Positions 1 to 64,000 of a DNA stretch of 64,000 nucleotides are shown piece after piece. The notes under the pieces were generated by a model. The model was given only the letters and a program-made list of their open reading frames with translations. It was not told the DNA's origin and ran no database searches. Location of the stretch: positions 3,484,001 to 3,548,000 of the forward strand of contig NZ_FO538765.1 in NCBI RefSeq assembly GCF_000968135.1. Reading direction: 5' to 3'. Positions within the stretch are counted from its first letter, which is position 1; each line of letters starts with the position of its first letter. The DNA is from Magnetospira sp. QH-2. Its GTDB lineage: Bacteria > Pseudomonadota > Alphaproteobacteria > Rhodospirillales > Magnetospiraceae. A program made the translations under genes and the position numbers.

Positions 1-699
1 GGGGCCATGTCGGAGTTGGAACTGCTGCGCCTGCAACAGGAAATCGCGGCCTTGCAGGTGGAAGTGAGTGCCGCCAAGGACAGCCTGCCCCGGGTGCGGG
101 CCGCCGCCCGGGAAGCCGAAAACCGCATTAAGGAACGGCGCAATAAGTTCCTGTCGGAAACCCAAGCGGCACTGGGCGAAACAAACATCGATATCAGCGC
201 CCTGGAAGAACTCATGGGGGGCGAGGAAGACAAGATCCGCCGCTCCGAGGTCCGCTCACCGGTCAAGGGGACGATCAGCAAGATCAACGTCACCACCATC
301 GGCGGCGTGGTCAAGCCAGGCATGGATATCGTCGAAATCGTGCCCATCGAGGACGCCTTGTTGGTAGAGGCCCGTATCCGCCCCGCCGACGTGGCCTTTT
401 TGCACCCCGGTCAGCAGGCAACGGTGAAGATTACCGCCTATGACTTCGCGGTCTATGGCGGCATGAAGGCGGAGCTGGAACATATCAGCGCCAATACCAT
501 TACCGACGAGGAAGGCGAGGCCTTCTACCTGATCCGCCTGCGGTCAAAGGGCAAAATCACCGGCAAAAAGGGCGAGGACCTGTCCATCATTTCCGGCATG
601 CAGGCCGAGGTGGATATCATCACCGGCAAGAAAACCGTGTTGGCATACCTGATCAAGCCAATCATCCGAGGCGCCAACAGAGCGCTGCATGAGCGTTAG
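1..699 (+). CDS. HlyD-family type I secretion periplasmic adaptor, 5' truncated by window
   Basis: The reading frame is already open at base 1 and the first visible Met (base 7) follows in-frame sense codons, so the true start lies upstream of the window. The visible part holds the second half of an alpha-helical hairpin (about residues 1-75), then a biotinyl-lipoyl-like segment (VRSPVKGTISKINV) and a beta-barrel domain ending in a typical HlyD tail with a conserved LIKPI block. This is the inner-membrane-anchored bridge between an ABC exporter and an outer-membrane channel. The next gene, convergent and overlapping by 4 bp, encodes a LapG-like protease, which suggests the cargo is a large adhesin. 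The ABC and outer-membrane partners are not in view. Confidence 0.9.
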   Translation, partial: GAMSELELLRLQQEIAALQVEVSAAKDSLPRVRAAAREAENRIKERRNKFLSETQAALGETNIDISALEELMGGEEDKIRRSEVRSPVKGTISKINVTTIGGVVKPGMDIVEIVPIEDALLVEARIRPADVAFLHPGQQATVKITAYDFAVYGGMKAELEHISANTITDEEGEAFYLIRLRSKGKITGKKGEDLSIISGMQAEVDIITGKKTVLAYLIKPIIRGANRALHER

Positions 700-1328
700 C
701 TCTTGCGCTTTTTTTTCGGGCCCCCCCGATGGCGCCACCAGGCCTTTTCATTGATGGAGAACTTGGGTTGGTAATGATGGATACGATCGGCAGGCGTAAC
801 CAGGACCACTTGATTGTCCAAAACCATGATGTCGTTGTCCATGTACACGGCAAGAATGGCATGTCCGGCCCGCAGGTTCAGATCCTGAACCGCCACCACG
901 CGCATTTTCGCCGGGTCGAACCCCAGTCTCTTGAGCGCCATGTACTTGGTGATGGCATAGTCTTCACAGTCGCCGTTGCGGGCCAGGAACTCCGTCGGCG
1001 TGGCCCAATAATCCTCGACTCCCCAGTTCACCGGATCAACGATATACGGCTTGCGATTGGCAAAACCGTTCACTTTCTCCAGCAGTTTCTGCTTCGGCAA
1101 CTTGCGGTCGGTTTCGGCCAGAAAGGCTTTCCAGTCCGCTGTCTTGATCAGCGCCCCGCGCGAACGGCGCACCACCTTGGTCCATTGATCAAAGGCTTTC
1201 AAATTGGTGCTGCGGTATTCCTTGGAATTGAAGATCCCCGGCTTACCACGCGCTTGAGCCTCGGACCCTGGCAGGAATCCGGCCATGGCTGAGGCACTGA
1301 GCAGCGTTAGAAAAGCCCGACGGTTCAT
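696..1328 (-). CDS. LapG-like transglutaminase-like periplasmic cysteine protease
   Basis: A 210-residue protein with an N-terminal export signal (MNRRAFLTLLSASAMAG, including a twin Arg). The bacterial transglutaminase-like cysteine proteinase fold is shown by its ordered triad: Cys121 in NGDCEDYAI, His156 in GHAILAVY and Asp171 in VLDNQ. Family members (LapG) cleave the N-terminal retention module of biofilm adhesins exported by type I secretion and are held inactive by a c-di-GMP-binding membrane receptor. A HlyD adaptor lies next to it and a membrane sensor is transcribed divergently from it, matching that logic. No adhesin gene is visible. The gene ends 4 bp inside the convergent hlyD gene. 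Confidence 0.88.
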   Translation of the reverse strand: MNRRAFLTLLSASAMAGFLPGSEAQARGKPGIFNSKEYRSTNLKAFDQWTKVVRRSRGALIKTADWKAFLAETDRKLPKQKLLEKVNGFANRKPYIVDPVNWGVEDYWATPTEFLARNGDCEDYAITKYMALKRLGFDPAKMRVVAVQDLNLRAGHAILAVYMDNDIMVLDNQVVLVTPADRIHHYQPKFSINEKAWWRHRGGPKKKRKS

Positions 1329-1414
1329 GAGGTGCGTTGTCTCGTCATCATCACTGGCCCTTGAGTATACCTCGAAGACCCATCTGGAATCACCTTTGTA
1401 TTGGGAGACCCCTC

Positions 1415-3499
1415 TTGTCGACAGGTATTGAACAAAAAGTCCGGCGCGCCATTTTGATCGGGGGCCTGGTATTGGGTGGTGTCACTGTCCTCGCCATCAT
1501 CCTGTCGATCACCTTCGTGGAGAGCCAGAAGCGGCGCGATCTTTTGGCCTGGAACGACCGCCTGTCCCTTGTCGCCGATAGCCGACTGGCCGCCCTGGAT
1601 GGCTGGCTGAAAGGTCAATGGGCCGTGATCGAGGAAATTGCCGGCAATGAGTCGGTACGCCTCGCCCTGATGGAGGGCGCTGGCGACGGCGTGCTGGGCG
1701 AAGAGGAGCGCGCCAACCTGGTCTCGGAAATCCAATACCTAAGCAATTACCTGAATGCCACCGCGCGGCGCGAAGGCTTCATGAGCGAAATTCAACCGGT
1801 GGCCGCCAATCTGGACGGCGGCCCGCCGGTGGGGCTGGCGGTTCTCGACGCAACGAATCGGCCGCTGATTGCCAGTGGCCGATTCAGCGGCCTTGAAACC
1901 GTGGTGCGAGACGCCGCCATTGAAGCGCGAGACCGAGGCCGGGCGTTGATTGATCTTCGGGCCTCGACAGCCGGACCCGTCCTCGGCTTTGCCCATGCCA
2001 TCCAGCCGGTGATGGGACTGCCCGATGCGCCACCGGTGGGGGTGGTGGTCGGATTGCGCCCCTTGGGTGAGTCCGTCTGGACCCTGCTCGCCCAGCCGGG
2101 CGATGTCAGTGAATCAGGCGAGACCTATCTGGTCCGGCGCCAAGGGGATCGCATCGATTATCTGTCCCCTCTGTCCGACGGCACCGGGGCATTGAAGCGC
2201 AGCCTGACCATGAGCGCCGACCCAAGCTTGGCTGCCGTCCAGGCGCTCACCAGCCCGGGTGAATTCCATGAGGGCCTGAATGCGCAGGGGCTGCCGGTGC
2301 TGTCCGTGTCACGCCCCGTGCCCGGCACGCCCTGGCTGTTAATCCGTAGTGTCACCCGCGCCGAAGCCTTGGCCGAAAGCGAAGGTCGGGCCAGCTTGAT
2401 CCTGGTGGTCTTTTTGCTGCTGATCGCCGGGTTCGTGGGGGCCGTGGTGGCTGTCTGGCGGCACGGGACCAGTCTGCGCGCCGAGCGGGCCGCCGAAGCA
2501 CAACGCAGTCTCGCGGCCAAGCTGGAGGGAATTTTGCAATACCTGCGCGTTGTGTTGGACAGCCAGCCCACGGCCATCGCCGCCTTTGACAAGTCCGGTC
2601 GTTACACGCTGGCCAACCGCCATGCCGCGGAAATGGCGGGTCTGGCGGTGCAGGATATCGTCTCCAAACCCCTCGAAGGGGCCATCGGCCCGGCGGCGGC
2701 CAAGCCCATCTTGGATACCAATGCCGAGGTCTTCGAGACCGGCGAACCGCACTGCCATGTGCTGACCCTGCGCACCCGGGACGAATTGCGCCTGCACAAG
2801 GTGGATCACGTTCCCCTGCCCGACGATGGCGAAAAAGGCGACGGGGTTCTGGTCATCGCCGAGGATATAACCGAGCTGACCAATGAACAGCAGCGCAGCC
2901 GGGATCTAATGTCGCAGCTGGTTGCCACCTTGGTGGAATTGGTGGACCGACGGGATCCCAATACCGCCGACCATTCGGCCAAGGTGGCCCGGGTGGCCGC
3001 CGATATCGCTGAAGAAATGGACCTGTCCGAGCCACTCAAGGATACGGTTACCCTGACTGGTCAGTTGATGAATGTGGGGCGCATCTTCGTGCCCCGCGAG
3101 GTGTTGACCAAAAAGGGCAACCTGACCGAAGCGGAACAGGCACAGGTGGCCGATTGTCTTGCCGTTGGAACCGATATTTTGGACCATGTCAGCTTTGATG
3201 GGCCTGTGGTCAAATCCATCCGGCAGGTCACCGAGCATTGGGACGGCAGCGGCGCCAACGGCCTGAAGGGCGAAGATATCACCAAGCCTGCCCGCATTGT
3301 TGCCGTGGCCAACGCCTTTGTCGGTATGGTGAGCGCCCGCGCCTATCGCGACCCGAAACCTTGGCCCGAGGTGTCGCGTATTCTTTCAGAACAGTCCGAT
3401 CATCTTTATGACCGCGCCGTCGTTGTGGCATTGATGAATTTGGTCGAGAACCGCAACGGGCTGAAGCGCTGGGAAATCAATAATGGTCGATTATCTTAG
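1415..3499 (+). CDS. Membrane sensor: periplasmic domain, PAS, degenerate HD-GYP
   Basis: I choose a TTG start at 1415 because GGGAG sits 7 bases upstream and the protein then begins STGIEQKVRR just before the first membrane helix; the frame stays open to an ATG at 1337, but that adds a non-hydrophobic leader. Order: TM helix (about residues 10-32), a periplasmic Cache-like sensor (35-330), second TM helix (about 340-360), PAS (about 385-490), and an HD-GYP-like domain (about 505-670). The HD pair reads MN (LMNVGRI), the GYP loop reads GAN, and later metal ligands are Thr, Asn and Val, so phosphodiesterase activity is unlikely. It may be a c-di-GMP receptor controlling the adjacent LapG-like protease, which is inference. 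Confidence 0.8.
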   Translation: MSTGIEQKVRRAILIGGLVLGGVTVLAIILSITFVESQKRRDLLAWNDRLSLVADSRLAALDGWLKGQWAVIEEIAGNESVRLALMEGAGDGVLGEEERANLVSEIQYLSNYLNATARREGFMSEIQPVAANLDGGPPVGLAVLDATNRPLIASGRFSGLETVVRDAAIEARDRGRALIDLRASTAGPVLGFAHAIQPVMGLPDAPPVGVVVGLRPLGESVWTLLAQPGDVSESGETYLVRRQGDRIDYLSPLSDGTGALKRSLTMSADPSLAAVQALTSPGEFHEGLNAQGLPVLSVSRPVPGTPWLLIRSVTRAEALAESEGRASLILVVFLLLIAGFVGAVVAVWRHGTSLRAERAAEAQRSLAAKLEGILQYLRVVLDSQPTAIAAFDKSGRYTLANRHAAEMAGLAVQDIVSKPLEGAIGPAAAKPILDTNAEVFETGEPHCHVLTLRTRDELRLHKVDHVPLPDDGEKGDGVLVIAEDITELTNEQQRSRDLMSQLVATLVELVDRRDPNTADHSAKVARVAADIAEEMDLSEPLKDTVTLTGQLMNVGRIFVPREVLTKKGNLTEAEQAQVADCLAVGTDILDHVSFDGPVVKSIRQVTEHWDGSGANGLKGEDITKPARIVAVANAFVGMVSARAYRDPKPWPEVSRILSEQSDHLYDRAVVVALMNLVENRNGLKRWEINNGRLS

Positions 3500-5008
3500 C
3501 CGGTCAACCAGAGGAATCACGGTGAGCTCCCCACCGATAAAGTGACCATCACCCACGCCTTTTTCCTGTTCAATATCAATGTCTTCGACCTTGAACTTTC
3601 GGACAACGGCCCAGATCCTTCCGGGAGTTTCCGCCCGATGATGAGCGGCATACCGGCCAAAGACGTATCGAACGCCCGCGTGATCGATGTGGTCCTGTCG
3701 GGGAATCAATCCAAGCCGGTCCACCCACTTCGGTCCGAGTTTGGTTTTTAGGGCTGTCCAGGCGGCATTGTCCGTCAATGGCCGGATCTGTAGCGGATAT
3801 CCCCAGCGGGGGGCCACGCCATATCGCATGATTCCCCAGAAAACAGCCATTTCTGGGATGACCACCATGTCTCCTTTATTCACATGACGGGTCAAATACT
3901 GGGCTGCTGGTTTCAGGTTTTCCCCCCGCTGAGGTTTTTGAACCCACAGTCCGGTATAGATGGCGATCACGAGGCAGGCAATTACCGTCGCCACCTTTAT
4001 CCCCCCCCATCCCAGGCGGGAGACGGCAACCCCCGCGCCCAAAGCCAGGAAAGGGATCAGATTCGCCTGAAAAACCGGCGGCTTGAACATGGGCCTACCC
4101 AGCGCGCTAATGGCGATACAGACCAACAGAGCCAGACAGGGAATCAACACGACGGTGAGCCTCGTTGCTTTCTCTCTAAGCCCCAGCGACGCATAGACCA
4201 TGAAAGCAAGCCCGCCAATCCATGGCATCGCCTGCTCGCTCAGGCCCAACGGGATCATCAGACGGGCCGGATAGTCGATCAAACTGAAAAAGCTTGGCAG
4301 ATGCAAAACCTCGGTCCCCCGGACCAAAGCGCTACCAACCACCGGCAGCATGAATAGCATTGTCACGACCTGCGCCAAGAACCAGTGGCGAAGCCGCTTG
4401 CCGTTCGTGGTCGGCCATTGATCCACCAATGCCGCCAGGGCGAAAAACGCCGCAAAATAGAAACCGATGGCATGGAGGTAGGTTTGCGCAAACTGAATTA
4501 GCAGCAGGCCCATCAACCACCCGCGAGACCCGGTTCGCAGGAATTCCCGGTTGGCATACCAACAGATCAAGGCGATGACCGGAACCAGACCATACATTCT
4601 CAGGTTGCCGGTAAAATCGGAGAATGTCGGCAACACCGCGAATAACCCGACGGCCCACAAGGCCGCCTTGGCGCCGTAAATCCGCCAAGCGACGCGGTAT
4701 AGAACCGCGCAGCTGATGACCCCGAAAAACACCGAGCTCAACAAGATCCATTTATCGGAGCCGAAGGCCAACGAAGACCAAAATCCCAAAATCCAAAAGT
4801 ACAATGCAGGGTGAATATCGTGCCGCAGAATCTCGACGAAAAACGCTGGAAACGGCTGAAGCCCATGCGTAATGGCAATAATCTCGTCCAGCCATAATGA
4901 CTCCCGCCCGCTCCAATAAAAGAGCGCGCAAGATAGGCCGAATAGCGTTAGAACCGCGGGAAATAGCCTGTCATGTTTCGCCTTGAAAAAGATCATGGCT
5001 TCCCGCAT
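3491..5008 (-). CDS. Multi-pass GT-C (family 39-like) glycosyltransferase
   Basis: A 505-residue integral membrane protein with about ten hydrophobic helices. The acidic motif LWLDE near residue 40 and the HDIHPALYF loop near residue 63 are typical of GT-C polyprenyl-phosphate-sugar transferases (ArnT/PMT type), where the first-loop Asp is catalytic. A soluble C-terminal part follows. The neighbouring GT2 enzyme resembles dolichol-phosphate-mannose synthase, which would supply the lipid-linked sugar donor. The acceptor is unknown. The 3' end overlaps the convergent sensor gene by 9 bp. A second in-frame Met four codons downstream is an equally possible start. Confidence 0.8.
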   Translation of the reverse strand: MREAMIFFKAKHDRLFPAVLTLFGLSCALFYWSGRESLWLDEIIAITHGLQPFPAFFVEILRHDIHPALYFWILGFWSSLAFGSDKWILLSSVFFGVISCAVLYRVAWRIYGAKAALWAVGLFAVLPTFSDFTGNLRMYGLVPVIALICWYANREFLRTGSRGWLMGLLLIQFAQTYLHAIGFYFAAFFALAALVDQWPTTNGKRLRHWFLAQVVTMLFMLPVVGSALVRGTEVLHLPSFFSLIDYPARLMIPLGLSEQAMPWIGGLAFMVYASLGLREKATRLTVVLIPCLALLVCIAISALGRPMFKPPVFQANLIPFLALGAGVAVSRLGWGGIKVATVIACLVIAIYTGLWVQKPQRGENLKPAAQYLTRHVNKGDMVVIPEMAVFWGIMRYGVAPRWGYPLQIRPLTDNAAWTALKTKLGPKWVDRLGLIPRQDHIDHAGVRYVFGRYAAHHRAETPGRIWAVVRKFKVEDIDIEQEKGVGDGHFIGGELTVIPLVDRLR

Positions 5009-5042
5009 TCAACTGAAACTATGCCCCGACGTCGCCGGAAGC

Positions 5043-6020
5043 CTATTCATTGGTTTTGGTTATGCCTTTGTCCGACATGGGAAATGGCCCGGGTTCGGCA
5101 AGATATCTCATGCGCTTCATTTCCTGCCGACCGCGCGTGACCGTATCGAGAATCATGCCACTGGCCAAACTGAGGAACGCCAAAATCATAATACCGGTCG
5201 CCAGGATGGCGGTTGGAAACCGAGGAACAAGGCCGGTTTCCATATACGTGATGACGATGGGCACCGCCAGAACGATCGCTGCCAGAACCAGAACGGCGAA
5301 GATCGCCGAGAAGAATGGCAAGGGGCGCTCTTCCTTGACCAGTTTGACGATCATCAGGAGGATACGCCAGCCATCCCGAAAGGTGTTGAGCTTGCTTTCC
5401 GAGCCTTCCGGACGGGCATGGTAGGGCGTATCGATCTCGCAGGTAGCCATCCGCAGTTCAAGGGCGTGAACCGTCAACTCTGTCTCGATTTCAAAGCCGC
5501 TGGACAATGACGGAAAAGACTTCACGAAGCGTCGGGAAAAAACCCGATAGCCCGACAGCATATCCTTGAACCGCCACCCAAATATGGAGGCAACCAGCGA
5601 CGTCAGAAGCCAGTTGCCGAAGCGGTGACCAGGCCGATAGGCCCGCTGATCCCTGGTGACCCGTGCCCCGTTGACCATATCCACGCCATTTTCCGCATAG
5701 GCCTGCAACAGGGCTGCGACGCTCGGAGCGTCGTAGGTTCCGTCGCCATCCACCATCACATAGGTATCGGCCTCCACATCGGCGAACATCCGCCTGACCA
5801 CATTGCCTTTTCCCTGAAAAGGCTCCATGCGCACGATGGCTCCGGCTTCGTCAGCGATGGCGGCGGTATTGTCGGAAGAATTGTTGTCATACACATAGAT
5901 CGTGGCATCAGGCAGTTCACGTTTGAAATCCGCGACCACATCGCCGATGGCGGCGGCTTCATTGAAACTAGGGATCAAAATGGAGATACGACCAAAGTCG
6001 AACTTTTTGCCGTTGACCAT
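5043..6020 (-). CDS. GT2 glycosyltransferase, DPM1/polyprenyl-phosphate type, with two C-terminal helices
   Basis: The start is set at 6020, where ATG is preceded by AGAAAGGGG; the frame extends 56 codons further but with no binding site and a non-conserved leader. The 325-residue product opens with a GT-A fold (ISILIPSFNEAAAIGDVV), has the nucleotide-sugar DxD-type motif VDGDGTYD, and the LSGYRVFSRRFVKS block seen in DPM synthase-like enzymes. Two hydrophobic helices at the C-terminus (about 240-315) anchor it in the inner membrane. It probably transfers a sugar to a polyprenyl phosphate, feeding the GT-C enzyme encoded 34 bp downstream. Confidence 0.88.
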   Translation of the reverse strand: MVNGKKFDFGRISILIPSFNEAAAIGDVVADFKRELPDATIYVYDNNSSDNTAAIADEAGAIVRMEPFQGKGNVVRRMFADVEADTYVMVDGDGTYDAPSVAALLQAYAENGVDMVNGARVTRDQRAYRPGHRFGNWLLTSLVASIFGWRFKDMLSGYRVFSRRFVKSFPSLSSGFEIETELTVHALELRMATCEIDTPYHARPEGSESKLNTFRDGWRILLMIVKLVKEERPLPFFSAIFAVLVLAAIVLAVPIVITYMETGLVPRFPTAILATGIMILAFLSLASGMILDTVTRGRQEMKRMRYLAEPGPFPMSDKGITKTNE

Positions 6021-6201
6021 CTGGTACCCCTTTCTGACTCCGTTGGCATGAGACCAACCCATCGCGGCGCTGTTTGCACAAAGCGATCCCTTTCGCAACC
6101 GGCGGGTCGGACTCTTTGGCAAATCCAGATTGGATGTTAGTGCATGTCCGGCCTCAGGGCTATTGAGATCATGGTTGCGAGGACCCATGGCATACGGCCA
6201 T

Positions 6202-7266
6202 TTACCGAGATTTGTCCTTTAGCAGCGTTCCCAAAACAGGGGCGGCAAGAATGCATATTCCGATCCGCAAGAGATGATGAATGACCACATACGCGGGGTC
6301 TATATCCAGAGCCAGCGCGATCAACGACATTTCCGCGATGCCGCCCGGCGAAAATGCGAGAAGACCGGCAATAAACGGGATGCCCGTGACCAAGTACAAC
6401 AGACCCGCGGTACCAGAAGATATCAGCAACAACAATCCAACGCTAATCAAGGTGTGCCCTGCAAGACGCGCGAGGATGCGATGATCAAATCCGGCGAACC
6501 GGCTGCCGATCGAACAGCCCAGCACCCATAACCCAACGGCGAGCAAAGGCCCCGGAATGGCGACCGTTACCGTTGCTGTGATATAAAGGGGTGCAATGCA
6601 GACCAGCGGCCCCAGAAACTGTGGTGCAGGCAAGCCCATTCGGTGCGCCACGTAGGTGCCAAGACCCGCGATCAGCATCACCATGCCCAACTGAACCATG
6701 TCTGCGTCCAAGCCGGACGTCAGCATGTCGGATTGGTCCCGTTGAACATCGAAGACGCCCCACAGAATAAACGTCACAATAAAGACCGCAATGACAATGC
6801 GAAGAATATGGGAAATGGCGATGCGGCGTTCATCCCCGCCACTTGTACCGCCGATGGCAATCATCACCATCAAGCCGCCAGGCACGGCGGCGAATATGGA
6901 TGAGATGCGATCGAGTTTTGCAACTCTATGAAAATAGAACCCGGCAATAGCCGTTGAAATGGCAATGTAAAGGGGAACACTGGCCAGGCTTAATGGCCAC
7001 TGTGCCATGCTGGTGACCACATCCGGCGTAAATTTACTGGCGAGGAACGCGCCGAGTATCGTCATGACGGACGTTCGCAAACCATCTGGCACGTTGATCC
7101 GCGCCCCGGCAAGCCCGGCCACCATGGTGGCGAACAAAGGACCCAGCAACAATGCCAACGGTATGTTGAGAAAAACAGCCACAAGGCCGCCCGTCGCACC
7201 AATTGCCAATGCCAGGGTAATGGATCGCACTTGAGACGAAACGGTCATCCGGGGGCAAACTTTCAT
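6202..7266 (-). CDS. AbrB-family (COG3180) integral membrane protein
   Basis: A 354-residue, highly hydrophobic protein with around ten helices arranged as two similar halves; each half has an LGPL-type turn (LLGPLFATMVAG early, FLGPLVCIAP later). This fits the AbrB-duplication membrane family, which despite its name is not the AbrB DNA-binding fold and is often found beside tripartite tricarboxylate transporters. The start codon overlaps the caiB-like stop in an ATGA arrangement, so the two are probably translationally coupled; a second Met at 7248 is an alternative start. Substrate unknown. It is the last gene of the minus-strand tct operon. Confidence 0.75.
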   Translation of the reverse strand: MKVCPRMTVSSQVRSITLALAIGATGGLVAVFLNIPLALLLGPLFATMVAGLAGARINVPDGLRTSVMTILGAFLASKFTPDVVTSMAQWPLSLASVPLYIAISTAIAGFYFHRVAKLDRISSIFAAVPGGLMVMIAIGGTSGGDERRIAISHILRIVIAVFIVTFILWGVFDVQRDQSDMLTSGLDADMVQLGMVMLIAGLGTYVAHRMGLPAPQFLGPLVCIAPLYITATVTVAIPGPLLAVGLWVLGCSIGSRFAGFDHRILARLAGHTLISVGLLLLISSGTAGLLYLVTGIPFIAGLLAFSPGGIAEMSLIALALDIDPAYVVIHHLLRIGICILAAPVLGTLLKDKSR

Positions 7267-8522
7267 TGCCCCAGTGGAGCAGACGATTGTTCAATAATAT
7301 TCTGAGACAGCAGATTTTGAATGTGATTTTCGTCTATGGCAAGTTCATGCAGAATTTCCACGCTATGTTCACCGCGCCTTGGTGGGTTGAGGTCGGGGGC
7401 ATGAACCTCTGCTTCTCCGATGCGAAATGGCAGCGAGGGCACGGTTACTGATACGGCTTCGTCCCCACCGGGATTGTGGAGAAAATGACGGCTTGTTATT
7501 TGCGGATCTTCCAAGGCTTCAGGCAGCCTGCGTACATAGGCCGCAGGCACCCCGGCAGCCAACAAAGCGCTTTCCCACTCCTTGGCTGAACGCTCGGCAA
7601 GCGCCGCTGTCAGCAAGCTCTCCAAGACCTCGGCGTTTTTGGCTCGTGCGGGACGATCCGCGAACCTTGGGTCGGTTTTCCACTCTGATCGCACAAGCAC
7701 ATCAGCCAAGGCCTGAAATTGATGCTCCTCATTGATACCAAGGCTGAGCATGCCGTCGCCGGTTGGAAAACTGCCCGCGGCCGGGCTACGGCTATTGGCC
7801 GCGTTGCCGCGCTTAACGGGAGCATTACCAGTGGCAAGGAAATCGGTTACGGTTGAACTCATCAACGTCATGGCGGTTTCCAACATGGACACGTCAATGA
7901 ATGTTCCTTCTTGGGTCTGGGTACGCTGGAACAATGCCGAAGCGATAGCGAACCCGGCGGACAGTGCCGTACCGTAGTCCATGATCGGCGCGCCCGTACG
8001 TGTCGGCCCTGACCCTGGTTCTCCGGTCATGGTCATCAAGCCGCAGGCTGCCTGGATATTGACGTCATAGGCCGGTGCGTCCGCCTTGGGACCATTGCGT
8101 CCATATCCCGTCATGGCGCAATGGATGATTTTGGGATTGATCGCCGCAACGGTTTCATATTCCAATCTCAAAAGCTTCAGCAAGCTGGGGCGATGATTTT
8201 CAACAAAAACATCGGCACTTTGCAGAAGTTTCTTCATCACCTCGTATCCTTGCGGATCGGCGATATCGATGGCAATGGACCGCTTGCCGCCGCCTTGGGT
8301 GAGAAAGGCGGTACTCAGGCCCGCGCTTGATCGCTCGCCATCCGTACCACCCCGAAATCGCGTACTGTCACCCCGCCCGACGGTTTCGACCTTGATGACA
8401 TCGGCCCCCAATGAGCTGAGAAAATAGGCGCAGGCCGGACCTGCCAAGACATGTGTGAAGTCGATCACGCGCAATCCCGAAAAGGGGCCGTTCCCGGATC
8501 GTTTTGAAGAGACCTGTGTCAT
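7263..8522 (-). CDS. CaiB/BaiF class III CoA-transferase
   Basis: A 419-residue protein with the family start GLRVIDFTHVLAGPACAYFLSSLGADVIKVE, in which the Asp-Phe-Thr and GP elements bind CoA, followed by the KRSIAIDIADPQG and VFVENHRPSLLKLL blocks. A conserved Asp follows in MDYGTALS. Members move CoA between a carboxylic acid and an acyl-CoA. The start at 8522 has a strong AGGAGG site. Lying directly after tctA and before the AbrB-type gene, it probably activates the carboxylic acid taken up by TctABC. The specific acid cannot be read from sequence. Confidence 0.92.
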   Translation of the reverse strand: MTQVSSKRSGNGPFSGLRVIDFTHVLAGPACAYFLSSLGADVIKVETVGRGDSTRFRGGTDGERSSAGLSTAFLTQGGGKRSIAIDIADPQGYEVMKKLLQSADVFVENHRPSLLKLLRLEYETVAAINPKIIHCAMTGYGRNGPKADAPAYDVNIQAACGLMTMTGEPGSGPTRTGAPIMDYGTALSAGFAIASALFQRTQTQEGTFIDVSMLETAMTLMSSTVTDFLATGNAPVKRGNAANSRSPAAGSFPTGDGMLSLGINEEHQFQALADVLVRSEWKTDPRFADRPARAKNAEVLESLLTAALAERSAKEWESALLAAGVPAAYVRRLPEALEDPQITSRHFLHNPGGDEAVSVTVPSLPFRIGEAEVHAPDLNPPRRGEHSVEILHELAIDENHIQNLLSQNIIEQSSAPLGQ

Positions 8523-8534
8523 TGCGTAACCTCC

Positions 8535-10055
8535 TCAACCGATGTCTTTTGTTGCAATCGAACGGGACGCCTTGCGCCATGTGCCGTAGGCGCGAAATGC
8601 CATCACGCCGACACCAAGGATCAAGAACCCGACAACGACCGGTCGCTCGAAAAAGATGCCTGCACCGCTGTCGGATAACAAAAGAGCTTGGCGATAGGCC
8701 TCTTCGGCTCCTTTCGCGAGCACGAAAGCGATGATGAACGCCGCAGCGCTGAAACCGGTTTTACGCAACAGGTATCCAATGACGCCAAACACAAGGGCGA
8801 CGCCAATATCAAAAGCGCTTTGTCGGGCCGAGTACGAAGCCACAAAGGCCGTCAGAAAAATGAACGGATATATAAGGCGTGCGGGAACTTTGCCGATGAT
8901 TTTGCCAACCATGGGTCCGGCGTAAAAGCCGATGAGCCCATACAGTAAAATTCCAACCAACCCAGCGGCGAACAATCCAAATATCAAGTCGCGCGATGTT
9001 TGAAAGATCATGGGGCCGGGCTGGATGCCATGGATCAAGAATATACCGATGAGGATGGCGGCGATGGTGCTGCCGGGCACGCCCAAGGTGAGCAGGGGAA
9101 TCATGGAAGGGCCTGAAACGGCATTGTTGGCCGACTCTGGCGCGGCGATTCCTTCAATAATCCCCGTGCCCCATTTTTCTTTGAATTTAGAACGCCGCCG
9201 TTCTTCACCATATGCCACGAATGCGGCAACGGAAGAGCCGAGTCCCGGCATCATGCCGATAACGGACCCGACCACGGATGACCGTAACATAATGGGTATG
9301 CACCGTCTGATTTCCGACCAGGTCAGGCGGCTGCCTTCCTTTGTATCGGCGATCGTGGGACTGGTTTTTTCAGAGCCGTTGGTTTGTTTTTCCAGTTGAA
9401 AGATGATTTCGGAAATGACGAATACGCCAATCAATAGCGGCACCAACGAGAAACCGTTTTCCAGTTCCAACTGACCCAAGGTCATGCGGGGCTCACCGGT
9501 TATGGGATCAAGACCGATTAAGGATATAAGCGCGCCGAACATGGTCGACACCAAACCCTTGATAACGGATTCCGTCACCACACTGCCGATCACCAGGAAG
9601 GCCATCATATAAATCGCGAAGTATTCGGGCGGACCAAAGCTTTCGGTAAAGCTGGCGATCAAAACCGCGCCAAAAATCAATATGATCTCGCCGGTGAAAT
9701 CACCCACAACGGACGCAACGCTCGCCATCTTCAACGCCTTGCCGGATTTGCCGGCCAGGGTCATGGGATAGCCGTCTTGCATGGTGCCAGCCGATGCGGC
9801 CGTTCCTGGCGTGTTAAACAAGATCGCGGAAATGGACCCGCCGAAACGCCCGGATTTCCCGATGACATACAAAAACGCCAGCGCCGTCAGGGGGTCCAGG
9901 TGAAACGTAATGGGCATCAACATGGCAATGGCCGCCGCCGCCGTCAGGCCCGGCAACGCCCCAATCACAACACCCACGAACGCCGCCAGCACGACAAATC
10001 CTAAAGCCATGGGGTTGTCGAACAAGAAGACGAAACCGTTAAACAGGTCGGTCAT
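8535..10055 (-). CDS. tctA: Tripartite tricarboxylate transporter, large permease subunit TctA
   Basis: A 506-residue polytopic protein with the TctA family pattern: GALPGLTAAAAIAMLMP near residues 32-48, GGSISAILFNTPGTAASAGTMQDGYP near 75-100, and the repeat GMMPGLGSSVAAFVAYGEE later, reflecting internal duplication. TctA forms the sodium- or proton-driven channel of the TTT system for carboxylates. The start at 10055 has GGAGGGA 6 bases upstream. It sits between tctB (15 bp upstream) and the CoA-transferase gene (12 bp downstream), consistent with one operon. Confidence 0.96.
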   Translation of the reverse strand: MTDLFNGFVFLFDNPMALGFVVLAAFVGVVIGALPGLTAAAAIAMLMPITFHLDPLTALAFLYVIGKSGRFGGSISAILFNTPGTAASAGTMQDGYPMTLAGKSGKALKMASVASVVGDFTGEIILIFGAVLIASFTESFGPPEYFAIYMMAFLVIGSVVTESVIKGLVSTMFGALISLIGLDPITGEPRMTLGQLELENGFSLVPLLIGVFVISEIIFQLEKQTNGSEKTSPTIADTKEGSRLTWSEIRRCIPIMLRSSVVGSVIGMMPGLGSSVAAFVAYGEERRRSKFKEKWGTGIIEGIAAPESANNAVSGPSMIPLLTLGVPGSTIAAILIGIFLIHGIQPGPMIFQTSRDLIFGLFAAGLVGILLYGLIGFYAGPMVGKIIGKVPARLIYPFIFLTAFVASYSARQSAFDIGVALVFGVIGYLLRKTGFSAAAFIIAFVLAKGAEEAYRQALLLSDSGAGIFFERPVVVGFLILGVGVMAFRAYGTWRKASRSIATKDIG

Positions 10056-10070
10056 CTCAATCCCTCCGGC

Positions 10071-10571
10071 TTACAAAAAACTTGAAACGTCAATGAGCCA
10101 ACCCGGCGGATCGTAGATGCCCAGTTGTTTGACAAAGACGACGTAATAGATAGCCGTTCCAATCAGGGACATGAGGATCACGGGAATGGGACGCTTGTTG
10201 CCGAACAGAACCAAACACATCACCAATACGACGAAAGTCGACAATGCGTAGCCCAATGCCCCCATCAAAAAGAGATAGAAAAAGCCCAATGCGGTCAGCA
10301 CGCCGATACGAAAAAGCATGCCCGTGAGGGATACCTGTGAAGCCTGATTTTGGGCCGGTTCTGGCTCTTTTGGCGCATTGATCGTTGCGGCATAGGCCAT
10401 GCCGATACCGCCCAGGATCAACATACTTACAGACAAGACCAGGGGAATGAATCGGGCGCCAACGCCATCGTCATTTGAAGGCGGGATCGTGTTGGCTAAG
10501 GCAATAGCCATCAACGAAAGGACGACGATCCCCAAAGAAATGAGAAATTCATGATTTTTCATGACCGGCAT
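10071..10571 (-). CDS. tctB: Tripartite tricarboxylate transporter, small permease subunit TctB
   Basis: A 166-residue protein with four predicted helices in the TctB arrangement: one near residues 9-26, one near 45-65 after a polar loop, then a close pair in the C-terminal half. It is the small membrane partner of TctA. The ATG at 10571 is preceded by AGGGG. Identification rests on helix pattern, size and position between tctC and tctA, since the family has little sequence conservation. Confidence 0.88.
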   Translation of the reverse strand: MPVMKNHEFLISLGIVVLSLMAIALANTIPPSNDDGVGARFIPLVLSVSMLILGGIGMAYAATINAPKEPEPAQNQASQVSLTGMLFRIGVLTALGFFYLFLMGALGYALSTFVVLVMCLVLFGNKRPIPVILMSLIGTAIYYVVFVKQLGIYDPPGWLIDVSSFL

Positions 10572-10646
10572 GATGGACCCCTATAAAAGGCCTAAAAAAA
10601 GGGCGCGGATACTCTGATCGGATATCCATGCCCTTGAGTGGGGAGG

Positions 10647-11633
10647 TTACTTGGTGAAATTGGCGTCAACAATCGGTTTCATATTGGCCATCAGGTTTTT
10701 GACAATTGCCACGCCCTCTTCGGGCGACTTGTAGTATCCGACGGCCCCCGTCTTCTTGATCAGTTTCGGATAGCCCTTGTTCGTCGCCGCCGCTTTGATG
10801 GCCTGGGAAAGCTTGGTGGCCACATCCTTGGGCAGGTCCTTGTGGCCCCAGATCACCATGGGCGCGGCTAGATCAAGGTTGGCCAATGACTGTTCGCCGA
10901 ACGTCGGCACATTTTTGTAAACGCCGTCCCGTTCCGTGGAGGCAACACCCAAAGACTTCAGCTTTGATTCAAATCCCGCCAAAAGCTGTATACCCATGAA
11001 GCCAAAGTCGACTTGCTTACTCGCAACCGCGTTGCGTGCCTTCGAGCCGCCTTTAAAGGGAACCGACGTCGCTTTGATGCCGTTTGAATCCAGGAAACCA
11101 AGACCTGCGATGGTATGCGAACTTGTCTTGCCCGGGTTGGACCAACGCAGCTTTCCCGGATGGGATTTTGCGAAGTCCACCAGTTCCTTTGCATTGTTAA
11201 ACGGGCTATCGACAGGAACAATCAATCCAGAAACCAACTGACCGATCACGCCCAACGGCTGGAAGTCTTCCAGTGCCTTGACCGGGGCTTTGTCGCCATC
11301 GATGAGTTCCCGGGTCGAAAAACTGGCCGCGCTGATCACGTACAGGGTATATCCATCCGGTGCGGCCCGCTTAACCGCTTGGGCCGCCACCATGCCACTT
11401 GCGCCAGGCTTGTTGACCACAACAAACGGCATGCCCAAGGACTCGTAAACAAAGCTCGAAAGAGCACGGGCGTAGACATCCGTTCCGCCGCCCGCTGAGA
11501 AACCAACCATCAGCTTAATAGGTTTCGTCGGGAATTCGGCCTGAGAAGGCGATGCGAGAATCCCAAGTGACAAACCAAATGCCACGGCAACCGCTGCGGC
11601 GGACTTCGTGGCCCTCCAGATAAACTGTTTCAT
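10647..11633 (-). CDS. tctC: Tripartite tricarboxylate transporter, substrate-binding protein TctC (Bug family)
   Basis: A 328-residue secreted protein: signal peptide (about residues 1-32, ending ASPSQA-EFP), then the Bug-family signature FPTKPIKLMVGFSAGGGTDVYAR that contacts the carboxylate ligand, followed by VVVNKPGASGMVAAQAVKRAAPDGYTL. These are diagnostic for the periplasmic receptor of TTT transporters. It is the first gene of the minus-strand operon and faces the lysR-type gene across a 126-bp divergent promoter region, so it is likely induced by its own substrate. Ligand unknown. Confidence 0.95.
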   Translation of the reverse strand: MKQFIWRATKSAAAVAVAFGLSLGILASPSQAEFPTKPIKLMVGFSAGGGTDVYARALSSFVYESLGMPFVVVNKPGASGMVAAQAVKRAAPDGYTLYVISAASFSTRELIDGDKAPVKALEDFQPLGVIGQLVSGLIVPVDSPFNNAKELVDFAKSHPGKLRWSNPGKTSSHTIAGLGFLDSNGIKATSVPFKGGSKARNAVASKQVDFGFMGIQLLAGFESKLKSLGVASTERDGVYKNVPTFGEQSLANLDLAAPMVIWGHKDLPKDVATKLSQAIKAAATNKGYPKLIKKTGAVGYYKSPEEGVAIVKNLMANMKPIVDANFTK

Positions 11634-11668
11634 CTCATTCTCCCTAGCGATGCAAAGCCGATATGGCC

Positions 11669-11683
11669 GCCTAATTCGTAGGC
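11669..11683. promoter_or_regulatory. Candidate LysR-type operator in the lysR/tctC divergent region
   Basis: A perfect 5-bp inverted repeat with a 5-bp spacer (GCCTA-ATTCG-TAGGC) lies in the 126-bp intergenic region between the divergent lysR-type gene and tctC. Its length and symmetry match LysR-family operators (a T-N11-A box is contained). It sits upstream of the lysR -35 element. Assignment is inference from symmetry and position. Confidence 0.45.
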
Positions 11684-11699
11684 GATGGTTTCAGGTTAG

Positions 11700-11728
11700 T
11701 TGACGATACTTGTTCTGAAAAATATAAT
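11700..11728 (+). promoter_or_regulatory. Sigma-70-type promoter of the lysR-type gene
   Basis: A -35 element TTGACG (11700-11705) and a -10 element TATAAT (11723-11728) are separated by exactly 17 bp. Transcription would start near 11735, about 25 bases before the ATG at 11760. This is the best consensus promoter seen in the window. Confidence 0.7.
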
Positions 11729-11759
11729 TATTCTATTATATCTTTTGGAAATTCGAAGA

Positions 11760-12659
11760 ATGAATCTGAAAAGCCTCCGTGTTTTTGTATATGTCATTGA
11801 TGAAGGCACGCTCGCGCGGGCATCGGAGCGGCTAAACCTCAGCCAACCCGCGGCAAGTCGCTTGCTGTCGTTGCTCGAGCATGAACTTGGCATCACATTG
11901 TTTTTTAGAGAGAAAAAACGATTGGTGCCGACCCCGGAGGGGACCTTGTTCTATGCCGAGGCCGTGCGGATTTTGGCTTCCGTCGATGGTATTCCGGCCT
12001 TTTTCGACCAGATTAAAGAGGATGCGTCCGTGCCTCTGCGCATCGTTTGTCATTCGCGAATCGTCAACGCATTGGTCTTGCCGTCCATTGCCAAACTATC
12101 GCGCCGGAAACCCGAGTTGCGCACCAAGCTCGAAGTCTATCCCCGGCGCAATCTGGCCCGATGCATCGCTCAAGGTTTGTATGACATCGGAGTGGGGGCT
12201 CTTCCAATTTCAACGGCTGAACTGGACCTACACCGTTTATGTTCGTGCGATGTGCAGATTGTTTTGCCAAAGGGGCACCCACTATCAAAAGAAACCGCAC
12301 TGACAACGGAACAATTGTCACAGCTTTCTTACATCGCGATCGATCGCAGCACCCTGATCCGCCGGATCGTGGACAAGGCGCTGCTTCAAGAAGGATCATC
12401 TTTGGAACCACACCATGAGGTTTCCGTCGGTTCTGCCGCTTACCGTTTGGTTCTTGAAGGACTTGGCTTTACGTTTGCCGATCCCGTTGCCGTCGAGGAA
12501 GATTTAAAACAGCACCTCTGCTTCATCCCCTGGGATCAGACAGCCTCCATCGAATTCGGTCTGTTCTTGCCGAAAACAATTCGTCGGCATCACTTTGTCG
12601 AGGGGTTTATCGATTGCATGCATGAAACCGTGAAAGAGGCGACAGCGTCTCATGCATGA
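11760..12659 (+). CDS. LysR-family transcriptional regulator of the tct operon
   Basis: Start taken at ATG 11760, which opens the canonical helix-turn-helix MNLKSLRVFVYVIDEGTLARASERLNLSQPAASRLLSLLE; the frame extends 20 codons upstream but that stretch contains the promoter. The DNA-binding domain covers residues 1-60 and a periplasmic-binding-like effector domain about 85-290. Divergent orientation from tctC and the intervening inverted repeat suggest that it controls tctCBA-caiB-abrB in response to the transported acid. Length (299) is normal for the family. Confidence 0.93.
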   Translation: MNLKSLRVFVYVIDEGTLARASERLNLSQPAASRLLSLLEHELGITLFFREKKRLVPTPEGTLFYAEAVRILASVDGIPAFFDQIKEDASVPLRIVCHSRIVNALVLPSIAKLSRRKPELRTKLEVYPRRNLARCIAQGLYDIGVGALPISTAELDLHRLCSCDVQIVLPKGHPLSKETALTTEQLSQLSYIAIDRSTLIRRIVDKALLQEGSSLEPHHEVSVGSAAYRLVLEGLGFTFADPVAVEEDLKQHLCFIPWDQTASIEFGLFLPKTIRRHHFVEGFIDCMHETVKEATASHA

Positions 12660-12875
12660 CCCATTGAGAGGTTTGACCTGAGCCCCAACCTTGGACCGCC
12701 GGAGAGGAGAGTTTTCCGGGGCCAATGGTCCATGGTCCGGTCTTCCGCCACCAGACCAGCACGGTAAATTGCCGCGCCGCCAGGGCCATACACGAACACG
12801 CCCCTTTGCAACGCTCAAAGTATGGGCCGTGGCGTAGGCAAGATATACAATCGTTGGGGAATTTTCTTTTAAATC
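12660..12875. other. Intergenic region with no recognisable gene
   Basis: About 215 bp between the lysR-type gene and the tRNA-Ser terminator hairpin. Short frames exist on both strands but none has a ribosome-binding site with a recognisable product. I see no tRNA-like target duplication or integrase. Confidence 0.5.
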
Positions 12876-12895
12876 AAATCTCTAAAAAGAGATTT
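12876..12895 (-). terminator. Terminator-like hairpin directly after tRNA-Ser
   Basis: A perfect 8-bp stem (AAATCTCT/AGAGATTT) with a 4-base loop begins at the last base of the tRNA CCA end on the minus strand. The following run is only moderately T-rich, so the call rests on the stem and position. Confidence 0.5.
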
Positions 12896-12982
12896 GGCGG
12901 AGAGACGGGGATTCGAACCCCGGTAAGGTTGCCCTTAACACGCTTTCCAAGCGTGCGCCTTAAGCCACTCGGCCATCTCTCC
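12895..12982 (-). tRNA. serT: tRNA-Ser, anticodon GGA
   Basis: Read on the minus strand, the gene starts GGAGAGATGGCCGAGTGG and ends with the T-arm GGTTCGAATCC, a paired acceptor strand TCTCTCC, discriminator G and an encoded CCA. The anticodon loop CTTGGAAAG gives GGA, which reads UCC/UCU serine codons. A long variable arm (GTTAAGGGCAACCTTAC region) is present, as expected for a class II tRNA. Length 88 including CCA. The exact gene symbol varies among genomes. Confidence 0.96.
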
Positions 12983-13103
12983 TCTAAGAAGGGCCGCAAA
13001 CTAGCCTAACTCCCTGCATGCCGCAAAGGTTTTTTCGAAGCAGTTGCCCCCGGGACCCGAATTCCGGCACAATCGAATTCCCTCGGCCCCGATTGGACGG
13101 CAA

Positions 13104-13562
13104 ATGCATATACCCTATTTCCTTGGCCTGCTGCTCTGCGGCTTGGCGGTCCTGCTTGCCGGGATTGAGACCATGTCGCGCATGCGACCCGAAATCGGCG
13201 GCGTTTTGATCGCCACAACGGATCTTTGGCGGGCGCTGGATCCGGACACATTCATCGCCTTCCGACAGGCCATCCCCCGGGGAATCTGGGTGGACGTGGT
13301 GGCACCCTTGTTCCAAGCGCCGGTTTGGCTGCTGGTGGGCGGACCAGGCTTGATCCTGGCCTGGGTATTCCGCAGCAAGAGCCCGGAAGATCTGGCGGAA
13401 CTGGAAGAGTCGCTGTTCCTGTTCGATCGGCTGGCCGAAGAGGCGGAACAGGGTGCACATGACCCGCCGGCGGATATTGCCGAGGCGCCCGGGTCCGACG
13501 AGCCCATGCTGCTGACCGAGGCTGACCGGGTCGAACCCAAGGACCCGGCCGACAAAATCTAG
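13104..13562 (+). CDS. Small membrane protein of unknown function
   Basis: Taken from ATG 13104 (MHIPYFLGLLLCGLAVLLAG), preceded by GGACGG; the frame is open further upstream but the leader is not protein-like. The 152-residue product has a first hydrophobic helix (about 3-20), a middle loop with conserved-looking WRALDPDTFIAFR, a second helix (APVWLLVGGPGLILAWVF, about 73-91) and an acidic C-terminal tail. I recognise no family. It converges on ubiV with 2 bp between stop codons. Confidence 0.65.
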   Translation: MHIPYFLGLLLCGLAVLLAGIETMSRMRPEIGGVLIATTDLWRALDPDTFIAFRQAIPRGIWVDVVAPLFQAPVWLLVGGPGLILAWVFRSKSPEDLAELEESLFLFDRLAEEAEQGAHDPPADIAEAPGSDEPMLLTEADRVEPKDPADKI

Positions 13563-13564
13563 CG

Positions 13565-14470
13565 TTACTCGACGGCCAGGTCGCCCACCGCCGCCACGCC
13601 GTCGGTGCCATGGTAATAGCCATTGGAGAACGGCACGCCGCCGGAGAGGTCATCCAGTTCGGCAATCGCTTCCGCGGCCTCCATATGGCCATCGAGCAGA
13701 CGGCGGTAAGCCTGGGCCACCGCCACCATGTCCATGTCCTGGGCCGCCAATCGGTAGTGGTTGATTCCCATGCGCGCCAGTTCGGGGAGTTCCCGGACCA
13801 GATTGACATAGGTGTAGGACAGGGTCTGGGTGCCATTGACGGCCAGGAACGGCTCACCGTCCATGGTATCCAGGTCCATGCCGTCCGGGTCGTCGCTACA
13901 GACGTACTGGCAGGAATCCTTGTGCAGCTCGCGCGAGCGGGCATGATAACAGCGCGCCGAAATGGCCAATGGCAGACGCCCGAAGACCTGCACCTCCAAC
14001 TCCGCCAACTCGGCGGCGGCCAGGGCACGCAGGGAGGCCGAGGAAAGCTCTCCCGGGAGCGATACCCGAGTGGCGCCGTTGCGGGCCAGGTAGGACAGGG
14101 TGCCCTCGTTGTAAACATTGACCAGCGGCCCCACCGTATGCGGACGCCCGGTCAGAAAGGAGACCGCCGACAGGTCGTTGGCCTCGACCATGATCTCGGA
14201 GTCGGTGCACAAGGCGCGCACTTGCTTTTCCTCGCGTTCGGACATGATCAGGGCGAGGGTGGAGAGCAGCACCTCCTTGCCCGCCGCCTGCAAGCGCTCG
14301 ATGGCTTCCGGGAGGACCGGGTCAAGAAACGGCTGGCGCTTGGAACAGACCACCTCGCCAAGGCAGACCGTGTTCACCGGCGCCTCGTCGGCGATGCGGA
14401 AATAGAAGTCCCGCCAGCGTTCCGGTTCCCAGTTATAGTAAACCGGGCCCAGGGTCAGTTTGCCGCTCAT
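13565..14470 (-). CDS. ubiV: UbiV, O2-independent ubiquinone biosynthesis U32 protein
   Basis: Start set at ATG 14470 (MSGKLTLGPVYYNWEPERWRDFY), 4 bp after the ubiU stop. This 301-residue peptidase-U32-family protein keeps four Cys (42, 174, 187, 191; the last two as CxxxC), the spacing of the 4Fe-4S site in UbiV. UbiV forms a heterodimer with UbiU that hydroxylates the ubiquinone ring without oxygen, using prephenate as oxygen donor. The name peptidase is historical. Presence of all three genes in one operon suggests the cell makes ubiquinone under anaerobic or denitrifying conditions. Confidence 0.93.
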   Translation of the reverse strand: MSGKLTLGPVYYNWEPERWRDFYFRIADEAPVNTVCLGEVVCSKRQPFLDPVLPEAIERLQAAGKEVLLSTLALIMSEREEKQVRALCTDSEIMVEANDLSAVSFLTGRPHTVGPLVNVYNEGTLSYLARNGATRVSLPGELSSASLRALAAAELAELEVQVFGRLPLAISARCYHARSRELHKDSCQYVCSDDPDGMDLDTMDGEPFLAVNGTQTLSYTYVNLVRELPELARMGINHYRLAAQDMDMVAVAQAYRRLLDGHMEAAEAIAELDDLSGGVPFSNGYYHGTDGVAAVGDLAVE

Positions 14471-14474
14471 GGGA

Positions 14475-15467
14475 CTATCTCCAGGTTTTGCGGTAGGAAC
14501 CGGCGGTTTCGGTCTGGCCCTCGGTGAGCCCCGACAGGTCCATGTCCGGCACCGGTTCACCCGCGGCCGCCAGATCCACGGCTTGGCGGAAAGCCTTAAC
14601 CACCTGCGTCACATAGGCCCGGCCCCGCTGACGGCCCTCGATCTTCAAGGCCGTGACACCGGCCTGCATCAATTCCGGCAACATGCGGATGACATTCAGG
14701 CTGGTCGGATCCTCGAACAAATAAGAGGTCTTGTCGTTGGCGGTGAAACGGCCCTTGCACAGGGTCGGGTACCCGGCGTTCTCCGAGGTCTCGAAACGGT
14801 TGATGGTGAAATCGCCCAGGCGCGAGGTCATGCGGTCGCCCTCTTCCACGTACTGCACATGGCTGGCCGGGGAACAGACCCCGTTCATGTTGGGCGACTG
14901 GCCGGTGACATAAGAAGACAAAGCACACCGTCCTTCGGCCATGACGCACAAGCCGCCAAAGACGAAGACCTCGGTCTCCACGTCGATGCGCTTGTTGAGC
15001 GCGGCGATCTCGGCGATGGTCAGCACCCGGGGCAGCACCACCCGTTTGATCCCGAATTCCCGAACATAGAAAGAGATGGCTTCGGCATTGGAAGCCGAGG
15101 CCTGCACCGACAAATGGCGTCGCAGATGAGGGTGATTGCGCGCGGCATAGTCGGCCAAGCCGATATCGGCCAGGATCACCGCGTCGGCGCCCAGGTCGGC
15201 GGCGTCGTCCACAGCTTGGTGCCAGGGCGCATGGTTGCCCGCCTCGGGAAAGGTATTGATGGCCACCAGCACCTTGGCGCCATGGGCATGGGCATGGGCA
15301 AGGCCGTCTTGCAATTCGATGCGGCTGAAGTTCAGGCCGGGAAAGTTGCGGGCGTTGGTCTCGTCGCGGAAGCCCAGGTAGACCGTGTCGGCGCCTGCTT
15401 CGACGGCGGCGCGCAGAGCGGCCGGGGTGCCCGCCGGACAGACCAGTTCCAGTTTCCGGTCACTCAT
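14475..15467 (-). CDS. ubiU: UbiU, O2-independent ubiquinone biosynthesis U32 protein
   Basis: A 330-residue U32-family protein with the start ELVCPAGTPAALRAAVEAGADTVYLG and four conserved Cys (174 in GGLCVMAEGR, 181 in RCALSSYVTG, 198 in GVCSP, 237 in PTLCKGRF) that ligate a 4Fe-4S cluster. It is the partner of UbiV in anaerobic ring hydroxylation. Its start codon overlaps the ubiT stop as ATGA, indicating coupled translation in the order ubiT-ubiU-ubiV. Confidence 0.95.
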   Translation of the reverse strand: MSDRKLELVCPAGTPAALRAAVEAGADTVYLGFRDETNARNFPGLNFSRIELQDGLAHAHAHGAKVLVAINTFPEAGNHAPWHQAVDDAADLGADAVILADIGLADYAARNHPHLRRHLSVQASASNAEAISFYVREFGIKRVVLPRVLTIAEIAALNKRIDVETEVFVFGGLCVMAEGRCALSSYVTGQSPNMNGVCSPASHVQYVEEGDRMTSRLGDFTINRFETSENAGYPTLCKGRFTANDKTSYLFEDPTSLNVIRMLPELMQAGVTALKIEGRQRGRAYVTQVVKAFRQAVDLAAAGEPVPDMDLSGLTEGQTETAGSYRKTWR

Positions 15468-16129
15468 GGGACGGCTCTCCGGGAGCGGCGCGAGGCCTTG
15501 TCCAGGGTGGCGACTTTCTGCTCCAGGCGTTTCAGGTCGGCGGCCTGGGCCTCGGCGCGGCGATCGGCGGGAGCGACAACGGCGGCGCGCAGCAGATCCA
15601 GATCCCGGGCAAAACGGCGGGCCAGCCTTTGGCCCAGAGACAGGGCATGGCGGGCCGGGCGCGACGCCGGGCCGAGCAACGACAGCACATCCTCCACCAA
15701 ATCGACCTCCGCCCCGTCCACGGCGTTGCGCAGGGCCACCACGGCTTCGGTATCCCCATCGAAACGCAGCTCGCGGGTGAAGAACAGGGCATCGCCGTCG
15801 ATGCGGCCTTCGAGCAGATCGATGAGGGACAGCAAGGGGCCGCGAATTGTCGCCGTAACATCCTCCGGTGTCTCATCGGTATCGGCAATGGCGCGCAGGG
15901 TCGGGTGGGCCGCGTCCGCATGCAAGATAAAGCGAAGCGGCAGATCCAGCGGATCAATCATCACCGTCGGCGTCTCGATCCCCGACAGGCGTTCGAACAG
16001 GTCCGGATGGCGTCGGCGCAGCAGGGTCATGGAGAGATCCAGCAAAGGCTGCAACAGGGCAGGCGGCAAGGGTCGCAGGACGAACCCGGCGATCAATACC
16101 GGCGAAAACGGCGGCGCGGGCTCAGTCAT
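15464..16129 (-). CDS. ubiT: UbiT, SCP2-domain accessory factor for anaerobic ubiquinone synthesis
   Basis: Start set at ATG 16129 (MTEPAPPFSP) with GGAG upstream. The 221-residue protein carries an SCP2 lipid-binding domain (about residues 35-135; LRFILHADAAHPTLRAI and DVTATIRGPLLSLIDLLEGRIDGDALFFTRELRFDGDTE), the hallmark of UbiT, which presents polyprenylated intermediates to the anaerobic hydroxylases. A basic, helical C-terminal tail of about 50 residues follows. It is the first gene of the ubiTUV operon. Confidence 0.92.
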   Translation of the reverse strand: MTEPAPPFSPVLIAGFVLRPLPPALLQPLLDLSMTLLRRRHPDLFERLSGIETPTVMIDPLDLPLRFILHADAAHPTLRAIADTDETPEDVTATIRGPLLSLIDLLEGRIDGDALFFTRELRFDGDTEAVVALRNAVDGAEVDLVEDVLSLLGPASRPARHALSLGQRLARRFARDLDLLRAAVVAPADRRAEAQAADLKRLEQKVATLDKASRRSRRAVP

Positions 16130-16231
16130 GGCACGGCTCCCCATGGATCAATTTCACAAGCATGGCGCGGACTATAGCCACCCCAAGAGGGGGCTGCAAC
16201 GGAATTGGCAACAGACGATCCGCCTCGCGCC

Positions 16232-17371
16232 CTAATCCTTGATGCTGCCGAGAATCTTAGTGGCCTGAGACAAAGCCTCCTCGCCGAAGGTTTCACGCAG
16301 CTCGGCCAGGGATTTCGGGTTGCTCATGGCATCCTGCAATTCTGAAAACAGAGCCTTGGCCAATTGATGGAATCCCACCGGGGTCAATTTCCACTCCTCT
16401 TCGTCGGCCAGGTCGCGTCCGGCATCGAAAGGACGCAGGTTGCCGTTGACGATGGTGATGAACCATTCCTGACGCCGTTGCAGGGCGGCGAAAAACGGGA
16501 TGATATGCATCAGCACGTCGCGCACCATGGCCAGGGTCTCGGCATCGCCATAGACATCGCCCCAATGGAAATCGGCGCCCTTGGTGGATTGAACCCTCTC
16601 GACGATGGACCGGGCGCGCTCCTGGTAGCCCACCGAGGCATCCAAGCCGACCATCTGCTCCATGCAACGCAGGAATCCGGGGATGATCCGCCGCGACAAA
16701 CAGTCATCAGGCAGGTTTTTGGTCCCGTCCTCGGGAAACAGGCTGGAGACCTGCCGCACCATCAACCGGTCGAAATGGTCGCTGCGCGCCTTGTTGATCT
16801 GCTGCCGTTCCAGCACCTGCCCGAAATCGGAAAAGGCATTCTTGAACACATTTTCCAAGGCCCCGGCCTTCTTACCGAATTCCGAGCCCATGGTTTGCAG
16901 GTCCTGCACACTCAACGATCCCCCATTGCGCTGTGCCTCGGCCATCAGCCGCCCCATGAAGGATTCGGTGACCGCCTCCACCAAAACCTTGCTTTGGCTG
17001 CGGGCCGCCTCCGCTGCCGCGTCTTCCACCCGACTGGATTCAGTCGGCTTCTCGCTCTCTTTCCTGGACGCCGGTTTGGGCGGGGCGACAACCGCCTTGG
17101 GTTTGGCTTTCGGAGTCGGGGGCGGGGTCGCATCTTCTTTTTCGCCTGCCTGCGGCACCGAGCCTGCCGGTGTGGGGCGCTTGCCCATGGAGACACGGGC
17201 CGGAGCAGATGGCGTCGAGGGCTTTTTCGCCGGAGCGCCGGCCGCGTCGGTGTTCACGCCACCTTGCTTACCAGAAGAAAAATGCACTTTCTGCCCAGCC
17301 TGGGCGGGGATGAAAATCTGCGCGCGGGCGACCTTGTCGGTGGCGCGGGGGGGAGTCTTTTTGTCGGCCAT
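16232..17371 (-). CDS. Conserved-looking protein of unknown function with a low-complexity N-terminus
   Basis: A 379-residue soluble protein. Residues 1-125 are rich in Pro, Ala and Lys and probably disordered. Residues 125-379 are helical with no membrane segment and contain the motif-like stretches MGRLMAEAQRNGG, HFDRLMVRQVSSLFPEDG and WFITIVNGNLRPFD. No signal peptide and no recognisable enzyme motif. It is monocistronic, with about 100 bp before ubiT downstream and a 167-bp gap upstream to the divergent metalloprotease-like gene. Function unknown. Confidence 0.65.
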   Translation of the reverse strand: MADKKTPPRATDKVARAQIFIPAQAGQKVHFSSGKQGGVNTDAAGAPAKKPSTPSAPARVSMGKRPTPAGSVPQAGEKEDATPPPTPKAKPKAVVAPPKPASRKESEKPTESSRVEDAAAEAARSQSKVLVEAVTESFMGRLMAEAQRNGGSLSVQDLQTMGSEFGKKAGALENVFKNAFSDFGQVLERQQINKARSDHFDRLMVRQVSSLFPEDGTKNLPDDCLSRRIIPGFLRCMEQMVGLDASVGYQERARSIVERVQSTKGADFHWGDVYGDAETLAMVRDVLMHIIPFFAALQRRQEWFITIVNGNLRPFDAGRDLADEEEWKLTPVGFHQLAKALFSELQDAMSNPKSLAELRETFGEEALSQATKILGSIKD

Positions 17372-17538
17372 GTTCTGACTACCTGGGCTTCAACCATGCT
17401 GCTAACTGGATCTGCCGCACAGTCTAGCAGGCCCCCGGGGCGCCGTCATGTCCCTGATGCGGGGACGGATCCTGGCTCCCTCCTCGCACAGTCGCTATAG
17501 TCCCGGTAGCGAACGAGCAATCATCAGGGAGGATCGTT

Positions 17539-18612
17539 ATGACCGCAACAGCGTCCATGACCCGATGGCGGATTGTATGGCTGGTGTTGGTGGCCCTCGG
17601 CTTACCGACCAACGCCGTTGCCGAGCGAGAATTCGTCAAGCAACCGGTCATTGTCGATCAACGCGTCGCTCCGCGGGTTATCTACATCGAGAACCCGCGT
17701 TTTCCCAAAGTCTCCGATCAGGACCTGCGCAGAATCCTCGCCTCGGCCAGCGCCTTGGTGCGGGATCATTTCGGCATCACCGTCGAACAGCCTCAGGATA
17801 TACCAGTCTGGCAGATCGACCCGGTTTTCCTGGATCTACAGGCCAACAAGCCCGAGATCTTTGATGATCTCATCGGTGATTTCCGCAACGACCGAGTGGA
17901 TTGGACGGTTGTTCGGGAGAATTTAGTCAAGCAGATCAAGAAACAAAAGGATCCATTGTCGGCTCAGATCGATTTTGTTCGCCCGCATTTGGTCAATCCG
18001 CTCACTGCCGACAACCTGGACACCTTCGCCGATGCCGTGATCGAAACCTTTCGCACCCGCCTGGCCCATTGGACCACCGCCACCCTCGCAGACGGCTACC
18101 CGGTGATCGGCAAGGTCGCGGGACGCCCCGACTTGCCGCTCAACGAATACGGATTCTGGACCTTGATGGCCAAGCGCGGCATTCCGGCGGAAATCGTGTT
18201 GACCAATCAGTTGGTGGCCAGCGTCGAATACATGCCGATCCCCATCCATACCTCCATCCGCGGCGGGATCACCGGTGGGTCCGCCGAGTACAATCCCAAG
18301 TCTTCTCTGGGCACCACGGTCTGGGTGTCGCTCTTCCCCTACCTGTCCGACAATCCACAGATCAAGACCCTGCGCAACGGCGACGGCTACGACCACGACA
18401 ATGCGCTGGCCTATGCGGGTGCCATGCTGGCCCACGAGATGGGGCACCAGCTTCTGCAACTGGGTCATCCCTGGTCCAACGACGCCTGCGTCATGCGCCC
18501 GGCGGAAGCGCTGGACTTCGCGCCCTGGGTGGCGAAATTCGACGCGGCGAAATGCCCGGTGGGGTCGAGTGAGGCCATGACCCCGGGGGTCGTTAAGGTA
18601 CCAATCTGGTAA
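17539..18612 (+). CDS. Secreted protein with a zinc-metallopeptidase-like HExxH motif
   Basis: A 357-residue protein with a signal peptide (about residues 1-28, ending NAVA) and a GGGAGGA site upstream. Near the C-terminus the sequence AHEMGHQLLQLGHPW gives an HExxH at residues 299-303 with a further His at 310, the pattern of zinc peptidases; it is not a metzincin (which needs HExxHxxGxxH). A Cys follows at about 316. The rest resembles no family I know. Probably a periplasmic metallopeptidase. The methyltransferase gene follows by 21 bp and may be co-transcribed. Confidence 0.65.
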   Translation: MTATASMTRWRIVWLVLVALGLPTNAVAEREFVKQPVIVDQRVAPRVIYIENPRFPKVSDQDLRRILASASALVRDHFGITVEQPQDIPVWQIDPVFLDLQANKPEIFDDLIGDFRNDRVDWTVVRENLVKQIKKQKDPLSAQIDFVRPHLVNPLTADNLDTFADAVIETFRTRLAHWTTATLADGYPVIGKVAGRPDLPLNEYGFWTLMAKRGIPAEIVLTNQLVASVEYMPIPIHTSIRGGITGGSAEYNPKSSLGTTVWVSLFPYLSDNPQIKTLRNGDGYDHDNALAYAGAMLAHEMGHQLLQLGHPWSNDACVMRPAEALDFAPWVAKFDAAKCPVGSSEAMTPGVVKVPIW

Positions 18613-18633
18613 TCAGTCCGTGAGGAGATTTAG

Positions 18634-19263
18634 TTGGGACACAGCTCGCATTACGGCAAGGTTTACACTGCCTTGATGATCGGCAAACTCGCGGCGGCGG
18701 ACCGGATCGGATCCGTCGTGGATTGCGGTTGCGGCAGCGGGACTTACAAGAACCTGTTAGGCCCCCTGTTACCCAGGGCCCGCTGGATTGGGGTCGAGGT
18801 CTGGGAACCCAACATCCTCCGATTCGGGCTGGAACAGCTCTACGACGAAATCATCCCTAAGGATCTGAGGGACATTTGTTGGGAAACACTGCCGCCGGCC
18901 GACTTGGCCATCTTCGGCGATGTGCTCGAACATATGCCGGAAGAGGATGCCGTTGCCCTGGTTACCAAGGCGAGGCAGAGGGTGCCCTATATTCTGCTAT
19001 CGATCCCCGTGGTCTCGTATCCTCAAGGCGCCGCTCATGACAACCCCTATGAGGTTCATGTCAAGGAGGACTGGGACCATGGCCAGGTGTCGAGCCGTTT
19101 CTCCCCTATCACCTCCTACTTCATCCATGATCATATCGGGGTCTATTTTCTGGCGACCAGCGAGCAAGCCATTCGGGATATTCGTGCACTGCAGCCCGTG
19201 GTGGCGGCAATGCTGCGGGACCAGTTTCCGCAGGATATCATGGCCTGGGGAACCCATGGCTAG
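18634..19263 (+). CDS. Class I SAM-dependent methyltransferase-like protein
   Basis: A 209-residue protein read from a TTG start preceded by GAGGAGA at 6-base spacing. The SAM-binding glycine loop is VVDCGCGSGTYKNLLG (about residues 28-43); the acidic end of the second strand follows (IGVEVWEPN), and DLAIFGDVLEHMPEEDA is the motif preceding the fourth strand. No substrate-specific feature is visible. It follows the metalloprotease-like gene closely. Confidence 0.8.
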   Translation: MGHSSHYGKVYTALMIGKLAAADRIGSVVDCGCGSGTYKNLLGPLLPRARWIGVEVWEPNILRFGLEQLYDEIIPKDLRDICWETLPPADLAIFGDVLEHMPEEDAVALVTKARQRVPYILLSIPVVSYPQGAAHDNPYEVHVKEDWDHGQVSSRFSPITSYFIHDHIGVYFLATSEQAIRDIRALQPVVAAMLRDQFPQDIMAWGTHG

Positions 19264-19345
19264 CGGTAGGGCGCATCCACGCAAAAACTTGCCCTGGCTC
19301 GGCTCTTGAGGCATACCGGGCAAAACTCGAGAGTCATAGCAAACC

Positions 19346-21016
19346 ATGCCGCCAACCCTGACCATCGCCCTGGCCCAGAACAACCCCACCGTTGGCGCCC
19401 TTGACGTCAACGCCGATCTGGTGCGTCGCGACCGGGCCACGGCCGCTGACCTGAACGCCGATCTGGTGGTGTTCGGCGAATTGAACATGACGGGCTATCC
19501 GCCCGAGGATCTGGTCCGCAAGCCCGCCTTTCAGCGACGCATCGAGGCCGAGGTGAGTGCCCTGGCCCGGGAAACCGCCGACGGTGGCCCGGCCCTGCTG
19601 GTCGGCGCGCCCTGGCGTAGCGGCGGTAAGCTATGGAACGCCGCCTTGTTGCTGGGCGACGGGCGGATTATGGAGATCCGCGCCAAGCACCACCTGCCCA
19701 ACTACGGCGTGTTCGACGAAATGCGCGTTTTCGACGCCGGACCGTTGCCCGAGCCCATGAACTTCCGGGGTCGGCGCCTGGGCGTGATGATCTGCGAGGA
19801 CATGTGGTATCAGGACGTGGCCCGCCATTTGGCCCTACAGGGTGCCGAGATGCTGATCGTGCCCAACGGCTCGCCTTTCGAAGTGGGCAAGGCCGGGCGG
19901 CGCATGGACCTGGCGACGAGCCGCGCCCGGGAAACGGAGCTGCCGCTGATCTATGTGAACCTGGTCGGCGGCCAGGATGAGTTGGCTTTCGACGGCGCTT
20001 CTTTCGTCAGCGACCGGCAAGGCAAGATCCTGCGCCGCGACAAGGGCTGGGACGAATCGGTCATTGCCACCCACTGGACCTATGACGACAACCGCTGGCG
20101 TTGCACGCCGGGGGAAGTGATCGACAAACCGGGACAGATGGAATCCATCTATCGGGCCATGGTGGTCGGCCTGCGCGACTATGTGAAAAAAAATGGCTTT
20201 CCCGGCGTGGTGCTGGGGCTGTCGGGTGGCATCGATTCCGCCTTGAGCGCCGCCGTGGCGGTGGATGCCCTGGGGCCTGAGCAGGTTTTGACGGTGATGA
20301 TGCCTTCGCCTTATACCAGCACCGAAAGCCTGGAAGACGCCTCCGAGGTCGCCCGACTTTTGGGGACACGATTGGAATCCATATCCATTGGCCCGGCCAT
20401 GGAGGCTTTCGGCACCATGCTGGATCCGCTGTTCGCCGAAACCCAGGCCGACACCACGGAGGAGAATATCCAGTCGCGCTCGCGCGGCCTGTTGCTCATG
20501 GCCCTGTCCAACAAGTTCGGCCATATGCTGCTGACCACCGGCAACAAGTCGGAAATGTCGGTGGGCTATGCCACCCTCTATGGCGATATGTGCGGCGGCT
20601 ATTCGGTGCTCAAGGATCTCTACAAGACCACCGTTTTTTCCCTGTGCGAATGGCGCAATAACCATCGCCCCGATGGCCTATTGGGCCCCGACGGTCCGGT
20701 GATGCCCCAACGGGTAATCGACAAACCGCCGTCGGCCGAGCTCAAACCCGATCAGACCGACCAGGACAGCCTGCCGCCCTATGACGTGCTCGACGCCATC
20801 CTCACCGGACTGGTGGAGGACGAACGCTCGCTGGAAGATCTGGTCGCCGACGGCCATGACCCGGACCTGATCAAACGCGTCTGGCGATTGCTCGATCTGG
20901 CTGAGTATAAACGGCGACAGGCGCCGCCGGGAGTGAAGATCTCGGCCCGCGCCTTTGGCCGCGACCGCCGCTATCCCATTACCAATGGATTTACCAAGCT
21001 GGTTTCGAAAGGCTGA
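19346..21016 (+). CDS. nadE: Glutamine-dependent NAD+ synthetase
   Basis: A 556-residue two-domain enzyme. The N-terminal nitrilase-type glutaminase (about 1-260) has its Glu in FGELNMTGYPPEDL, Lys in AKHHLPNYGVFDE and nucleophile Cys in VMICEDMWY. The C-terminal synthetase (about 280-556) has the ATP-pyrophosphatase P-loop LGLSGGIDSALSAAV. It amidates nicotinic acid adenine dinucleotide to NAD+. The stop lies 4 bp before cysS, so the two are probably one operon. Confidence 0.96.
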   Translation: MPPTLTIALAQNNPTVGALDVNADLVRRDRATAADLNADLVVFGELNMTGYPPEDLVRKPAFQRRIEAEVSALARETADGGPALLVGAPWRSGGKLWNAALLLGDGRIMEIRAKHHLPNYGVFDEMRVFDAGPLPEPMNFRGRRLGVMICEDMWYQDVARHLALQGAEMLIVPNGSPFEVGKAGRRMDLATSRARETELPLIYVNLVGGQDELAFDGASFVSDRQGKILRRDKGWDESVIATHWTYDDNRWRCTPGEVIDKPGQMESIYRAMVVGLRDYVKKNGFPGVVLGLSGGIDSALSAAVAVDALGPEQVLTVMMPSPYTSTESLEDASEVARLLGTRLESISIGPAMEAFGTMLDPLFAETQADTTEENIQSRSRGLLLMALSNKFGHMLLTTGNKSEMSVGYATLYGDMCGGYSVLKDLYKTTVFSLCEWRNNHRPDGLLGPDGPVMPQRVIDKPPSAELKPDQTDQDSLPPYDVLDAILTGLVEDERSLEDLVADGHDPDLIKRVWRLLDLAEYKRRQAPPGVKISARAFGRDRRYPITNGFTKLVSKG

Positions 21017-21020
21017 TCCC

Positions 21021-22397
21021 GTGACCCTGCGTATCCAAGACACCCTGACCCGCCAGAAAGTCGAATTCCAGCCGGTAACCCCGGGAAAAGTCGGGATGTA
21101 TGTCTGTGGACCCACGGTCTACGACTATGCCCATATCGGCAACGCCCGGCCGGTGGTGGTGTTCGACGTGCTCTATCGGCTGCTGGATCACCTCTATGAC
21201 CAGGTGACCTATGTGCGCAACATCACCGATGTGGATGACAAGATCAACGCCCGCGCCGCCGAGTCCGGGGAATCCATCCGCGCCATCACCGAGCGGACGG
21301 CGCAGGCCTTCCACGACGACATGGCGGCGCTGAATGCCTTGAACCCGACCATGGAGCCCCGGGCCACCGACCATATCGCCGAGATGCAAGAGACCATCCA
21401 GCAACTGATGGACGCCGGGCACGCCTATGAGTCCCAGGGCCATGTGCTGTTCGACGTGCCGTCCGATCCCCATTACGGCTGCCTGTCCCACCGTGACCAG
21501 GAGGAAATGCTGGCAGGGGCACGGGTGGAAGTGGCCAACTACAAGCGGGACCCTTCGGACTTCGTGTTGTGGAAACCCTCCAAAGAAGGCGAACCGGCCT
21601 GGGATAGCCCCTGGGGCGCCGGACGCCCGGGCTGGCATATCGAATGCTCCGCCATGTCGGCCAAGTATTTAGGGGACACGTTTGATATCCATGGGGGCGG
21701 GCAGGATCTGATCTTCCCCCACCACGAAAACGAGATCGCACAAAGCACCTGCGCCCATCCGGGCAGCGGCTTTGCCAAGCACTGGATGCACAACGGCTAT
21801 TTGATGGTCGAGGGCGAAAAGATGTCCAAGTCCTTGGGCAACTTCTACACCGTCCATGATCTGCTGACCGAGTTCCCCGGCGAGGCCATCCGGCTGGTGC
21901 TGTTGCAGACCCATTACCGAGGTCCGCTGGACTTCACCAGGGATGGCATCGCCGTGGCCCGCAAGAGTCTGGATCGGCTCTATACCGCCTTGCAGAACGC
22001 TCCCGTCGATCCCATCGATACTGAGCCACCCGTCGAAATCGTCGAGGCCCTGAAAGACGACTTGAACAGCGCCGGGGCCATTGCCCATCTGCATGAATTG
22101 GCCGGTGCCCTGAACAAGGCCGCGCCTGACGCCCAGGCCGAGATCAAGGGCAAGCTGCTGGCCGGAGCCAAGATCCTGGGCCTGCTGGAGCAAGACCCGG
22201 ACGACTGGTTCCGCTGGCAGGGCGCGGCGGCGGACGACGGGCTGGACGACGACGCCATCGAGGCTCTGATCACCCAACGTTTGGAGGCCCGCAAGGCCAA
22301 GGACTTCGCCACCGCCGACCGGATCCGCGACGACCTGAAGGACCAGGGCATCGTCCTGGAAGACGGTCCCGGAGGCACCACCTGGAAGCGCGGCTGA
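21021..22397 (+). CDS. cysS: Cysteinyl-tRNA synthetase
   Basis: Start taken as GTG 21021 (VTLRIQDTLTRQKVEF), just after nadE; the frame is open upstream but overlaps nadE. The 458-residue class I synthetase has the zinc Cys in MYVCGPTVYD, the HIGH-type sequence AHIGNARP, the zinc site around IECSAMS and HHENE, and the KMSKSLGN loop. Family length is normal. The stop shares its last base with the ATG of the next small gene (TGATG). Confidence 0.97.
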   Translation: MTLRIQDTLTRQKVEFQPVTPGKVGMYVCGPTVYDYAHIGNARPVVVFDVLYRLLDHLYDQVTYVRNITDVDDKINARAAESGESIRAITERTAQAFHDDMAALNALNPTMEPRATDHIAEMQETIQQLMDAGHAYESQGHVLFDVPSDPHYGCLSHRDQEEMLAGARVEVANYKRDPSDFVLWKPSKEGEPAWDSPWGAGRPGWHIECSAMSAKYLGDTFDIHGGGQDLIFPHHENEIAQSTCAHPGSGFAKHWMHNGYLMVEGEKMSKSLGNFYTVHDLLTEFPGEAIRLVLLQTHYRGPLDFTRDGIAVARKSLDRLYTALQNAPVDPIDTEPPVEIVEALKDDLNSAGAIAHLHELAGALNKAAPDAQAEIKGKLLAGAKILGLLEQDPDDWFRWQGAAADDGLDDDAIEALITQRLEARKAKDFATADRIRDDLKDQGIVLEDGPGGTTWKRG

Positions 22398-22708
22398 TGG
22401 CGGACGACCCGGTCACCAAAGCCATCGCCGTGCTCAACGACGCGCTGAAGCGCGACCCGGAAGCCATCACCAAGTTGATCAACATGCGCGCCGACTGCGC
22501 CAAGTCCCTGGCCGACCACCCGACCATTCAGACCATCGTTCTGGATGGCTCCCACAAGGTGGGCCTGATGGGCCTGCTCAACGGCATCCTCGGCGATTCC
22601 CCTTCCGGCGTCATCGGTGCCCGGGGACGGCAACTCCCTTCGGGGCTGTTCACTTCGGTGACCGAGTTCGTGGATCTGCGGAAGGGGAAGGTGGATCTGT
22701 TGACCTGA
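22397..22708 (+). CDS. Small soluble protein of unknown function, coupled to cysS
   Basis: A 103-residue protein starting within the cysS stop codon (TGATG), which suggests translational coupling. It has no signal peptide or membrane helix. Visible features are a helical N-terminal half (VTKAIAVLNDALKRDPEAITKLIN) and a Gly-rich loop (GLMGLLNGILGDSPSGVIGARG). No family recognised. Confidence 0.65.
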   Translation: MADDPVTKAIAVLNDALKRDPEAITKLINMRADCAKSLADHPTIQTIVLDGSHKVGLMGLLNGILGDSPSGVIGARGRQLPSGLFTSVTEFVDLRKGKVDLLT

Positions 22709-22719
22709 GGGGGACTTGA

Positions 22720-23352
22720 TCAGTCTGCGGGAACGAATTTTTTCCCTTTGAACCGGCGGATCGGGTTGCCACGTTCGAGTAGATTATGGTGTTGCCAGGA
22801 GTTGGTTCGGGCTTTGGCGGCGTCTTGGTGGGAGCGGTCTTCCAGCAAAGCCTGCAACCGGGCGATCGCAGCCGCCTTGTTGCGGTGTTGGGAACGTTCC
22901 CCCCTGGCCAAAACGACCAATCCCGTCGGCTTATGGATCACCCGTACCGCCGAGTCCGTGGTGTTGACATGTTGCCCTCCCGGTCCCCCGGCCTTGGTGG
23001 TTTCAATGGTCAACTCTCTCGGGTCCAAAGGACCAATCGCCCTGGTTGGCGGTTTCAGCGTTTGAATACCAACATACCAATTGCGCCGTTTGTGATGGGG
23101 CCTGAAGGGACTCGTTCCGATCCATTGTATGGATCCGTTCCACGAATCCACGAATGCGGACGATTCCCTGCCTGCCACCGAAACCACGGCGGAAGACAGC
23201 CCCTCGGGTGTTTCCTCGGCCTCCTCGATACGGACCGAGAGACCGATTTTTGCCGCCTCGCACGTAATGGTTTCGATGACCCTGGCGGCAACCCAACGGC
23301 ATTCGCCGGGTCCTCGTCCCGTCGTAACCTGTAGCCAAACAGTTTCGCTCAT
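22720..23352 (-). CDS. prfH: PrfH, peptide chain release factor-like rescue protein
   Basis: A 210-residue RF-1-family protein carrying only the catalytic release-factor domain. GGQ is at 125-127 in TKAGGPGGQHVNTTDSAVR, and the tail is rich in Arg and Lys (RRFKGKKFVPAD). The codon-reading domain of RF1/RF2 is absent. PrfH genes are usually paired with the RNA ligase gene rtcB2; the pair repairs and rescues ribosomes whose decoding centre has been cleaved. Here the ATG overlaps the stop of the upstream rtcB remnant (ATGA), showing the original operon, but rtcB itself is broken. Confidence 0.92.
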   Translation of the reverse strand: MSETVWLQVTTGRGPGECRWVAARVIETITCEAAKIGLSVRIEEAEETPEGLSSAVVSVAGRESSAFVDSWNGSIQWIGTSPFRPHHKRRNWYVGIQTLKPPTRAIGPLDPRELTIETTKAGGPGGQHVNTTDSAVRVIHKPTGLVVLARGERSQHRNKAAAIARLQALLEDRSHQDAAKARTNSWQHHNLLERGNPIRRFKGKKFVPAD

Positions 23353-23657
23353 GACTTTCTCCGGACCTTAGAGGTCAGAATGGGCCGGAAGGTGGCGATG
23401 ATCGTGCATAGTCCCGCCTCGACCAAATCGGCCACCACAGGGTCGATGGCCTTATAGGCCTCGGGTGCTTTTTCCACCAACAACTTGCGATCTTCACAGA
23501 TGACCCGGCGGCCCAATGCCGTTCGGGTCAGATCGCTCAGGAAGCCCCGGGAATCCTCCACGGATTATGGGCGGCGAGCCTTCCTGGCCGTCAAGACAAT
23601 GCGACCGGAATTTCTTTAGAAAGTCCCCCGAGAGGGAAGGTTGGAATACTGTGACAT
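23349..23657 (-). pseudogene. rtcB (RtcB2-type RNA ligase) remnant with a large internal deletion
   Basis: From ATG 23657, preceded by GGGAGG, one frame continues to the stop at 23349 with two in-frame TAA codons (after 13 and 32 codons). The last 70 codons match the RtcB C-terminus: TALGRRVICEDRKLLVEKAP, EAYKAIDPVVADLVEAGL, ATFRPI. The segment before the second stop, GRIVLTARKARRP, resembles the RtcB GR(V/M)-Lys-rich stretch just upstream of an SVED block. About 300 residues, including all metal ligands, are missing. The promoter, ribosome site and ATGA coupling to prfH survive, so the decay is probably recent. Confidence 0.8.
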
Positions 23658-23694
23658 GATCACGCCTCCCTGCTGGATGAAAAAGGATGATGCG

Positions 23695-23722
23695 ATCTTA
23701 ACACGAACTATCCACAAAACAA
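23695..23722 (-). promoter_or_regulatory. Probable promoter of the rtcB remnant-prfH operon
   Basis: On the minus strand, TTGTTT (23717-23722) and TAAGAT (23695-23700) are separated by 16 bp and lie about 40 bases upstream of the rtcB ATG at 23657. The -10 element is good, the -35 only fair. Confidence 0.45.
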
Positions 23723-23761
23723 TAGGATTGTTTGTTGGCGGGGCGATACGGCCCTCACCCC

Positions 23762-24253
23762 CTACCCCCTGGCCAGCGGCACCACATACTGCAAATCCGT
23801 GTCCCAGGGGAAGAACACCCATTGGTCCTGTGGCACTTCGTGCAGGAAGGTATCCACCAGAGGCTGACCCTCGGGCTTGGCGTAGAGGGTGGCGAAATGA
23901 GCCTTGGGCAGCAGGTCGCGGGCGGCCTTGAGCGTCGTGCCCGTGTCCACCAGATCATCGATCAAAAGCCAGCCTTCGCCCTGTTCCGCCGCCGCCGTTT
24001 CGGGGGCTTTGAGAATGGTGGCCTGGGTACCGATTTCCTGTTCTTCATAGGTGGAAATGCACAGGGTATCGATCAGCCGCATATCCATCTCCCGGGCCAC
24101 GATGGCCGCCGGGACCAGGCCGCCCCGGGTCAGGGCGACAATGCCTTTCCAGTTCTGCCCCGAGAGCAGTTTGCGCACCAGATACTTGGCGTCCCGGTGC
24201 ACGTCGGGCCAGGTGACGATCATGCCGTCCGTATCGGTGATGGGAGTTGGCAT
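23762..24253 (-). CDS. gpt: Xanthine (guanine) phosphoribosyltransferase
   Basis: Start set at ATG 24253 (MPTPITDTDGMIVTWPDVHRD), which overlaps the preceding stop as TGATG; the frame is open far upstream inside the other gene but that is out-of-register. The 163-residue protein has the early WKGIVALTRGGLVPAAIVARE stretch and the PRPP loop LLIDDLVDTGTTLKAAR of type I phosphoribosyltransferases, and its N-terminal pattern and size match Gpt. It converts xanthine or guanine with PRPP to the nucleotide. Coupling to the DUF748 gene has no obvious functional logic. Confidence 0.9.
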   Translation of the reverse strand: MPTPITDTDGMIVTWPDVHRDAKYLVRKLLSGQNWKGIVALTRGGLVPAAIVAREMDMRLIDTLCISTYEEQEIGTQATILKAPETAAAEQGEGWLLIDDLVDTGTTLKAARDLLPKAHFATLYAKPEGQPLVDTFLHEVPQDQWVFFPWDTDLQYVVPLARG

Positions 24254-26937
24254 CAGAAGGTAATCTCCACTCTTGGGGCTTGGGTGTCCTTGGCGTCGAA
24301 CAGGCTGCGGCATTCGGCCAGCCGGGCGGCGTCGATGGCGTGGGTATCGATAATGGACTGTTTCATGTTGCGTGCCCGGGCGACGGCCAGATCCTCGAGG
24401 CTGGCGCGGATCTGTTTGTCCAGGGACTCGCGCTCCTCGGGCGTCAGTTCCGGATCGACGGCTTTTTTCTTGTCCTTCAACGCTTGTTCCGTTTTCAGCA
24501 ACAAGGCATCGGCATAGGCCTGGGCGGCAACCACGGCCTGGTCTTCCCCCGTGGCGCGCCCGCACAGCCGGATCACCAGCTTGGGTCGTTCGCTCAGCAC
24601 CAGCGCTAACTGATCTCCATGGGCCAGGGCCTCCGGGGTCAACGTCCCCTGACCCGGCGGGAATGACACCGGCTTGAAATCGACGCCACCATCTTCGGAT
24701 TCGGCGATCAACGCAATCAGCGCCGCCGGGGGGAACAAGACCTTGAAGATCCCCCCCGCCGCTGCCTGAACCGCCCCGCCCACGGCCTGACCGATGGCAT
24801 CGCTGAGGTCGAAATCGGGCTCGGCCAGATTGCCGGTAATGGGCAAGGCAATGCTGATGTGACCATTCCCGTCTTCGAGCAGCCCGACCACCGTTTCCAC
24901 CGGCATGCCCACCTGATCGGAGAGCTTCTTGCGGTCCTCTTCGGACAGCGGCGTGAAGGCCAGCTTGTCCAGGGCAATATCCAGCTTGGAGTCCAATTGG
25001 CCATCGGTCGCCTTGCCGGATCCGGAGACTCCCAAACGCCCGCCGTCCAGGTGCATGCCCACCGCCCGAGCCGCATAGGGCGACAATGACGGCAGATCGA
25101 GGGTCTCGATGGAACCGGTCAGATCAAAGGAGATTTGTTCTCCCAACGGTTTGGCCCAGCCGCTCACGACCAAGGGCGCGAATTGGTTGATCTTGCCGCG
25201 CAGGTCCAGGGTCAAGGGCTGGTCCGGTCGGTCGTTGCTGAGGTTTTCCAGCAGGAAGGTTTCCAGCTCCAGCTGCGCCTTGACCGGTGGTTCGACGGAA
25301 CCGTCCGAGAAGGTGAGACGACTGGCCTTGTCCAAATCCACCCGGTCAATGCGCAGGCTCAAGGGCATCCCTTCCGCCTCGGGTGCGCTCGCGTCACCGG
25401 CATCAGGTGCGGCGGCCATCGTTGCCACTTTGTCGGTCAAGCTCAGATCCAGACCTTCCCCGCCGAGGCGAGCCAGTTGGATCGCCAGGCCACCATTCCC
25501 GCCTAAACTGAATAGAATATTTTCAAGGGACACTTTAGTTATTTTTGCCAAGACCGCATTGTCTGGAAGTTTGGCCTCGATTCCTTGAATATCCAGGTTG
25601 CTTTCCCCGCGCAGGGTGAGGGCGCCGGCCCCATCGGCATCCACTTGCAGCGCGGCGACACTTACCCGGCCCTGATCGGTCTTGACGGCGGTATCCCCGC
25701 TCAGGACCGCCTCGCGCCAAGTCACGGTTGGTTTAGACAGCACGGAAAGCAGGCCGTCGCTGTCCCTGCTCAGGGCCAACCCGGCGTCCTCCAAAACAGC
25801 CTCGGCCAGCGTGGCGATTCGTGGTTGGCTCATGGCCAGACCCTGAAGCGTGAGCGCGGGTTTACCGCTTGCCCGCATCGAACCATCCGCGGCCAGGGTG
25901 GCCTCCAAGTCCGGCACAGTCAGCAACAGGCTGCCCAGGTTGGCGTTCAAGGCCTCCCCTTGCGCTATTTGCCCCTCTTTGACGGACAGGGTCATGCTGC
26001 CCTTGATGGCCTGCGCCGAGCCTGTTTTCGCCGCGCCGTCAAAACCCAAAGTCACGCCCGCCAGGGAAACCGTGCCCAGATCGGCCTGACTGATCTTTAA
26101 CTTGTCGCCCCGCAGATCCAGCTTGCCGGTGGCTGCCCCCTCGCCAGAGGCAGGCAGGTCAATACGCAGATCCCAATCCAGGCCCCCGACCCCGTGCTGC
26201 GGTCCCAGATCCGGATTGCCGACCAAGGGCGTGAGCCGCGCCAGGGTGATCCCGGCCAATTGCCCCTTGGTGCCGATTTTCAGGGTCTTGGCAAAGGGAT
26301 TGGCGGTCCCGCTGGCATTGAGATCCATGTCATTGATCTGCCCGGCCACCTCGAACCGCCCCGGTTGGTCCGGCTGCCAGCCAAAGAATTTATCCAGGCT
26401 CACCCGATCCAGGCGCAGGTCGGCTTTCAGGCCCGCCGCCTTATCTTCGAAACGGATGCGGCTATCTGCGAGAACCAACTGATCCAGGCCGGGAAGCCAG
26501 GGTTCGGCGTCGGGTTCGAGGGGCGCTTGTTCTCCCATGGGCAAGACCACATCGTTCAGTCGCAGCCCGCCCGATTCATCACGCACCAAAGTCAAGTCGA
26601 TGCCGCCGATTTCCAAACTTCGCACCCACAACCGCCGATCCCACAGGGCTGCAAGATCATAGCGCAGAGTCAGGCGTTCGATGCGCAGGGGAGTCTCCTC
26701 CTTGCGCTGCAAGGCGACGGGCCCGAAGCGGACTTCGCGCTCCCACCAATCCAGATCCAGGGTCTCCAACCCTTTGGGACTGAAACCAAGAGTCCGGAGT
26801 TCTTTTTCCGCCAGGTTGGCGGCAATGGGCCCGGCCCCGGCCAACAGGGCCAGGACAATCAACAGCAGTCCAAGGACGATCCCGCCGACGATGGACAACT
26901 TTCGGCGGAACGCCGGTCTTTCGGATGGTGCATTCAT
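24253..26937 (-). CDS. DUF748/AsmA-like inner-membrane-anchored envelope protein
   Basis: An 894-residue protein with one N-terminal helix (about residues 15-38, GGIVLGLLLIVLALLAG) and a long periplasmic part of repeated beta-strand segments (for example LTLRGESNLDIQGIEAKL, LDLRGKINQFAPLVVSGWAKPLG). The tail (about 790-894) has an OmpA-like sense (RPKLVIRLCGRATGEDQAVVAAQAYADALL). This matches the DUF748 group of AsmA-like proteins, some of which bridge the envelope for lipid transport. It lies 11 bp after the SpoIIE-type sensor gene, in the same operon. Confidence 0.8.
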   Translation of the reverse strand: MNAPSERPAFRRKLSIVGGIVLGLLLIVLALLAGAGPIAANLAEKELRTLGFSPKGLETLDLDWWEREVRFGPVALQRKEETPLRIERLTLRYDLAALWDRRLWVRSLEIGGIDLTLVRDESGGLRLNDVVLPMGEQAPLEPDAEPWLPGLDQLVLADSRIRFEDKAAGLKADLRLDRVSLDKFFGWQPDQPGRFEVAGQINDMDLNASGTANPFAKTLKIGTKGQLAGITLARLTPLVGNPDLGPQHGVGGLDWDLRIDLPASGEGAATGKLDLRGDKLKISQADLGTVSLAGVTLGFDGAAKTGSAQAIKGSMTLSVKEGQIAQGEALNANLGSLLLTVPDLEATLAADGSMRASGKPALTLQGLAMSQPRIATLAEAVLEDAGLALSRDSDGLLSVLSKPTVTWREAVLSGDTAVKTDQGRVSVAALQVDADGAGALTLRGESNLDIQGIEAKLPDNAVLAKITKVSLENILFSLGGNGGLAIQLARLGGEGLDLSLTDKVATMAAAPDAGDASAPEAEGMPLSLRIDRVDLDKASRLTFSDGSVEPPVKAQLELETFLLENLSNDRPDQPLTLDLRGKINQFAPLVVSGWAKPLGEQISFDLTGSIETLDLPSLSPYAARAVGMHLDGGRLGVSGSGKATDGQLDSKLDIALDKLAFTPLSEEDRKKLSDQVGMPVETVVGLLEDGNGHISIALPITGNLAEPDFDLSDAIGQAVGGAVQAAAGGIFKVLFPPAALIALIAESEDGGVDFKPVSFPPGQGTLTPEALAHGDQLALVLSERPKLVIRLCGRATGEDQAVVAAQAYADALLLKTEQALKDKKKAVDPELTPEERESLDKQIRASLEDLAVARARNMKQSIIDTHAIDAARLAECRSLFDAKDTQAPRVEITF

Positions 26938-26948
26938 GATGGGAGGAC

Positions 26949-29900
26949 TTACACCCGGAAGCCAATCACCGCAACATCGTCCCGACGGCGCTGATCCCCC
27001 TGATAGGCGATCAGGGCTTCGTGGATGTGATCCCGTTGCACCGCCATGGGTTTGTCGAAGTACTCAAGCAAAACACTCTTGAAGCGTTTTTTGCCGAACA
27101 TGCGGCCGCGCGCGCCGCCCACCTGATCAATCATGCCGTCGGTGGTCAGATAGAAACTCTTGCCCGCCACATCGTCCACGCGGGTTTCCCGGTATTCCTG
27201 GTCGAAGGGAATACCGCGATAGCCAATGCCGGACTTGGTGCCCCGGATGATTTCCACCTCCAACCCGTCAGAGACAAACAGCTCGAAGCGGGCCCCGGCA
27301 AAGACCAGGGTATCCATGGTCGGGGCGAGGAAACAGGCGCCCAATTCCAACCCGTCGTCGGACTCGCCCTCCTTGCCGTGCTGACCCAGAGTCACCTGTA
27401 CGAGTTGGTGGATGCGCCGCACCAGATCGCCCACGCTGCCTGTGGCCGTTTCCGTCAAGGCTTTGTCCAAGGCCCCGGTGGAAATCAATGTCATGAAGGC
27501 ACCCGGGACCCCATGGCCGGTGCAATCGGCGAGGATGACCAACAGCCCGTCTCCCCACATGCGAGTCCAATAGATATCGCCTCCGACCACGTCACGGGGT
27601 TTCCACAAGACGAAATGGTCGGTGAACAGGCTTTCCATCAGTTTGCCATCGGGCAGAACCGACCGCTGAATACGGGCCGCATATTGGATACTGGCCGAGA
27701 TCACTTCAAAGGCGTCTTCCAAGGCGCGTTCGGCAGCCTTGCGGGCAGAGATATCGATGAACGAGACCACCGCTCCCATGATCTCATCCCCCCGCATGAT
27801 CGGCGTGGCGTGATATTCCACTTCGAAGGCGGTGTCGTCCTTGCGCCACAGGACCTCATCGTCGATGCGATAGACCGCGCCTTCGGTGAAGGATTTATAC
27901 ATCCAGCAGTCTTCCTGCGGATAAGGACGGCCATCGACATGGCTATGATGAATCAGCAGGTGCCCTTGTCGACCTATCATTTCCTCGGGCGTATAGCCGA
28001 GCATGGCCGTGGCCTGCGGATTGACGAAAGTTATGCGACCGTCCAGGTCGACCCCGAACACGCCCTCGCCGACGGAATTCATCAACAAGCGGATGCGCTC
28101 CTCCGACTCGGCCAACTCCTTTTCCGCTTCTTTGCGGGCGGTGATATCCATCTCGATGCCGCCATAGGCGGTCATCTTGCCATCGGCATCGAAGACCGGG
28201 AACATGGAGGACTGCAAAACGACCTCGCTGCCTTCCTTGTCGATGGAATGTTCGCGCTCCAAGAGGCCGCCTGCCTGCACCGCATCCCGGTCGAAGTTTG
28301 ACAGCTTATCGGCTAGGTCATTGGGATAGATGTCGTAGAGGCTTTTGCCACGCACCTCTTCGTACCGAATGTCGTACATCTCCTCATAGCCCCGGTTGAC
28401 CAGTTGGAAGCGGCCTTCCATGGTTTTAAGGAACACCACGCCGGGCAGATTATCGAGCACGGTCTGGAACAGGGCCCGGCTCTCGGCCAGTTCAGCGGTA
28501 CGCTCTTCGACCCGCAGTTCCAATTGGTCACGGGCCCGCATCAAGGAGTTGCTGGCCCGTTCGCCCAGGGTCATTGTGAACAGGGTTGCGCCCACCGCCA
28601 AAACCAGCGTGGCGCCCATGATCAGGATTACCGTCCAACGCAGAATATTGTAGGTCTTGAAGGCTTCATTGACATCAATCTCAGTGGCCAGGCCCAATTC
28701 CAAATCGGTGAGCCAGGTCCAGACTCCCAAGACCGGCACCCCTCGATAGTCGGCATAGCCGCTGAGATCCTTACCGCTTCTGCCAACGACGGCGCTGGCA
28801 GCCATGCGGGTTAGGCCGGTTTTCTGAGGTTGCCGAGTCGCCTGCGGGTCCCGGGTCAGATCCCGTCCCGGATCGATGATCATGATATTGAGCATGCTGC
28901 TTTGGCCCTTGTCCAGCAGCCCCAGTTCAGCCAGCTCCGCCTCGAACCGGCTGCGCGACAGCATCAGGCCGTTGTGATCAAAGGCATAGCTTTCACCGCT
29001 CTCGCCCATGCGACCGAACTGTAAAACCTTGCTGAATTGATGCCCCGGGTCGACCCGCAAGGTCACGACAGCAATCACCCGCCCTTGGGGTCCATGGACC
29101 GGGGCGGCAAAAAACATGGTTGGCGGTGTGCGGCTGGCTCTCTGACCGTTCTGATCCAAGAAAACGTCCGATTCCAATGGCGGGATGAACACTGTCTGAC
29201 CATCGAAAACCTTCTGCAACAGCTTCGGGCGCTTCTCGGCAATCAGGTTGATGGTGCCGATATTGGTGTCCCGCCTCGAAGCGATGCTGATGTGGTTGCG
29301 ATCAATTATGAAGAACCCTTGGGTGTCGAGCGTCTCCTCGTTGCGAGCAAAGAAGTTCCGCACTTCGCCCAACGGCCCGGAACGAAGCAGTTCATCATTT
29401 TGGGCGGGAATGGATAGCAGCCGTTGGGTGATGGCCACCAATTCTTGATTGTTGCCGACCTGCTCGACGATCCTCTTCTGTTGCTCCGCCCACAAACGCA
29501 GGCGCTCCACGGTGGAGGTGTGAATTGCTTCCAGGTCCGTGCCAATACTCTCGGAGATTTCGACCCGATTGCGATCCAAAACGATCCAAGAGATCACCAC
29601 CACGATCATGGCCAGCAGTCCCAGGCCGGTCATGATCGACAGGCGGACTTTTCGCGATCCCATCTGACGGGCCAGGCGCTCGTCATCCAACGAGCTCATC
29701 ATCCGGTTCACCAACACGGCCAGGGCAACGAATATGCCCACGGCCAAGGCGATCAGCCCCCAAAGCTTACCGGCATCATCGTCACGCTCATCCACCACTT
29801 GGGCCCGGGTCTGGTCGGTGCTTATCCAAGCATCCAGGATTCGCTTGCGCTCGGATTGCGCAATGGTGGCCAGCCCTTTGTTCAATATGGAGACCAGCAG

Positions 29901-31682
29901 CGGCCAATCGGAGCGCACGCATATTTTCAATTGAGCCGGGGCCACGCCGGCATGGCTGACGATATGCAGATTGGTCAGGCCCTGGGTACGCATGAGATGG
30001 TCGACGACTCCGAGGTTCCCCACATAGGATTCCACTTGTCCATCGAGGACCGCCCTGAGACCCGCCAAAGGACTGTCCACTTCGAGCACCGTCAGACCGG
30101 GGAACTTCTCCCGCATGGCGGAAATGACCGCATAGCCTTTCACCATGGCCACGCGACTGGCCAACAGATCGTTGGGCCCCTTGATCAAGTCGGAATTCTC
30201 GCGGGAAACGATGACCCAGGGCACGGTGGCCAAGGTCTCGGTGAATCGGAGGTATTTCTCGCGCTCCGGTGTCGCGGAACAGACGGAAATAATATCCAAC
30301 TGGCGGTTCTTTGCTTTTTGCAGAACCTCGGACCACGTCAAGTCTTCCTGCAGCTTCAGTCGCAGCCCCAACCGTTGCGCCAGGAGCCCCAGAAACTCCG
30401 CCGATATCCCGTCATGGCGACCGTTCTCGTTGATCAGATCATAGGGGGGCCAGGCCCTGTCCACGCCCAACCGCAATTCTTGATGATCGATCAGCCAAGC
30501 CGTCTCCTCATCGGTCAGGGTCACCCTTGGATCCAGCTGCAACGATTCCCCGGCGGCCTTGAACCAGCGGGCCTGAATTAGCTGACGCTCTTCCTTGGTG
30601 ATGGCGGCGACACCCTTCTCCAAGATCGAAGCGAGTATGGGCAAGTCCTTGCGGGTGGCGATGTTGAGCAAGGCGAATTCAGGATCGCCAAGCTTGACTT
30701 CACCCGACACCGCCAGGTCGCTCATCATATGTTCGTCCATCAAATGGGAGAACACCGCCAGTTCACCAAAAGCCGCATCCGCCGTGCCAAACTGGACGGC
30801 CTTCATGCTATCCAGCGTATTGTCCACCGGCAAAACCGTGATTTCCGGATAGTCGCGCTTAAGGATCTCCTCGTAGAAGAAGCCTTTGGGCACCGACACC
30901 GTTTTATCGAATAGATCCTGCAAGGTTTTGTAAGGGGTTTCGGCCTTGCTGAGGATGGTATTGGGATTGTTGGCGTAGGGCTCGGTATAGAGCAAGTACT
31001 TCTGCCGTTCCGGAGTCTTGACGATGTTGAGCATGACCTCCAGGTCACCCTGCTTCATCATCTCCAGGAACTCGTTCCAGGTCGGTCCGGTGACATACTC
31101 GATATTCAGCCCGGCCTTCTCGGCCAGCAGATTCATATAGTCGATGGAGAAACCCTTGGGCCGGCCATCCACCGCGAAATTGAACGGCGGCCAATCGGTC
31201 TCGTTATGCACTCGAATGCGGGGATTGGCGGCAATCCAGGACCTCTCCTCGGCACTCAATGTGACCACCGAGGCATCGGAATAAAAGACCTTGATCGTGC
31301 CGACTTGTTCGCCATCGAACGACGAAACGGCGGTAAACTGGCTAAGATCAAGCAGGCCTTGCGGAATGGGCTGCCCAAAGACAAGCTCTTCGTTGTCCCG
31401 GTAGTAGGTGAGAAGCTGTTCTTGATCGATACTTTCCGTGACGACGAGAGCCTTGACCTCGGGCTTTTCACCCAGATAGCTCTCCAAAACCGCAACCAAC
31501 TGATCTTCGTCGAGATTATAAATCGCCTTACTGGCAAACGATGCGATCTTGTCAGCGGCGTTTTGACCGTTGTCGTCCGAGCCCGCCGCCGGCGCGCCGA
31601 GGCTTACGCAGAACAAAGTCAGCAGAAAAAACGTGCCAAAACAATGGGAAAGAAGTCTTTTCACATTCTTGACCGCCACCAT
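26949..31682 (-). CDS. Giant sensor: two PBPb domains, dCache, two PAS, SpoIIE-type PP2C phosphatase
   Basis: A 1577-residue protein. Order: signal helix (about 10-30); a small N-terminal module (35-145); two family-3 solute-binding domains (about 150-385, starting RIRVHNETDWPPFNFAV, and 390-625, starting LRLGVDRAWPPYDLIN); TM helix (about 640-660); second helix (about 690-710); a periplasmic dCache-type domain (715-1010); third helix (about 1040-1065); PAS (about 1095-1215) and PAS-PAC (about 1215-1345); and a SpoIIE/RsbU-type Ser/Thr phosphatase (about 1350-1577) with DVVGGD and ADCTGHGVPGAFM metal motifs. It probably dephosphorylates an anti-anti-sigma factor in response to periplasmic ligands. 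No such partner gene is in the window. Confidence 0.88.
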   Translation of the reverse strand: MVAVKNVKRLLSHCFGTFFLLTLFCVSLGAPAAGSDDNGQNAADKIASFASKAIYNLDEDQLVAVLESYLGEKPEVKALVVTESIDQEQLLTYYRDNEELVFGQPIPQGLLDLSQFTAVSSFDGEQVGTIKVFYSDASVVTLSAEERSWIAANPRIRVHNETDWPPFNFAVDGRPKGFSIDYMNLLAEKAGLNIEYVTGPTWNEFLEMMKQGDLEVMLNIVKTPERQKYLLYTEPYANNPNTILSKAETPYKTLQDLFDKTVSVPKGFFYEEILKRDYPEITVLPVDNTLDSMKAVQFGTADAAFGELAVFSHLMDEHMMSDLAVSGEVKLGDPEFALLNIATRKDLPILASILEKGVAAITKEERQLIQARWFKAAGESLQLDPRVTLTDEETAWLIDHQELRLGVDRAWPPYDLINENGRHDGISAEFLGLLAQRLGLRLKLQEDLTWSEVLQKAKNRQLDIISVCSATPEREKYLRFTETLATVPWVIVSRENSDLIKGPNDLLASRVAMVKGYAVISAMREKFPGLTVLEVDSPLAGLRAVLDGQVESYVGNLGVVDHLMRTQGLTNLHIVSHAGVAPAQLKICVRSDWPLLVSILNKGLATIAQSERKRILDAWISTDQTRAQVVDERDDDAGKLWGLIALAVGIFVALAVLVNRMMSSLDDERLARQMGSRKVRLSIMTGLGLLAMIVVVISWIVLDRNRVEISESIGTDLEAIHTSTVERLRLWAEQQKRIVEQVGNNQELVAITQRLLSIPAQNDELLRSGPLGEVRNFFARNEETLDTQGFFIIDRNHISIASRRDTNIGTINLIAEKRPKLLQKVFDGQTVFIPPLESDVFLDQNGQRASRTPPTMFFAAPVHGPQGRVIAVVTLRVDPGHQFSKVLQFGRMGESGESYAFDHNGLMLSRSRFEAELAELGLLDKGQSSMLNIMIIDPGRDLTRDPQATRQPQKTGLTRMAASAVVGRSGKDLSGYADYRGVPVLGVWTWLTDLELGLATEIDVNEAFKTYNILRWTVILIMGATLVLAVGATLFTMTLGERASNSLMRARDQLELRVEERTAELAESRALFQTVLDNLPGVVFLKTMEGRFQLVNRGYEEMYDIRYEEVRGKSLYDIYPNDLADKLSNFDRDAVQAGGLLEREHSIDKEGSEVVLQSSMFPVFDADGKMTAYGGIEMDITARKEAEKELAESEERIRLLMNSVGEGVFGVDLDGRITFVNPQATAMLGYTPEEMIGRQGHLLIHHSHVDGRPYPQEDCWMYKSFTEGAVYRIDDEVLWRKDDTAFEVEYHATPIMRGDEIMGAVVSFIDISARKAAERALEDAFEVISASIQYAARIQRSVLPDGKLMESLFTDHFVLWKPRDVVGGDIYWTRMWGDGLLVILADCTGHGVPGAFMTLISTGALDKALTETATGSVGDLVRRIHQLVQVTLGQHGKEGESDDGLELGACFLAPTMDTLVFAGARFELFVSDGLEVEIIRGTKSGIGYRGIPFDQEYRETRVDDVAGKSFYLTTDGMIDQVGGARGRMFGKKRFKSVLLEYFDKPMAVQRDHIHEALIAYQGDQRRRDDVAVIGFRV

Positions 31683-31706
31683 GAGGAATCCCGGCGCATG
31701 AGGAAA

Positions 31707-32453
31707 TCACCGGTCATATTTTTTGAGGATGGCGTCAATGACGCCGTCATCCTTTAGCTCGTCCAACGCGGTCTGCCATTGATAGATGATGCGGCTGTCG
31801 GTTTCCTTGTTGAAAGCGATATAGAGGAACCCGGACATGATCGATACATCGGGGATGGCCTCAATCTGATCCAGCAGGCCCTCTTTCTTGGCGCTGTAGA
31901 TCCCCGCGTAGTAGGCCGTCGGCCAGACATCCACCCGGCCCTTGGTCAGCCGCCGAAGGTTTTTGTCGTCACTGCCACTTTTCAACACATCGAGATTGGT
32001 GAAGCCCATATTAGTAAGAATTTCATGGGTGGCCACATTCTTTGTCACGCCGATCTTGGGGATCTCGCGCGCGGCCTCCAGGGAATCGACCATGACATCG
32101 GTCCCTTTTTTCTTGAAAAACACCATTTCCAGCTTGGAAAGCGGTCCGACCCATTTGAATTTGTCTTCGCGCTCCGGTGTTCGGGCGGTCGAAAACAGCG
32201 CCCGGTTCGGCTTTTTCGATACCAGCTTGAGAGCGCGGCTCCAGGGCAGAACCTCGATTTGGTCCCGGTTGCCCACCTTGTTTTGCAGGGCCTGTACAAT
32301 CTCGATGGAGATCCCGGTAATTTTTTTGTTCTCGCCTTCCCCTGCATAAAATTGGTAGGGCGCAAATTCCTCTGTCATCAACTCAATGGAATCGCTGGCC
32401 AGGGATTGGCTGGACCAAATCACTGATAAAAAAAGCAAAAACAAAAACCTCAT
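31707..32453 (-). CDS. Periplasmic family-3 solute-binding protein
   Basis: Start set at ATG 32453 (MRFLFLLFLSVIWSSQSLA), preceded by GGGGAG; a 10-codon extension is possible. The 248-residue protein has a signal peptide (about 1-19) and a single PBPb domain with family landmarks EEFAPYQFY, GISIEIVQAL and RTPEREDKFKWVGP. No ABC permease or ATPase gene is adjacent. Because it sits 24 bp upstream of the giant sensor with two similar domains, it may work as a soluble receptor in signalling rather than transport; this is inference. Confidence 0.85.
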   Translation of the reverse strand: MRFLFLLFLSVIWSSQSLASDSIELMTEEFAPYQFYAGEGENKKITGISIEIVQALQNKVGNRDQIEVLPWSRALKLVSKKPNRALFSTARTPEREDKFKWVGPLSKLEMVFFKKKGTDVMVDSLEAAREIPKIGVTKNVATHEILTNMGFTNLDVLKSGSDDKNLRRLTKGRVDVWPTAYYAGIYSAKKEGLLDQIEAIPDVSIMSGFLYIAFNKETDSRIIYQWQTALDELKDDGVIDAILKKYDR

Positions 32454-32670
32454 GGCACCAGGCTCCCCTCGAAATCCCGACAAAAAGTAAATGCGACCCC
32501 ATACGCCCCAAGGGGCATCGCCCCGCTACGGAATGGTCCGCTTTCCCCTATAACCTGTCATTTAATCTGATTCTTCGTACCCGTGCAACGACGTGGCCTC
32601 AGACTGTTTTACCGCCAGGATTTCTTCGCAAGGAAACGGTTTAACTTTGTCCTGATCGAAGCGACGCGCT

Positions 32671-34503
32671 ATGCAGGGAAACGATCCCCTGTCATTGGAG
32701 CCCCTCTTGGCCGAGTCCGCCTCTCCCGACCGCCCCACTTCGGAGCGCCCCAAAAGCCGCAATGTGCGGATTCTGGCGCGCCTGTTCGGTTTTTTGCGGC
32801 CCTATTGGGGTCGGGTCATCGGCGCCATGATCGCCCTGACCGTCACCGCGGGCGCCACCCTCGGACTCGGTCAAGGCTTGAAACAATTGATCGATGGCGG
32901 CTTTTCCGCCGGGCGTCCGGAGGCCTTGGATCAGGCTTTGGTGTTCCTTTTGGCCTTGGCGGTGATCATGGCCTTTGGGACTTTCGCCCGGTTCTATCTG
33001 GTGTCCTGGATCGGCGAGCGGGTGGTGGCGGACCTGCGTCACGCCGTTTTTGATCGCATAGTCCATATGCATACGGGCTTTTTCGAGACCACCAAGACCG
33101 GCGAAATTCTCTCCCGCCTGACCACCGACACCACCTTGTTGCAATCGGTGATCGGGTCGTCGGCCTCCATGGCCTTGCGCAACACCCTGAACTTCCTCGG
33201 CGGCATGGTGATGCTTTTTGTCACCAATGCCCGGCTGACCATGCTTGTGCTGCTGGTGGTGCCGGTGGTGGTGGCGCCGATCATCCTGTTTGGCCGCAAG
33301 GTGCGGAGGCTTTCCAAGGAAAGTCAGGACCGGGTGGCCGGGGTGGGTGCCTTTGCCGAGGAATCCTTTAACGCCATCCATACGGTGCAGGCCTTTACCC
33401 ACGAGGCCGCCGATTGCCGCCGCTTTGGGGCCGAAGTGGAAGATGCCTTTACCACCGCCTTGCGGCGTATCGGGGCGCGCAGCATCCTGACCGCGACGGT
33501 GATCTTGTTGGTATTCAGTGCCATCGGCGTGATTCTCTGGGTTGGCGGACGGGATTTATTGGCGGGAGACATCACCAGTGGCGAGCTCACGGCGTTCATT
33601 TTCTACGCGGTTATCGTCGCCTTTTCCGTTGGCGTTATCAGCGAGGTATTCGGTGAATTGCAGCGGGCCGCTGGTGCTACGGAACGGCTGATGGAAATCC
33701 TGGAGACGCGCTCCGACATCATCGTCGCCGACCCGGTCACGCCGCTGCCGGTTCCAGCCCGGGGCGCGGTCACCTTCGAGTCCGTGACCTTCCACTACCC
33801 CTCGCGTCCTGACCATGCGGCGCTGGAGGAGTTCAGCCTTGATGTCCCGCCCGGTGAAACCCTGGCCCTGGTCGGACCGTCGGGGGCGGGTAAGACCACC
33901 TTGTTGCAGTTGCTGCTGCGCTTCTTCGATCCCGATACCGGCCGGGTCCTTCTTGATGGGATCGATCTCCGTCAGGCCGATCCACAGGAAGCGCGTGGCC
34001 ATATGGCACTGGTGCCGCAAGATCCGGTGATTTTCGCCGCCGATGGCTGGGAGAATATCCGCTACGGCAATCCCGACGCCAATGACGACGCAGTGCGGCG
34101 GGCAGCGGACGCGGCGGCGGCGTCAGAGTTCCTCGACAAGCTGCCCGAGGGCTTCAACACCTTCCTGGGCGAAAAGGGCGCGCGGCTGTCGGGGGGGCAG
34201 AAACAACGGGTGGCCATTGCCCGCGCCCTCTTGCGCGATCCTTCGGTTCTACTGCTTGATGAAGCCACCAGCGCCCTGGATGCCGAAAACGAACGCATCG
34301 TGCAGGCCGCCTTGGACAAACTGATGATCGGGCGGACCACCCTGGTCATCGCCCACCGGCTGGCCACGGTGGTCAATGCCGATCGGATCGCCGTCATTGA
34401 AGGCGGACAGTTGGTGGCCACGGGCAAGCATGGGGAGCTCCTCGAAAGCTCTCCCCTCTACGCCCAATTGGCAAGGCTGCAATTCGCGCCGGATCTGTTA
34501 TAA
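32671..34503 (+). CDS. ABC exporter half-transporter, MsbA/multidrug type
   Basis: A 610-residue fusion of a six-helix transmembrane domain (about residues 40-330) and an ATPase domain (about 350-600). Walker A is GPSGAGKTT, Q-loop LVPQDP, signature LSGGQKQR, Walker B VLLLDEATSALD and the switch His is in VIAHRLATV. The N-terminus is a 30-residue polar tail. It should act as a homodimeric exporter of lipid or hydrophobic compounds; many alphaproteobacteria have this paralogue of MsbA. DUF3126 follows 33 bp downstream, probably co-transcribed. Confidence 0.95.
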   Translation: MQGNDPLSLEPLLAESASPDRPTSERPKSRNVRILARLFGFLRPYWGRVIGAMIALTVTAGATLGLGQGLKQLIDGGFSAGRPEALDQALVFLLALAVIMAFGTFARFYLVSWIGERVVADLRHAVFDRIVHMHTGFFETTKTGEILSRLTTDTTLLQSVIGSSASMALRNTLNFLGGMVMLFVTNARLTMLVLLVVPVVVAPIILFGRKVRRLSKESQDRVAGVGAFAEESFNAIHTVQAFTHEAADCRRFGAEVEDAFTTALRRIGARSILTATVILLVFSAIGVILWVGGRDLLAGDITSGELTAFIFYAVIVAFSVGVISEVFGELQRAAGATERLMEILETRSDIIVADPVTPLPVPARGAVTFESVTFHYPSRPDHAALEEFSLDVPPGETLALVGPSGAGKTTLLQLLLRFFDPDTGRVLLDGIDLRQADPQEARGHMALVPQDPVIFAADGWENIRYGNPDANDDAVRRAADAAAASEFLDKLPEGFNTFLGEKGARLSGGQKQRVAIARALLRDPSVLLLDEATSALDAENERIVQAALDKLMIGRTTLVIAHRLATVVNADRIAVIEGGQLVATGKHGELLESSPLYAQLARLQFAPDLL

Positions 34504-34536
34504 AACGCCGAGACTCGCAAAAGGAGAGACGATTCC

Positions 34537-34752
34537 ATGAAGCCCGACGAAATCGGCAAGGTGCAAAGCTACCTGCGCAAGACCTTTAACAACAATAGTA
34601 TTTCCATCGCGCCTCCGGCCAAACCCAGCGCCCCTGTCGAGGTCTCCATCGGTGAGGAGTTCATCGGCGTGCTACACCGGGACGAGGAAGATGGCGAAGT
34701 CTCCTTCCAGTTACTGATGACCATTCTGGACATCGACCTGGAAGACGTCTGA
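34537..34752 (+). CDS. DUF3126 family small protein
   Basis: A 71-residue acidic protein beginning [17 protein letters not shown], the typical start of DUF3126, a family widespread in alphaproteobacteria and without a known role. The start has AAAGGAGAGA upstream. The last 42 bp overlap the 3' end of the convergent tgt gene, so the C-terminal ILDIDLEDV is encoded opposite the Tgt tail. Confidence 0.9.
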
Positions 34753-35877
34753 CGACATAGGCTCTATGTCGCCGCTGGCCTGCACCGCATGGAAGTGAGC
34801 GGCGAAGGCATCCAGGGTCCCGGCCTCAATGGCGGCGCGCAGGTCTTTCATCAGATCCTGATAGTGTTGCAGGTTATGCCGCGTTAGCAGCATCGGCCCA
34901 AGCATTTCCTTGGCCCGTACAAGATGGTGCAGATAGGCCCGGGAGTATTGCCGGCACGCCGGGCAGGAACAGCCTTCCTCGATGGGGCGGGGATCATCCT
35001 TGTGCCGGGCGTTGCGTAGATTAAGCGGACCGCGCCGGGTGAAGGCCTGACCCGTGCGCCCCGACCGGGTCGGCATGACGCAATCGAACATATCGATACC
35101 CCGCCGCACCGCCTCGACGATATCCGCCGGGGTACCGACGCCCATCAGGTAGTGGGGCCGATCCACCGGCAGTAAGGGCACGGTGAAATCCAGCACACTG
35201 AGGGTTGTCTCTTGATCCTCGCCCACCGCCAGACCGCCCACCGCATAGCCGTCAAAGCCGATATTGACCAAATCCGCGGCGCTTTCGGCGCGCAGGTCCG
35301 CATGCACGCCCCCTTGGACGATGCCGAACAGGCCATATCCGGGACGTTGCTGAAAGGCATGCCGCGAGCGCAGCGCCCAGCGACTGGTCAGGTGCAGGCT
35401 TTTCGCGATCTGGTCCTTGTCGGTGCCGAACTTGGGGCATTCATCCAACACCATGGTGATATTGGAATCCAACAGGTGTTGGATCTCCACCGAGCGCTCG
35501 GGAGTCAGGTGGTGATAGGCGCCATCCACATGGGAGCGAAAGGTCACGCCGTCTTCGGTCAACTTGCGCAGGTCAGACAGGGACATGACTTGAAAACCGC
35601 CGGAATCGGTGAGGATGGTCTGATTCCAGTTCATGAATTTATGCAGCCCGCCAAGCCGCGCCACCCGTTCGGCGCTGGGCCTGAGCATCAGGTGATAGGT
35701 ATTGCCCAGGACGATCTCGGCGCCGGTTTCGGCCACCTGTTCGGGATACATGGCCTTGACCGTTCCCGCCGTCCCCACCGGCATGAAGGCCGGAGTTTCG
35801 GCGCTGCCATGGGCGCTGGTCAGGCGACCGCGTCGGGCCGCGCCGTCGGTGGCCAGAATCTCAAAACCGATTGTCAT
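34711..35877 (-). CDS. tgt: Queuine tRNA-ribosyltransferase
   Basis: A 388-residue TIM-barrel enzyme. The catalytic loop shows [11 protein letters not shown], the base-binding segment [13 protein letters not shown] and [11 protein letters not shown], the nucleophile Asp in [11 protein letters not shown], and the zinc site [17 protein letters not shown]. It exchanges guanine 34 of GUN tRNAs for preQ1. It follows queA with an ATGA overlap, the usual queA-tgt order. Family length is normal, with about 12 extra C-terminal residues that overlap the convergent DUF3126 gene. Confidence 0.97.
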
Positions 35878-36905
35878 GACTCCCCCCGTTCCAGCAGGCA
35901 GCCATCGCCGTAGGAATAGAACCGATACTGTTGCGCCACCGCATGAGCATAGGCTGCCTTCATACGCTCGGTCCCGGCAAAAGCGCAGACCAGCATGAAA
36001 AGTGTGGACCGCGGCAAATGGAAATTGGTCATCAACAGATCCACCGCCCTGAACTGGAACCCCGGATAGATGAAGATATCCGTCTCGCCCTGAAACGGCT
36101 GCACGATTCCCTGATCATCCACCGCCGATTCCAATAGCCGTAAAGAGGTGGTCCCCACCGCGACGATCCGGCCCCCTTGGGCTCGGGTGTGGTTGACCGC
36201 CGCGGCCACTTCCTCGGATATCTCGCCCCATTCGGCGTGCATCTTATGCTCTTCGACCCGCTCCACCTTGACCGGCAGAAAGGTCCCGGCCCCCACATGC
36301 AGGGTCAGGCGCTGGTTTTTGACTCCCCGGTCATCCAATTTTCGCAGCAAGTCGGGGGTGAAGTGCAAACCGGCGGTGGGGGCGGCCACGGCGCCGTCAC
36401 GGGCGGCGAACAGGGTTTGATAGTCGTCCCGATCCCGCGCGTCTCCGTGGCCCTGACGGATATAGGGCGGGAGCGGCATGATGCCCCATTGCTCCAAGGC
36501 CGCGATCAGATCGCCGCCGCTGCGATCAAAGGTAAGCAGGACCTCGCCCATATCGCCTTTTTCAGTCACCTGGGCGGCAAACCGGTCATTGAACCGCAGC
36601 TCGTCACCTGGCCGCAGCTTGCGGGCCGGACGGGCAAAAGCATGCCAGGCATCGGGGCCTGCTTGTTTGTGCAGAGTCACTTCGACCTTGGCCTCTCCGC
36701 GTTTTCCGGCGAGACGGGCCGGGATCACCCGGGTATCGTTGGACAGCAACAAATCGCCGGGCCGCAACTGCTCGACCAGGTCGGTCATGCCCCGGTCGGC
36801 CAGCATCGCACCCACATGCAATAACCGGGCACTATCGCGGGGTACCGCCGGGCGCTGGGCGATGAGCTCGCGAGGCAGCTCGAAATCGAAAAGGTCCACA
36901 TCCAT
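35874..36905 (-). CDS. queA: S-adenosylmethionine:tRNA ribosyltransferase-isomerase
   Basis: Start set at ATG 36905 ([20 protein letters not shown]), the conserved QueA N-terminus; the frame is open 29 codons upstream, overlapping the divergent MATE region. The 343-residue enzyme has [19 protein letters not shown], the [15 protein letters not shown] block and the [20 protein letters not shown]-terminal motif. It adds the epoxycyclopentyl group of queuosine. ATGA overlap with tgt. Confidence 0.96.
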
Positions 36906-36985
36906 GGCGGCGCACCCTACACGGGCCAAGGCCAATGGGAAAGCCCCGCTTGCGGACGAGGCCCGAAGCGCCCATAAGGACCTCC

Positions 36986-38332
36986 ATGTCAACGCTCCCG
37001 CGTATTCTTCGGCATTTGGCCGAACTGTCCCGTCTGGCCTGGCCCGTGATCATTTCCCGCTCCGGAATCATGGTCATGGCCCTGGTGGATACGGTCATGG
37101 TCGGCCGCTATTCGACCACCGAACTGGCCTATCAGGGGCTGGGCTGGGCGCCGGCGACGACTCTGACCCTGATCGGAATTGGATTGCTGTTGGGCACCCT
37201 TGTTTTGGCGGCGGAGGCCACGGGCGGCGGTCGCGACGCCGAAAGCGGCGCGGCCTGGCGTCATGGCATGACCTTGTCGTTGGTCGTCGGCGTGCCTTGC
37301 GCGGTGTTGTCCCTGTTCGGCGAGGAATTCTTCCTGCTCACCGGCCAGACCCCGGGATTGGCCGAAGGGTCCGGGCGGGTGATGGCGGTCTTCGGACTGG
37401 GTATCCCCCTGACGTTCACCTTTTTTGCCACCACCTTTTTCCTCGAAGGCATCGGGCGGCCCCTGCCGGGCATGATCGCCATGGCCATCGCCAATGTGGG
37501 CAATATGGGGCTCAATTGGCTGCTGATCGGTGGCGAGATGGGTTTCCCCGCCTTGGGGGCCGAAGGCGCCGCCTGGGGCACCACCATTGCCCGGGGCGTG
37601 GTGGCCGTGGGGTTGGTGATCTATCTGTGGTTCATGGCGGATCATGCGCGCTTTGCGGTTCGACAAAGGGCGAAAGGAGGCTGGGCAGGCTGGAAGCTAC
37701 AGCGACAGCTGGGCTATGCGGCGGGGATCGCCATCGGCGCCGAGTCCCTGGCCTTCGGGCTGGTCAACGTGTTTGCCGGATGGCTGGGCGAGGAAGCCCT
37801 GGCGGCATTTTCCATTGCCTTCAATATGATGTCGGTGGTCTTTACCGCCGCCCTGGGCATCGGCGCGGCGGCGGCGGTACGCGTGGGCACGGCCTGGGGC
37901 CGCAAGGACCCGGCGGACATGGCCCTGGCCGGATGGGTCGGGATCAGTGCCAATACGGCGGTCATGATTCTATGCGGCGGGTCCTACATCCTTTTTGCCG
38001 AAGCCTTGGTCGGCATCTATTCCACCGATCCCGCCATTATTGCCCTGGCCATTCCCTTGGTCTATGTGGCGGCCCTGGCGCTGATCCCCGACGGCGGCCA
38101 GGTGGTGATGGCCAATGCCCTGCGCGGGCGCGGCGAGACCTGGGCGACCACCGCGATCCAGAGCTTTGTCTACTTGGGGCTGATGATCCCCGGCACCTGG
38201 GCGCTGGCCATTCCGCTGGGGCGCGGCCCGGTCGGGCTGTTCGAAGGTATTCTGCTGGCCAGTCTGGTCTCCATCGGCCTACTGGCCTGGCGGTTTCAGG
38301 TCCTGGCCCGGCGGGATCGAAACAGAGCCTAA
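36986..38332 (+). CDS. MATE-family multidrug/metabolite exporter
   Basis: A 448-residue protein with twelve hydrophobic helices in two similar halves ([35 protein letters not shown] in the first; the second begins with [23 protein letters not shown]). The start at 36986 follows AAGGACCTCC. It should use a proton or sodium gradient to export organic cations. Divergent from queA. The stop codon lies 7 bp before the first IS110-containing repeat unit. Confidence 0.93.
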
Positions 38333-38591
38333 CTTTAGCAGGCTGCTTCTGTAATCGAGTCTTTTGAGTCAAGCTGATTTCCAAGCCGTCGGTTTGAACC
38401 TGGGTTATGTGGCGCCCTTTGCTTCTGTCCGCGGTCGACGTCGTCGCCGCATGATGGGGATCAAGGGGGATCGGGTGCAGCAATCTGAAAAGCGTGGTCT
38501 TACGCCACTGCAGCCTGCGCGCTGTCATCCGAGCCCCGCGCGTCGCCACGCGTCCTGGCCGCCCTTCAGGCGATCTCGGTTTTCGTTGTGT

Positions 38592-39623
38592 TTAGATGGC
38601 GGTCTCCTCCTTGCGGTACTGGAAGTCCGTGCCGTCGATCCACATGCGATGCATGATTACGGCGAGACGCCGGGCAACGGCTACCTTGGCGCGTTTCATC
38701 CCGCGCCTTTTGGCGACCGCGAGCCCCCAGTGTTTGAGCCAGGACCAACGGCGGGTTCGAGTGAGAAGTGCATTGGCGGCCTCGAACAAAAGCCAACGAA
38801 CCATGGCATCTCCGCACTTGCTGATGGGGCCGCTTCGGTCCTGCTCTCCCGAGGCGTATCTGCGTGGGACAAGCCCGAAGTGGGCGCCGACCATGACCGA
38901 CTTTTGAAACCGTTCCGGCACGTCGAGTCCTGTCCTGAAAGCGAGGGCGGTAACCGGGCCGACGCCGGGAACGGTCATCAGGCGCCGGCAAACGCTATCA
39001 TCGCGCGCAGCGGCATGAACCTGCCGGTCGAGCTTGTCGAGTTGTTCGAGCAAGGCTTGGCGCGCAAGCAAGAGCGGCTCGGCGGCTGCGCTGAGGTGCG
39101 GGTTATCAGCCGTCAATTCCCGAACCCGCGCCGCGAAAAGGCGTCCGCGCGCCATACCGACCTTGAGGCCGAAAGCTTTCAATGTTCCTCGTACCGTATT
39201 GGACAACTGACGGACCTGATGAACCAGGGTCTCCCGATGGGTCAGCACCATCCGGAGCTCCTGACTGCGCGCGGTCTTGACGTGGGTCGCGCGGTACAAA
39301 CCGGTCCGCATCGCCTGGCTGATCAAGCGGGCGTCGCGACGGTCCGTCTTGACTGGGCTGGCGCTGGCAAAGGCCTTCATTTGCCGGGTCTCGATACAAA
39401 TCACAGGGAGGCCCCGACTGGACAGTCCTGCGTACAGCCAAGGCGCCAGAGGGCCAGCTTCCAACCCAATTCGCGCAAAGCCACGCCCGCTTTCCTCGAG
39501 CCAAGTGGCGACCGCCTCGGGTGTGCTTGACACCTTGCCTTCGCGAATGACGGTTCCCTTTGCATCAATCTCACAGATCGAAATGCTTGCCATCGATACG
39601 TCCATTCCAACAAAATACTCCAT
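38592..39623 (-). CDS. IS110-family transposase, copy 1
   Basis: Start set at ATG 39623 (MEYFVGMDVSMASISICEID), preceded by AGGAGA; 17 codons of extra open frame lie upstream. The 343-residue protein has the N-terminal RuvC-like DEDD domain (Asp8, Glu55 in IGLEAGP, Asp94 and Asp97 in KTDRRDARL) and the C-terminal transposase_20 domain (LMTVPGVGPVTALAFRTGLD, then RSGPISKCGDAMVR, holding the conserved Ser near 264). Both domains are intact, so it may be active. The protein is identical to copy 2. Confidence 0.95.
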   Translation of the reverse strand: MEYFVGMDVSMASISICEIDAKGTVIREGKVSSTPEAVATWLEESGRGFARIGLEAGPLAPWLYAGLSSRGLPVICIETRQMKAFASASPVKTDRRDARLISQAMRTGLYRATHVKTARSQELRMVLTHRETLVHQVRQLSNTVRGTLKAFGLKVGMARGRLFAARVRELTADNPHLSAAAEPLLLARQALLEQLDKLDRQVHAAARDDSVCRRLMTVPGVGPVTALAFRTGLDVPERFQKSVMVGAHFGLVPRRYASGEQDRSGPISKCGDAMVRWLLFEAANALLTRTRRWSWLKHWGLAVAKRRGMKRAKVAVARRLAVIMHRMWIDGTDFQYRKEETAI

Positions 39624-39756
39624 GGCTGGTCTCCTCTGTTCCATGTCCAGGAATTGACCCGGATACTTGATCAAGACCGAGTGTGGAGACCAGCTGACTG
39701 TCTAGGCAATCCCTGACTGCTCGATTACCGCCATCTGAAAAAGTCCGATTTCGAGC

Positions 39757-39903
39757 CTGTGGCGACACATGCTTCGACAAGCTCAGCATGAGGGCCTTTG
39801 AATTTTCAACATGTTCGCCTCACCCTGAGCTTCCTCATCCCGAGCTTGTCGAGGGACGAAGGGTGAGGCGGGCCGTAGGACAACTCTTTTTAGCAGCCTG
39901 TTA
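39757..39903. repeat. Right-end palindromic repeat region of unit copy 1
   Basis: Contains TTCGACAAGCTCAG (39773-39786) and its partner GAGCTTGTCGA (39842-39852), plus CTCACCCT (39820-39827) and AGGGTGAG (39860-39867). These inverted repeats can fold into a hairpin of the type dispersed in many proteobacterial genomes. Copy 1 carries about 31 bp not present in copy 2 directly after 39756. The final TTA also serves as the stop codon of the HEAT-repeat gene. Confidence 0.6.
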
Positions 39904-42105
39904 AAGCTCTCCCCAGCGCACCGGCAGCCGCACATCGATGCCGGGTAGTTCGATTTCCGCCTTTTCGGCCCAGGCCAATGCGGCCCGGCTTAGGCCATCA
40001 TGACCGGACAGGGCATAGAGCGCCGCCAGTTCCTGCCAGCCTTTTTCCTCCAAAAGCGTGATCAGGTCGTCACCGCTTTCGTCGCGGCCCAAGGTGATCA
40101 GGATCCGCACGGCATTGTCCATGCGCAGCCGGTCATTGGAGGCAATCTCTTGCAGCAACACCTGGCGCGCCTTGTCCCAATAGGCCAGAAGCTCCAGCCG
40201 CGCCCGGCGCCCGGCGTAATAGAGAATCCATTGCCGATCGGATTGCGGGGTCCAGCCCAGGGCCTCCAACGCCCGGGCCGCCGGAGGACTGCTCTCCCAG
40301 TCCCCCAACAGGGCGATAAGAAACGGACGGACCCGGTTGTCTCCCAGCTGACCAAGGGCCTCCACGGCTTGCGGCCAATGGCTGCCACCTTCGCCCACAT
40401 GGGCCATCAACAATGGGACCGCGGCCCGGGCCGCCGGACCATAAGAGGCGATGGCACCGATAACCTCGCCATCCCCGGCCCCATGGCGTTCGAACTCGGC
40501 AATCAGAAACGGCACCGCATCCGGCAGCCGGGCGGCGCGCAGCACGGCAATGAGCGCGCGGCGACGATTGGCATCTTCCATCACGCCCAGCCCCCGCCCC
40601 AGACGCGACACGCCGGAGGGTCCCAACTGCCCCATGGCGGTGGCGGCGGCCAGAAAGACCCCTTCGTCCTTTTCATGGTGCAGTGACTGTTCGAGCACTG
40701 ACAGAGCCGCCGGATCGCCAAGGCGACCCAGAATCCGGGTAGCCAACAACCGGCCCGAGGCGGACATGCCGCGCAGGCGCTTGGCCAGCGGCTCCGCCGC
40801 CGGAGCGCCGATGCGCTCCAGGGTACGCGACACCTCCGGGCGCCATTGGATGTGGCGGACCAACACCGTCGCCGCCGCCCCCCCCAAGGCGACCAAACCC
40901 TCCCAGTCCTCACTGGCGAAATGGAATTGGGCCAGGTGATCGTCGGGGACCGGGATCTCGGCCTCGCGGATCAGATCCGCCGCCGCGGCCCGGATCTCGG
41001 GATCGTCCTTGTCCAGGGCATCAAACAGTGCCAGCCGCACTTGATCCGTGCCCGCATGAGCCAGCAACGCGGCTCGCGGCCCGGTAAAGGTATAGCTGGA
41101 CACCCCGGTGATATGGTCAATGAGCAGGCTTGGGCCCTGACGTCCCAGGCGCGCCATGGCCAAGGCAATGACCCGGTTGATCTCAGGACTGGGAGCCGAC
41201 ATCAGGGCATCATGGGCCAGATCAATCGTGGCGGTTTCCGTGTCTTGCAGATCGGCCAGGGCGGTCAGGGCCGCACCCTGGAGATCCGCATGACAGCGTT
41301 TCGCCACATCCCGCAACGACTCCACCGCCCGCCGGTCGCCTAACCGTCCCAGGGCCAGCGCCGCCGCCGCCCGCGACCGGATCTTGGGCGCCGTGATCCA
41401 GGTTTCTCCCTTGGCAGGCTGCCCGCCGGATTCGCAGCGTTTGATGATGTCGATCAAGGGCAGCACCGCGCGGCGATCTCTGATATTGCCCAAGGCGGTG
41501 GTCACCGCCACCCGCACGTGGTCATCCAAATCGGTCAACCGATTGATCAGCAGGTCCACCGCTTTTGGATCGCTGACCGTGGTAATGGCTTCAAGAACTT
41601 TTCGACCCCGGTCACTGGTTACTCCCGCCGCTTTTGCTTCGTCGAGCATCAATGGCACCGCGGGCGCGCCCAGCCGAGCCAACGCCTGGAGCGCCACATC
41701 GAAGGGAAAAGTCTCGCCCAGCCGAGTCGCCACCAAGGGAATCGCGCGGGCATCACCCAAGTTCCCCAGCGCGGCGACCAGAGCCACTTCGGTTTCCGGA
41801 TCGTTGCTGTTTTTGAGTTTCTGCATCAAAGGGTCGACGGCAGAGTCGCTTTGTTGCCGGGCCAAGGCATCCACCACGGCCCGGACCACCATCGGTTCCG
41901 GTCGATTGAGGGCCCTGAGCAGGGCCTGACCGGCGCGTGGATCGGCGATATCGGCCAACTGCGCGGCGGCTGTAACCCGTTCACGGGTATCAGAAAAGCG
42001 CCCCTCCAAGTCGTCAACCAGATCGCCAACCGGATCCTCTTCACAGCCGCCAACCAATAGCAACCCACACAAAACAAAAGGATAAGCGAATGACCGCGAA
42101 TTCAT
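39901..42105 (-). CDS. HEAT-repeat lipoprotein
   Basis: A 734-residue protein with a lipoprotein signal peptide (lipobox LVGGC, Cys21) and then about twenty HEAT or PBS-lyase-type repeats. Examples are DPRAGQALLRALNRPEPMVVRAVVDALA, VALVAALGNLGDARAIPLVATRL, and VRVAVTTALGNIRDRRAVLPLID. Such solenoids bind proteins; no enzymatic motif is seen. It should be anchored in the outer or inner membrane facing the periplasm. The TAA stop coincides with the right edge of the IS110 repeat unit, so the C-terminus may have been set by the insertion. Neighbour genes give no firm role. Confidence 0.85.
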   Translation of the reverse strand: MNSRSFAYPFVLCGLLLVGGCEEDPVGDLVDDLEGRFSDTRERVTAAAQLADIADPRAGQALLRALNRPEPMVVRAVVDALARQQSDSAVDPLMQKLKNSNDPETEVALVAALGNLGDARAIPLVATRLGETFPFDVALQALARLGAPAVPLMLDEAKAAGVTSDRGRKVLEAITTVSDPKAVDLLINRLTDLDDHVRVAVTTALGNIRDRRAVLPLIDIIKRCESGGQPAKGETWITAPKIRSRAAAALALGRLGDRRAVESLRDVAKRCHADLQGAALTALADLQDTETATIDLAHDALMSAPSPEINRVIALAMARLGRQGPSLLIDHITGVSSYTFTGPRAALLAHAGTDQVRLALFDALDKDDPEIRAAAADLIREAEIPVPDDHLAQFHFASEDWEGLVALGGAAATVLVRHIQWRPEVSRTLERIGAPAAEPLAKRLRGMSASGRLLATRILGRLGDPAALSVLEQSLHHEKDEGVFLAAATAMGQLGPSGVSRLGRGLGVMEDANRRRALIAVLRAARLPDAVPFLIAEFERHGAGDGEVIGAIASYGPAARAAVPLLMAHVGEGGSHWPQAVEALGQLGDNRVRPFLIALLGDWESSPPAARALEALGWTPQSDRQWILYYAGRRARLELLAYWDKARQVLLQEIASNDRLRMDNAVRILITLGRDESGDDLITLLEEKGWQELAALYALSGHDGLSRAALAWAEKAEIELPGIDVRLPVRWGEL

Positions 42106-42316
42106 GATATTCCCCCCATGAGGTTTCCTGACCTCTTGGCCTCATACTAGACAAACATCAAACGTCATGGCGACTTTTCTCGGGATACCTTATCCCCAGG
42201 CCTACTCTCCTATGGGCAGAGCCTACCCAAAAGAGTAACATACAGACCAGGATGGCAACCGAATCATCCATACGGTTCCAATGTGGACCGACGCCATAAA
42301 ACACGGGGAGGAAAAA

Positions 42317-43015
42317 ATGGCTCACCCCAGCCTGAAACCGACCACCGATCCCATAGGCCTGTGCCGGGATCTGACCGTGGCGGCCATCGTCTTGTTTACC
42401 CGCGACGGCACATTGATCGATGCCAACCGGGGGTTTCTCCGCTTGTTCGGCGCCCCGGACAGCGACAACCCGCCCAGCGACATTCGGTCCATTTTCATCA
42501 ATCCGGGTTTTGATCAGATCATCGATGCACCGGTTGTGAAAAAGGGATCCACGCTCTATCGCGGCTTGCTCAACATGGGTAGCCTGGACCGGGAAGTCCG
42601 CTCCTACAGAGCCCATATCCACGAACAGGACGGCCATCTGCTATTGGTTGCCGAGGAAGACATGGAAGTCTTGCGCGCCGCCAATCAGCGCCTGACCGCT
42701 CAGATGCTGCCCATGCCGCCCACACCCAGGCCCGGCACGGCCCATTTGCCCCGCAGCCACCCGGCTCCATGCCATATCAGTGCCGGATACCTGGACCTGC
42801 TTTGGCAGCAGCATCGGCGGCTCCAAAAGTCATTGGAAACATCCAGAGGACGAACCGACAAGTGGGATGAAATCCAAGACGCCACCTTGTCCCGCTCCCT
42901 CAAGCACTACTTGGGGCGCATCCCGGATTCCACGGCGGAATTTCAATCGCTCATGGCCGATGTTGCGGCCCGCTGTAAGGAAGGGAAAGAGGCACATCCG
43001 GCGCCGCCCCCGTGA
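42317..43015 (+). CDS. PAS-domain protein of unknown output
   Basis: Start set at ATG 42317 (MAHPSLKPTTDPIGLCRDL), with a strong GGGGAGG site. The 232-residue soluble protein has one PAS fold (about residues 15-110; TVAAIVLFTRDGTLIDANRGFLRLFGAPDSD, then YRAHIHEQDGHLLLVAEEDMEVL), a Pro-rich linker (about 130-160) and a helical C-terminal part. No kinase, cyclase or DNA-binding output domain is attached, so it probably signals by protein contact. Its 3' end overlaps the convergent small secreted gene by 65 bp. Confidence 0.75.
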   Translation: MAHPSLKPTTDPIGLCRDLTVAAIVLFTRDGTLIDANRGFLRLFGAPDSDNPPSDIRSIFINPGFDQIIDAPVVKKGSTLYRGLLNMGSLDREVRSYRAHIHEQDGHLLLVAEEDMEVLRAANQRLTAQMLPMPPTPRPGTAHLPRSHPAPCHISAGYLDLLWQQHRRLQKSLETSRGRTDKWDEIQDATLSRSLKHYLGRIPDSTAEFQSLMADVAARCKEGKEAHPAPPP

Positions 43016-43256
43016 TGGGAGGCGACCGAACGGACCCTGTGATGGCCGCCGTAATGGCGGCGATGGGATCGGCCGCGGGGCCCGTGCAATCGGCAAACCG
43101 GTAGGCGGCAAGGGGTTCGCCCATCGAGTCGTAGACAACCCACAAATCACCGATGATTTCGGTGGTCACGGTAGCCTCTTGCTCGTCGGCCCTGACGGGC
43201 GACGACAGCAAGACAGCGACTCCCAACAGGACCCAGCCGACATGCGCGACGCTCAA
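42951..43256 (-). CDS. Small secreted protein of unknown function, coupled to the radical SAM gene
   Basis: A 101-residue protein read from TTG 43256, which overlaps the radical SAM stop as TTGA. A signal peptide is clear (VGWVLLGVAVLLSSPVRA, cleavage near 23). The mature part (EATVTTEIIGDLWVVYDSMGEPLAAYRFADCTG) ends in a Pro-rich tail. No family recognised. The 65-bp overlap with the convergent PAS gene lies in that tail, so the true C-terminus is the least certain part. Confidence 0.55.
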   Translation of the reverse strand: MSVAHVGWVLLGVAVLLSSPVRADEQEATVTTEIIGDLWVVYDSMGEPLAAYRFADCTGPAADPIAAITAAITGSVRSPPITGAAPDVPLSLPYSGPQHRP

Positions 43257-45187
43257 ATGTAACGGGGCGCCGGATCGACCGCCGCCATGGCTGCCACCGC
43301 GCGATCCAGACCGTCGAGGGTCTGAGCCAGATTTTCCGGCAGATCCTCCGCCGCCAGTAGGCGGGCCTGCTGGGCATGCAATCGCGCGGCTCCATGGCTA
43401 CCTTCTTGCAGAAGGGCGGAGGCCAGGCCCGCATGGAGATTGGCATCGAAAGGCCGCGCCATCACTGCCCGAGACAACAGATGGATTGCCCCCTTCACAT
43501 CCTTGGCCACCAGCAGCATATTGCCCAGCATGAAGGAAGCCAGCACGGCTTCCTCGGGCAAATCCACCCCTCCATCGCCGGGAGTCCAGGCCGCCGCCTT
43601 TCTCAGCAACTGCATGGCCTCCAGGGTCCGGCTTTCGGTCCGTGCCTGGATTCCCTGTTGCAGCAAGGCAGCCGCTTCCGGATCCCGCCAAGGCGGTCGG
43701 GCCAGATTTCGCACGTCGGAATAGGCACCGCAATGGCGGCAGGCAAAACGGAAGCGTTGGAACTTTTCGCGGGTCGGCAGCACATTGTGAAACTCATTGC
43801 GTCCGCCACAATGGACGCAATCGAACGCAATATCGTATTGCGGGTTGCCGTCACGCCCGGGAGAGGCGCTTTCCTCAAAGGCATGGATTTTTGCCGGACG
43901 CAGGAGGCCATAGTCGAACAGATTGACCCGCCCCATCAGCCGGGCATAGGTCTCGTTGTCCATCCGTGTGACGTTTTGGTGCCATTGGGTGACCGCCGCC
44001 GGGTCATCCTCCATCCGGCCCTCCGCCACCACCCGTTTATAAACCGGGCTGCCGGGCAGGACCTGCAACGGCACCAGGCTGATCTGCCAGGCTCGATTCC
44101 GTGCCCACCAGTCGAGAGTATAGTTGGCGGTCTCCAGCGTTTCTTCCGGATCACCGAAAATAAGGTTCCCGCGCACGGCCAGCCCCTTGCCAAAGGTGGA
44201 CTTCAGGGCATGGTTGATCATCTCCTCGGTGGATTTTTTCTGCATGCTGCCAAGAATGGTCTCGTGCACGTTTTCAATGCCGTAGCCCACAACAACGCAT
44301 CCGGCGTCCCGCATGATGTCGATGACATCCGGCTCCACCACCCGCACATGCAACGAGGTCCACCACTTGACTCCGTAATCCTTGATGCGACGGCAGAACT
44401 CTTCCATGCGGGGGCGCTTGTAGGCGAAAAGTTCGTCTAGGACCTCGACCATATTGATGCCGAAGCGTTCGATGTTGAACTCCAGTTCATTGAAGAAATC
44501 GTCGAGCCCTCGCTGGCGGTAAACCTGTCCCGTGGGATGGAAGCAAAAGGTGCATTTGTAGGGGCACGACCGGCTGGCCACCATGGGTACCGAGCGCGGG
44601 TCATCCAACAGATCGAAAGAGAAGCTGTCGGATGTCACCTGCTCCTCGACCATCTTTTCCACGTCGAAGCTTTCCAGATCCGGCCAGGGCAATTGGTCCA
44701 GGTCCTTCAGGGTCTTACGGGCCTCGGTACGTTGGGCACGACCATCGGCGCCTTGCCAAACAAGGCCCGGTACCGCGCCGATACGGTCGCGGGCTTCCAG
44801 TACCCGGGCCAGGTCGACCATGGTCTCCTCACCCTCGCCAATGACACCGATGTCCATGGGCATATGGCCCACCACCCAATCGGGGGCCGCTGTCACCAAT
44901 CCGCCGCCGCCCACGGTGACAACCGGCGGATGACCATCCTTGGCGGCCTGGAGGATTTCGGCGATTAAATGATAATGGGACGACAGGCCGCCGGTGGCGC
45001 AGAGATCGGGCTGAAAGCGCTGGGCCGCCCGCCGCACCTGGTCATAGGAGCGGCCCTCCACATGATGCAGATTGATACATTCAACTTCGTGCCCCGCCTG
45101 TTTCAGGGACGACGAGATATAGGCGATACCCAGCGGGAAATTATAGCCCCGGCCTTCGCCGAAATTGGGCAGCACGAGCAGGATCTT
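43253..45187 (-). CDS. B12-binding-domain radical SAM protein with zinc-ribbon and TPR-like tail
   Basis: I choose TTG 45187 because GGAGGTC stands 6 bases upstream and the protein then starts LKILLVLPNFGEG, a typical first strand. The 644-residue product has a Rossmann B12-binding-like domain (about 1-140, without the DxHxxG cobalt ligand), a radical SAM domain (about 200-430) with CPYKCTFC (Cys 208, 212, 215), then two CxxC pairs (CVHCGGRNEFH, CRHCGAYSDVR, about 475-510) and a helical repeat tail (about 520-640). Such enzymes modify lipids, sugars or small metabolites. The divergent glycosyltransferase and methyltransferase genes suggest glycan or lipid tailoring; the substrate is unknown. 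Confidence 0.85.
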   Translation of the reverse strand, partial: KILLVLPNFGEGRGYNFPLGIAYISSSLKQAGHEVECINLHHVEGRSYDQVRRAAQRFQPDLCATGGLSSHYHLIAEILQAAKDGHPPVVTVGGGGLVTAAPDWVVGHMPMDIGVIGEGEETMVDLARVLEARDRIGAVPGLVWQGADGRAQRTEARKTLKDLDQLPWPDLESFDVEKMVEEQVTSDSFSFDLLDDPRSVPMVASRSCPYKCTFCFHPTGQVYRQRGLDDFFNELEFNIERFGINMVEVLDELFAYKRPRMEEFCRRIKDYGVKWWTSLHVRVVEPDVIDIMRDAGCVVVGYGIENVHETILGSMQKKSTEEMINHALKSTFGKGLAVRGNLIFGDPEETLETANYTLDWWARNRAWQISLVPLQVLPGSPVYKRVVAEGRMEDDPAAVTQWHQNVTRMDNETYARLMGRVNLFDYGLLRPAKIHAFEESASPGRDGNPQYDIAFDCVHCGGRNEFHNVLPTREKFQRFRFACRHCGAYSDVRNLARPPWRDPEAAALLQQGIQARTESRTLEAMQLLRKAAAWTPGDGGVDLPEEAVLASFMLGNMLLVAKDVKGAIHLLSRAVMARPFDANLHAGLASALLQEGSHGAARLHAQQARLLAAEDLPENLAQTLDGLDRAVAAMAAVDPAPRYI

Positions 45188-45310
45188 CAACGGCGGACCT
45201 CCTGACAACCGGTTGCATTTTGAACCAGGAAGCATGGCCTGTCCAATGACTGTTCCTCCGGTCCCCGCCTTGGGTTACACTCGCCGCAGACTCACCGATG
45301 GGACCCATTC

Positions 45311-46300
45311 ATGGCGGATATCCGGCGCAAGGCCATCGTCACCCTGCTGATCGGCGAGGCCTATGTGGAGGCCTTCGAACGATTTATCCGGCCCACCTGG
45401 CAGCCCTATGCCGAACGTCACGGCTATGATCTGGTGGCCCTGACCGAGCTCATTGATCCCAATGCCGACACAGCAAAAAAATCCCTGCATTGGCAGAAGC
45501 TGCTGATCGGCGTTCATCCGGCGCTCAAGGACTATGACAAGCTGGTGTGGATGGATGCCGACATTCTGATCAATCATCGCTTGGCCCCCTGCATCGCCAG
45601 CGCCCACATCGGCAATGGCATCGGCGCGGTGACCATGCCGCCGCCGGACACTGATTTCTGCGGCCCGGACGGCAGCCGTTCAGCCCTGCACATGGTCATG
45701 GAGAACCTGCGGGCCCGGACACAAAACCCCGACCGCAATCCCTCTGTATTTTTGCAGGCCGACCACGCCGACTATTACCGGGTTTTGGGTCTGGACGGCG
45801 AGGCCCCACACCTCATCAACACCGGCGTACTGGTCTTCGATCCCCGACGCCACGGCGCCACGTTGGCCGGGATCTACATGAAGTACGACCGGGACTTCAT
45901 CGATTTCGAAATGACACCGCTGTCCTTCGAAATACAGAATCAGGGCCTGCTCGACCCCTTGGACCCGCGCTTCAATACACCTTGGGCGTTGCATGCTCTC
46001 ACCCATTATCCGTTCCTGTTCAATGATGACCTGCGCGAAGCCCATCCGGATCTGCTGAGCCAATGCGTCAACGCCGCATTTCGGCAGGTTTGGTTCTTGC
46101 ATTTCGCCGGAACCCGAAATCATCCGGTGAGCAAGAGGCCCCTGGACCTGGTGGACCCGACCTGCCCGAGAATCACCGACTTGGTCTTTCCCGATCTGGC
46201 CGAGAAATGGCCTCATTGGTTCCGCTTTGTCGATGGGGAGGGATTCAAGCAGGCCTGCGCCCAGGTGGATGACGGGGCCGACATAGACGTTTTTTACTGA
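45311..46300 (+). CDS. Glycosyltransferase, GT34 (GMA12/MNN10)-like
   Basis: A 329-residue soluble protein. RPTWQPYAERHGYDLVAL and DYDKLVWMDADILINHR (DxD around residue 80) are landmarks of galactosyl/mannosyl transferases with a GT-A fold. LINTGVLVFDPRRHG and WFLHFAGTRNHP fit the rest of the nucleotide-sugar site. No membrane segment. It is followed 18 bp later by a methyltransferase gene, probably an operon, and both sit in the segment between the two IS110 copies. Donor and acceptor unknown. Confidence 0.8.
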   Translation: MADIRRKAIVTLLIGEAYVEAFERFIRPTWQPYAERHGYDLVALTELIDPNADTAKKSLHWQKLLIGVHPALKDYDKLVWMDADILINHRLAPCIASAHIGNGIGAVTMPPPDTDFCGPDGSRSALHMVMENLRARTQNPDRNPSVFLQADHADYYRVLGLDGEAPHLINTGVLVFDPRRHGATLAGIYMKYDRDFIDFEMTPLSFEIQNQGLLDPLDPRFNTPWALHALTHYPFLFNDDLREAHPDLLSQCVNAAFRQVWFLHFAGTRNHPVSKRPLDLVDPTCPRITDLVFPDLAEKWPHWFRFVDGEGFKQACAQVDDGADIDVFY

Positions 46301-46318
46301 TCAGTTTGGAGACTCTCC

Positions 46319-47026
46319 TTGTACCTCTGTTTCTTGATGCGCGAAGGACTGGTGAGCTTTCTTCCCAGGGGCGGAACCGTGGCGGAAATCGGCGTGGCAC
46401 AGGGGGAGTTCTCAAAGGTGATCCTGGATGGCACCGAACCCAAGCATTTGCATCTGATCGACCCCTGGATCCATCAGGATGACCCGAGCTATGCCGCCGA
46501 CCCCAACAACGCCCCCATGTCCGACCAGAATGCCAACTTCCGATCCGTGAGCGAGCAGTTCGCCGAGCAGTCGGCCTCGGGCCAGGTCATCATTCATCGA
46601 ACCTATTCCCAGGCGGCGGTCAACCGATTCGAAGACCGGCAATTTGATTGGATCTATGTGGATGGTCTGCATACCCGCGAGGGCGTGACCCGCGATCTCG
46701 CGCTCTATTGGGACAAGGTCAAGGACGATGGCTTCATCGTCGGCCATGACTACACCAACATCGAACCGGCGCGAAAAATGGGGTTTGGCGTGATCGAAGC
46801 CGTGGATTCCTTTGTCGCCGAACGGGGTGCCGAATTCATCGCCCTGACCGCCGAGGCTTACCCAACCTATCTGTTGGCGAAACAGCCCGGCCAACACTGT
46901 GAGCAGATGAAGGCTTCCTTGCTCTATCACGTGCCGGACCTGGTGGAGATCCGTGAACCGTTGAACCGGTTTCAGCTCAGTCTGGTGACCGTCGGCGATA
47001 AAATGGTGCTTTTGCGTTCGTTCTAA
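46319..47026 (+). CDS. Class I SAM methyltransferase (Methyltransf_24 type)
   Basis: A 235-residue protein read from TTG 46319, with GGAG 8 bases upstream; ATG 46337 is an alternative. The SAM-binding strand is GTVAEIGVAQGEFSKVIL, followed by HLHLIDPWIHQD, and FDWIYVDGLHTREGVTRDLALYWDKVKDDGFIVGHDYT is the characteristic core of sugar- or small-molecule O-methyltransferases of this group. Its TAA stop ends at 47026, and the second IS110 repeat unit begins at the next base, so the original 3' flank has been replaced. Confidence 0.85.
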   Translation: MYLCFLMREGLVSFLPRGGTVAEIGVAQGEFSKVILDGTEPKHLHLIDPWIHQDDPSYAADPNNAPMSDQNANFRSVSEQFAEQSASGQVIIHRTYSQAAVNRFEDRQFDWIYVDGLHTREGVTRDLALYWDKVKDDGFIVGHDYTNIEPARKMGFGVIEAVDSFVAERGAEFIALTAEAYPTYLLAKQPGQHCEQMKASLLYHVPDLVEIREPLNRFQLSLVTVGDKMVLLRSF

Positions 47027-47278
47027 AGGCTGCTTCTGTAATCGAGTCATTTGAGTCAAGCTGATTTCCAAGCCGTCGGTTTGAACCTGGGTTATGTGGC
47101 GCCCTTTGCTTCTGTCCGCGGTCGACGTCGTCGCCGCATGATGGGGATCAAGGGGGATCGGGTGCAGCAATCTGAAAAGCGTGGTCTTACGCCACTGCAG
47201 CCTGCGCGCTGTCATCCGAGCCCCGCGCGTCGCCACGCGTCCTGGCCGCCCTTCAGGCGATCTCGGTTTTCGTTGTGT

Positions 47279-48310
47279 TTAGATGGCGGTCTCCTCCTTG
47301 CGGTACTGGAAGTCCGTGCCGTCGATCCACATGCGATGCATGATTACGGCGAGACGCCGGGCAACGGCGACCTTGGCGCGTTTCATCCCGCGCCTTTTGG
47401 CGACCGCGAGCCCCCAGTGTTTGAGCCAGGACCAACGGCGGGTTCGAGTGAGAAGTGCATTGGCGGCCTCGAACAAAAGCCAACGAACCATGGCATCTCC
47501 GCACTTGCTGATGGGGCCGCTTCGGTCCTGCTCTCCCGAGGCGTATCTGCGTGGGACAAGCCCGAAGTGGGCGCCGACCATGACCGACTTTTGAAACCGT
47601 TCCGGCACGTCGAGTCCTGTCCTGAAAGCGAGGGCGGTAACCGGGCCGACGCCGGGAACGGTCATCAGGCGCCGGCAAACGCTATCATCGCGCGCAGCGG
47701 CATGAACCTGCCGGTCGAGCTTGTCGAGTTGTTCGAGCAAGGCTTGGCGCGCAAGCAAGAGCGGCTCGGCGGCTGCGCTGAGGTGCGGGTTATCAGCCGT
47801 CAATTCCCGAACCCGCGCCGCGAAAAGGCGTCCGCGCGCCATACCGACCTTGAGGCCGAAAGCTTTCAATGTTCCTCGTACCGTATTGGACAACTGACGG
47901 ACCTGATGAACCAGGGTCTCCCGATGGGTCAGCACCATCCGGAGCTCCTGACTGCGCGCGGTCTTGACGTGGGTCGCGCGGTACAAACCGGTCCGCATCG
48001 CCTGGCTGATCAAGCGGGCGTCGCGACGGTCCGTCTTGACTGGGCTGGCGCTGGCAAAGGCCTTCATTTGCCGGGTCTCGATACAAATCACAGGGAGGCC
48101 CCGACTGGACAGTCCTGCGTACAGCCAAGGCGCCAGAGGGCCAGCTTCCAACCCAATTCGCGCAAAGCCACGCCCGCTTTCCTCGAGCCAAGTGGCGACC
48201 GCCTCGGGTGTGCTTGACACCTTGCCTTCGCGAATGACGGTTCCCTTTGCATCAATCTCACAGATCGAAATGCTTGCCATCGATACGTCCATTCCAACAA
48301 AATACTCCAT
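47279..48310 (-). CDS. IS110-family transposase, copy 2
   Basis: The 343-residue product is identical in sequence to copy 1, with one silent base difference seen (47369). Start ATG 48310 with AGGAGA upstream. All DEDD residues (8, 55, 94, 97) and the C-terminal SGPISK serine motif are kept, so it is probably functional. The identity indicates recent transposition or gene conversion. Confidence 0.95.
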   Translation of the reverse strand: MEYFVGMDVSMASISICEIDAKGTVIREGKVSSTPEAVATWLEESGRGFARIGLEAGPLAPWLYAGLSSRGLPVICIETRQMKAFASASPVKTDRRDARLISQAMRTGLYRATHVKTARSQELRMVLTHRETLVHQVRQLSNTVRGTLKAFGLKVGMARGRLFAARVRELTADNPHLSAAAEPLLLARQALLEQLDKLDRQVHAAARDDSVCRRLMTVPGVGPVTALAFRTGLDVPERFQKSVMVGAHFGLVPRRYASGEQDRSGPISKCGDAMVRWLLFEAANALLTRTRRWSWLKHWGLAVAKRRGMKRAKVAVARRLAVIMHRMWIDGTDFQYRKEETAI

Positions 48311-48443
48311 GGCTGGTCTCCTCTGTTCCATGTCCAGGAATTGACCCGGATACTTGATCAAGACCGAGTGTGGAGACCAGCTGACTGTCTAGGCAATCCC
48401 TGACTGCTCGATTACCGCCATCTGAAAAAATCCGATTTCGAGC

Positions 48444-48538
48444 ATGAGGGCCTTTGAACTTTCAACATGTTAGCCTCACCCTGAGCTTGTCGAAGGGCGA
48501 GGCGGGACGTCGAACAACACTTTTTCAGCAGCCTGTTA
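48444..48538. repeat. Right-end palindromic repeat region of unit copy 2
   Basis: Contains CTCACCCTGAGCTTGTCGAAGG (within 48475-48502), a shorter version of the hairpin-forming repeat in copy 1. It ends with the shared AGCAGCCTGTTA. Confidence 0.6.
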
Positions 48539-48540
48539 GC

Positions 48541-48570
48541 GCGTGTTTGATCGAATCCGATCAAACACGC
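48541..48570. repeat. Perfect 13-bp inverted repeat with 4-base loop
   Basis: The arm GCGTGTTTGATCG and its exact complement flank the loop AATC. It starts 2 bp after the IS repeat unit. There is no T run on either side, so it is not a typical terminator. It could be an operator, a transcription attenuator, or the old insertion site. Confidence 0.7.
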
Positions 48571-48738
48571 CGTGATCTAAGAGCAAGACGGCTGCAAGGG
48601 AACTTTCTTGGGCATCCAGACCACCCAGTTTGGTCAAGAGGCGTGCATCGAATGCCTTGCGCGACTATTGTTATGACAAAGATGGCTCTGGCGCCTTCCT
48701 AACCGAGGCGACCGATTGGAATTCCCGTGAGACCGACC

Positions 48739-50658
48739 ATGAAACTGTCCGGCCTTCTTTGCTCTTTGTCCGTCCTGGCCCTGATCGGGTTGGGCGGCCC
48801 CAAGGCGTCCGCAGCCGATGCGGATGCCGTCGCGGTCATTGTCGGCAACGGTCAGTACAGCCACCCGGACATTCCGTCGGTGGATTTTGCCCATCGCGAC
48901 GCCCAGGCCATGCACCGCTTCGTGCGCGACGTCCTGGGGTTCCGCGAGGAAAACATCTTATTGCTCACCGACGCCTCTCAGGCACAGATGGAATCCACCT
49001 TTGGGCGCCAGGGGAATCCGCGCGGCAAGGCCTATCAGTATATCCGCCCCGATAAATCCGATCTGTTCGTCTTTTACTCCGGCCATGGCCTGCCCAGTCA
49101 GGACCAGCAACGGCGCTACCTATTGCCTACCGATGCCGATTTGGCCACCGTCGATATCAACGGCTATCCCCTGGACGTGCTCTACGACAATCTATCGCAG
49201 TTGGGAGCCCGCTCGGTCACGGTGATGGTCGATGCCTGTTTCTCCGGCGGCAGCCATCGGGGTCCACTGATCAAGGGGGCGTCAGGGGTGAAGATCATTC
49301 CCAAGGATGAGCCAAACCCCACCTCCTCGCTGACCGTGCTCACCGCCGCCTCGGCCGACCAATTGGCCAGTTGGGACGAAGAGGCCGAGCATGGCCTGTT
49401 CACCGAATACCTGCTGCGCGCCCTTTATGGCGCCGCCGACCAAAAGGGTCACGGCAATGGCGACGGCCAGATAACCCTGCAAGAGGTCAAGGCCTACCTG
49501 GACGATGAAATGCGCTACAAAGCCCGCCGCGCCTATAACCGGGAACAGGTGCCGACGGTGATCGGAGCGCCGGATCTGGTGCTGGTGGCAGCAGTGGACG
49601 GCACCTTTGCCAAACGACCGGATTTGCCGCGCAGCCCGCAATCGCTCATCGGCGAGCCGGTGTTGGATCCCATGGACCTGGAGATGGAATCGGTGACCAC
49701 CAGCAATGTGCGCGCCGGGCCGGACCTGCGGTCTTTGCGGGTGGGCATGCTGCCCAAGGGCACCAAGGTGAAAGTGACAGGCAAAGTCGTCGACCGACCC
49801 TGGTTCCTGGTGGAACGCCAGGGAGACCGCATGGGCTATGTCTATGCCTCATTGCTGCGCGAGCCGGTTCCGGAGCCGATCCTAGTTGAACCGCCGGTGG
49901 TCGAACCGCCCGCCCCAACCGTGGAAACCCCAGACGAGGCCGTGGAGGCTTTGGAAGACCGCCTCAAACAGCTGGAAGCGGAAATGGAATATCGAAGCCG
50001 CGAAGGATCGATGCCCGAGGATCCGCCGCCCCTGCCTCGATATGGGGATGAAATGGACTTCGAACGCCTCCCGCCACCGCCGTCCCGACCAGGTTTCAAT
50101 CCGCCTCGACGCCCGCCGCCGGGAGGTCAGGTTGCCCACCGCCCGCCGCCCAGGCGCCCCAATGGCGACAAGATCCGCCCCTTGATGCGGTTGCGCGAGA
50201 CCCTCGACGAGATGGCCCAGATCCTGGTGCGCCAGAACTATATCGAACGAGTCGAGGTTCCGGTGGATTGTCCCGGCCCCGACGATGGCAAGTGTATTGC
50301 CGAAGGCTCCAGCGCCTTGTTCTATGGCCAGATCACGCCCCTGCCCCGAAGCTGCACGCTCAAGGTTCAGGCGACCTTCGAGCATGACCGCCTGATCCGG
50401 GCCGATGGCAGCCGCAAAGGCACCTATGTGCGCGATCGCAAGGTCTCCCTCAATCTGTTCAACAAGAACAAAGTCCGTGACAAGACCCTGACCATCAAGT
50501 CGCAGACCGAAGGGCAGCTGTTGGCCGTGGAACACTACCTGTTCGGCAAGGCTCGCTTCATCGACAAGGATGACAGAGACCGCTTCGCCCGCCTGGCCCG
50601 AGAAGCAAACCGGCTGTGCCGCACCATTCCCCTGATCGCCAACCGGCAGAATCGCTAA
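48739..50658 (+). CDS. Secreted caspase-like (peptidase C14) protein with SH3 domain
   Basis: Start set at ATG 48739 (MKLSGLLCSLSVLALIGLGG); a GTG four codons upstream is possible. The 639-residue product has a signal peptide (about 1-25), a caspase p20-type domain (about 30-260) with catalytic His116 in FYSGHG and Cys167 in VDACFSGG, an acidic loop GHGNGDGQITLQE within it, and an SH3-type fold (about 315-370; SNVRAGPDLRSLRVGMLPKG). A coiled segment and Pro-rich linker (380-480) lead to an unrecognised C-terminal domain with paired Cys. Caspase-like bacterial proteins cleave after Arg/Lys and often occur with DUF4384, which is encoded at 56.1 kb. Confidence 0.9.
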   Translation: MKLSGLLCSLSVLALIGLGGPKASAADADAVAVIVGNGQYSHPDIPSVDFAHRDAQAMHRFVRDVLGFREENILLLTDASQAQMESTFGRQGNPRGKAYQYIRPDKSDLFVFYSGHGLPSQDQQRRYLLPTDADLATVDINGYPLDVLYDNLSQLGARSVTVMVDACFSGGSHRGPLIKGASGVKIIPKDEPNPTSSLTVLTAASADQLASWDEEAEHGLFTEYLLRALYGAADQKGHGNGDGQITLQEVKAYLDDEMRYKARRAYNREQVPTVIGAPDLVLVAAVDGTFAKRPDLPRSPQSLIGEPVLDPMDLEMESVTTSNVRAGPDLRSLRVGMLPKGTKVKVTGKVVDRPWFLVERQGDRMGYVYASLLREPVPEPILVEPPVVEPPAPTVETPDEAVEALEDRLKQLEAEMEYRSREGSMPEDPPPLPRYGDEMDFERLPPPPSRPGFNPPRRPPPGGQVAHRPPPRRPNGDKIRPLMRLRETLDEMAQILVRQNYIERVEVPVDCPGPDDGKCIAEGSSALFYGQITPLPRSCTLKVQATFEHDRLIRADGSRKGTYVRDRKVSLNLFNKNKVRDKTLTIKSQTEGQLLAVEHYLFGKARFIDKDDRDRFARLAREANRLCRTIPLIANRQNR

Positions 50659-50684
50659 TTGCGCCATAAGGAGCGACGGTGGGG

Positions 50685-51107
50685 TCAGTTCGAACTGGCC
50701 TTCTTGGCGGCGGGGTAAAGGTGCTCGGATTCCGCCACCACCCGATCCCACACCAGATCGACCATTTCCCTGGTCTCATCGAGAAACTGGCCGTGGTCGC
50801 CCACATGCAATCCGTTCCGCCACCACTTTTTCGCATACTTGCTGAAAATCCGTTTGATCTCCCGCTCGCCTTCGAGGAACCGCTTGGCGATGGACGGCGC
50901 CTCCTCTTCTGAACCTGCGAGCAGCACGGGATAGATATGAACCCCATTCATGGCAAAGTGGTTGGTGACGGCATCCACATAGCGCTGAAAAATCTCGCTA
51001 CAAATGGCGGTGTCGCAGATTTCCCGGTCTTCCACCAGGTTTACAAGCACCTTCGCCAACTCAGAGATCTCGTGGTTTTCCCGATGCAGTTTCTCAAACG
51101 GTATCAT
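50685..51107 (-). CDS. Hemerythrin-like domain protein
   Basis: A 140-residue all-helical protein with His pairs spaced as in hemerythrin four-helix bundles: LHRENHEI near the N-terminus, NHFAMNGVHIYPVL near residue 50, GDHGQFLDE near 105 and SEHLYP near 130. It would bind a di-iron centre and sense or carry O2 or NO, or handle iron. The start has AGGAGGGG. It is on the opposite strand to the surrounding cluster and looks unrelated to it. Confidence 0.8.
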   Translation of the reverse strand: MIPFEKLHRENHEISELAKVLVNLVEDREICDTAICSEIFQRYVDAVTNHFAMNGVHIYPVLLAGSEEEAPSIAKRFLEGEREIKRIFSKYAKKWWRNGLHVGDHGQFLDETREMVDLVWDRVVAESEHLYPAAKKASSN

Positions 51108-51286
51108 CGTCCCCTCCTAAAGAAATAGTTTTCGCGCAGAATGCCGACCGGGCAATAGGGCGCGCAGGTGTGCGTTTCTCAGACGCCTTGACCAAATCTA
51201 CCATACATGGCGGTACAATAAACGTTTTTGGTTATGAGCCAGTCGCATTCGAATCATGCATGAAGGCTGAAGGCAGCGGGAATCCA

Positions 51287-51318
51287 CAAAAAAACCCGGG
51301 CCGAAGCCCGGGGTTTTT
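51287..51318 (-). terminator. Rho-independent terminator with UUCG tetraloop
   Basis: A 7-bp GC stem (CCCGGGC/GCCCGGG, 51295-51312) closes a UUCG loop in the minus-strand RNA and is followed by seven T residues. It lies about 20 bp after the stop of the glycine-zipper gene. On the plus strand the same stem is followed by five T residues, so it may work in both directions. Confidence 0.9.
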
Positions 51319-51337
51319 CCTTGTCGTCCGAATACGC

Positions 51338-51778
51338 TCAGTCGTCCCAGCGGTCGCGATACCATCCGCGCTTCCATCCGCGGCCCCGATAGGCCTTTTT
51401 CGACTTGCCCTTATAAACCACCACCCGCTTGGCCGGACGAGACTTTTCCACAATCACCACGCGCTCCACATACCGCGGGCGTTCGACCACCACGACTTTG
51501 CGCGGGGCAGGGCGATAGGCAACCGCGCGGGTCCGTCTCGGCGGATCGATCTGTTCATTGCTGATGGCGTAGCCAAAGCCCGCGCCGAGCAACGTTCCGG
51601 CGGCGGTGGCGGCCAACTTGCCGTCACCCTGGCCGATCTGAGAGCCGAGCAGCCCCCCGGCGGCGGCCCCGATCAGGGTACCGGGCTGCAGGAATCCATC
51701 GGCCTTGGCACCGGTAAACGGCGCGGCGGCGATCAGGGCGGCGGTCGCCAGGGCGGCCAGTTTCTTGGTCAAGGTCAT
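51338..51778 (-). CDS. Glycine-zipper (2TM, 17-kDa antigen-like) envelope protein
   Basis: A 146-residue protein with a signal peptide (about 1-26, ending TGAKA), then the double glycine zipper GTLIGAAAGGLLGSQIGQGDGKLAATAAGTLLGAGFGYAIS (described here by its ends: residues 34-72), as in Rickettsia 17-kDa surface antigen proteins. The C-terminal half is Arg- and Val-rich (VVVVERPRYVERVVIVEK) and very basic. Start with AAGGAGA. It is monocistronic and ends at a strong terminator. Confidence 0.85.
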   Translation of the reverse strand: MTLTKKLAALATAALIAAAPFTGAKADGFLQPGTLIGAAAGGLLGSQIGQGDGKLAATAAGTLLGAGFGYAISNEQIDPPRRTRAVAYRPAPRKVVVVERPRYVERVVIVEKSRPAKRVVVYKGKSKKAYRGRGWKRGWYRDRWDD

Positions 51779-51852
51779 GATCGGTCTCCTTGGTTTCAGT
51801 CGATGCCAGGGTAATGGAGCGGCCAGAGCCGGTTTTTCCGTTCATCGAAAAT

Positions 51853-51881
51853 CCGCCTCTCCAGCCCCCATAGCCTCCGCA
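51853..51881 (+). promoter_or_regulatory. Shared 29-bp upstream motif, copy A
   Basis: This stretch matches 57268-57296 at 24 of 29 positions with no gap. Both share CCGCCTCTC at the left and CATAGCCTC near the right. It lies 38 bp before the ATG at 51919. Constant internal spacing and position suggest a promoter, perhaps for an alternative sigma factor, or an activator site. No standard -35/-10 match. Confidence 0.55.
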
Positions 51882-51918
51882 CGATCCGATTTTCCATTCG
51901 CAACAGGGAGACCCTGTG

Positions 51919-52836
51919 ATGAAACATTCCTTGATCCATCTGACCCTCGCCGGCTTGCTCGCCGTTTCCGCCGCCGCGACCGCCCCCCATGCCCAGGCTG
52001 CCGACCGACAGGCTGGACCGCCTTCGCGCATTTTGGTGCTGGGCCAGGATGGCGGGCCGGACATGCCGCGCCGGGATTCCGTGCCCTATCGCATTCTCAC
52101 CGAACGGCTGAGCGCCGGTCTCGACCGGGACGGCTACAAGGTGTTCCAGGAAAGCGACCGCAGCCGCGACCGGCGTGATACCGCCAATGTGCGACGCAAC
52201 GCCCAACAGGCCATCGCCGCCGCCCAGCACCTCAAGCGCCCGGCCATGGATATGGCGGTGGTGCTCTCGGTGCGCCCGGAAGTGGTCAAGCGAAAGATCG
52301 ACGGCAAGAAAAAAGCCAAGGTGATGACCGTCCGCCTGACTGGCCAGTTGGTGGATCTGCCCAGTGGTCAGGTCCTTGATACCGTCGCCCTGCGCGCTGT
52401 CTCCGACAGCCGTTTGGAGCGGGATTGCAACAAAGGCTGCAAGACCCGCAAGGCGGTGCGCCTGACCCGTCGCCTGGCCGATGACTTCACCGAAGAAGTG
52501 GCTGCAAGGCTGGCCAAGTCCGTGGCCTGGAAAGACGAGGATGCCAAAGGCTATTCCGTGGTGTTGCAGGATTTCCGGCCCAAGGAACTCAAGCGCATGA
52601 TCCGCACCCTGGACGACTACAGCGACCGATTGGACTACTGGTCCGTGGGGCGCACCGAACGCAGCCGTATCCTGTGGGTGGAGACCGCCGCCAAGCCGCG
52701 TCAGATCAAGCGCGCCATCAACCGGCTGCTGGACAAGTCCGGCCTGGAAGCCCGCGTGATCCGGTCCGACCGGGGCTTCACCATCATCCGCGCCCGTCAT
52801 ACCCGCCTCGCCATCGACCCATGGCGCAAGGGCTAA
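51919..52836 (+). CDS. Exported protein of unknown function, first gene of envelope cluster
   Basis: A 305-residue protein with a signal peptide (LIHLTLAGLLAVSAAATAPHAQA, cleavage near 28). GGGAG stands 8 bases before ATG 51919; GTG 51916 is also possible. Residues 35-185 look like an alpha/beta domain (RILVLGQDGG, MAVVLSVRPEVVKRK, VRLTGQLVDLPSGQVLD). Two Cys (CNKGC) follow near 172-176. The C-terminal part (about 205-290) has a short repeated unit seen as FRPKELKRMIRTL and AKPRQIKRAINRLL, suggesting two related domains. No family recognised. It is preceded by the shared 29-bp motif, and the next gene begins 13 bp after its stop. Confidence 0.7.
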   Translation: MKHSLIHLTLAGLLAVSAAATAPHAQAADRQAGPPSRILVLGQDGGPDMPRRDSVPYRILTERLSAGLDRDGYKVFQESDRSRDRRDTANVRRNAQQAIAAAQHLKRPAMDMAVVLSVRPEVVKRKIDGKKKAKVMTVRLTGQLVDLPSGQVLDTVALRAVSDSRLERDCNKGCKTRKAVRLTRRLADDFTEEVAARLAKSVAWKDEDAKGYSVVLQDFRPKELKRMIRTLDDYSDRLDYWSVGRTERSRILWVETAAKPRQIKRAINRLLDKSGLEARVIRSDRGFTIIRARHTRLAIDPWRKG

Positions 52837-52849
52837 AGGAGCTTCGGTC

Positions 52850-53278
52850 ATGATCCACGGCACTCCCAACAATGCCATGGCGGAAATCGCCCTGGCCCTG
52901 GCCATGGGCTTCTTCTCCATCATGGTGTTGACCCTGGTCTCCATGGGCGGCGGGCTGGTGGCTTCCGCCGATCTCCCCCTGGCCGATAGCGGCGCCGCCC
53001 TGGGCAAGACCCAGACGGACTCCGCGCAACAGGCCAGCGGCCCCGCCGTTCCCCGGGATTCCGTGGTGATCTACCACAAGGACCAGTTTTATGACGGCGG
53101 CCTGAAACCCCTTGATCCGGCCAGTCTGGCCGGACGTGAGCGGGTGGTGCTGGCCGTCGATCCCGACCTGCCCATGGCCCGGGCTTTGAAGGCCCGGGAC
53201 CAGATTCCCGTCGCATCGCTCACCATGGCACCGCTGGATGACCGCTGGCGCCAAGCTCTAAAGGAGAAGCAGCCATGA
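52850..53278 (+). CDS. Small single-helix inner-membrane protein of envelope cluster
   Basis: A 142-residue protein with a cytoplasmic stub of 10 residues, one hydrophobic helix (MAEIALALAMGFFSIMVLTL, about 10-29), and a periplasmic part of about 110 residues. The topology resembles MotB/ExbD-type stator partners, but the membrane Asp of those families is not obvious (Glu12 is the only acid in the helix). AAAGGAG precedes the ATG. The stop overlaps the lytic transglycosylase start by ATGA. Confidence 0.65.
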   Translation: MIHGTPNNAMAEIALALAMGFFSIMVLTLVSMGGGLVASADLPLADSGAALGKTQTDSAQQASGPAVPRDSVVIYHKDQFYDGGLKPLDPASLAGRERVVLAVDPDLPMARALKARDQIPVASLTMAPLDDRWRQALKEKQP

Positions 53279-54081
53279 CCCCCACCTGGATCCGCAACAG
53301 TCTGTTGCTTTTCGCCCTCATCGGTTTCTGGCCGGGATCGGCCCAGGCCATCGTCACTCCCGACCGGGCCGAGGTTAAACGCATGATCATCCAAGAAGCC
53401 GCCCGGACCCGCGTACCGGTGGCTCTGGCCCTGGCCCTGGCCAAGGTGGAATCCGATTTCAATCCCAAGGCGCGCAGCAAGGCCGGCGCCCGGGGCGTCA
53501 TGCAGATCATGCCCAAGACGGCCAAAGGCGAGTTCGACCTCAGCCCCAACCATCTGTGGGACGCCCGGACCAATATCCGCACGGGTCTGCAATTCCTCGA
53601 ACAGCTCTATGATCAATACGGCGGCCAATGGAATCTGGCCCTGTCCCACTACAACGGCGGCACCCTGCCCGGTTACCCCGGCGCGGCACGGGCCCATGAT
53701 TTCAACAAGGGCTATGTGCGCCAGGTTTTGAAGTGGCACGGAGTCTATCTCGAACAGGCGCTGATCTGGCGCGAGGAACAGCCCGTGGCGCGATCCAAGG
53801 CCGATGCCGAGCGCCCCCGCTATCAACTCGAAGACGACTGGTCCGACGAACGTCCGGCCCGCCTGGTGGTGGAACGCTGGCAGCCCCCCTATGAAGAGGA
53901 GTCGGAAGAGCAAGTGGTGGAGATCATCATCGAAGACGATTTTGACTTTGATCGTCCCCCGCCGCCGCCCCGTTTCGAGGCCCGCGACCGTTGGGACGAC
54001 GATAAGGAGCGCCGCTTTCGACGCCCGCCACCGCGCCGGGGAGGACGCCATCACCACCGCCCGCCACGGCATCGGTTCTAG
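53275..54081 (+). CDS. Periplasmic lytic transglycosylase (SLT domain)
   Basis: A 268-residue protein with a signal peptide (about 1-25, ending SAQA) and an SLT goose-lysozyme-like domain (about 35-150). The catalytic Glu59 is in AKVESDFNPKARS, followed by GARGVMQIMPKTA and ALSHYNGG. It cleaves peptidoglycan to make a 1,6-anhydro end. The C-terminal 110 residues are acidic and then Pro- and Arg-rich. In the cluster it may open the wall for a trans-envelope complex, as in secretion and conjugation systems. ATGA overlap with the preceding gene. Confidence 0.9.
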   Translation: MTPTWIRNSLLLFALIGFWPGSAQAIVTPDRAEVKRMIIQEAARTRVPVALALALAKVESDFNPKARSKAGARGVMQIMPKTAKGEFDLSPNHLWDARTNIRTGLQFLEQLYDQYGGQWNLALSHYNGGTLPGYPGAARAHDFNKGYVRQVLKWHGVYLEQALIWREEQPVARSKADAERPRYQLEDDWSDERPARLVVERWQPPYEEESEEQVVEIIIEDDFDFDRPPPPPRFEARDRWDDDKERRFRRPPPRRGGRHHHRPPRHRF

Positions 54082-54090
54082 GACATTTGC

Positions 54091-55605
54091 ATGACCCTCC
54101 CAAGGCTCATAGAATTCATCGGACAAAGGCCGACGAAGGCAGGGGGAACCGTGGACGAAGCAACCGACAGGCTGTTGCGGGCGGGGGGCGAAAGCCCGCT
54201 GATCGAGGATTTCCGCGCCGTTGCCGAATCCACGACCCCTGCCGGTCGTCTGCGCCATGCGCCCCGTCCGACCCTGGATTGGCTGTCCCGCTTTGTGGTC
54301 GGACAGGCCGGGGGCCCGCATAAGGATGCGCCGCTCTATGAACTCTGCCATCTGGTGCTGGCCCTGGGCGGAGACGGCGGCCGCCGGGCTCAAGTGCTGT
54401 TGGACCCCGATGGCGTGACCGCGAGTCGCTCCCGCGCCAGCTTTGCCGATCACCCAGGCGCCGATGAAGACGGGGTGACAGTCGAGGGTGACGAAGGCCC
54501 CTTTACCATCCGTTTCGGGCGCATGCCGATCCTGGCCGCCCTATACGAGTTTCTCTGCGGCATGGAGGGCTACGGCTTCTATCCCCAGCTGGAAGAGATT
54601 CTCGCCGGGATCACCGGTCCGGCCGATGTGCGCCCCGCCGCCAACCAGCTGTCCAGCCATCTGCGGCAATATCGAAAGAAGAATCTGCCCTCGGCCCGCA
54701 GCGAAGGAAAATTCACCACCATCTACGGATTTCTGCGCGACCGAAGCCCGGAAAACAGGCTTTCCATCGACGACTCCGCGATTTTGGACTTCTGGTGCCT
54801 CCATTGCCAAGGCAAGGAATTCAGAGGATATCGCGCCGTGTTTGATCAGTTCACCCGTTTCATGGAGTCATTGGAAGAGGCCGGCGCCCGCCGCGCCGTC
54901 GACGAGGCCGCGCCCTTGGGCACCGACCGCGAGGCCGGGGAGTTGGATCCCGCCGACACGGATCAGTCCGATCCCGGTGGGCCTGGTTGGACGTCCCCCC
55001 TGGCCGCCTTCGACCAACCGCCCCTGAACGAAATCAAGTTTCTCAAGGGCAGCAGCGAACGCAAGCCCATGGAAGCCCTGATGGATCATGGGCCCCATGC
55101 CCTGCACCTGCCGCTCGCCTTTCTGCGCTACGAGGTTTTCGGACAGGTACAGGCGGGCATCACCAATGATCTACAAGTTGGGCGCGGTGCCGAGGCCGTG
55201 GCCAGGCGCATCACCTGCGACGAGGCCGAATCCTATGGCGCCAGAATGGCGACCGTCGAAAAGCTCGCCGCCCACGTGGACCAACTGCAAAAGGCCGCCC
55301 TGCACGTTCTCGCCTCCGCCCCCTCTCCCGCCATACCCGCCAACGATGAAAAAATCGTCCCCTTGGAGATGGCGGCGCGGGCATACAAGACCCTGACCCG
55401 CAAGGGCTTCACCGCAGCCCCCGACGACGACAGCCGGGCCACGTTCCGTCAGGCCGCCCCGGCCCTGGTGGCGGTCGGGACCCTGCTGCGCGGCTACCTG
55501 AGCGCATTGACCCAATTGGACGGTCACGGTCTGGACCGCCATTTCCAAACCGACCGCGAGACCTTCAGCGAGCGCTTCCGGGCGCTGTACGGAGACCCCC
55601 AATGA
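54091..55605 (+). CDS. Large cytoplasmic protein of unknown function in envelope cluster
   Basis: A 504-residue protein without signal peptide or membrane segment. ATG 54091 has a weak site; GTG 54151 (20 codons in) has AGGGGG 5 bases upstream and is an alternative start. Visible stretches are APLYELCHLVLALGGDGGRRAQVLL, FGRMPILAALYEFLCGMEGYGFYP and a central acidic linker (about 275-310) separating two mainly helical halves. No catalytic motif is seen. Its stop overlaps the next start by ATGA. Together with the next two genes it forms a tightly coupled trio. Confidence 0.75.
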   Translation: MTLPRLIEFIGQRPTKAGGTVDEATDRLLRAGGESPLIEDFRAVAESTTPAGRLRHAPRPTLDWLSRFVVGQAGGPHKDAPLYELCHLVLALGGDGGRRAQVLLDPDGVTASRSRASFADHPGADEDGVTVEGDEGPFTIRFGRMPILAALYEFLCGMEGYGFYPQLEEILAGITGPADVRPAANQLSSHLRQYRKKNLPSARSEGKFTTIYGFLRDRSPENRLSIDDSAILDFWCLHCQGKEFRGYRAVFDQFTRFMESLEEAGARRAVDEAAPLGTDREAGELDPADTDQSDPGGPGWTSPLAAFDQPPLNEIKFLKGSSERKPMEALMDHGPHALHLPLAFLRYEVFGQVQAGITNDLQVGRGAEAVARRITCDEAESYGARMATVEKLAAHVDQLQKAALHVLASAPSPAIPANDEKIVPLEMAARAYKTLTRKGFTAAPDDDSRATFRQAAPALVAVGTLLRGYLSALTQLDGHGLDRHFQTDRETFSERFRALYGDPQ

Positions 55606-56147
55606 TCAGCTACCAAACCACCCCCGACCTCATCGCCCGCGCGACCACCTGGTTCCAGGACCGGGAGGCAGCCGACGAGCTCCTGGCGCGGGCCCGGGAA
55701 CAATCCACCGCGCGGCCATCACCGGCGCGGCTTCAGGCCTATGCCACCGGACGACTTCCCTGGCCGCAGGACGATCTGGAACGGGCACTGGGCAGCCATC
55801 TGCCCTTGCGTCGAGCCTATATGATCATGGTCAAGGCAGCCTCTTCCCACCATCTGCCCCGCGCCCGCGCCGCCAGCAGCGACACCCTGCCCACCCGCGA
55901 GGGGGATCGGGTCCGCCTCAGCCTTCGGGAATCCCGCGCCGAGCCGGATCAGCTGTTCCTGATCGTCGAGATCAGCGACCGGGTGCCCGAGGGTCCCTCC
56001 ACCCTGATCATCCTCGATAGCGAGGACAACTCGACGCAAGTGGCTTTGCCCGAACCACGCAACGGCGTGGCCCAGGTCATTCTCGACCGCGCTTCGGAGG
56101 CCGTCCGCCTGCTCGCCGACCCACGCAGCGAGGCCTTTATCCGGTGA
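55602..56147 (+). CDS. Small protein of unknown function with an anti-sigma-like N-terminus
   Basis: A 181-residue soluble protein. Residues 30-75 (LQAYATGRLPWPQDDLERALGSHLPLRRAYMIM) resemble the helical part of anti-sigma domains that lack zinc ligands. Residues 95-170 are beta-rich (VRLSLRESRAEPDQLFLIVEISDRV; TLIILDSED). The resemblance is weak and no sigma gene is nearby. Overlaps on both sides (ATGA upstream, GTGA downstream) imply fixed stoichiometry with its neighbours. Confidence 0.65.
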   Translation: MISYQTTPDLIARATTWFQDREAADELLARAREQSTARPSPARLQAYATGRLPWPQDDLERALGSHLPLRRAYMIMVKAASSHHLPRARAASSDTLPTREGDRVRLSLRESRAEPDQLFLIVEISDRVPEGPSTLIILDSEDNSTQVALPEPRNGVAQVILDRASEAVRLLADPRSEAFIR

Positions 56148-57262
56148 GTAAATACGCCGTCTTCGCCGCCACCACCGACGGGCCGGTGCGCATCGAGCGC
56201 ATCACCGCCGAACCGGCGCCGCAATCGATGATCTGTCTGGGGCGCACCTCCGAGGTGCTTTCCATCAGCGGCGGCTATGACGACTTCGTCCGTCCGGGCA
56301 GCGGCGTCATTCTGCGCGAATTCGGTCCCGATGAGGAAGACGCCTTCCGCCTTGATATCTCCGGCCCCATCTCGTCGGGGCGTTCTTGGCAATTGGCCGT
56401 CTTTGCCGCCCATGCGCTGCGCGCCGCCGAGAACGCCGAACTGGCACCGGTGGAACAGGCCGATCGGGTCCTGTGGCTGACCGGCACGGTGGATTATGAC
56501 CTAAATGTCGGCCCGGTGGATCATGTGCCGCAAAAAATCGAGGCCAGCCGTACCTTGTTCGCGGCCTGGGCCGAGAGAGACATTCCGGTGATTGCCGCCT
56601 GCGCAGGGGCAGAGGATGCCGAAGCCCTGCGCCGAGCCGGTCTTCCAGGACAGGTGGAGGTCGTGGCATTGACCACCACCACCGACCTGCTCGCCCGTCT
56701 GCCCCTGGGCCCCACGGATCTGCGCAAAGCCAAGGAGACGAAGACCGTCACGCGGTCTCGGCGGCCATTTCCCTGGGGCTTTGTCCTGGGTAGTTTGGTG
56801 GTGGCCGGGGCCCTGGCCTTCCTCTGGCACAAGCCGTCCATCGAAACGGATCCGGGTCTCCCGGACACGACCCCGGCGGCGGCCATCCAATTGACCAGCC
56901 CACGCGGCGAAAATCCCACCTATCATTTCGGCGAGAAGCTGGATCTAAAGTTAACCCTGGGCCGCGATGCCTGGGTGAACTGTTTCTATCATCAAGCCGA
57001 TGGCAGCACCCTGCGCATTCTGCCCAACAGCCGTTTCCCCGAGGCCCATTTGACCGGCGGACGATCCTATGACCTGCCCGGCGGCAACCTGTTTCCGTTC
57101 GAGCTGGAAGTGGCCGCCCCGGCGGGCGAGGAGAAAATCACCTGCTATGCCGCCGATCGCAAAATCGATTCGGATCTGTCCGACGGCCTAGATAATCAGC
57201 TACAAGGCCTGGCCGGAACGCAAATCCATGCCGCAACATTGAGTCTTTCGGTACGCCCCTAA
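56144..57262 (+). CDS. Lon-like (S16) domain, membrane helix and DUF4384 fusion
   Basis: A 372-residue protein read from GTG 56144 (GTGA overlap). Residues 1-190 resemble a Lon protease catalytic fold: ISGPISSGRSWQLAVFAAHAL (Ser81 at the Lon Ser position) and LTGTVDYDLNVGPVDHVPQKIEASR, then DIPVIAACAGAEDAEALRR. The Lon dyad Lys aligns with Pro129; Lys131 is two residues later, so activity is doubtful. A membrane helix follows (about 211-228), then a DUF4384 domain (about 245-350; DAWVNCFYHQADGSTLRILPNSRF). DUF4384 is often attached to caspase domains, linking this gene to the caspase at 48.7 kb. Topology: Lon-like domain in the cytoplasm, DUF4384 in the periplasm. Confidence 0.7.
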   Translation: MSKYAVFAATTDGPVRIERITAEPAPQSMICLGRTSEVLSISGGYDDFVRPGSGVILREFGPDEEDAFRLDISGPISSGRSWQLAVFAAHALRAAENAELAPVEQADRVLWLTGTVDYDLNVGPVDHVPQKIEASRTLFAAWAERDIPVIAACAGAEDAEALRRAGLPGQVEVVALTTTTDLLARLPLGPTDLRKAKETKTVTRSRRPFPWGFVLGSLVVAGALAFLWHKPSIETDPGLPDTTPAAAIQLTSPRGENPTYHFGEKLDLKLTLGRDAWVNCFYHQADGSTLRILPNSRFPEAHLTGGRSYDLPGGNLFPFELEVAAPAGEEKITCYAADRKIDSDLSDGLDNQLQGLAGTQIHAATLSLSVRP

Positions 57263-57267
57263 AAAAA

Positions 57268-57296
57268 CCGCCTCTCACCCCTCCATAGCCTCGGCA
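57268..57296 (+). promoter_or_regulatory. Shared 29-bp upstream motif, copy B
   Basis: Same motif as 51853-51881, in the same orientation, 25 bp before the ATG of the lipoprotein gene at 57321. It starts 6 bp after the preceding stop, in the longest gap inside the gene run, so it likely marks a second transcription start in the cluster. Confidence 0.55.
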
Positions 57297-57320
57297 GGTT
57301 ATCAAACAGAGGGTGAGACC

Positions 57321-57890
57321 ATGTCACAATCAGCAATCCGTCCCCGCCGTCCCGCCGCTTTGGCCCTGGTTGCCATCCTGGGCGCCGTGGGCCTTTCCGC
57401 CTGTGTTACCCAGCCCCCCGCCATGGATGCCGGGATCGGCTTCCGCGAGGCCCGCTTCGCCGAAGTTACCGCCATGCGCGACTATCGCAAATGTCGCGAC
57501 GACGCCCTGACCCTGGACCGACAAGGCAGGGAAACCGGCGATGCGGCCAAGTATCTGGCCAGCGCCAAGCTGCTGGAAACCTGTGAATCCGATCTGGGCC
57601 CCGAAGCCGCCGGCATTGCCCGCGACGAACGCCTACAGGCCTATGCCCTGAGCATACAGAATTTCCTCAAGGGTGGTGATCTGACCAGCGCGCGAAGCAA
57701 TCTGCAACGGCTGTCCCAGGCCCATCCCGGCGTGGACCTGTATTACCCCGATGGCTCGTCTTTCGTGGATACCATGGAAGTGCTGCTGGGCCTGCGCCCG
57801 GATCACGCCGTGGCCCGTTTCTCCGACGCCAACGTCAATCGTGACCTGAAGGGCGAAATGCGCCGGGTCCAGTATTGGCAGAGCCACTAA
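57321..57890 (+). CDS. Lipoprotein of unknown function in envelope cluster
   Basis: A 189-residue protein with a lipoprotein signal (lipobox LSAC, Cys at 28). The mature part has helical stretches rich in Arg and Glu (RFAEVTAMRDYRKCRDDALTLDRQGRETGDAAKYLASAKLLETCESDL in outline, residues 45-92) that look TPR-like, with two more Cys. GAGGGTGAG precedes the ATG. Preceded by motif copy B and followed 15 bp later by the coiled-coil gene. Confidence 0.75.
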   Translation: MSQSAIRPRRPAALALVAILGAVGLSACVTQPPAMDAGIGFREARFAEVTAMRDYRKCRDDALTLDRQGRETGDAAKYLASAKLLETCESDLGPEAAGIARDERLQAYALSIQNFLKGGDLTSARSNLQRLSQAHPGVDLYYPDGSSFVDTMEVLLGLRPDHAVARFSDANVNRDLKGEMRRVQYWQSH

Positions 57891-57905
57891 ACCAAGGAGG
57901 CCGTC

Positions 57906-58775
57906 ATGAACCGCTCCCCCAAATCCCTGTTGGCGGCCCTGATGTTGGGCACCGCCTTGACCCTGACCGCCGCGCCGGTGCTGGCCAACCCCAGTTGGCA
58001 TCCGCAGTCCTCGGAACGGCTGATCAAGCTGCCGCCAAGCTATCTGCAAAAATCGCTGGATAATGATTTCGCCCGCTCCGCCTTGGGTCAGGCCCTGACC
58101 ACCACCGAACAGGATCTGTCGTTGAAAACCGGCACCCTGGGTGATCTGCAACGGGCCATCGACACCGCCGAAGGCGAGGTGCGCCTGGATCTGCGTCACC
58201 AGTTCCTGGCCGAAAAGCGGGAATACCTGAACCTGATTTCCGAGCGCAACGAGATGCGTCGCAAGCACCTGAAGGTCAAGCGCAAGCTGTTCGACCGCAT
58301 GATGGACAAGTTGGCCGAGGAGGCCGACGATCCTTCCGGGACCCGCCAGCAGTTGATTGCTCAGCAGCAGGCCGCCCGCAAGCGGTTCCAAACCTCCATG
58401 GACGTGGTCGATCAGCGGATCTTCGAGACCAGCATGGCCACCGAGAGCAAGTATGCCTCGCAATATTCCCAAAACATGCAGGCCATGGAAAAACTGCTCG
58501 CCCGCATCAAGCATCACGACATGAACCAAATGGCCGAGGATGACGATGGTCAGCCGCTGACCCGCAAGGAACACCTGCGGCGCATGGCCTCCGACATTCA
58601 GACCGAACTGGCCATGCTCGACCAGGAAGAGACCATGATCGGCTATATGGCCAAGCTGGTCGCCCTGGATGCCATGGCCCTGACCGAAGACGGCCTGGAC
58701 GCCGAGCTGGCCGATTCCGACGTGGCCACCGTCGCCTCGCCGGTCACCAATCTCAACTTCTTCCTCGACAACTGA
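57906..58775 (+). CDS. Periplasmic coiled-coil protein of envelope cluster
   Basis: A 289-residue protein with a signal peptide (ALMLGTALTLTAAPVLA, cleavage near 27) and a long charged helical region (about 60-255) with heptad character (RREYLNL, RRKHLKVKRKLFDRMMDKLAEEADD). No catalytic motif. It could span the periplasm or form a ring, as do adaptor proteins of trans-envelope machines; this is inference. AAGGAGG precedes the ATG. Confidence 0.7.
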   Translation: MNRSPKSLLAALMLGTALTLTAAPVLANPSWHPQSSERLIKLPPSYLQKSLDNDFARSALGQALTTTEQDLSLKTGTLGDLQRAIDTAEGEVRLDLRHQFLAEKREYLNLISERNEMRRKHLKVKRKLFDRMMDKLAEEADDPSGTRQQLIAQQQAARKRFQTSMDVVDQRIFETSMATESKYASQYSQNMQAMEKLLARIKHHDMNQMAEDDDGQPLTRKEHLRRMASDIQTELAMLDQEETMIGYMAKLVALDAMALTEDGLDAELADSDVATVASPVTNLNFFLDN

Positions 58776-58792
58776 AGCCCCGGAGAAAACCC

Positions 58793-59182
58793 ATGACCCG
58801 CAAACTTCTGCTCACCTCCGCCATTGCCCTTGGACTCCTGGCCTCAACCGCCACTGCCTGGGCCGATACTCTGGAAACCCTTGAACGGGAACGGGCCGTC
58901 ACCGTCGATTTGATGCTCGACCCGGAACTGACCGTGCCCGACCGCATGGGTAAGCTGGCCACTGCCCAGCGCCGCCTGGTGGATCTGGAACGCATGGTCT
59001 TGCGCGACGACAGCCTGCGCGGCAAGAACACCCGTGCCGTGCGCCAAGCGTTCAAGAATTACGACATCACCTTCCTGGCCCATGGCTCGGTGGAAAAGAA
59101 CCGCGCCATGATCGACAACTGGCTCGATCAATTCGGCGTCAGCACCGAGAGCCTGATGGCCGCCAAGGTCGGGAGGCGCTGA
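58793..59182 (+). CDS. Small periplasmic protein of envelope cluster
   Basis: A 129-residue protein with a signal peptide (KLLLTSAIALGLLASTATAWA, cleavage near 24) and a helical mature part (TLETLERERAVTVDLMLDPELTVPDRMGKLATAQRRLVDLERMVL). No family recognised. GGAG lies before the ATG. The next start is 1 bp after its stop. Confidence 0.65.
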   Translation: MTRKLLLTSAIALGLLASTATAWADTLETLERERAVTVDLMLDPELTVPDRMGKLATAQRRLVDLERMVLRDDSLRGKNTRAVRQAFKNYDITFLAHGSVEKNRAMIDNWLDQFGVSTESLMAAKVGRR

Positions 59183-59183
59183 C

Positions 59184-59690
59184 ATGCCAGCCCTCGCCAC
59201 CATCGCAGATAGCGGCTCGCGGGCCCTGTCCGCCCTGATCGGCACGGCGACCATGGGGCTTGCCGTGGCCGTGTGGGTAACCGCCGACGATCCGGACGTG
59301 CTGGCCGAACGCACCGTGGAACTGTTCGGCGGCACCTTCTTGGTGTTGTTGGCCGGACTTTTGTTCCTCAGCCTGTTTGCCTGGGTGCGCATGGGTCAGA
59401 GCCGTTTCGATCCCACCGCCCGCGCCCTGTGGCTGGAGACCGGCCTGCATGGGGCCAGCGGAGTGGCCACCCTGGCCCTGACCTATACCCTGTTCGGGAT
59501 CAGCCTGGGCATCGGCACCCTGGCCGACCAGCCGCTCAATCCGGATACGGTGGGATCCATCATCCAGGACCTGACCCGGCATTTCTCCATGGCCTTTCTG
59601 ACCACCGTGGTCGGCCTGCCCACCTCCGCCCTGTTGCGGGCATTGCTGCTCATCACCGAAAAGCGTCTCGACGCCAAGGAGGCCCTATGA
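59184..59690 (+). CDS. MotA/TolQ/ExbB-like proton-channel membrane protein
   Basis: A 168-residue protein with four hydrophobic helices (about 14-33, 47-68, 88-115, 128-155). The last two, GVATLALTYTLFGISLGIG and HFSMAFLTTVVGLPTSALLRALLLI, follow the pattern of the final pair in MotA/TolQ/ExbB proteins, where a small-residue-rich helix and a Thr-containing helix line a proton path. It lacks the large cytoplasmic domains of MotA. GGGAGG precedes the ATG, and the stop overlaps the next start by ATGA. It would energise a partner protein; the two Pro-rich proteins next door are the obvious candidates. Confidence 0.65.
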   Translation: MPALATIADSGSRALSALIGTATMGLAVAVWVTADDPDVLAERTVELFGGTFLVLLAGLLFLSLFAWVRMGQSRFDPTARALWLETGLHGASGVATLALTYTLFGISLGIGTLADQPLNPDTVGSIIQDLTRHFSMAFLTTVVGLPTSALLRALLLITEKRLDAKEAL

Positions 59691-60262
59691 AGTTCCTTCT
59701 GTTCAATGTTGTTGTTGGCGGTGCCCTGGTCTATCTGATGGCCTTTGGCGGCCCCACCGGCATGCCGCTGCCCCGTGAGCTGTTTCCCGATCGGCCCGAA
59801 AAGGTCGCCATTGAGCAACCGGCCCCCGAGCCGGTCCGGCAAAGGATCGCCCGGCCGGTGGCCGAACCCGTGATCGAGCCGACTCCCGTTATGGAGCCCG
59901 TTGCCAAACCGATCGCCCAACCCCAACCCGTTTCCCAACCCGTTCCCCAACCCGTTCCCATGCCCGATCCCCAGCCTATTCCCCAGGCCTTACCACAGGC
60001 CTTACCCCAGGCAGTGCCCCAGAAGCTCGCCGAACCGGTGGTCGAACCCGCCCACCAACCGGCTATTGCACCGCCGCCGCTGCCGGAGCCGGTCAGTGTG
60101 GCTCGGCTTGATCCGAAACCGGCGCCCATGGGGGAATCCCCCGGCATCTTCGACGCGCCGGAACCGGAAACACCGAAGATTTCGGCCCGTGAACGACGCC
60201 GGTCCCTTCAAGACCTGGTGGCCGACATGGAACGGCTCTATGTCGACAAGATGGCGAGGTAA
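59687..60262 (+). CDS. Pro-rich single-helix membrane protein (TonB/TolA-like topology)
   Basis: A 191-residue protein starting at ATG 59687 (ATGA overlap). A short N-terminal helix (FLLFNVVVGGALVYLMAFGG, residues 3-22) is followed by about 135 residues rich in Pro, Val, Glu and Gln (repeats of PVPQP, PQALPQ), a rigid periplasmic spacer like that of TonB, then a short helical charged end (ARERRRSLQDLVADMERLYVDKM). No TonB C-terminal fold is visible. The gene lies in a longer open frame that begins at 59273 inside the previous gene, but the overlap and site support 59687. Confidence 0.7.
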   Translation: MKFLLFNVVVGGALVYLMAFGGPTGMPLPRELFPDRPEKVAIEQPAPEPVRQRIARPVAEPVIEPTPVMEPVAKPIAQPQPVSQPVPQPVPMPDPQPIPQALPQALPQAVPQKLAEPVVEPAHQPAIAPPPLPEPVSVARLDPKPAPMGESPGIFDAPEPETPKISARERRRSLQDLVADMERLYVDKMAR

Positions 60263-60267
60263 CGGCC

Positions 60268-61296
60268 ATGACCACCGCTCCCGTTTCCGCCCGCCTGTCC
60301 ATGATCCTCAGCCTCGGTATCGGCATCGTGCTGATCGCCCTGGCCCAGGTCCCGGACCGGATGCACAAGGAACGGGAATCGGTGCGTCTGGATCTGCCCG
60401 AGGATAAACCGCAACCGGTCGCCGAGACGGTTACACCGGTGGTCCGGTTGCCCGCGCCACCGGCGCCTGCGCCAGTATCCGCGCCAGTATCCGCGCCAGT
60501 ATCCGCACCGGTATCCGCGCCGGTCCCAGTCGCGACCATCACCCCGCCGCCTCCCGTGGCGGAACCAACGCCCAAGCCGTCGGCTGCAAGGGCCGAACCC
60601 GTTGCCCAACCGGCTCCGCCGCCCGCCATCGATCCCAGACCTCAATCAAAGCCAAGGGCCAAACCGAAGACCAAGCCGATCCCGCGAGCGGTGGCCATTC
60701 CGGCCCACCGACCAGCCCCCAAAACCGAGCCGCGCCCCCAACCGGCACCGGCACCGGTCGTTCAGGCGACCTCCGCGGATATCCGTACCGGGCGAACCCT
60801 GCTGCGCGTCTTGGAACATGGTCGTGGTCCGGAGATCGAGATTGCCTGGCCGTCCGGATCCCGGTCCCGCGACCAGTTGTTCGAGGCGCTGACCTCTTGC
60901 TACGGCATGCGGGTAGCGGTGATGGATGGCGCGGGGAATTTGTTCACCAGCGAACAGACCCCCGGCGAGCGGTGGGAAATCAATACCGACCGCTATAGCG
61001 GCTTCCTGCGTCAGCCCGCCGGACGACCGGCCTCGGCGGAGAGAACCGAGGTCCGGAAGATCAAACAGCATCACGACCTATATAGTGGGGACACGATTAG
61101 AATTTTCCCACGCCGGGTGGATGCCGCCCTATTGGGTGGCCTGCGCCAGCAATTGGGCAAGGATTACATGAATACCGGACGCATCCGTGCGACTTACCGG
61201 CTTGAGGGAGGCCGGGTCCGGGTCGGCGGTCTCTCGGCCGATGGCCTTGCCTTGCCCGGTCGCATCGACCTGGGCCGCTGCGGGAGGAGACCATGA
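60268..61296 (+). CDS. Pro-rich anchored protein with a C-terminal globular periplasmic domain
   Basis: A 342-residue protein: N-terminal helix (about 10-27; LSMILSLGIGIVLIALAQV), a Pro/Ala spacer of about 140 residues with five tandem APVS/APVP units (bases 60469-60528) and Lys-rich patches, and a globular domain from about 170 to 342 (TGRTLLRVLEHGRGPEIEIAWP; GRIRATYRLEGGRVRVGGLSADG). Architecture resembles TonB/TolA/ZorB-type transducers, without recognisable homology. GAGG precedes the ATG. Its stop overlaps the lipoprotein start by ATGA. Confidence 0.7.
   Translation: MTTAPVSARLSMILSLGIGIVLIALAQVPDRMHKERESVRLDLPEDKPQPVAETVTPVVRLPAPPAPAPVSAPVSAPVSAPVSAPVPVATITPPPPVAEPTPKPSAARAEPVAQPAPPPAIDPRPQSKPRAKPKTKPIPRAVAIPAHRPAPKTEPRPQPAPAPVVQATSADIRTGRTLLRVLEHGRGPEIEIAWPSGSRSRDQLFEALTSCYGMRVAVMDGAGNLFTSEQTPGERWEINTDRYSGFLRQPAGRPASAERTEVRKIKQHHDLYSGDTIRIFPRRVDAALLGGLRQQLGKDYMNTGRIRATYRLEGGRVRVGGLSADGLALPGRIDLGRCGRRP
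60469..60528 (+). repeat. Five 12-bp tandem repeats inside the Pro-rich gene
   Basis: Three exact units of GCGCCAGTATCC (60469-60504) are followed by GCACCGGTATCC and GCGCCGGTCCCA. They encode APVS four times and then APVP. The exact first three units could expand or contract by slippage and change spacer length. Confidence 0.9.
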
Positions 61297-61946
61297 CAAA
61301 AACCCTGCTCCCGCTGATGCTGGTGATTTTGCTCGCTGGCTGCATGCAGACCGCCTATCGCCCGCTGACCGAGCGCGACGACAAGAGCGCGCAAGAACCG
61401 CTTGCCCGGGAGGTTCTTTATCACCTGGACAGGGACTATTATCGCGACCCTCCAACCTGCGTCTTCGTGCTCCCCACCTTGGGCCTTGAGCACCCCGCCT
61501 TGGCCCGCCGGATCGCTGATTCCCTGGCGCAGCACTTGAGTGGTCGCGTCGAGCGGGTCGTCTCTCCCTTGACCCGGCAACGGATCGAACGCAAGCGGGG
61601 CATAGATCTGGAAAACTCCGGCGACCGACGCCGCTTCGCCCTTGAACAACGGTGCCCGTTCCAGGCCCGGGCGGTCCTCGGCCATGCCGAAGATGCCTAT
61701 ATGCTCGTATGGAGCGAGCGTCAGGTGGGTCTCCGACTGGAGCTTGCCCGGGCCTTTGATGACAAGATTCTTTGGCGAGCCGCCCACACGGCCCGGCGCG
61801 GGGATGGCGGACTTCCCTTGTCGCCCCTGTCGGTGGTGGCCAGCGCGGCAACCGCGGGAGCTTTCCATGCCGATGGCGAAATCATGGACTCCTTGATCGA
61901 CGACGCTTTGCGCCGCATGCTACGCACGCTCCCCGATAGTCGCTAA
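61293..61946 (+). CDS. Lipoprotein of unknown function, last gene of envelope cluster
   Basis: A 217-residue protein with a lipoprotein signal (lipobox LLAGC, Cys at 17). The mature region has an alpha/beta look (TCVFVLPTLGLEHPALARRIADSLAQHLSGRVERVV; RAVLGHAEDAYMLVWSERQVGLRLELARAFDDKILWRAAHTA), resembling periplasmic lipoproteins that assemble at the outer membrane. ATGA overlap with the preceding gene. It ends the plus-strand run; 116 bp separate it from the aldolase gene. Confidence 0.75.
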   Translation: MTKTLLPLMLVILLAGCMQTAYRPLTERDDKSAQEPLAREVLYHLDRDYYRDPPTCVFVLPTLGLEHPALARRIADSLAQHLSGRVERVVSPLTRQRIERKRGIDLENSGDRRRFALEQRCPFQARAVLGHAEDAYMLVWSERQVGLRLELARAFDDKILWRAAHTARRGDGGLPLSPLSVVASAATAGAFHADGEIMDSLIDDALRRMLRTLPDSR

Positions 61947-62062
61947 TCGCGCAAGGATCTCGGTGGGTGGCAAGGACGCCGATGCCCAAGCTTTTCCCGC
62001 CGGGCTGTTTCTGCTAGTTCTTCGGACCTTGTTTCAATCTCCCCGTTCGAAGGACGACTTCC

Positions 62063-64000
62063 ATGCATAACCTTTGGTCCGAAACCGAATCTCATGCCGC
62101 CATTGCCCGGTACGGTGCCGATGGAATCAACGAGGATTGGGCCCTGCGCACCTATACCACCCGGCTGCTCGGATCGGTGCCCGAGTTGGTGTTGCATGGC
62201 GGCGGCAATACCTCGGTCAAGACCAGCCTCCCGGATCTGACCGGCGACACGACCGAGGTGCTCTGCGTCAAGGGATCGGGCTGGGACATGGGAACCATCG
62301 AACCGGCGGGACTGCCCGCCGTGCGCCTGGAACCGCTGCTCAAGCTGCAAGACGTGGACAGCCTGACCGATGAGGAAATGGTCAACTTGCAACGCACCAG
62401 CCTGATGGATGCCAGCGCGCCCAATCCGTCGGTGGAGACCCTGCTGCATGCCTTCATCCCGCACAAGTTCATCGATCATACCCATGCCAATGCGGTGGTC
62501 GCCCTGACCGATCAACCGGACGGCGAGGCCCGGGCCCGCGACCTCTATGGCGACCGCATGGCCATCGTGCCCTATGTGATGCCCGGCTTTTATCTGGCCC
62601 GGGACGGCTACCGGGCCTATCTGGACAAGCCCGACGCCGAGGGACTGATCCTGGTCAAGCATGGCATCTTCACCTTCGGCGCCACGGCCCGCGAAGCCTA
62701 TGACCGGATGATCGAGCTGGTCTCCGTCGCCGAGGATGTCCTGGCCAAGGCCGGGCCGAAAGTTTATCCATCAGCATCGGTGGCGTCGTCGGTGGCGACG
62801 GTGGCCCAGGTGGCCCCAATCCTGCGCGGGCTGGTGGCCGAGGATCAGGGTGACGACCATGAGCCCAAACGACTGCTGCTGGACTTCCGCACCTCCGCCG
62901 CCATCCGGGCCTTCGTGGATGGCGCAGATCTGAGCGACTATAGCCAGCGGGGCACCGTGACCCCGGACCATGTGATTCGCACCAAGCCCAAACCCTTGGT
63001 GCTTCCCTGTCCCGAAGCGGGCAAACTGGACGCATTCGCCAAGGGCGCGAAAGCGGCACTGGCAGCCTATCAGGCCGACTATCAGGCCTATTTCGAGCGC
63101 AACAATGCCCGGCTCGGCGGCATCAAAACGCCATTGGACCCGATGCCGCGCATCGCCTTGGTGCCGGGGCTGGGACTGTTCGGCATGGATAAGTCCCGCG
63201 GCGCGGCTGCCATCGCCGCCGATCTGGCCGAGACCAATATCGACGTGATTACCGCCGCCGAGGGGTTGGGCACCTATGACCCGATCCCCGAGGCTGACCA
63301 GTTCGACCTGGAATACTGGTCCCTGGAACAGGCCAAGCTGGGCAAGGGCTCCGAGAAAGCCCTGGCCCGTCAGGTCTGTTTGGTCACCGGCGGCGGATCG
63401 GGCATCGGCGCCGCCACCGCCCGGGCCTTCGCCGCCCAGGGCTGCGAGGTGGTGGTGCTGGACCGCGACGAACCCACCGCCCAGGCCATGGCCGAGGCCG
63501 TGAAGGGATTGGGCATCGGCTGTGACGTCACCGACAAAATGGCCGTGACCGCCGCCATCGCCCAGGTCTGCGAGACCTATGGCGGATTGGACATCGTCGT
63601 GTCCAATGCCGGCGCCGCCTGGCAGGGCCGCATCGGCGAGGTGGATGAGGAAACCCTGCGCCAGAGCTTCGAATTGAATTTCTGGGGACACCACACAATT
63701 TGCCAGGAAGCCGTTCGAGTAATGACCGCACAAAGCACCGGCGGCTGTCTGTTGTTCAATACTTCCAAACAGGCGCTCAATCCGGGCAAGAACTTCGGTC
63801 CCTACGGCCTACCCAAAGCCGCCACCTTGTTCTTGATGAAGCAATATGCCTTGGACCACGGGCGCGACGGCATTCGGGCCAATGCCGTTAATGCCGACCG
63901 CATCCGCTCCGGCCTGCTAACCGATGACTTCATCGCCCAGCGATCCGTGGCCCGGGGGGTGAGCGAGCACGACTACATGGCGGGCAACCTGCTGGGGCGC
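62063..64000 (+). CDS. Bifunctional class II aldolase / short-chain dehydrogenase, 3' truncated by window
   Basis: Starts at ATG 62063 (MHNLWSETESHAAIARYG) with AAGGACG upstream, and is open to the last base, so the C-terminal end is outside the window. The 646 visible residues contain a class II aldolase domain (about 1-240; VLHGGGNTSVKTS, zinc His pair in IDHTHANAVVAL and a further His in LVKHGIFTFG) and an SDR domain (about 430 onward; NAD loop CLVTGGGSGIGAATA, NAG motif VVSNAGAAW, catalytic YGLPKAA). This matches the rhamnulose-1-phosphate aldolase/lactaldehyde dehydrogenase-like fusion family, which cleaves a sugar phosphate and oxidises the aldehyde. Not obviously linked to the upstream cluster. 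Confidence 0.93.
   Translation, partial: MHNLWSETESHAAIARYGADGINEDWALRTYTTRLLGSVPELVLHGGGNTSVKTSLPDLTGDTTEVLCVKGSGWDMGTIEPAGLPAVRLEPLLKLQDVDSLTDEEMVNLQRTSLMDASAPNPSVETLLHAFIPHKFIDHTHANAVVALTDQPDGEARARDLYGDRMAIVPYVMPGFYLARDGYRAYLDKPDAEGLILVKHGIFTFGATAREAYDRMIELVSVAEDVLAKAGPKVYPSASVASSVATVAQVAPILRGLVAEDQGDDHEPKRLLLDFRTSAAIRAFVDGADLSDYSQRGTVTPDHVIRTKPKPLVLPCPEAGKLDAFAKGAKAALAAYQADYQAYFERNNARLGGIKTPLDPMPRIALVPGLGLFGMDKSRGAAAIAADLAETNIDVITAAEGLGTYDPIPEADQFDLEYWSLEQAKLGKGSEKALARQVCLVTGGGSGIGAATARAFAAQGCEVVVLDRDEPTAQAMAEAVKGLGIGCDVTDKMAVTAAIAQVCETYGGLDIVVSNAGAAWQGRIGEVDEETLRQSFELNFWGHHTICQEAVRVMTAQSTGGCLLFNTSKQALNPGKNFGPYGLPKAATLFLMKQYALDHGRDGIRANAVNADRIRSGLLTDDFIAQRSVARGVSEHDYMAGNLLGR

Follow-up and report, generated by a model that had tools for sequence, protein, structure and literature searches.

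The thirteen plus-strand genes g1-g13 of Magnetospira sp. QH-2, which lie in the 64,000-nucleotide stretch of DNA analyzed here (the window), are read, with confidence somewhat better than even, as encoding one machine that spans the inner membrane, the wall and the outer membrane, an ion-driven force transducer with a proteolytic arm and a Tol-like role in the envelope. The order of the genes found is kept with few exceptions in 37 related loci, a conservation far beyond chance, and the genes fall into two modules, which are conserved jointly and both occur where they are seen apart. The system seems to be without a name so far. The ion drive of the machine, put as proton power in the first-pass annotation, and its role for the cell are inferred.

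Gene order and co-occurrence

The run extends from 51916 to 61946 as a tight operon (Table 1), with five four-base stop/start overlaps, four of them ATGA (53275, 55602, 59687 and 61293) and one GTGA (56144), and with remaining intergenic gaps of 1 to 58 bases. The layout reported in the first-pass annotation, a gene for a caspase-like protein with SH3 domain followed after a two-gene break by plus-strand genes with such overlaps, was found again, except that the run comprises thirteen genes and not the twelve counted then. Its two modules are g2-g6 (52850-57262) and g7-g13 (57321-61946). The product of g1 gave chance-level matches only in Pfam and the PDB, and 27 distinct sequences of it were collected over all stretches searched. 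The glycine-zipper gene within the break is possibly accessory to the system.

Table 1. Genes of the locus, with positions in the window and number of the 37 related loci in which each was matched
Gene	Position	Strand	Product	Loci
caspase/SH3	48739-50658 (frame opens at 48727)	+	Secreted caspase-family protein with SH3 domain; accessory, linked	
hemerythrin-like	50685-51107	-	Between the caspase gene and the plus-strand run	
glycine zipper	51338-51778	-	Glycine-zipper (17 kDa antigen type) protein, Pfam 8.1e-9; recurrent neighbour	9
g1	51916-52836	+	Secreted protein, no assigned family; recurrent, not universal	10
g2	52850-53278	+	Single-pass inner-membrane protein, candidate ion-carrying (B-type) subunit; hydrophobic segment 8-42	
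g3	53275-54081	+	Secreted lytic transglycosylase, Pfam SLT 9.1e-25	26
g4	54091-55605	+	Large protein, no membrane segment found	22
g5	55602-56147	+	Small protein, no membrane segment found	23
g6	56144-57262	+	Predicted N-terminal Lon-type (S16-like) domain, one membrane helix (208-229), C-terminal DUF4384 (Pfam 1.7e-15)	
g7	57321-57890	+	Lipoprotein; lipobox pattern in 29/31	33
g8	57906-58775	+	Secreted helical/coiled-coil protein (by sequence and alignment)	34
g9	58793-59182	+	Small secreted helical protein, basic residues at end (by sequence and alignment)	34
g10	59184-59690	+	Predicted stator-type channel subunit, almost without cytoplasmic domain; AlphaFold2 pLDDT 84	
g11	59687-60262	+	Single-pass, Pro-rich middle, conserved C-terminal stretch	30
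g12	60268-61296	+	Single-pass, Pro-rich spacer, conserved C-terminal domain	33
g13	61293-61946	+	Lipoprotein in most relatives; lipobox pattern in 23/30	30

Among 199 genomes of one order, g10 and g2 are each present in 26; 27 genomes carry either gene and 25 carry both (the g2 match of one of these, G002, being partial and at a contig edge). Where g2 had not previously been seen beside the channel gene it was recovered in 10 of 12 genomes (in G932 as a 23-residue match only), while in the other two, G455 and G345, it was looked for and not found; in the divergent relative L188 neither g10 nor g2 is detectable. In four genomes (G514, G929, G930 and G575) the modules are demonstrably apart, yet both are present and g2 stands with g3-g6; in G514, where they share one contig, they are about 0.3 Mb from each other. 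Such separation would be expected if g2-g6, as a proteolytic module, and g7-g13, as a module of the envelope, were two independent, often neighbouring systems, a reading that also draws on the two genomes without g2 and on loci L045 and L047-L049, in which g2-g3 accompany g7-g12 and g4-g6 are missing in between. It is nevertheless judged quite improbable, given that 25 of 27 genomes carry both genes and that g2 was recovered in 10 of the 12. Conservation of the neighbourhood, the main test put forward in the first-pass annotation, thus bears out its proposal of one undescribed envelope system, which is strongly supported by gene order, by the re-finding of partners when the modules are apart, by co-occurrence and by the linked caspases.

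The channel subunit and its candidate partners

The model of g10 supports a predicted fold of the pore-forming MotA/TolQ/ExbB/ZorA subunits, with the cytoplasmic domain reduced to a turn, whereas likeness in sequence to these proteins is weak. The earlier description of this product as a MotA/TolQ/ExbB-like channel is supported by the predicted fold and by the PADLOC ZorA2 model, which matched 16 of 16 family members (best E 0.0013; 0.018 for the Magnetospira sp. QH-2 protein), but not by Pfam, in which the QH-2 protein gave no match of this type, or by profile-profile comparison with hhalign, in which g10 and g2 remained undetected against the TolQ, MotA and TolR families (probability at most 3.8). 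A second PADLOC model matched 11 of the 16 members (best 4.8e-4), and only ZorA models matched at all. Pfam MotA_ExbB was matched by 3 of 16 members at a best E of 0.065, below unrelated families such as Abhydrolase_9_N (6/16, best 2.7e-4) and DUF6008 (2/16, best 1.6e-4). Among the best 50 Foldseek matches of the model, 45 are MotA, TolQ, ExbB, ZorA or PomA structures, all at E values of 0.38 or above so that none reached 0.001, and among the 50 listed a ZorAB complex has the highest probability, 0.96, with 80 columns aligned at an rmsd of 1.9. In VIA the model aligned with TolQ at Z 11.0 (rmsd 2.9, 123 aligned) and with ZorA at Z 10.3 (rmsd 2.5, 119 aligned), values to be read beside the Z of 10.7 for an unrelated designed helical protein; the MotA/TolQ/ExbB/ZorA family makes up 21 of the 50 matches listed. 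Hydropathy recovers three of the model's four long helices, and where a cytoplasmic domain was sought before the last two membrane helices, the model has helices 50-72 and 77-115 joined by a four-residue turn. As in channel subunits of this superfamily, Ser/Thr positions of the last two membrane helices are conserved, namely T96 (59/61), T100 (59/61), T102 (60/61) and T140 (61/61).

The likely partner of g10 is g2, which is strongly conserved and had not been singled out in the first-pass annotation. Residues E12, L15, M19, F21, F22 and S31 are each invariant (43/43), and E12 lies near the start of the membrane helix. Nothing relevant was matched in Pfam, in PADLOC (15 g2 relatives) or in the PDB, and hhalign against 25 TolR/ExbD sequences gave a probability of 0.2, with no similarity to ExbD, TolR, MotB or ZorB. 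Known B subunits, as in the 5:2 stator motors, carry an Asp in the membrane helix, and none of g2, g11 and g12 was found to have one conserved there; the helix of g2 has its Glu (43/43), that of g11, encoded directly downstream of g10, has an Asn (N7, 56/56 detected relatives), and that of g12 is poorly conserved and has no conserved acid. E12 of g2 is the best candidate, and a likely one, for the ion carrier. According to excerpts of PMC9389320, the ion-binding site of GldLM is not known.

The lack of a canonical Asp in g2, g11 and g12, the near-complete loss of the g10 cytoplasmic domain and the poorly conserved g12 helix would all suit a complex that spans the envelope as a static scaffold or for export, in which g10 is a stator-derived ring that has lost ion conduction. 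However, the threonines of g10 and the Glu of g2 belong to the best-conserved positions in their families, beyond what a passive anchor would need, and a static complex is considered unlikely.

Both g11 and g12 are single-pass proteins with Pro-rich parts in alignment, as the first-pass description of two transducer-like proteins had it. The C-terminal domain of g12 was modelled at pLDDT 85, and with a best VIA Z of 3.2 no solved fold matched it well; a TolA/TonB C-terminal fold was sought and nothing exceeded this value, though g12 may still have one. The likeness of g12 to TonB and TolA lies in its layout only. The layout as a whole (channel, single-pass proteins, lipoproteins, Pro-rich transducer) might suggest an ordinary Tol or Ton system that has diverged strongly. 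This is very improbable, as no TolB, OmpA/Pal or TonB_C domain is found, a regular pair of a TolQ/ExbB-type gene and, after it, a TolR/ExbD-type gene stands elsewhere in the genome, and the g12 helix does not have the His of the SHLS motif, taken here from the description of the transducer helix in excerpts of PMC12204202 (a His at positions 10-24 occurs in 1 of 57 sequences, at one column).

Proteolytic and envelope parts

In g6 a putative Lon-type Ser-Lys domain is joined to a membrane helix, a reading supported by alignment, in which S81 (41/41) and K131 (40/41) would form the Lon catalytic dyad, and by profile searches: hhalign against a Lon profile gave a probability of 88.8 (E 2.5e-6), and 15 of 19 PDB profile matches are Lon or CalpL/SAVED proteins (best E 0.0054). 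These residues and profiles support the Lon-like assignment made earlier for this product, although Pfam is silent (Lon_C was not reported). Compared with Lon-family (S16) proteases, including CalpL, g6 shares the Ser-Lys pair and the profile matches, but no ATPase domain was found in it, and the domain is followed by a membrane helix and a C-terminal part that varies. For g4 no relevant Pfam match, PDB match or hydrophobic segment was found, and for g5 no Pfam match or hydrophobic segment.

The caspase-like protein (Peptidase_C14 5.9e-16, SH3_3 2.4e-10) scores 59.3 bits against a C14 cut-off of 21.4, contains the motifs SGHG and DACFSG (the His-Cys pair) and is the only C14 match in the genome. 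In 15 of 22 carriers checked, a caspase gene is no more than 10 kb away, where 0.36 would be expected. Pfam likewise confirms the transglycosylase and the DUF4384 protein named before, and the two lipoproteins and the coiled-coil periplasmic protein correspond to g7 and g13, by their lipobox patterns, and to g8, helical by sequence (Table 1). In the sixteen proteins searched at E 1, Pfam reported no OmpA, TonB C-terminal, TolB or helicase domain, in agreement with the absences (Pal included) listed in the first-pass annotation. One relative, L063, has an OmpA-family protein inserted at the locus.

The linked caspases and the CalpL (SAVED-domain protein) matches of g6 also bear on a Zorya-like immune or cell-death sensor, in which the motor would sense damage to the envelope, with the Lon-type domain and the caspase acting as killing or signalling effectors; for it speak further the ZorA models as the channel's sole PADLOC matches and the ZorAB complex as the most probable of the 50 Foldseek matches listed. 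The PADLOC match may show the superfamily only, since ZorA is the sole MotA/ExbB/TolQ-type family in the PADLOC output. Against such a sensor, no ZorB, ZorC, ZorD or ZorE was found among the ten proteins given to PADLOC (g3, g7, g9 and g11 left out) or the 15 g2 relatives, Pfam, in the sixteen proteins, showed none of these either and neither an OmpA nor a helicase domain, and g10 lacks a long tail in the cytoplasm. In addition, the 0.3 Mb between the modules in G514 and the lack of any plasmid match for g8 or g10 are unlike a mobile defence island, and a sensor of this kind is considered unlikely.

Proposed mechanism and relation to known systems

In the preferred reading of one ion-driven machine, a ring of g10 would enclose the membrane helices of g2, with its invariant Glu, and perhaps of g11, with its conserved Asn. 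Ions passing the Glu and the conserved g10 threonines would move this axle, g11 and g12 would transmit the movement across the wall, and the transglycosylase g3 would open the wall locally; the outer-membrane end would be a complex of the two lipoproteins, g7 and g13, and of g8 and g9, which are helical. Limited proteolysis by the arm g4-g5-g6 may control or report the state of the motor, and the caspase may be an optional second protease on the outside. The role would most likely be Tol-like work on the outer envelope, apart from the genome's own TolQR/ExbBD-type pair.

Of the known systems, Zorya ZorAB is nearest or tied nearest to g10 in PADLOC models and predicted fold, and the conserved threonines may be set beside the Ser/Thr ring that excerpts of PMC11890865 describe; unlike Zorya, the locus shows no long ZorA tail, peptidoglycan-binding ZorB or ZorC/D/E and adds trans-envelope and proteolytic parts. 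With Tol-Pal (TolQRA, TolB, Pal, CpoB) it shares a TolQ-like predicted fold, a Pro-rich single-pass transducer, lipoproteins and periplasmic helical proteins, but it has neither a TolB or OmpA/Pal domain nor the SHLS His in g12, and it has its own transglycosylase and putative Lon-type protein. Myxococcus AglRQS, in which AglQ and AglS are both MotB homologues according to excerpts of PMC9389320, offers an analogy in that g2 and g11 might be two B-type partners of a single channel subunit, although the gene set is otherwise different. Another motor-driven transducer family, recently reported in PMC12204202 (excerpts), pairs a TolQ-like motor with a vWA transducer and has a conserved Asp, whereas the present system has a Glu and no vWA domain.

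It is suggested, as a tentative and rather doubtful extension, that this is a categorically new trans-envelope machine, in which a minimal stator ring, driven via the Glu of an axle (g2) encoded in the other module, moves a transducer whose C-domain has no good match among solved folds and is physically linked to a Lon-type protease anchored in the membrane and to a secreted caspase, which would make envelope mechanics and proteolysis one device. The invariant g2 Glu makes the claim of ion drive directly testable. To our knowledge only few kinds of ion-driven stator motors exist (Mot, Ton, Tol, Agl, Gld/Por and Zor). The vWA-type motor is a further addition according to excerpts of PMC12204202. 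If the present reading is true, a further stator motor that brings a wall enzyme, lipoproteins and a proteolytic arm of its own would widen the range of energy transfer to the bacterial outer membrane, and several protein families so far without an assigned function would find a home, among them some DUF4384 proteins and the linked caspases of bacteria.

Gene order and co-occurrence of the two modules

Thirteen plus-strand genes, g1-g13, form a set made up of two modules (g2-g6 and g7-g13) that co-occur and whose products carry conserved residues. The plus-strand run with overlaps described in the first-pass annotation stands, with thirteen genes in place of the twelve counted there; 5' of it lie a secreted caspase with an SH3 domain and two minus-strand genes (hemerythrin-like and glycine-zipper). 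The window covers positions 3484001-3548000 in a 4.02 Mb contig of a two-contig genome of 4.05 Mb. The open frame that follows the run is outside the set, and a promoter and terminator scan gave signal no higher than in shuffled sequences.

Features of the locus and its surroundings (window positions)
Feature	Position	Strand	Remarks
g1-g13 run	51916-61946	+	thirteen genes; five 4-base overlaps; remaining gaps 1 to 58 bases
Module g2-g6	52850-57262	+	g2 single-pass; g3 lytic transglycosylase; g4, g5 no named family; g6 Lon-type/DUF4384
Module g7-g13	57321-61946	+	g10 stator-type channel; g11, g12 single-pass, Pro-rich
Long open frame	starts 62063		downstream of g1-g13; metabolic enzyme-like by eye
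Caspase gene	48739-50658	+	secreted C14 with SH3
IS110-family transposase pair	38592-39674 and 47279-48361	-	equal length, identical Pfam scores; second copy directly upstream of caspase gene
1577-aa sensor-like protein	26949-31682	-	solute-binding, PAS and SpoIIE phosphatase domains; dCache match weak
DUF748 protein	24253-26937		adjoins the sensor-like protein
B12-binding radical SAM protein	43253-45235	-	
Methyltransf_24 gene	46319-47026		near the radical SAM gene

Among 199 genomes of the window's order, 26 have relatives of g10, which are also found on 18 named contigs. Conservation was surveyed at 37 loci (L034-L070) chosen by presence of g10 and searched with all sixteen window proteins; several of them end at contig edges, and L033, with the same match place as L051 on an equally long contig, was left out. 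The L033 contig (HF-Dia15), labelled Methylocystaceae, equals in length and match place contig C113 of G089, a genome of the window's order; its label may be wrong. Within the envelope module g10 is present in all 37 loci (by selection), g8 and g9 in 34 each, g7 and g12 in 33, and g11 and g13 in 30; among g1-g6 the counts are 26 for g3, 23 for each of g2, g5 and g6, 22 for g4 and 10 for g1, and among flanking genes 13 for the caspase, 9 for the glycine-zipper gene and 0 for hemerythrin. Wherever found, g2-g13 stand in the window's order; neighbourhood conservation, which the first-pass annotation had named as the check on its proposal of one envelope system, is thus borne out. The positions of g1 and the caspase vary (L063, L043, L061, L053), and in L034 g9 was not detected before g10. 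Genes g2-g6 are absent beside g7-g13 in L041 and L044 and beside g8-g13 in L043, and four loci (L045, L047-L049) have g2, g3, g7-g10 and mostly g12, without g4-g6. The metagenome-assembled genome SI074_bin97 has two g8-g13 copies, one with (L035) and one without (L043) g2, g3, g5 and g6 nearby, and in L063 two inserted genes stand between the modules, one for an OmpA-family protein with TPR repeats (7671-8597 of that locus) and one for a separate DUF4384 protein (4101-5618).

Module pairing was put to a test that could have failed, using 12 genomes in which g2 had not been seen beside g10 (truly absent there, contig edge, or short stretch fetched). It is present in 10 of the 12, in G932 as a match of 23 residues only, and was not found in the other two (G455, G345). 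In two of the ten (G027, G190) g2 is in its usual place (L211, L212). The modules lie apart in four genomes (G514, G929, G930, G575), by about 0.3 Mb on one contig in G514, with g2 beside g3-g4-g5-g6 in each. A further genome, G931 (among the five covered by L204-L208), gives no verdict on separation because each of its two stretches runs to a contig edge. Across the 199 genomes g2 is found in 26, 25 of them g10 carriers (Fisher's test, 1.7e-29, kinship ignored); g10 occurs without g2 in G045 (81% complete) and g2 without g10 in G180 (partial match, 5.7e-5), and the g2 match in G002 is also partial. The gene order in the 37 loci and this co-occurrence rule out chance neighbours.

The candidate channel and its possible partners

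The AlphaFold2 model of g10 (16 sequences) has four long helices (pLDDT 84), three of them recovered by hydropathy, and supports a predicted channel fold. In Foldseek, 45 of the first 50 rows are MotA, TolQ, ExbB, ZorA or PomA (best E 0.38). VIA gives Z 11.0 for TolQ, 10.3 for ZorA and 10.7 for an unrelated designed protein, with the family filling 21 of 50 rows; since this designed helical protein scores alike, VIA Z was not accepted by itself as proof of family. In PADLOC, g10 members match ZorA models only (one ZorA2 model 16 of 16, best 0.0013; another 11 of 16, best 4.8e-4), and this naming was also set aside as proof because no other MotA/ExbB-type family appeared in the PADLOC output. 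Pfam MotA_ExbB matches 3 of 16 members (best 0.065) and is outscored by the unrelated Abhydrolase_9_N (6 of 16, best 2.7e-4). The PDB profile search of g10 returned nothing naming a function, and hhalign of g10 and g2 with own-genome and class-wide TolQ, MotA and TolR gave no match, reversed alignments serving as null; filtering the class-wide set on motif and length had removed 5 of 30 ExbD-type and 2 of 30 ExbB-type loci. Residues T96, T100, T102 and T140 are nearly invariant. Taken together, g10 likely belongs to the MotA/TolQ/ExbB/ZorA superfamily, its cytoplasmic part reduced to a turn.

Two single-pass proteins are candidate partners of the channel. g2 has one hydrophobic segment in which E12 is invariant (43 of 43), as are L15, M19, F21, F22 and S31 (43 of 43 each), and the Glu is retained in the distant loci L185, L186 and L187. 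The alignments of all families excluded sequences shorter than 70% of the query or lacking a stop, and the residue counts take identical sequences once. By eye g2 resembles ExbD/MotB helices; tool searches gave no such match, and none of the libraries searched (Pfam, PADLOC, PDB profiles) recognised it. g11 has an invariant helix Asn in 56 of 56 detected relatives; the proteins at its place in L185 and L187 are without it and fall below detection by the g11 model. The gene lies directly downstream of g10, and in known motors the B subunit genes directly follow the channel gene. Both g2 and g11 may sit in the g10 ring, for which AglQ and AglS, as presented in PMC9389320, are a possible precedent of two partners of one channel.

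Inner arm, outer parts and caspase

In the N-terminal domain of g6, S81 is conserved in 41 of 41 and K131 in 40 of 41 sequences. hhalign with three own-genome Lon-family sequences gave a probability of 88.8 (the other 59 pairs at most 3.8), and Lon or CalpL/SAVED make up 15 of 19 PDB profile matches (best E 0.0054); Pfam Lon_C was not reported. A putative Lon-type domain is thereby supported at the level of sequence. It is followed by one membrane helix and a variable part, which is DUF4384 in the window; in L063 and L065 DUF4384 is found in a separate gene beside g6. The Lon-like/DUF4384 reading in the first-pass annotation is supported. g7 and, in most relatives, g13 are lipoproteins. In neither g4 nor g5 was a membrane segment or a relative of known function found, nor did the PDB profile search of g4 give a match naming a function.

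g12 consists of a variable membrane helix, a Pro-rich spacer and a C-domain whose conservation extends over about 165 residues. Unlike TolA and TonB, of which an SHLS histidine is described as a feature in PMC12204202, it lacks this histidine in its membrane helix. The C-domain model has pLDDT 85; no solved fold compared with it scored above Z 3.2, and neither TolA, TonB nor any other good match was listed. In NCBIfam its only matches are weak Pro-rich ones, to the MXAN_5187 family (0.033) and to gliding protein GltJ (0.098). The sequences of g8 and g9 suggest secreted, helical proteins; a PADLOC JetC match of g8 (0.0028) was taken as coiled-coil likeness. PDB profile matches of g1 and g13 are at chance level, and nothing naming a function came from Pfam (g1, g2, g4, g5, g7-g13) or NCBIfam (g1, g4, g5, g10-g13).

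Caspase linkage was assessed in 22 carriers chosen for fetched loci and good assemblies, a non-random sample with several of one genus. A C14 match is present in 21 of 22 and within 10 kb of the system in 15, against 0.36 carriers expected by chance if places are random and genomes independent; five carriers (G065, G068, G126, G146, G137) have their matches on different contigs from the system, G450 has them elsewhere, and G449 lacks any. The caspase gene is the sole C14 match of the window's genome. Side and strand vary between families, and at least two of the 13 matches in the 37 loci (L034, L043) cover the SH3 part alone or little more. We read the caspase as a linked accessory. G108 has five C14 matches in one 18-kb stretch (51403-69855), separate from the system-linked one.

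Distribution and working model

A search with the g7 model matched 22 of 387 genomes in the window's class and 11 of 397 in the phylum, the latter comprising the window's own genome, seven outside the class and three weak matches (G618, G806, G875; E 3e-4 to 9.6e-4). The two weak cases that were checked (L189, L190) have no other gene of the set, and all three are therefore uncounted. In the class of one outsider g10 occurs in 1 of 370 genomes, that outsider itself. From these counts the system has a patchy distribution with its centre in the window's class, and among the other genomes searched it is rare; no plasmid matched in searches for g8 and g10. Outside the class most of the set is found in L182-L187 and less in L188. 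L187 shows a rearrangement of the modules, as do L191, L170 and L171 within the class. L188 (G635) holds a divergent version with g3, g4, g6, g7, g8, g9, g12 and a caspase match, g10, g11, g2, g5 and g13 not being detectable; a 415-aa Pro-rich protein with membrane helices by eye follows g9. In L168 (G449) g4 and g6 are each split into several open frames that are single in its relative L169, pointing to decay of this copy or to sequencing errors.

The g1-g13 set is undescribed in the titles and abstracts found in the open-licence PMC literature, and in the text searched of PMC12204202 and PMC12505986 no word begins with caspase or lytic. In a working model, ion flow would drive the machine, g2 and g11 would act as its axle, movement would be transmitted to the outer membrane, and proteolysis would regulate it. 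Elsewhere the window's genome carries a TolQ/ExbB-type and a TolR/ExbD-type gene in succession, together with another four PF01618 genes read as MotA; the g10 system is therefore an addition to these and not a replacement.
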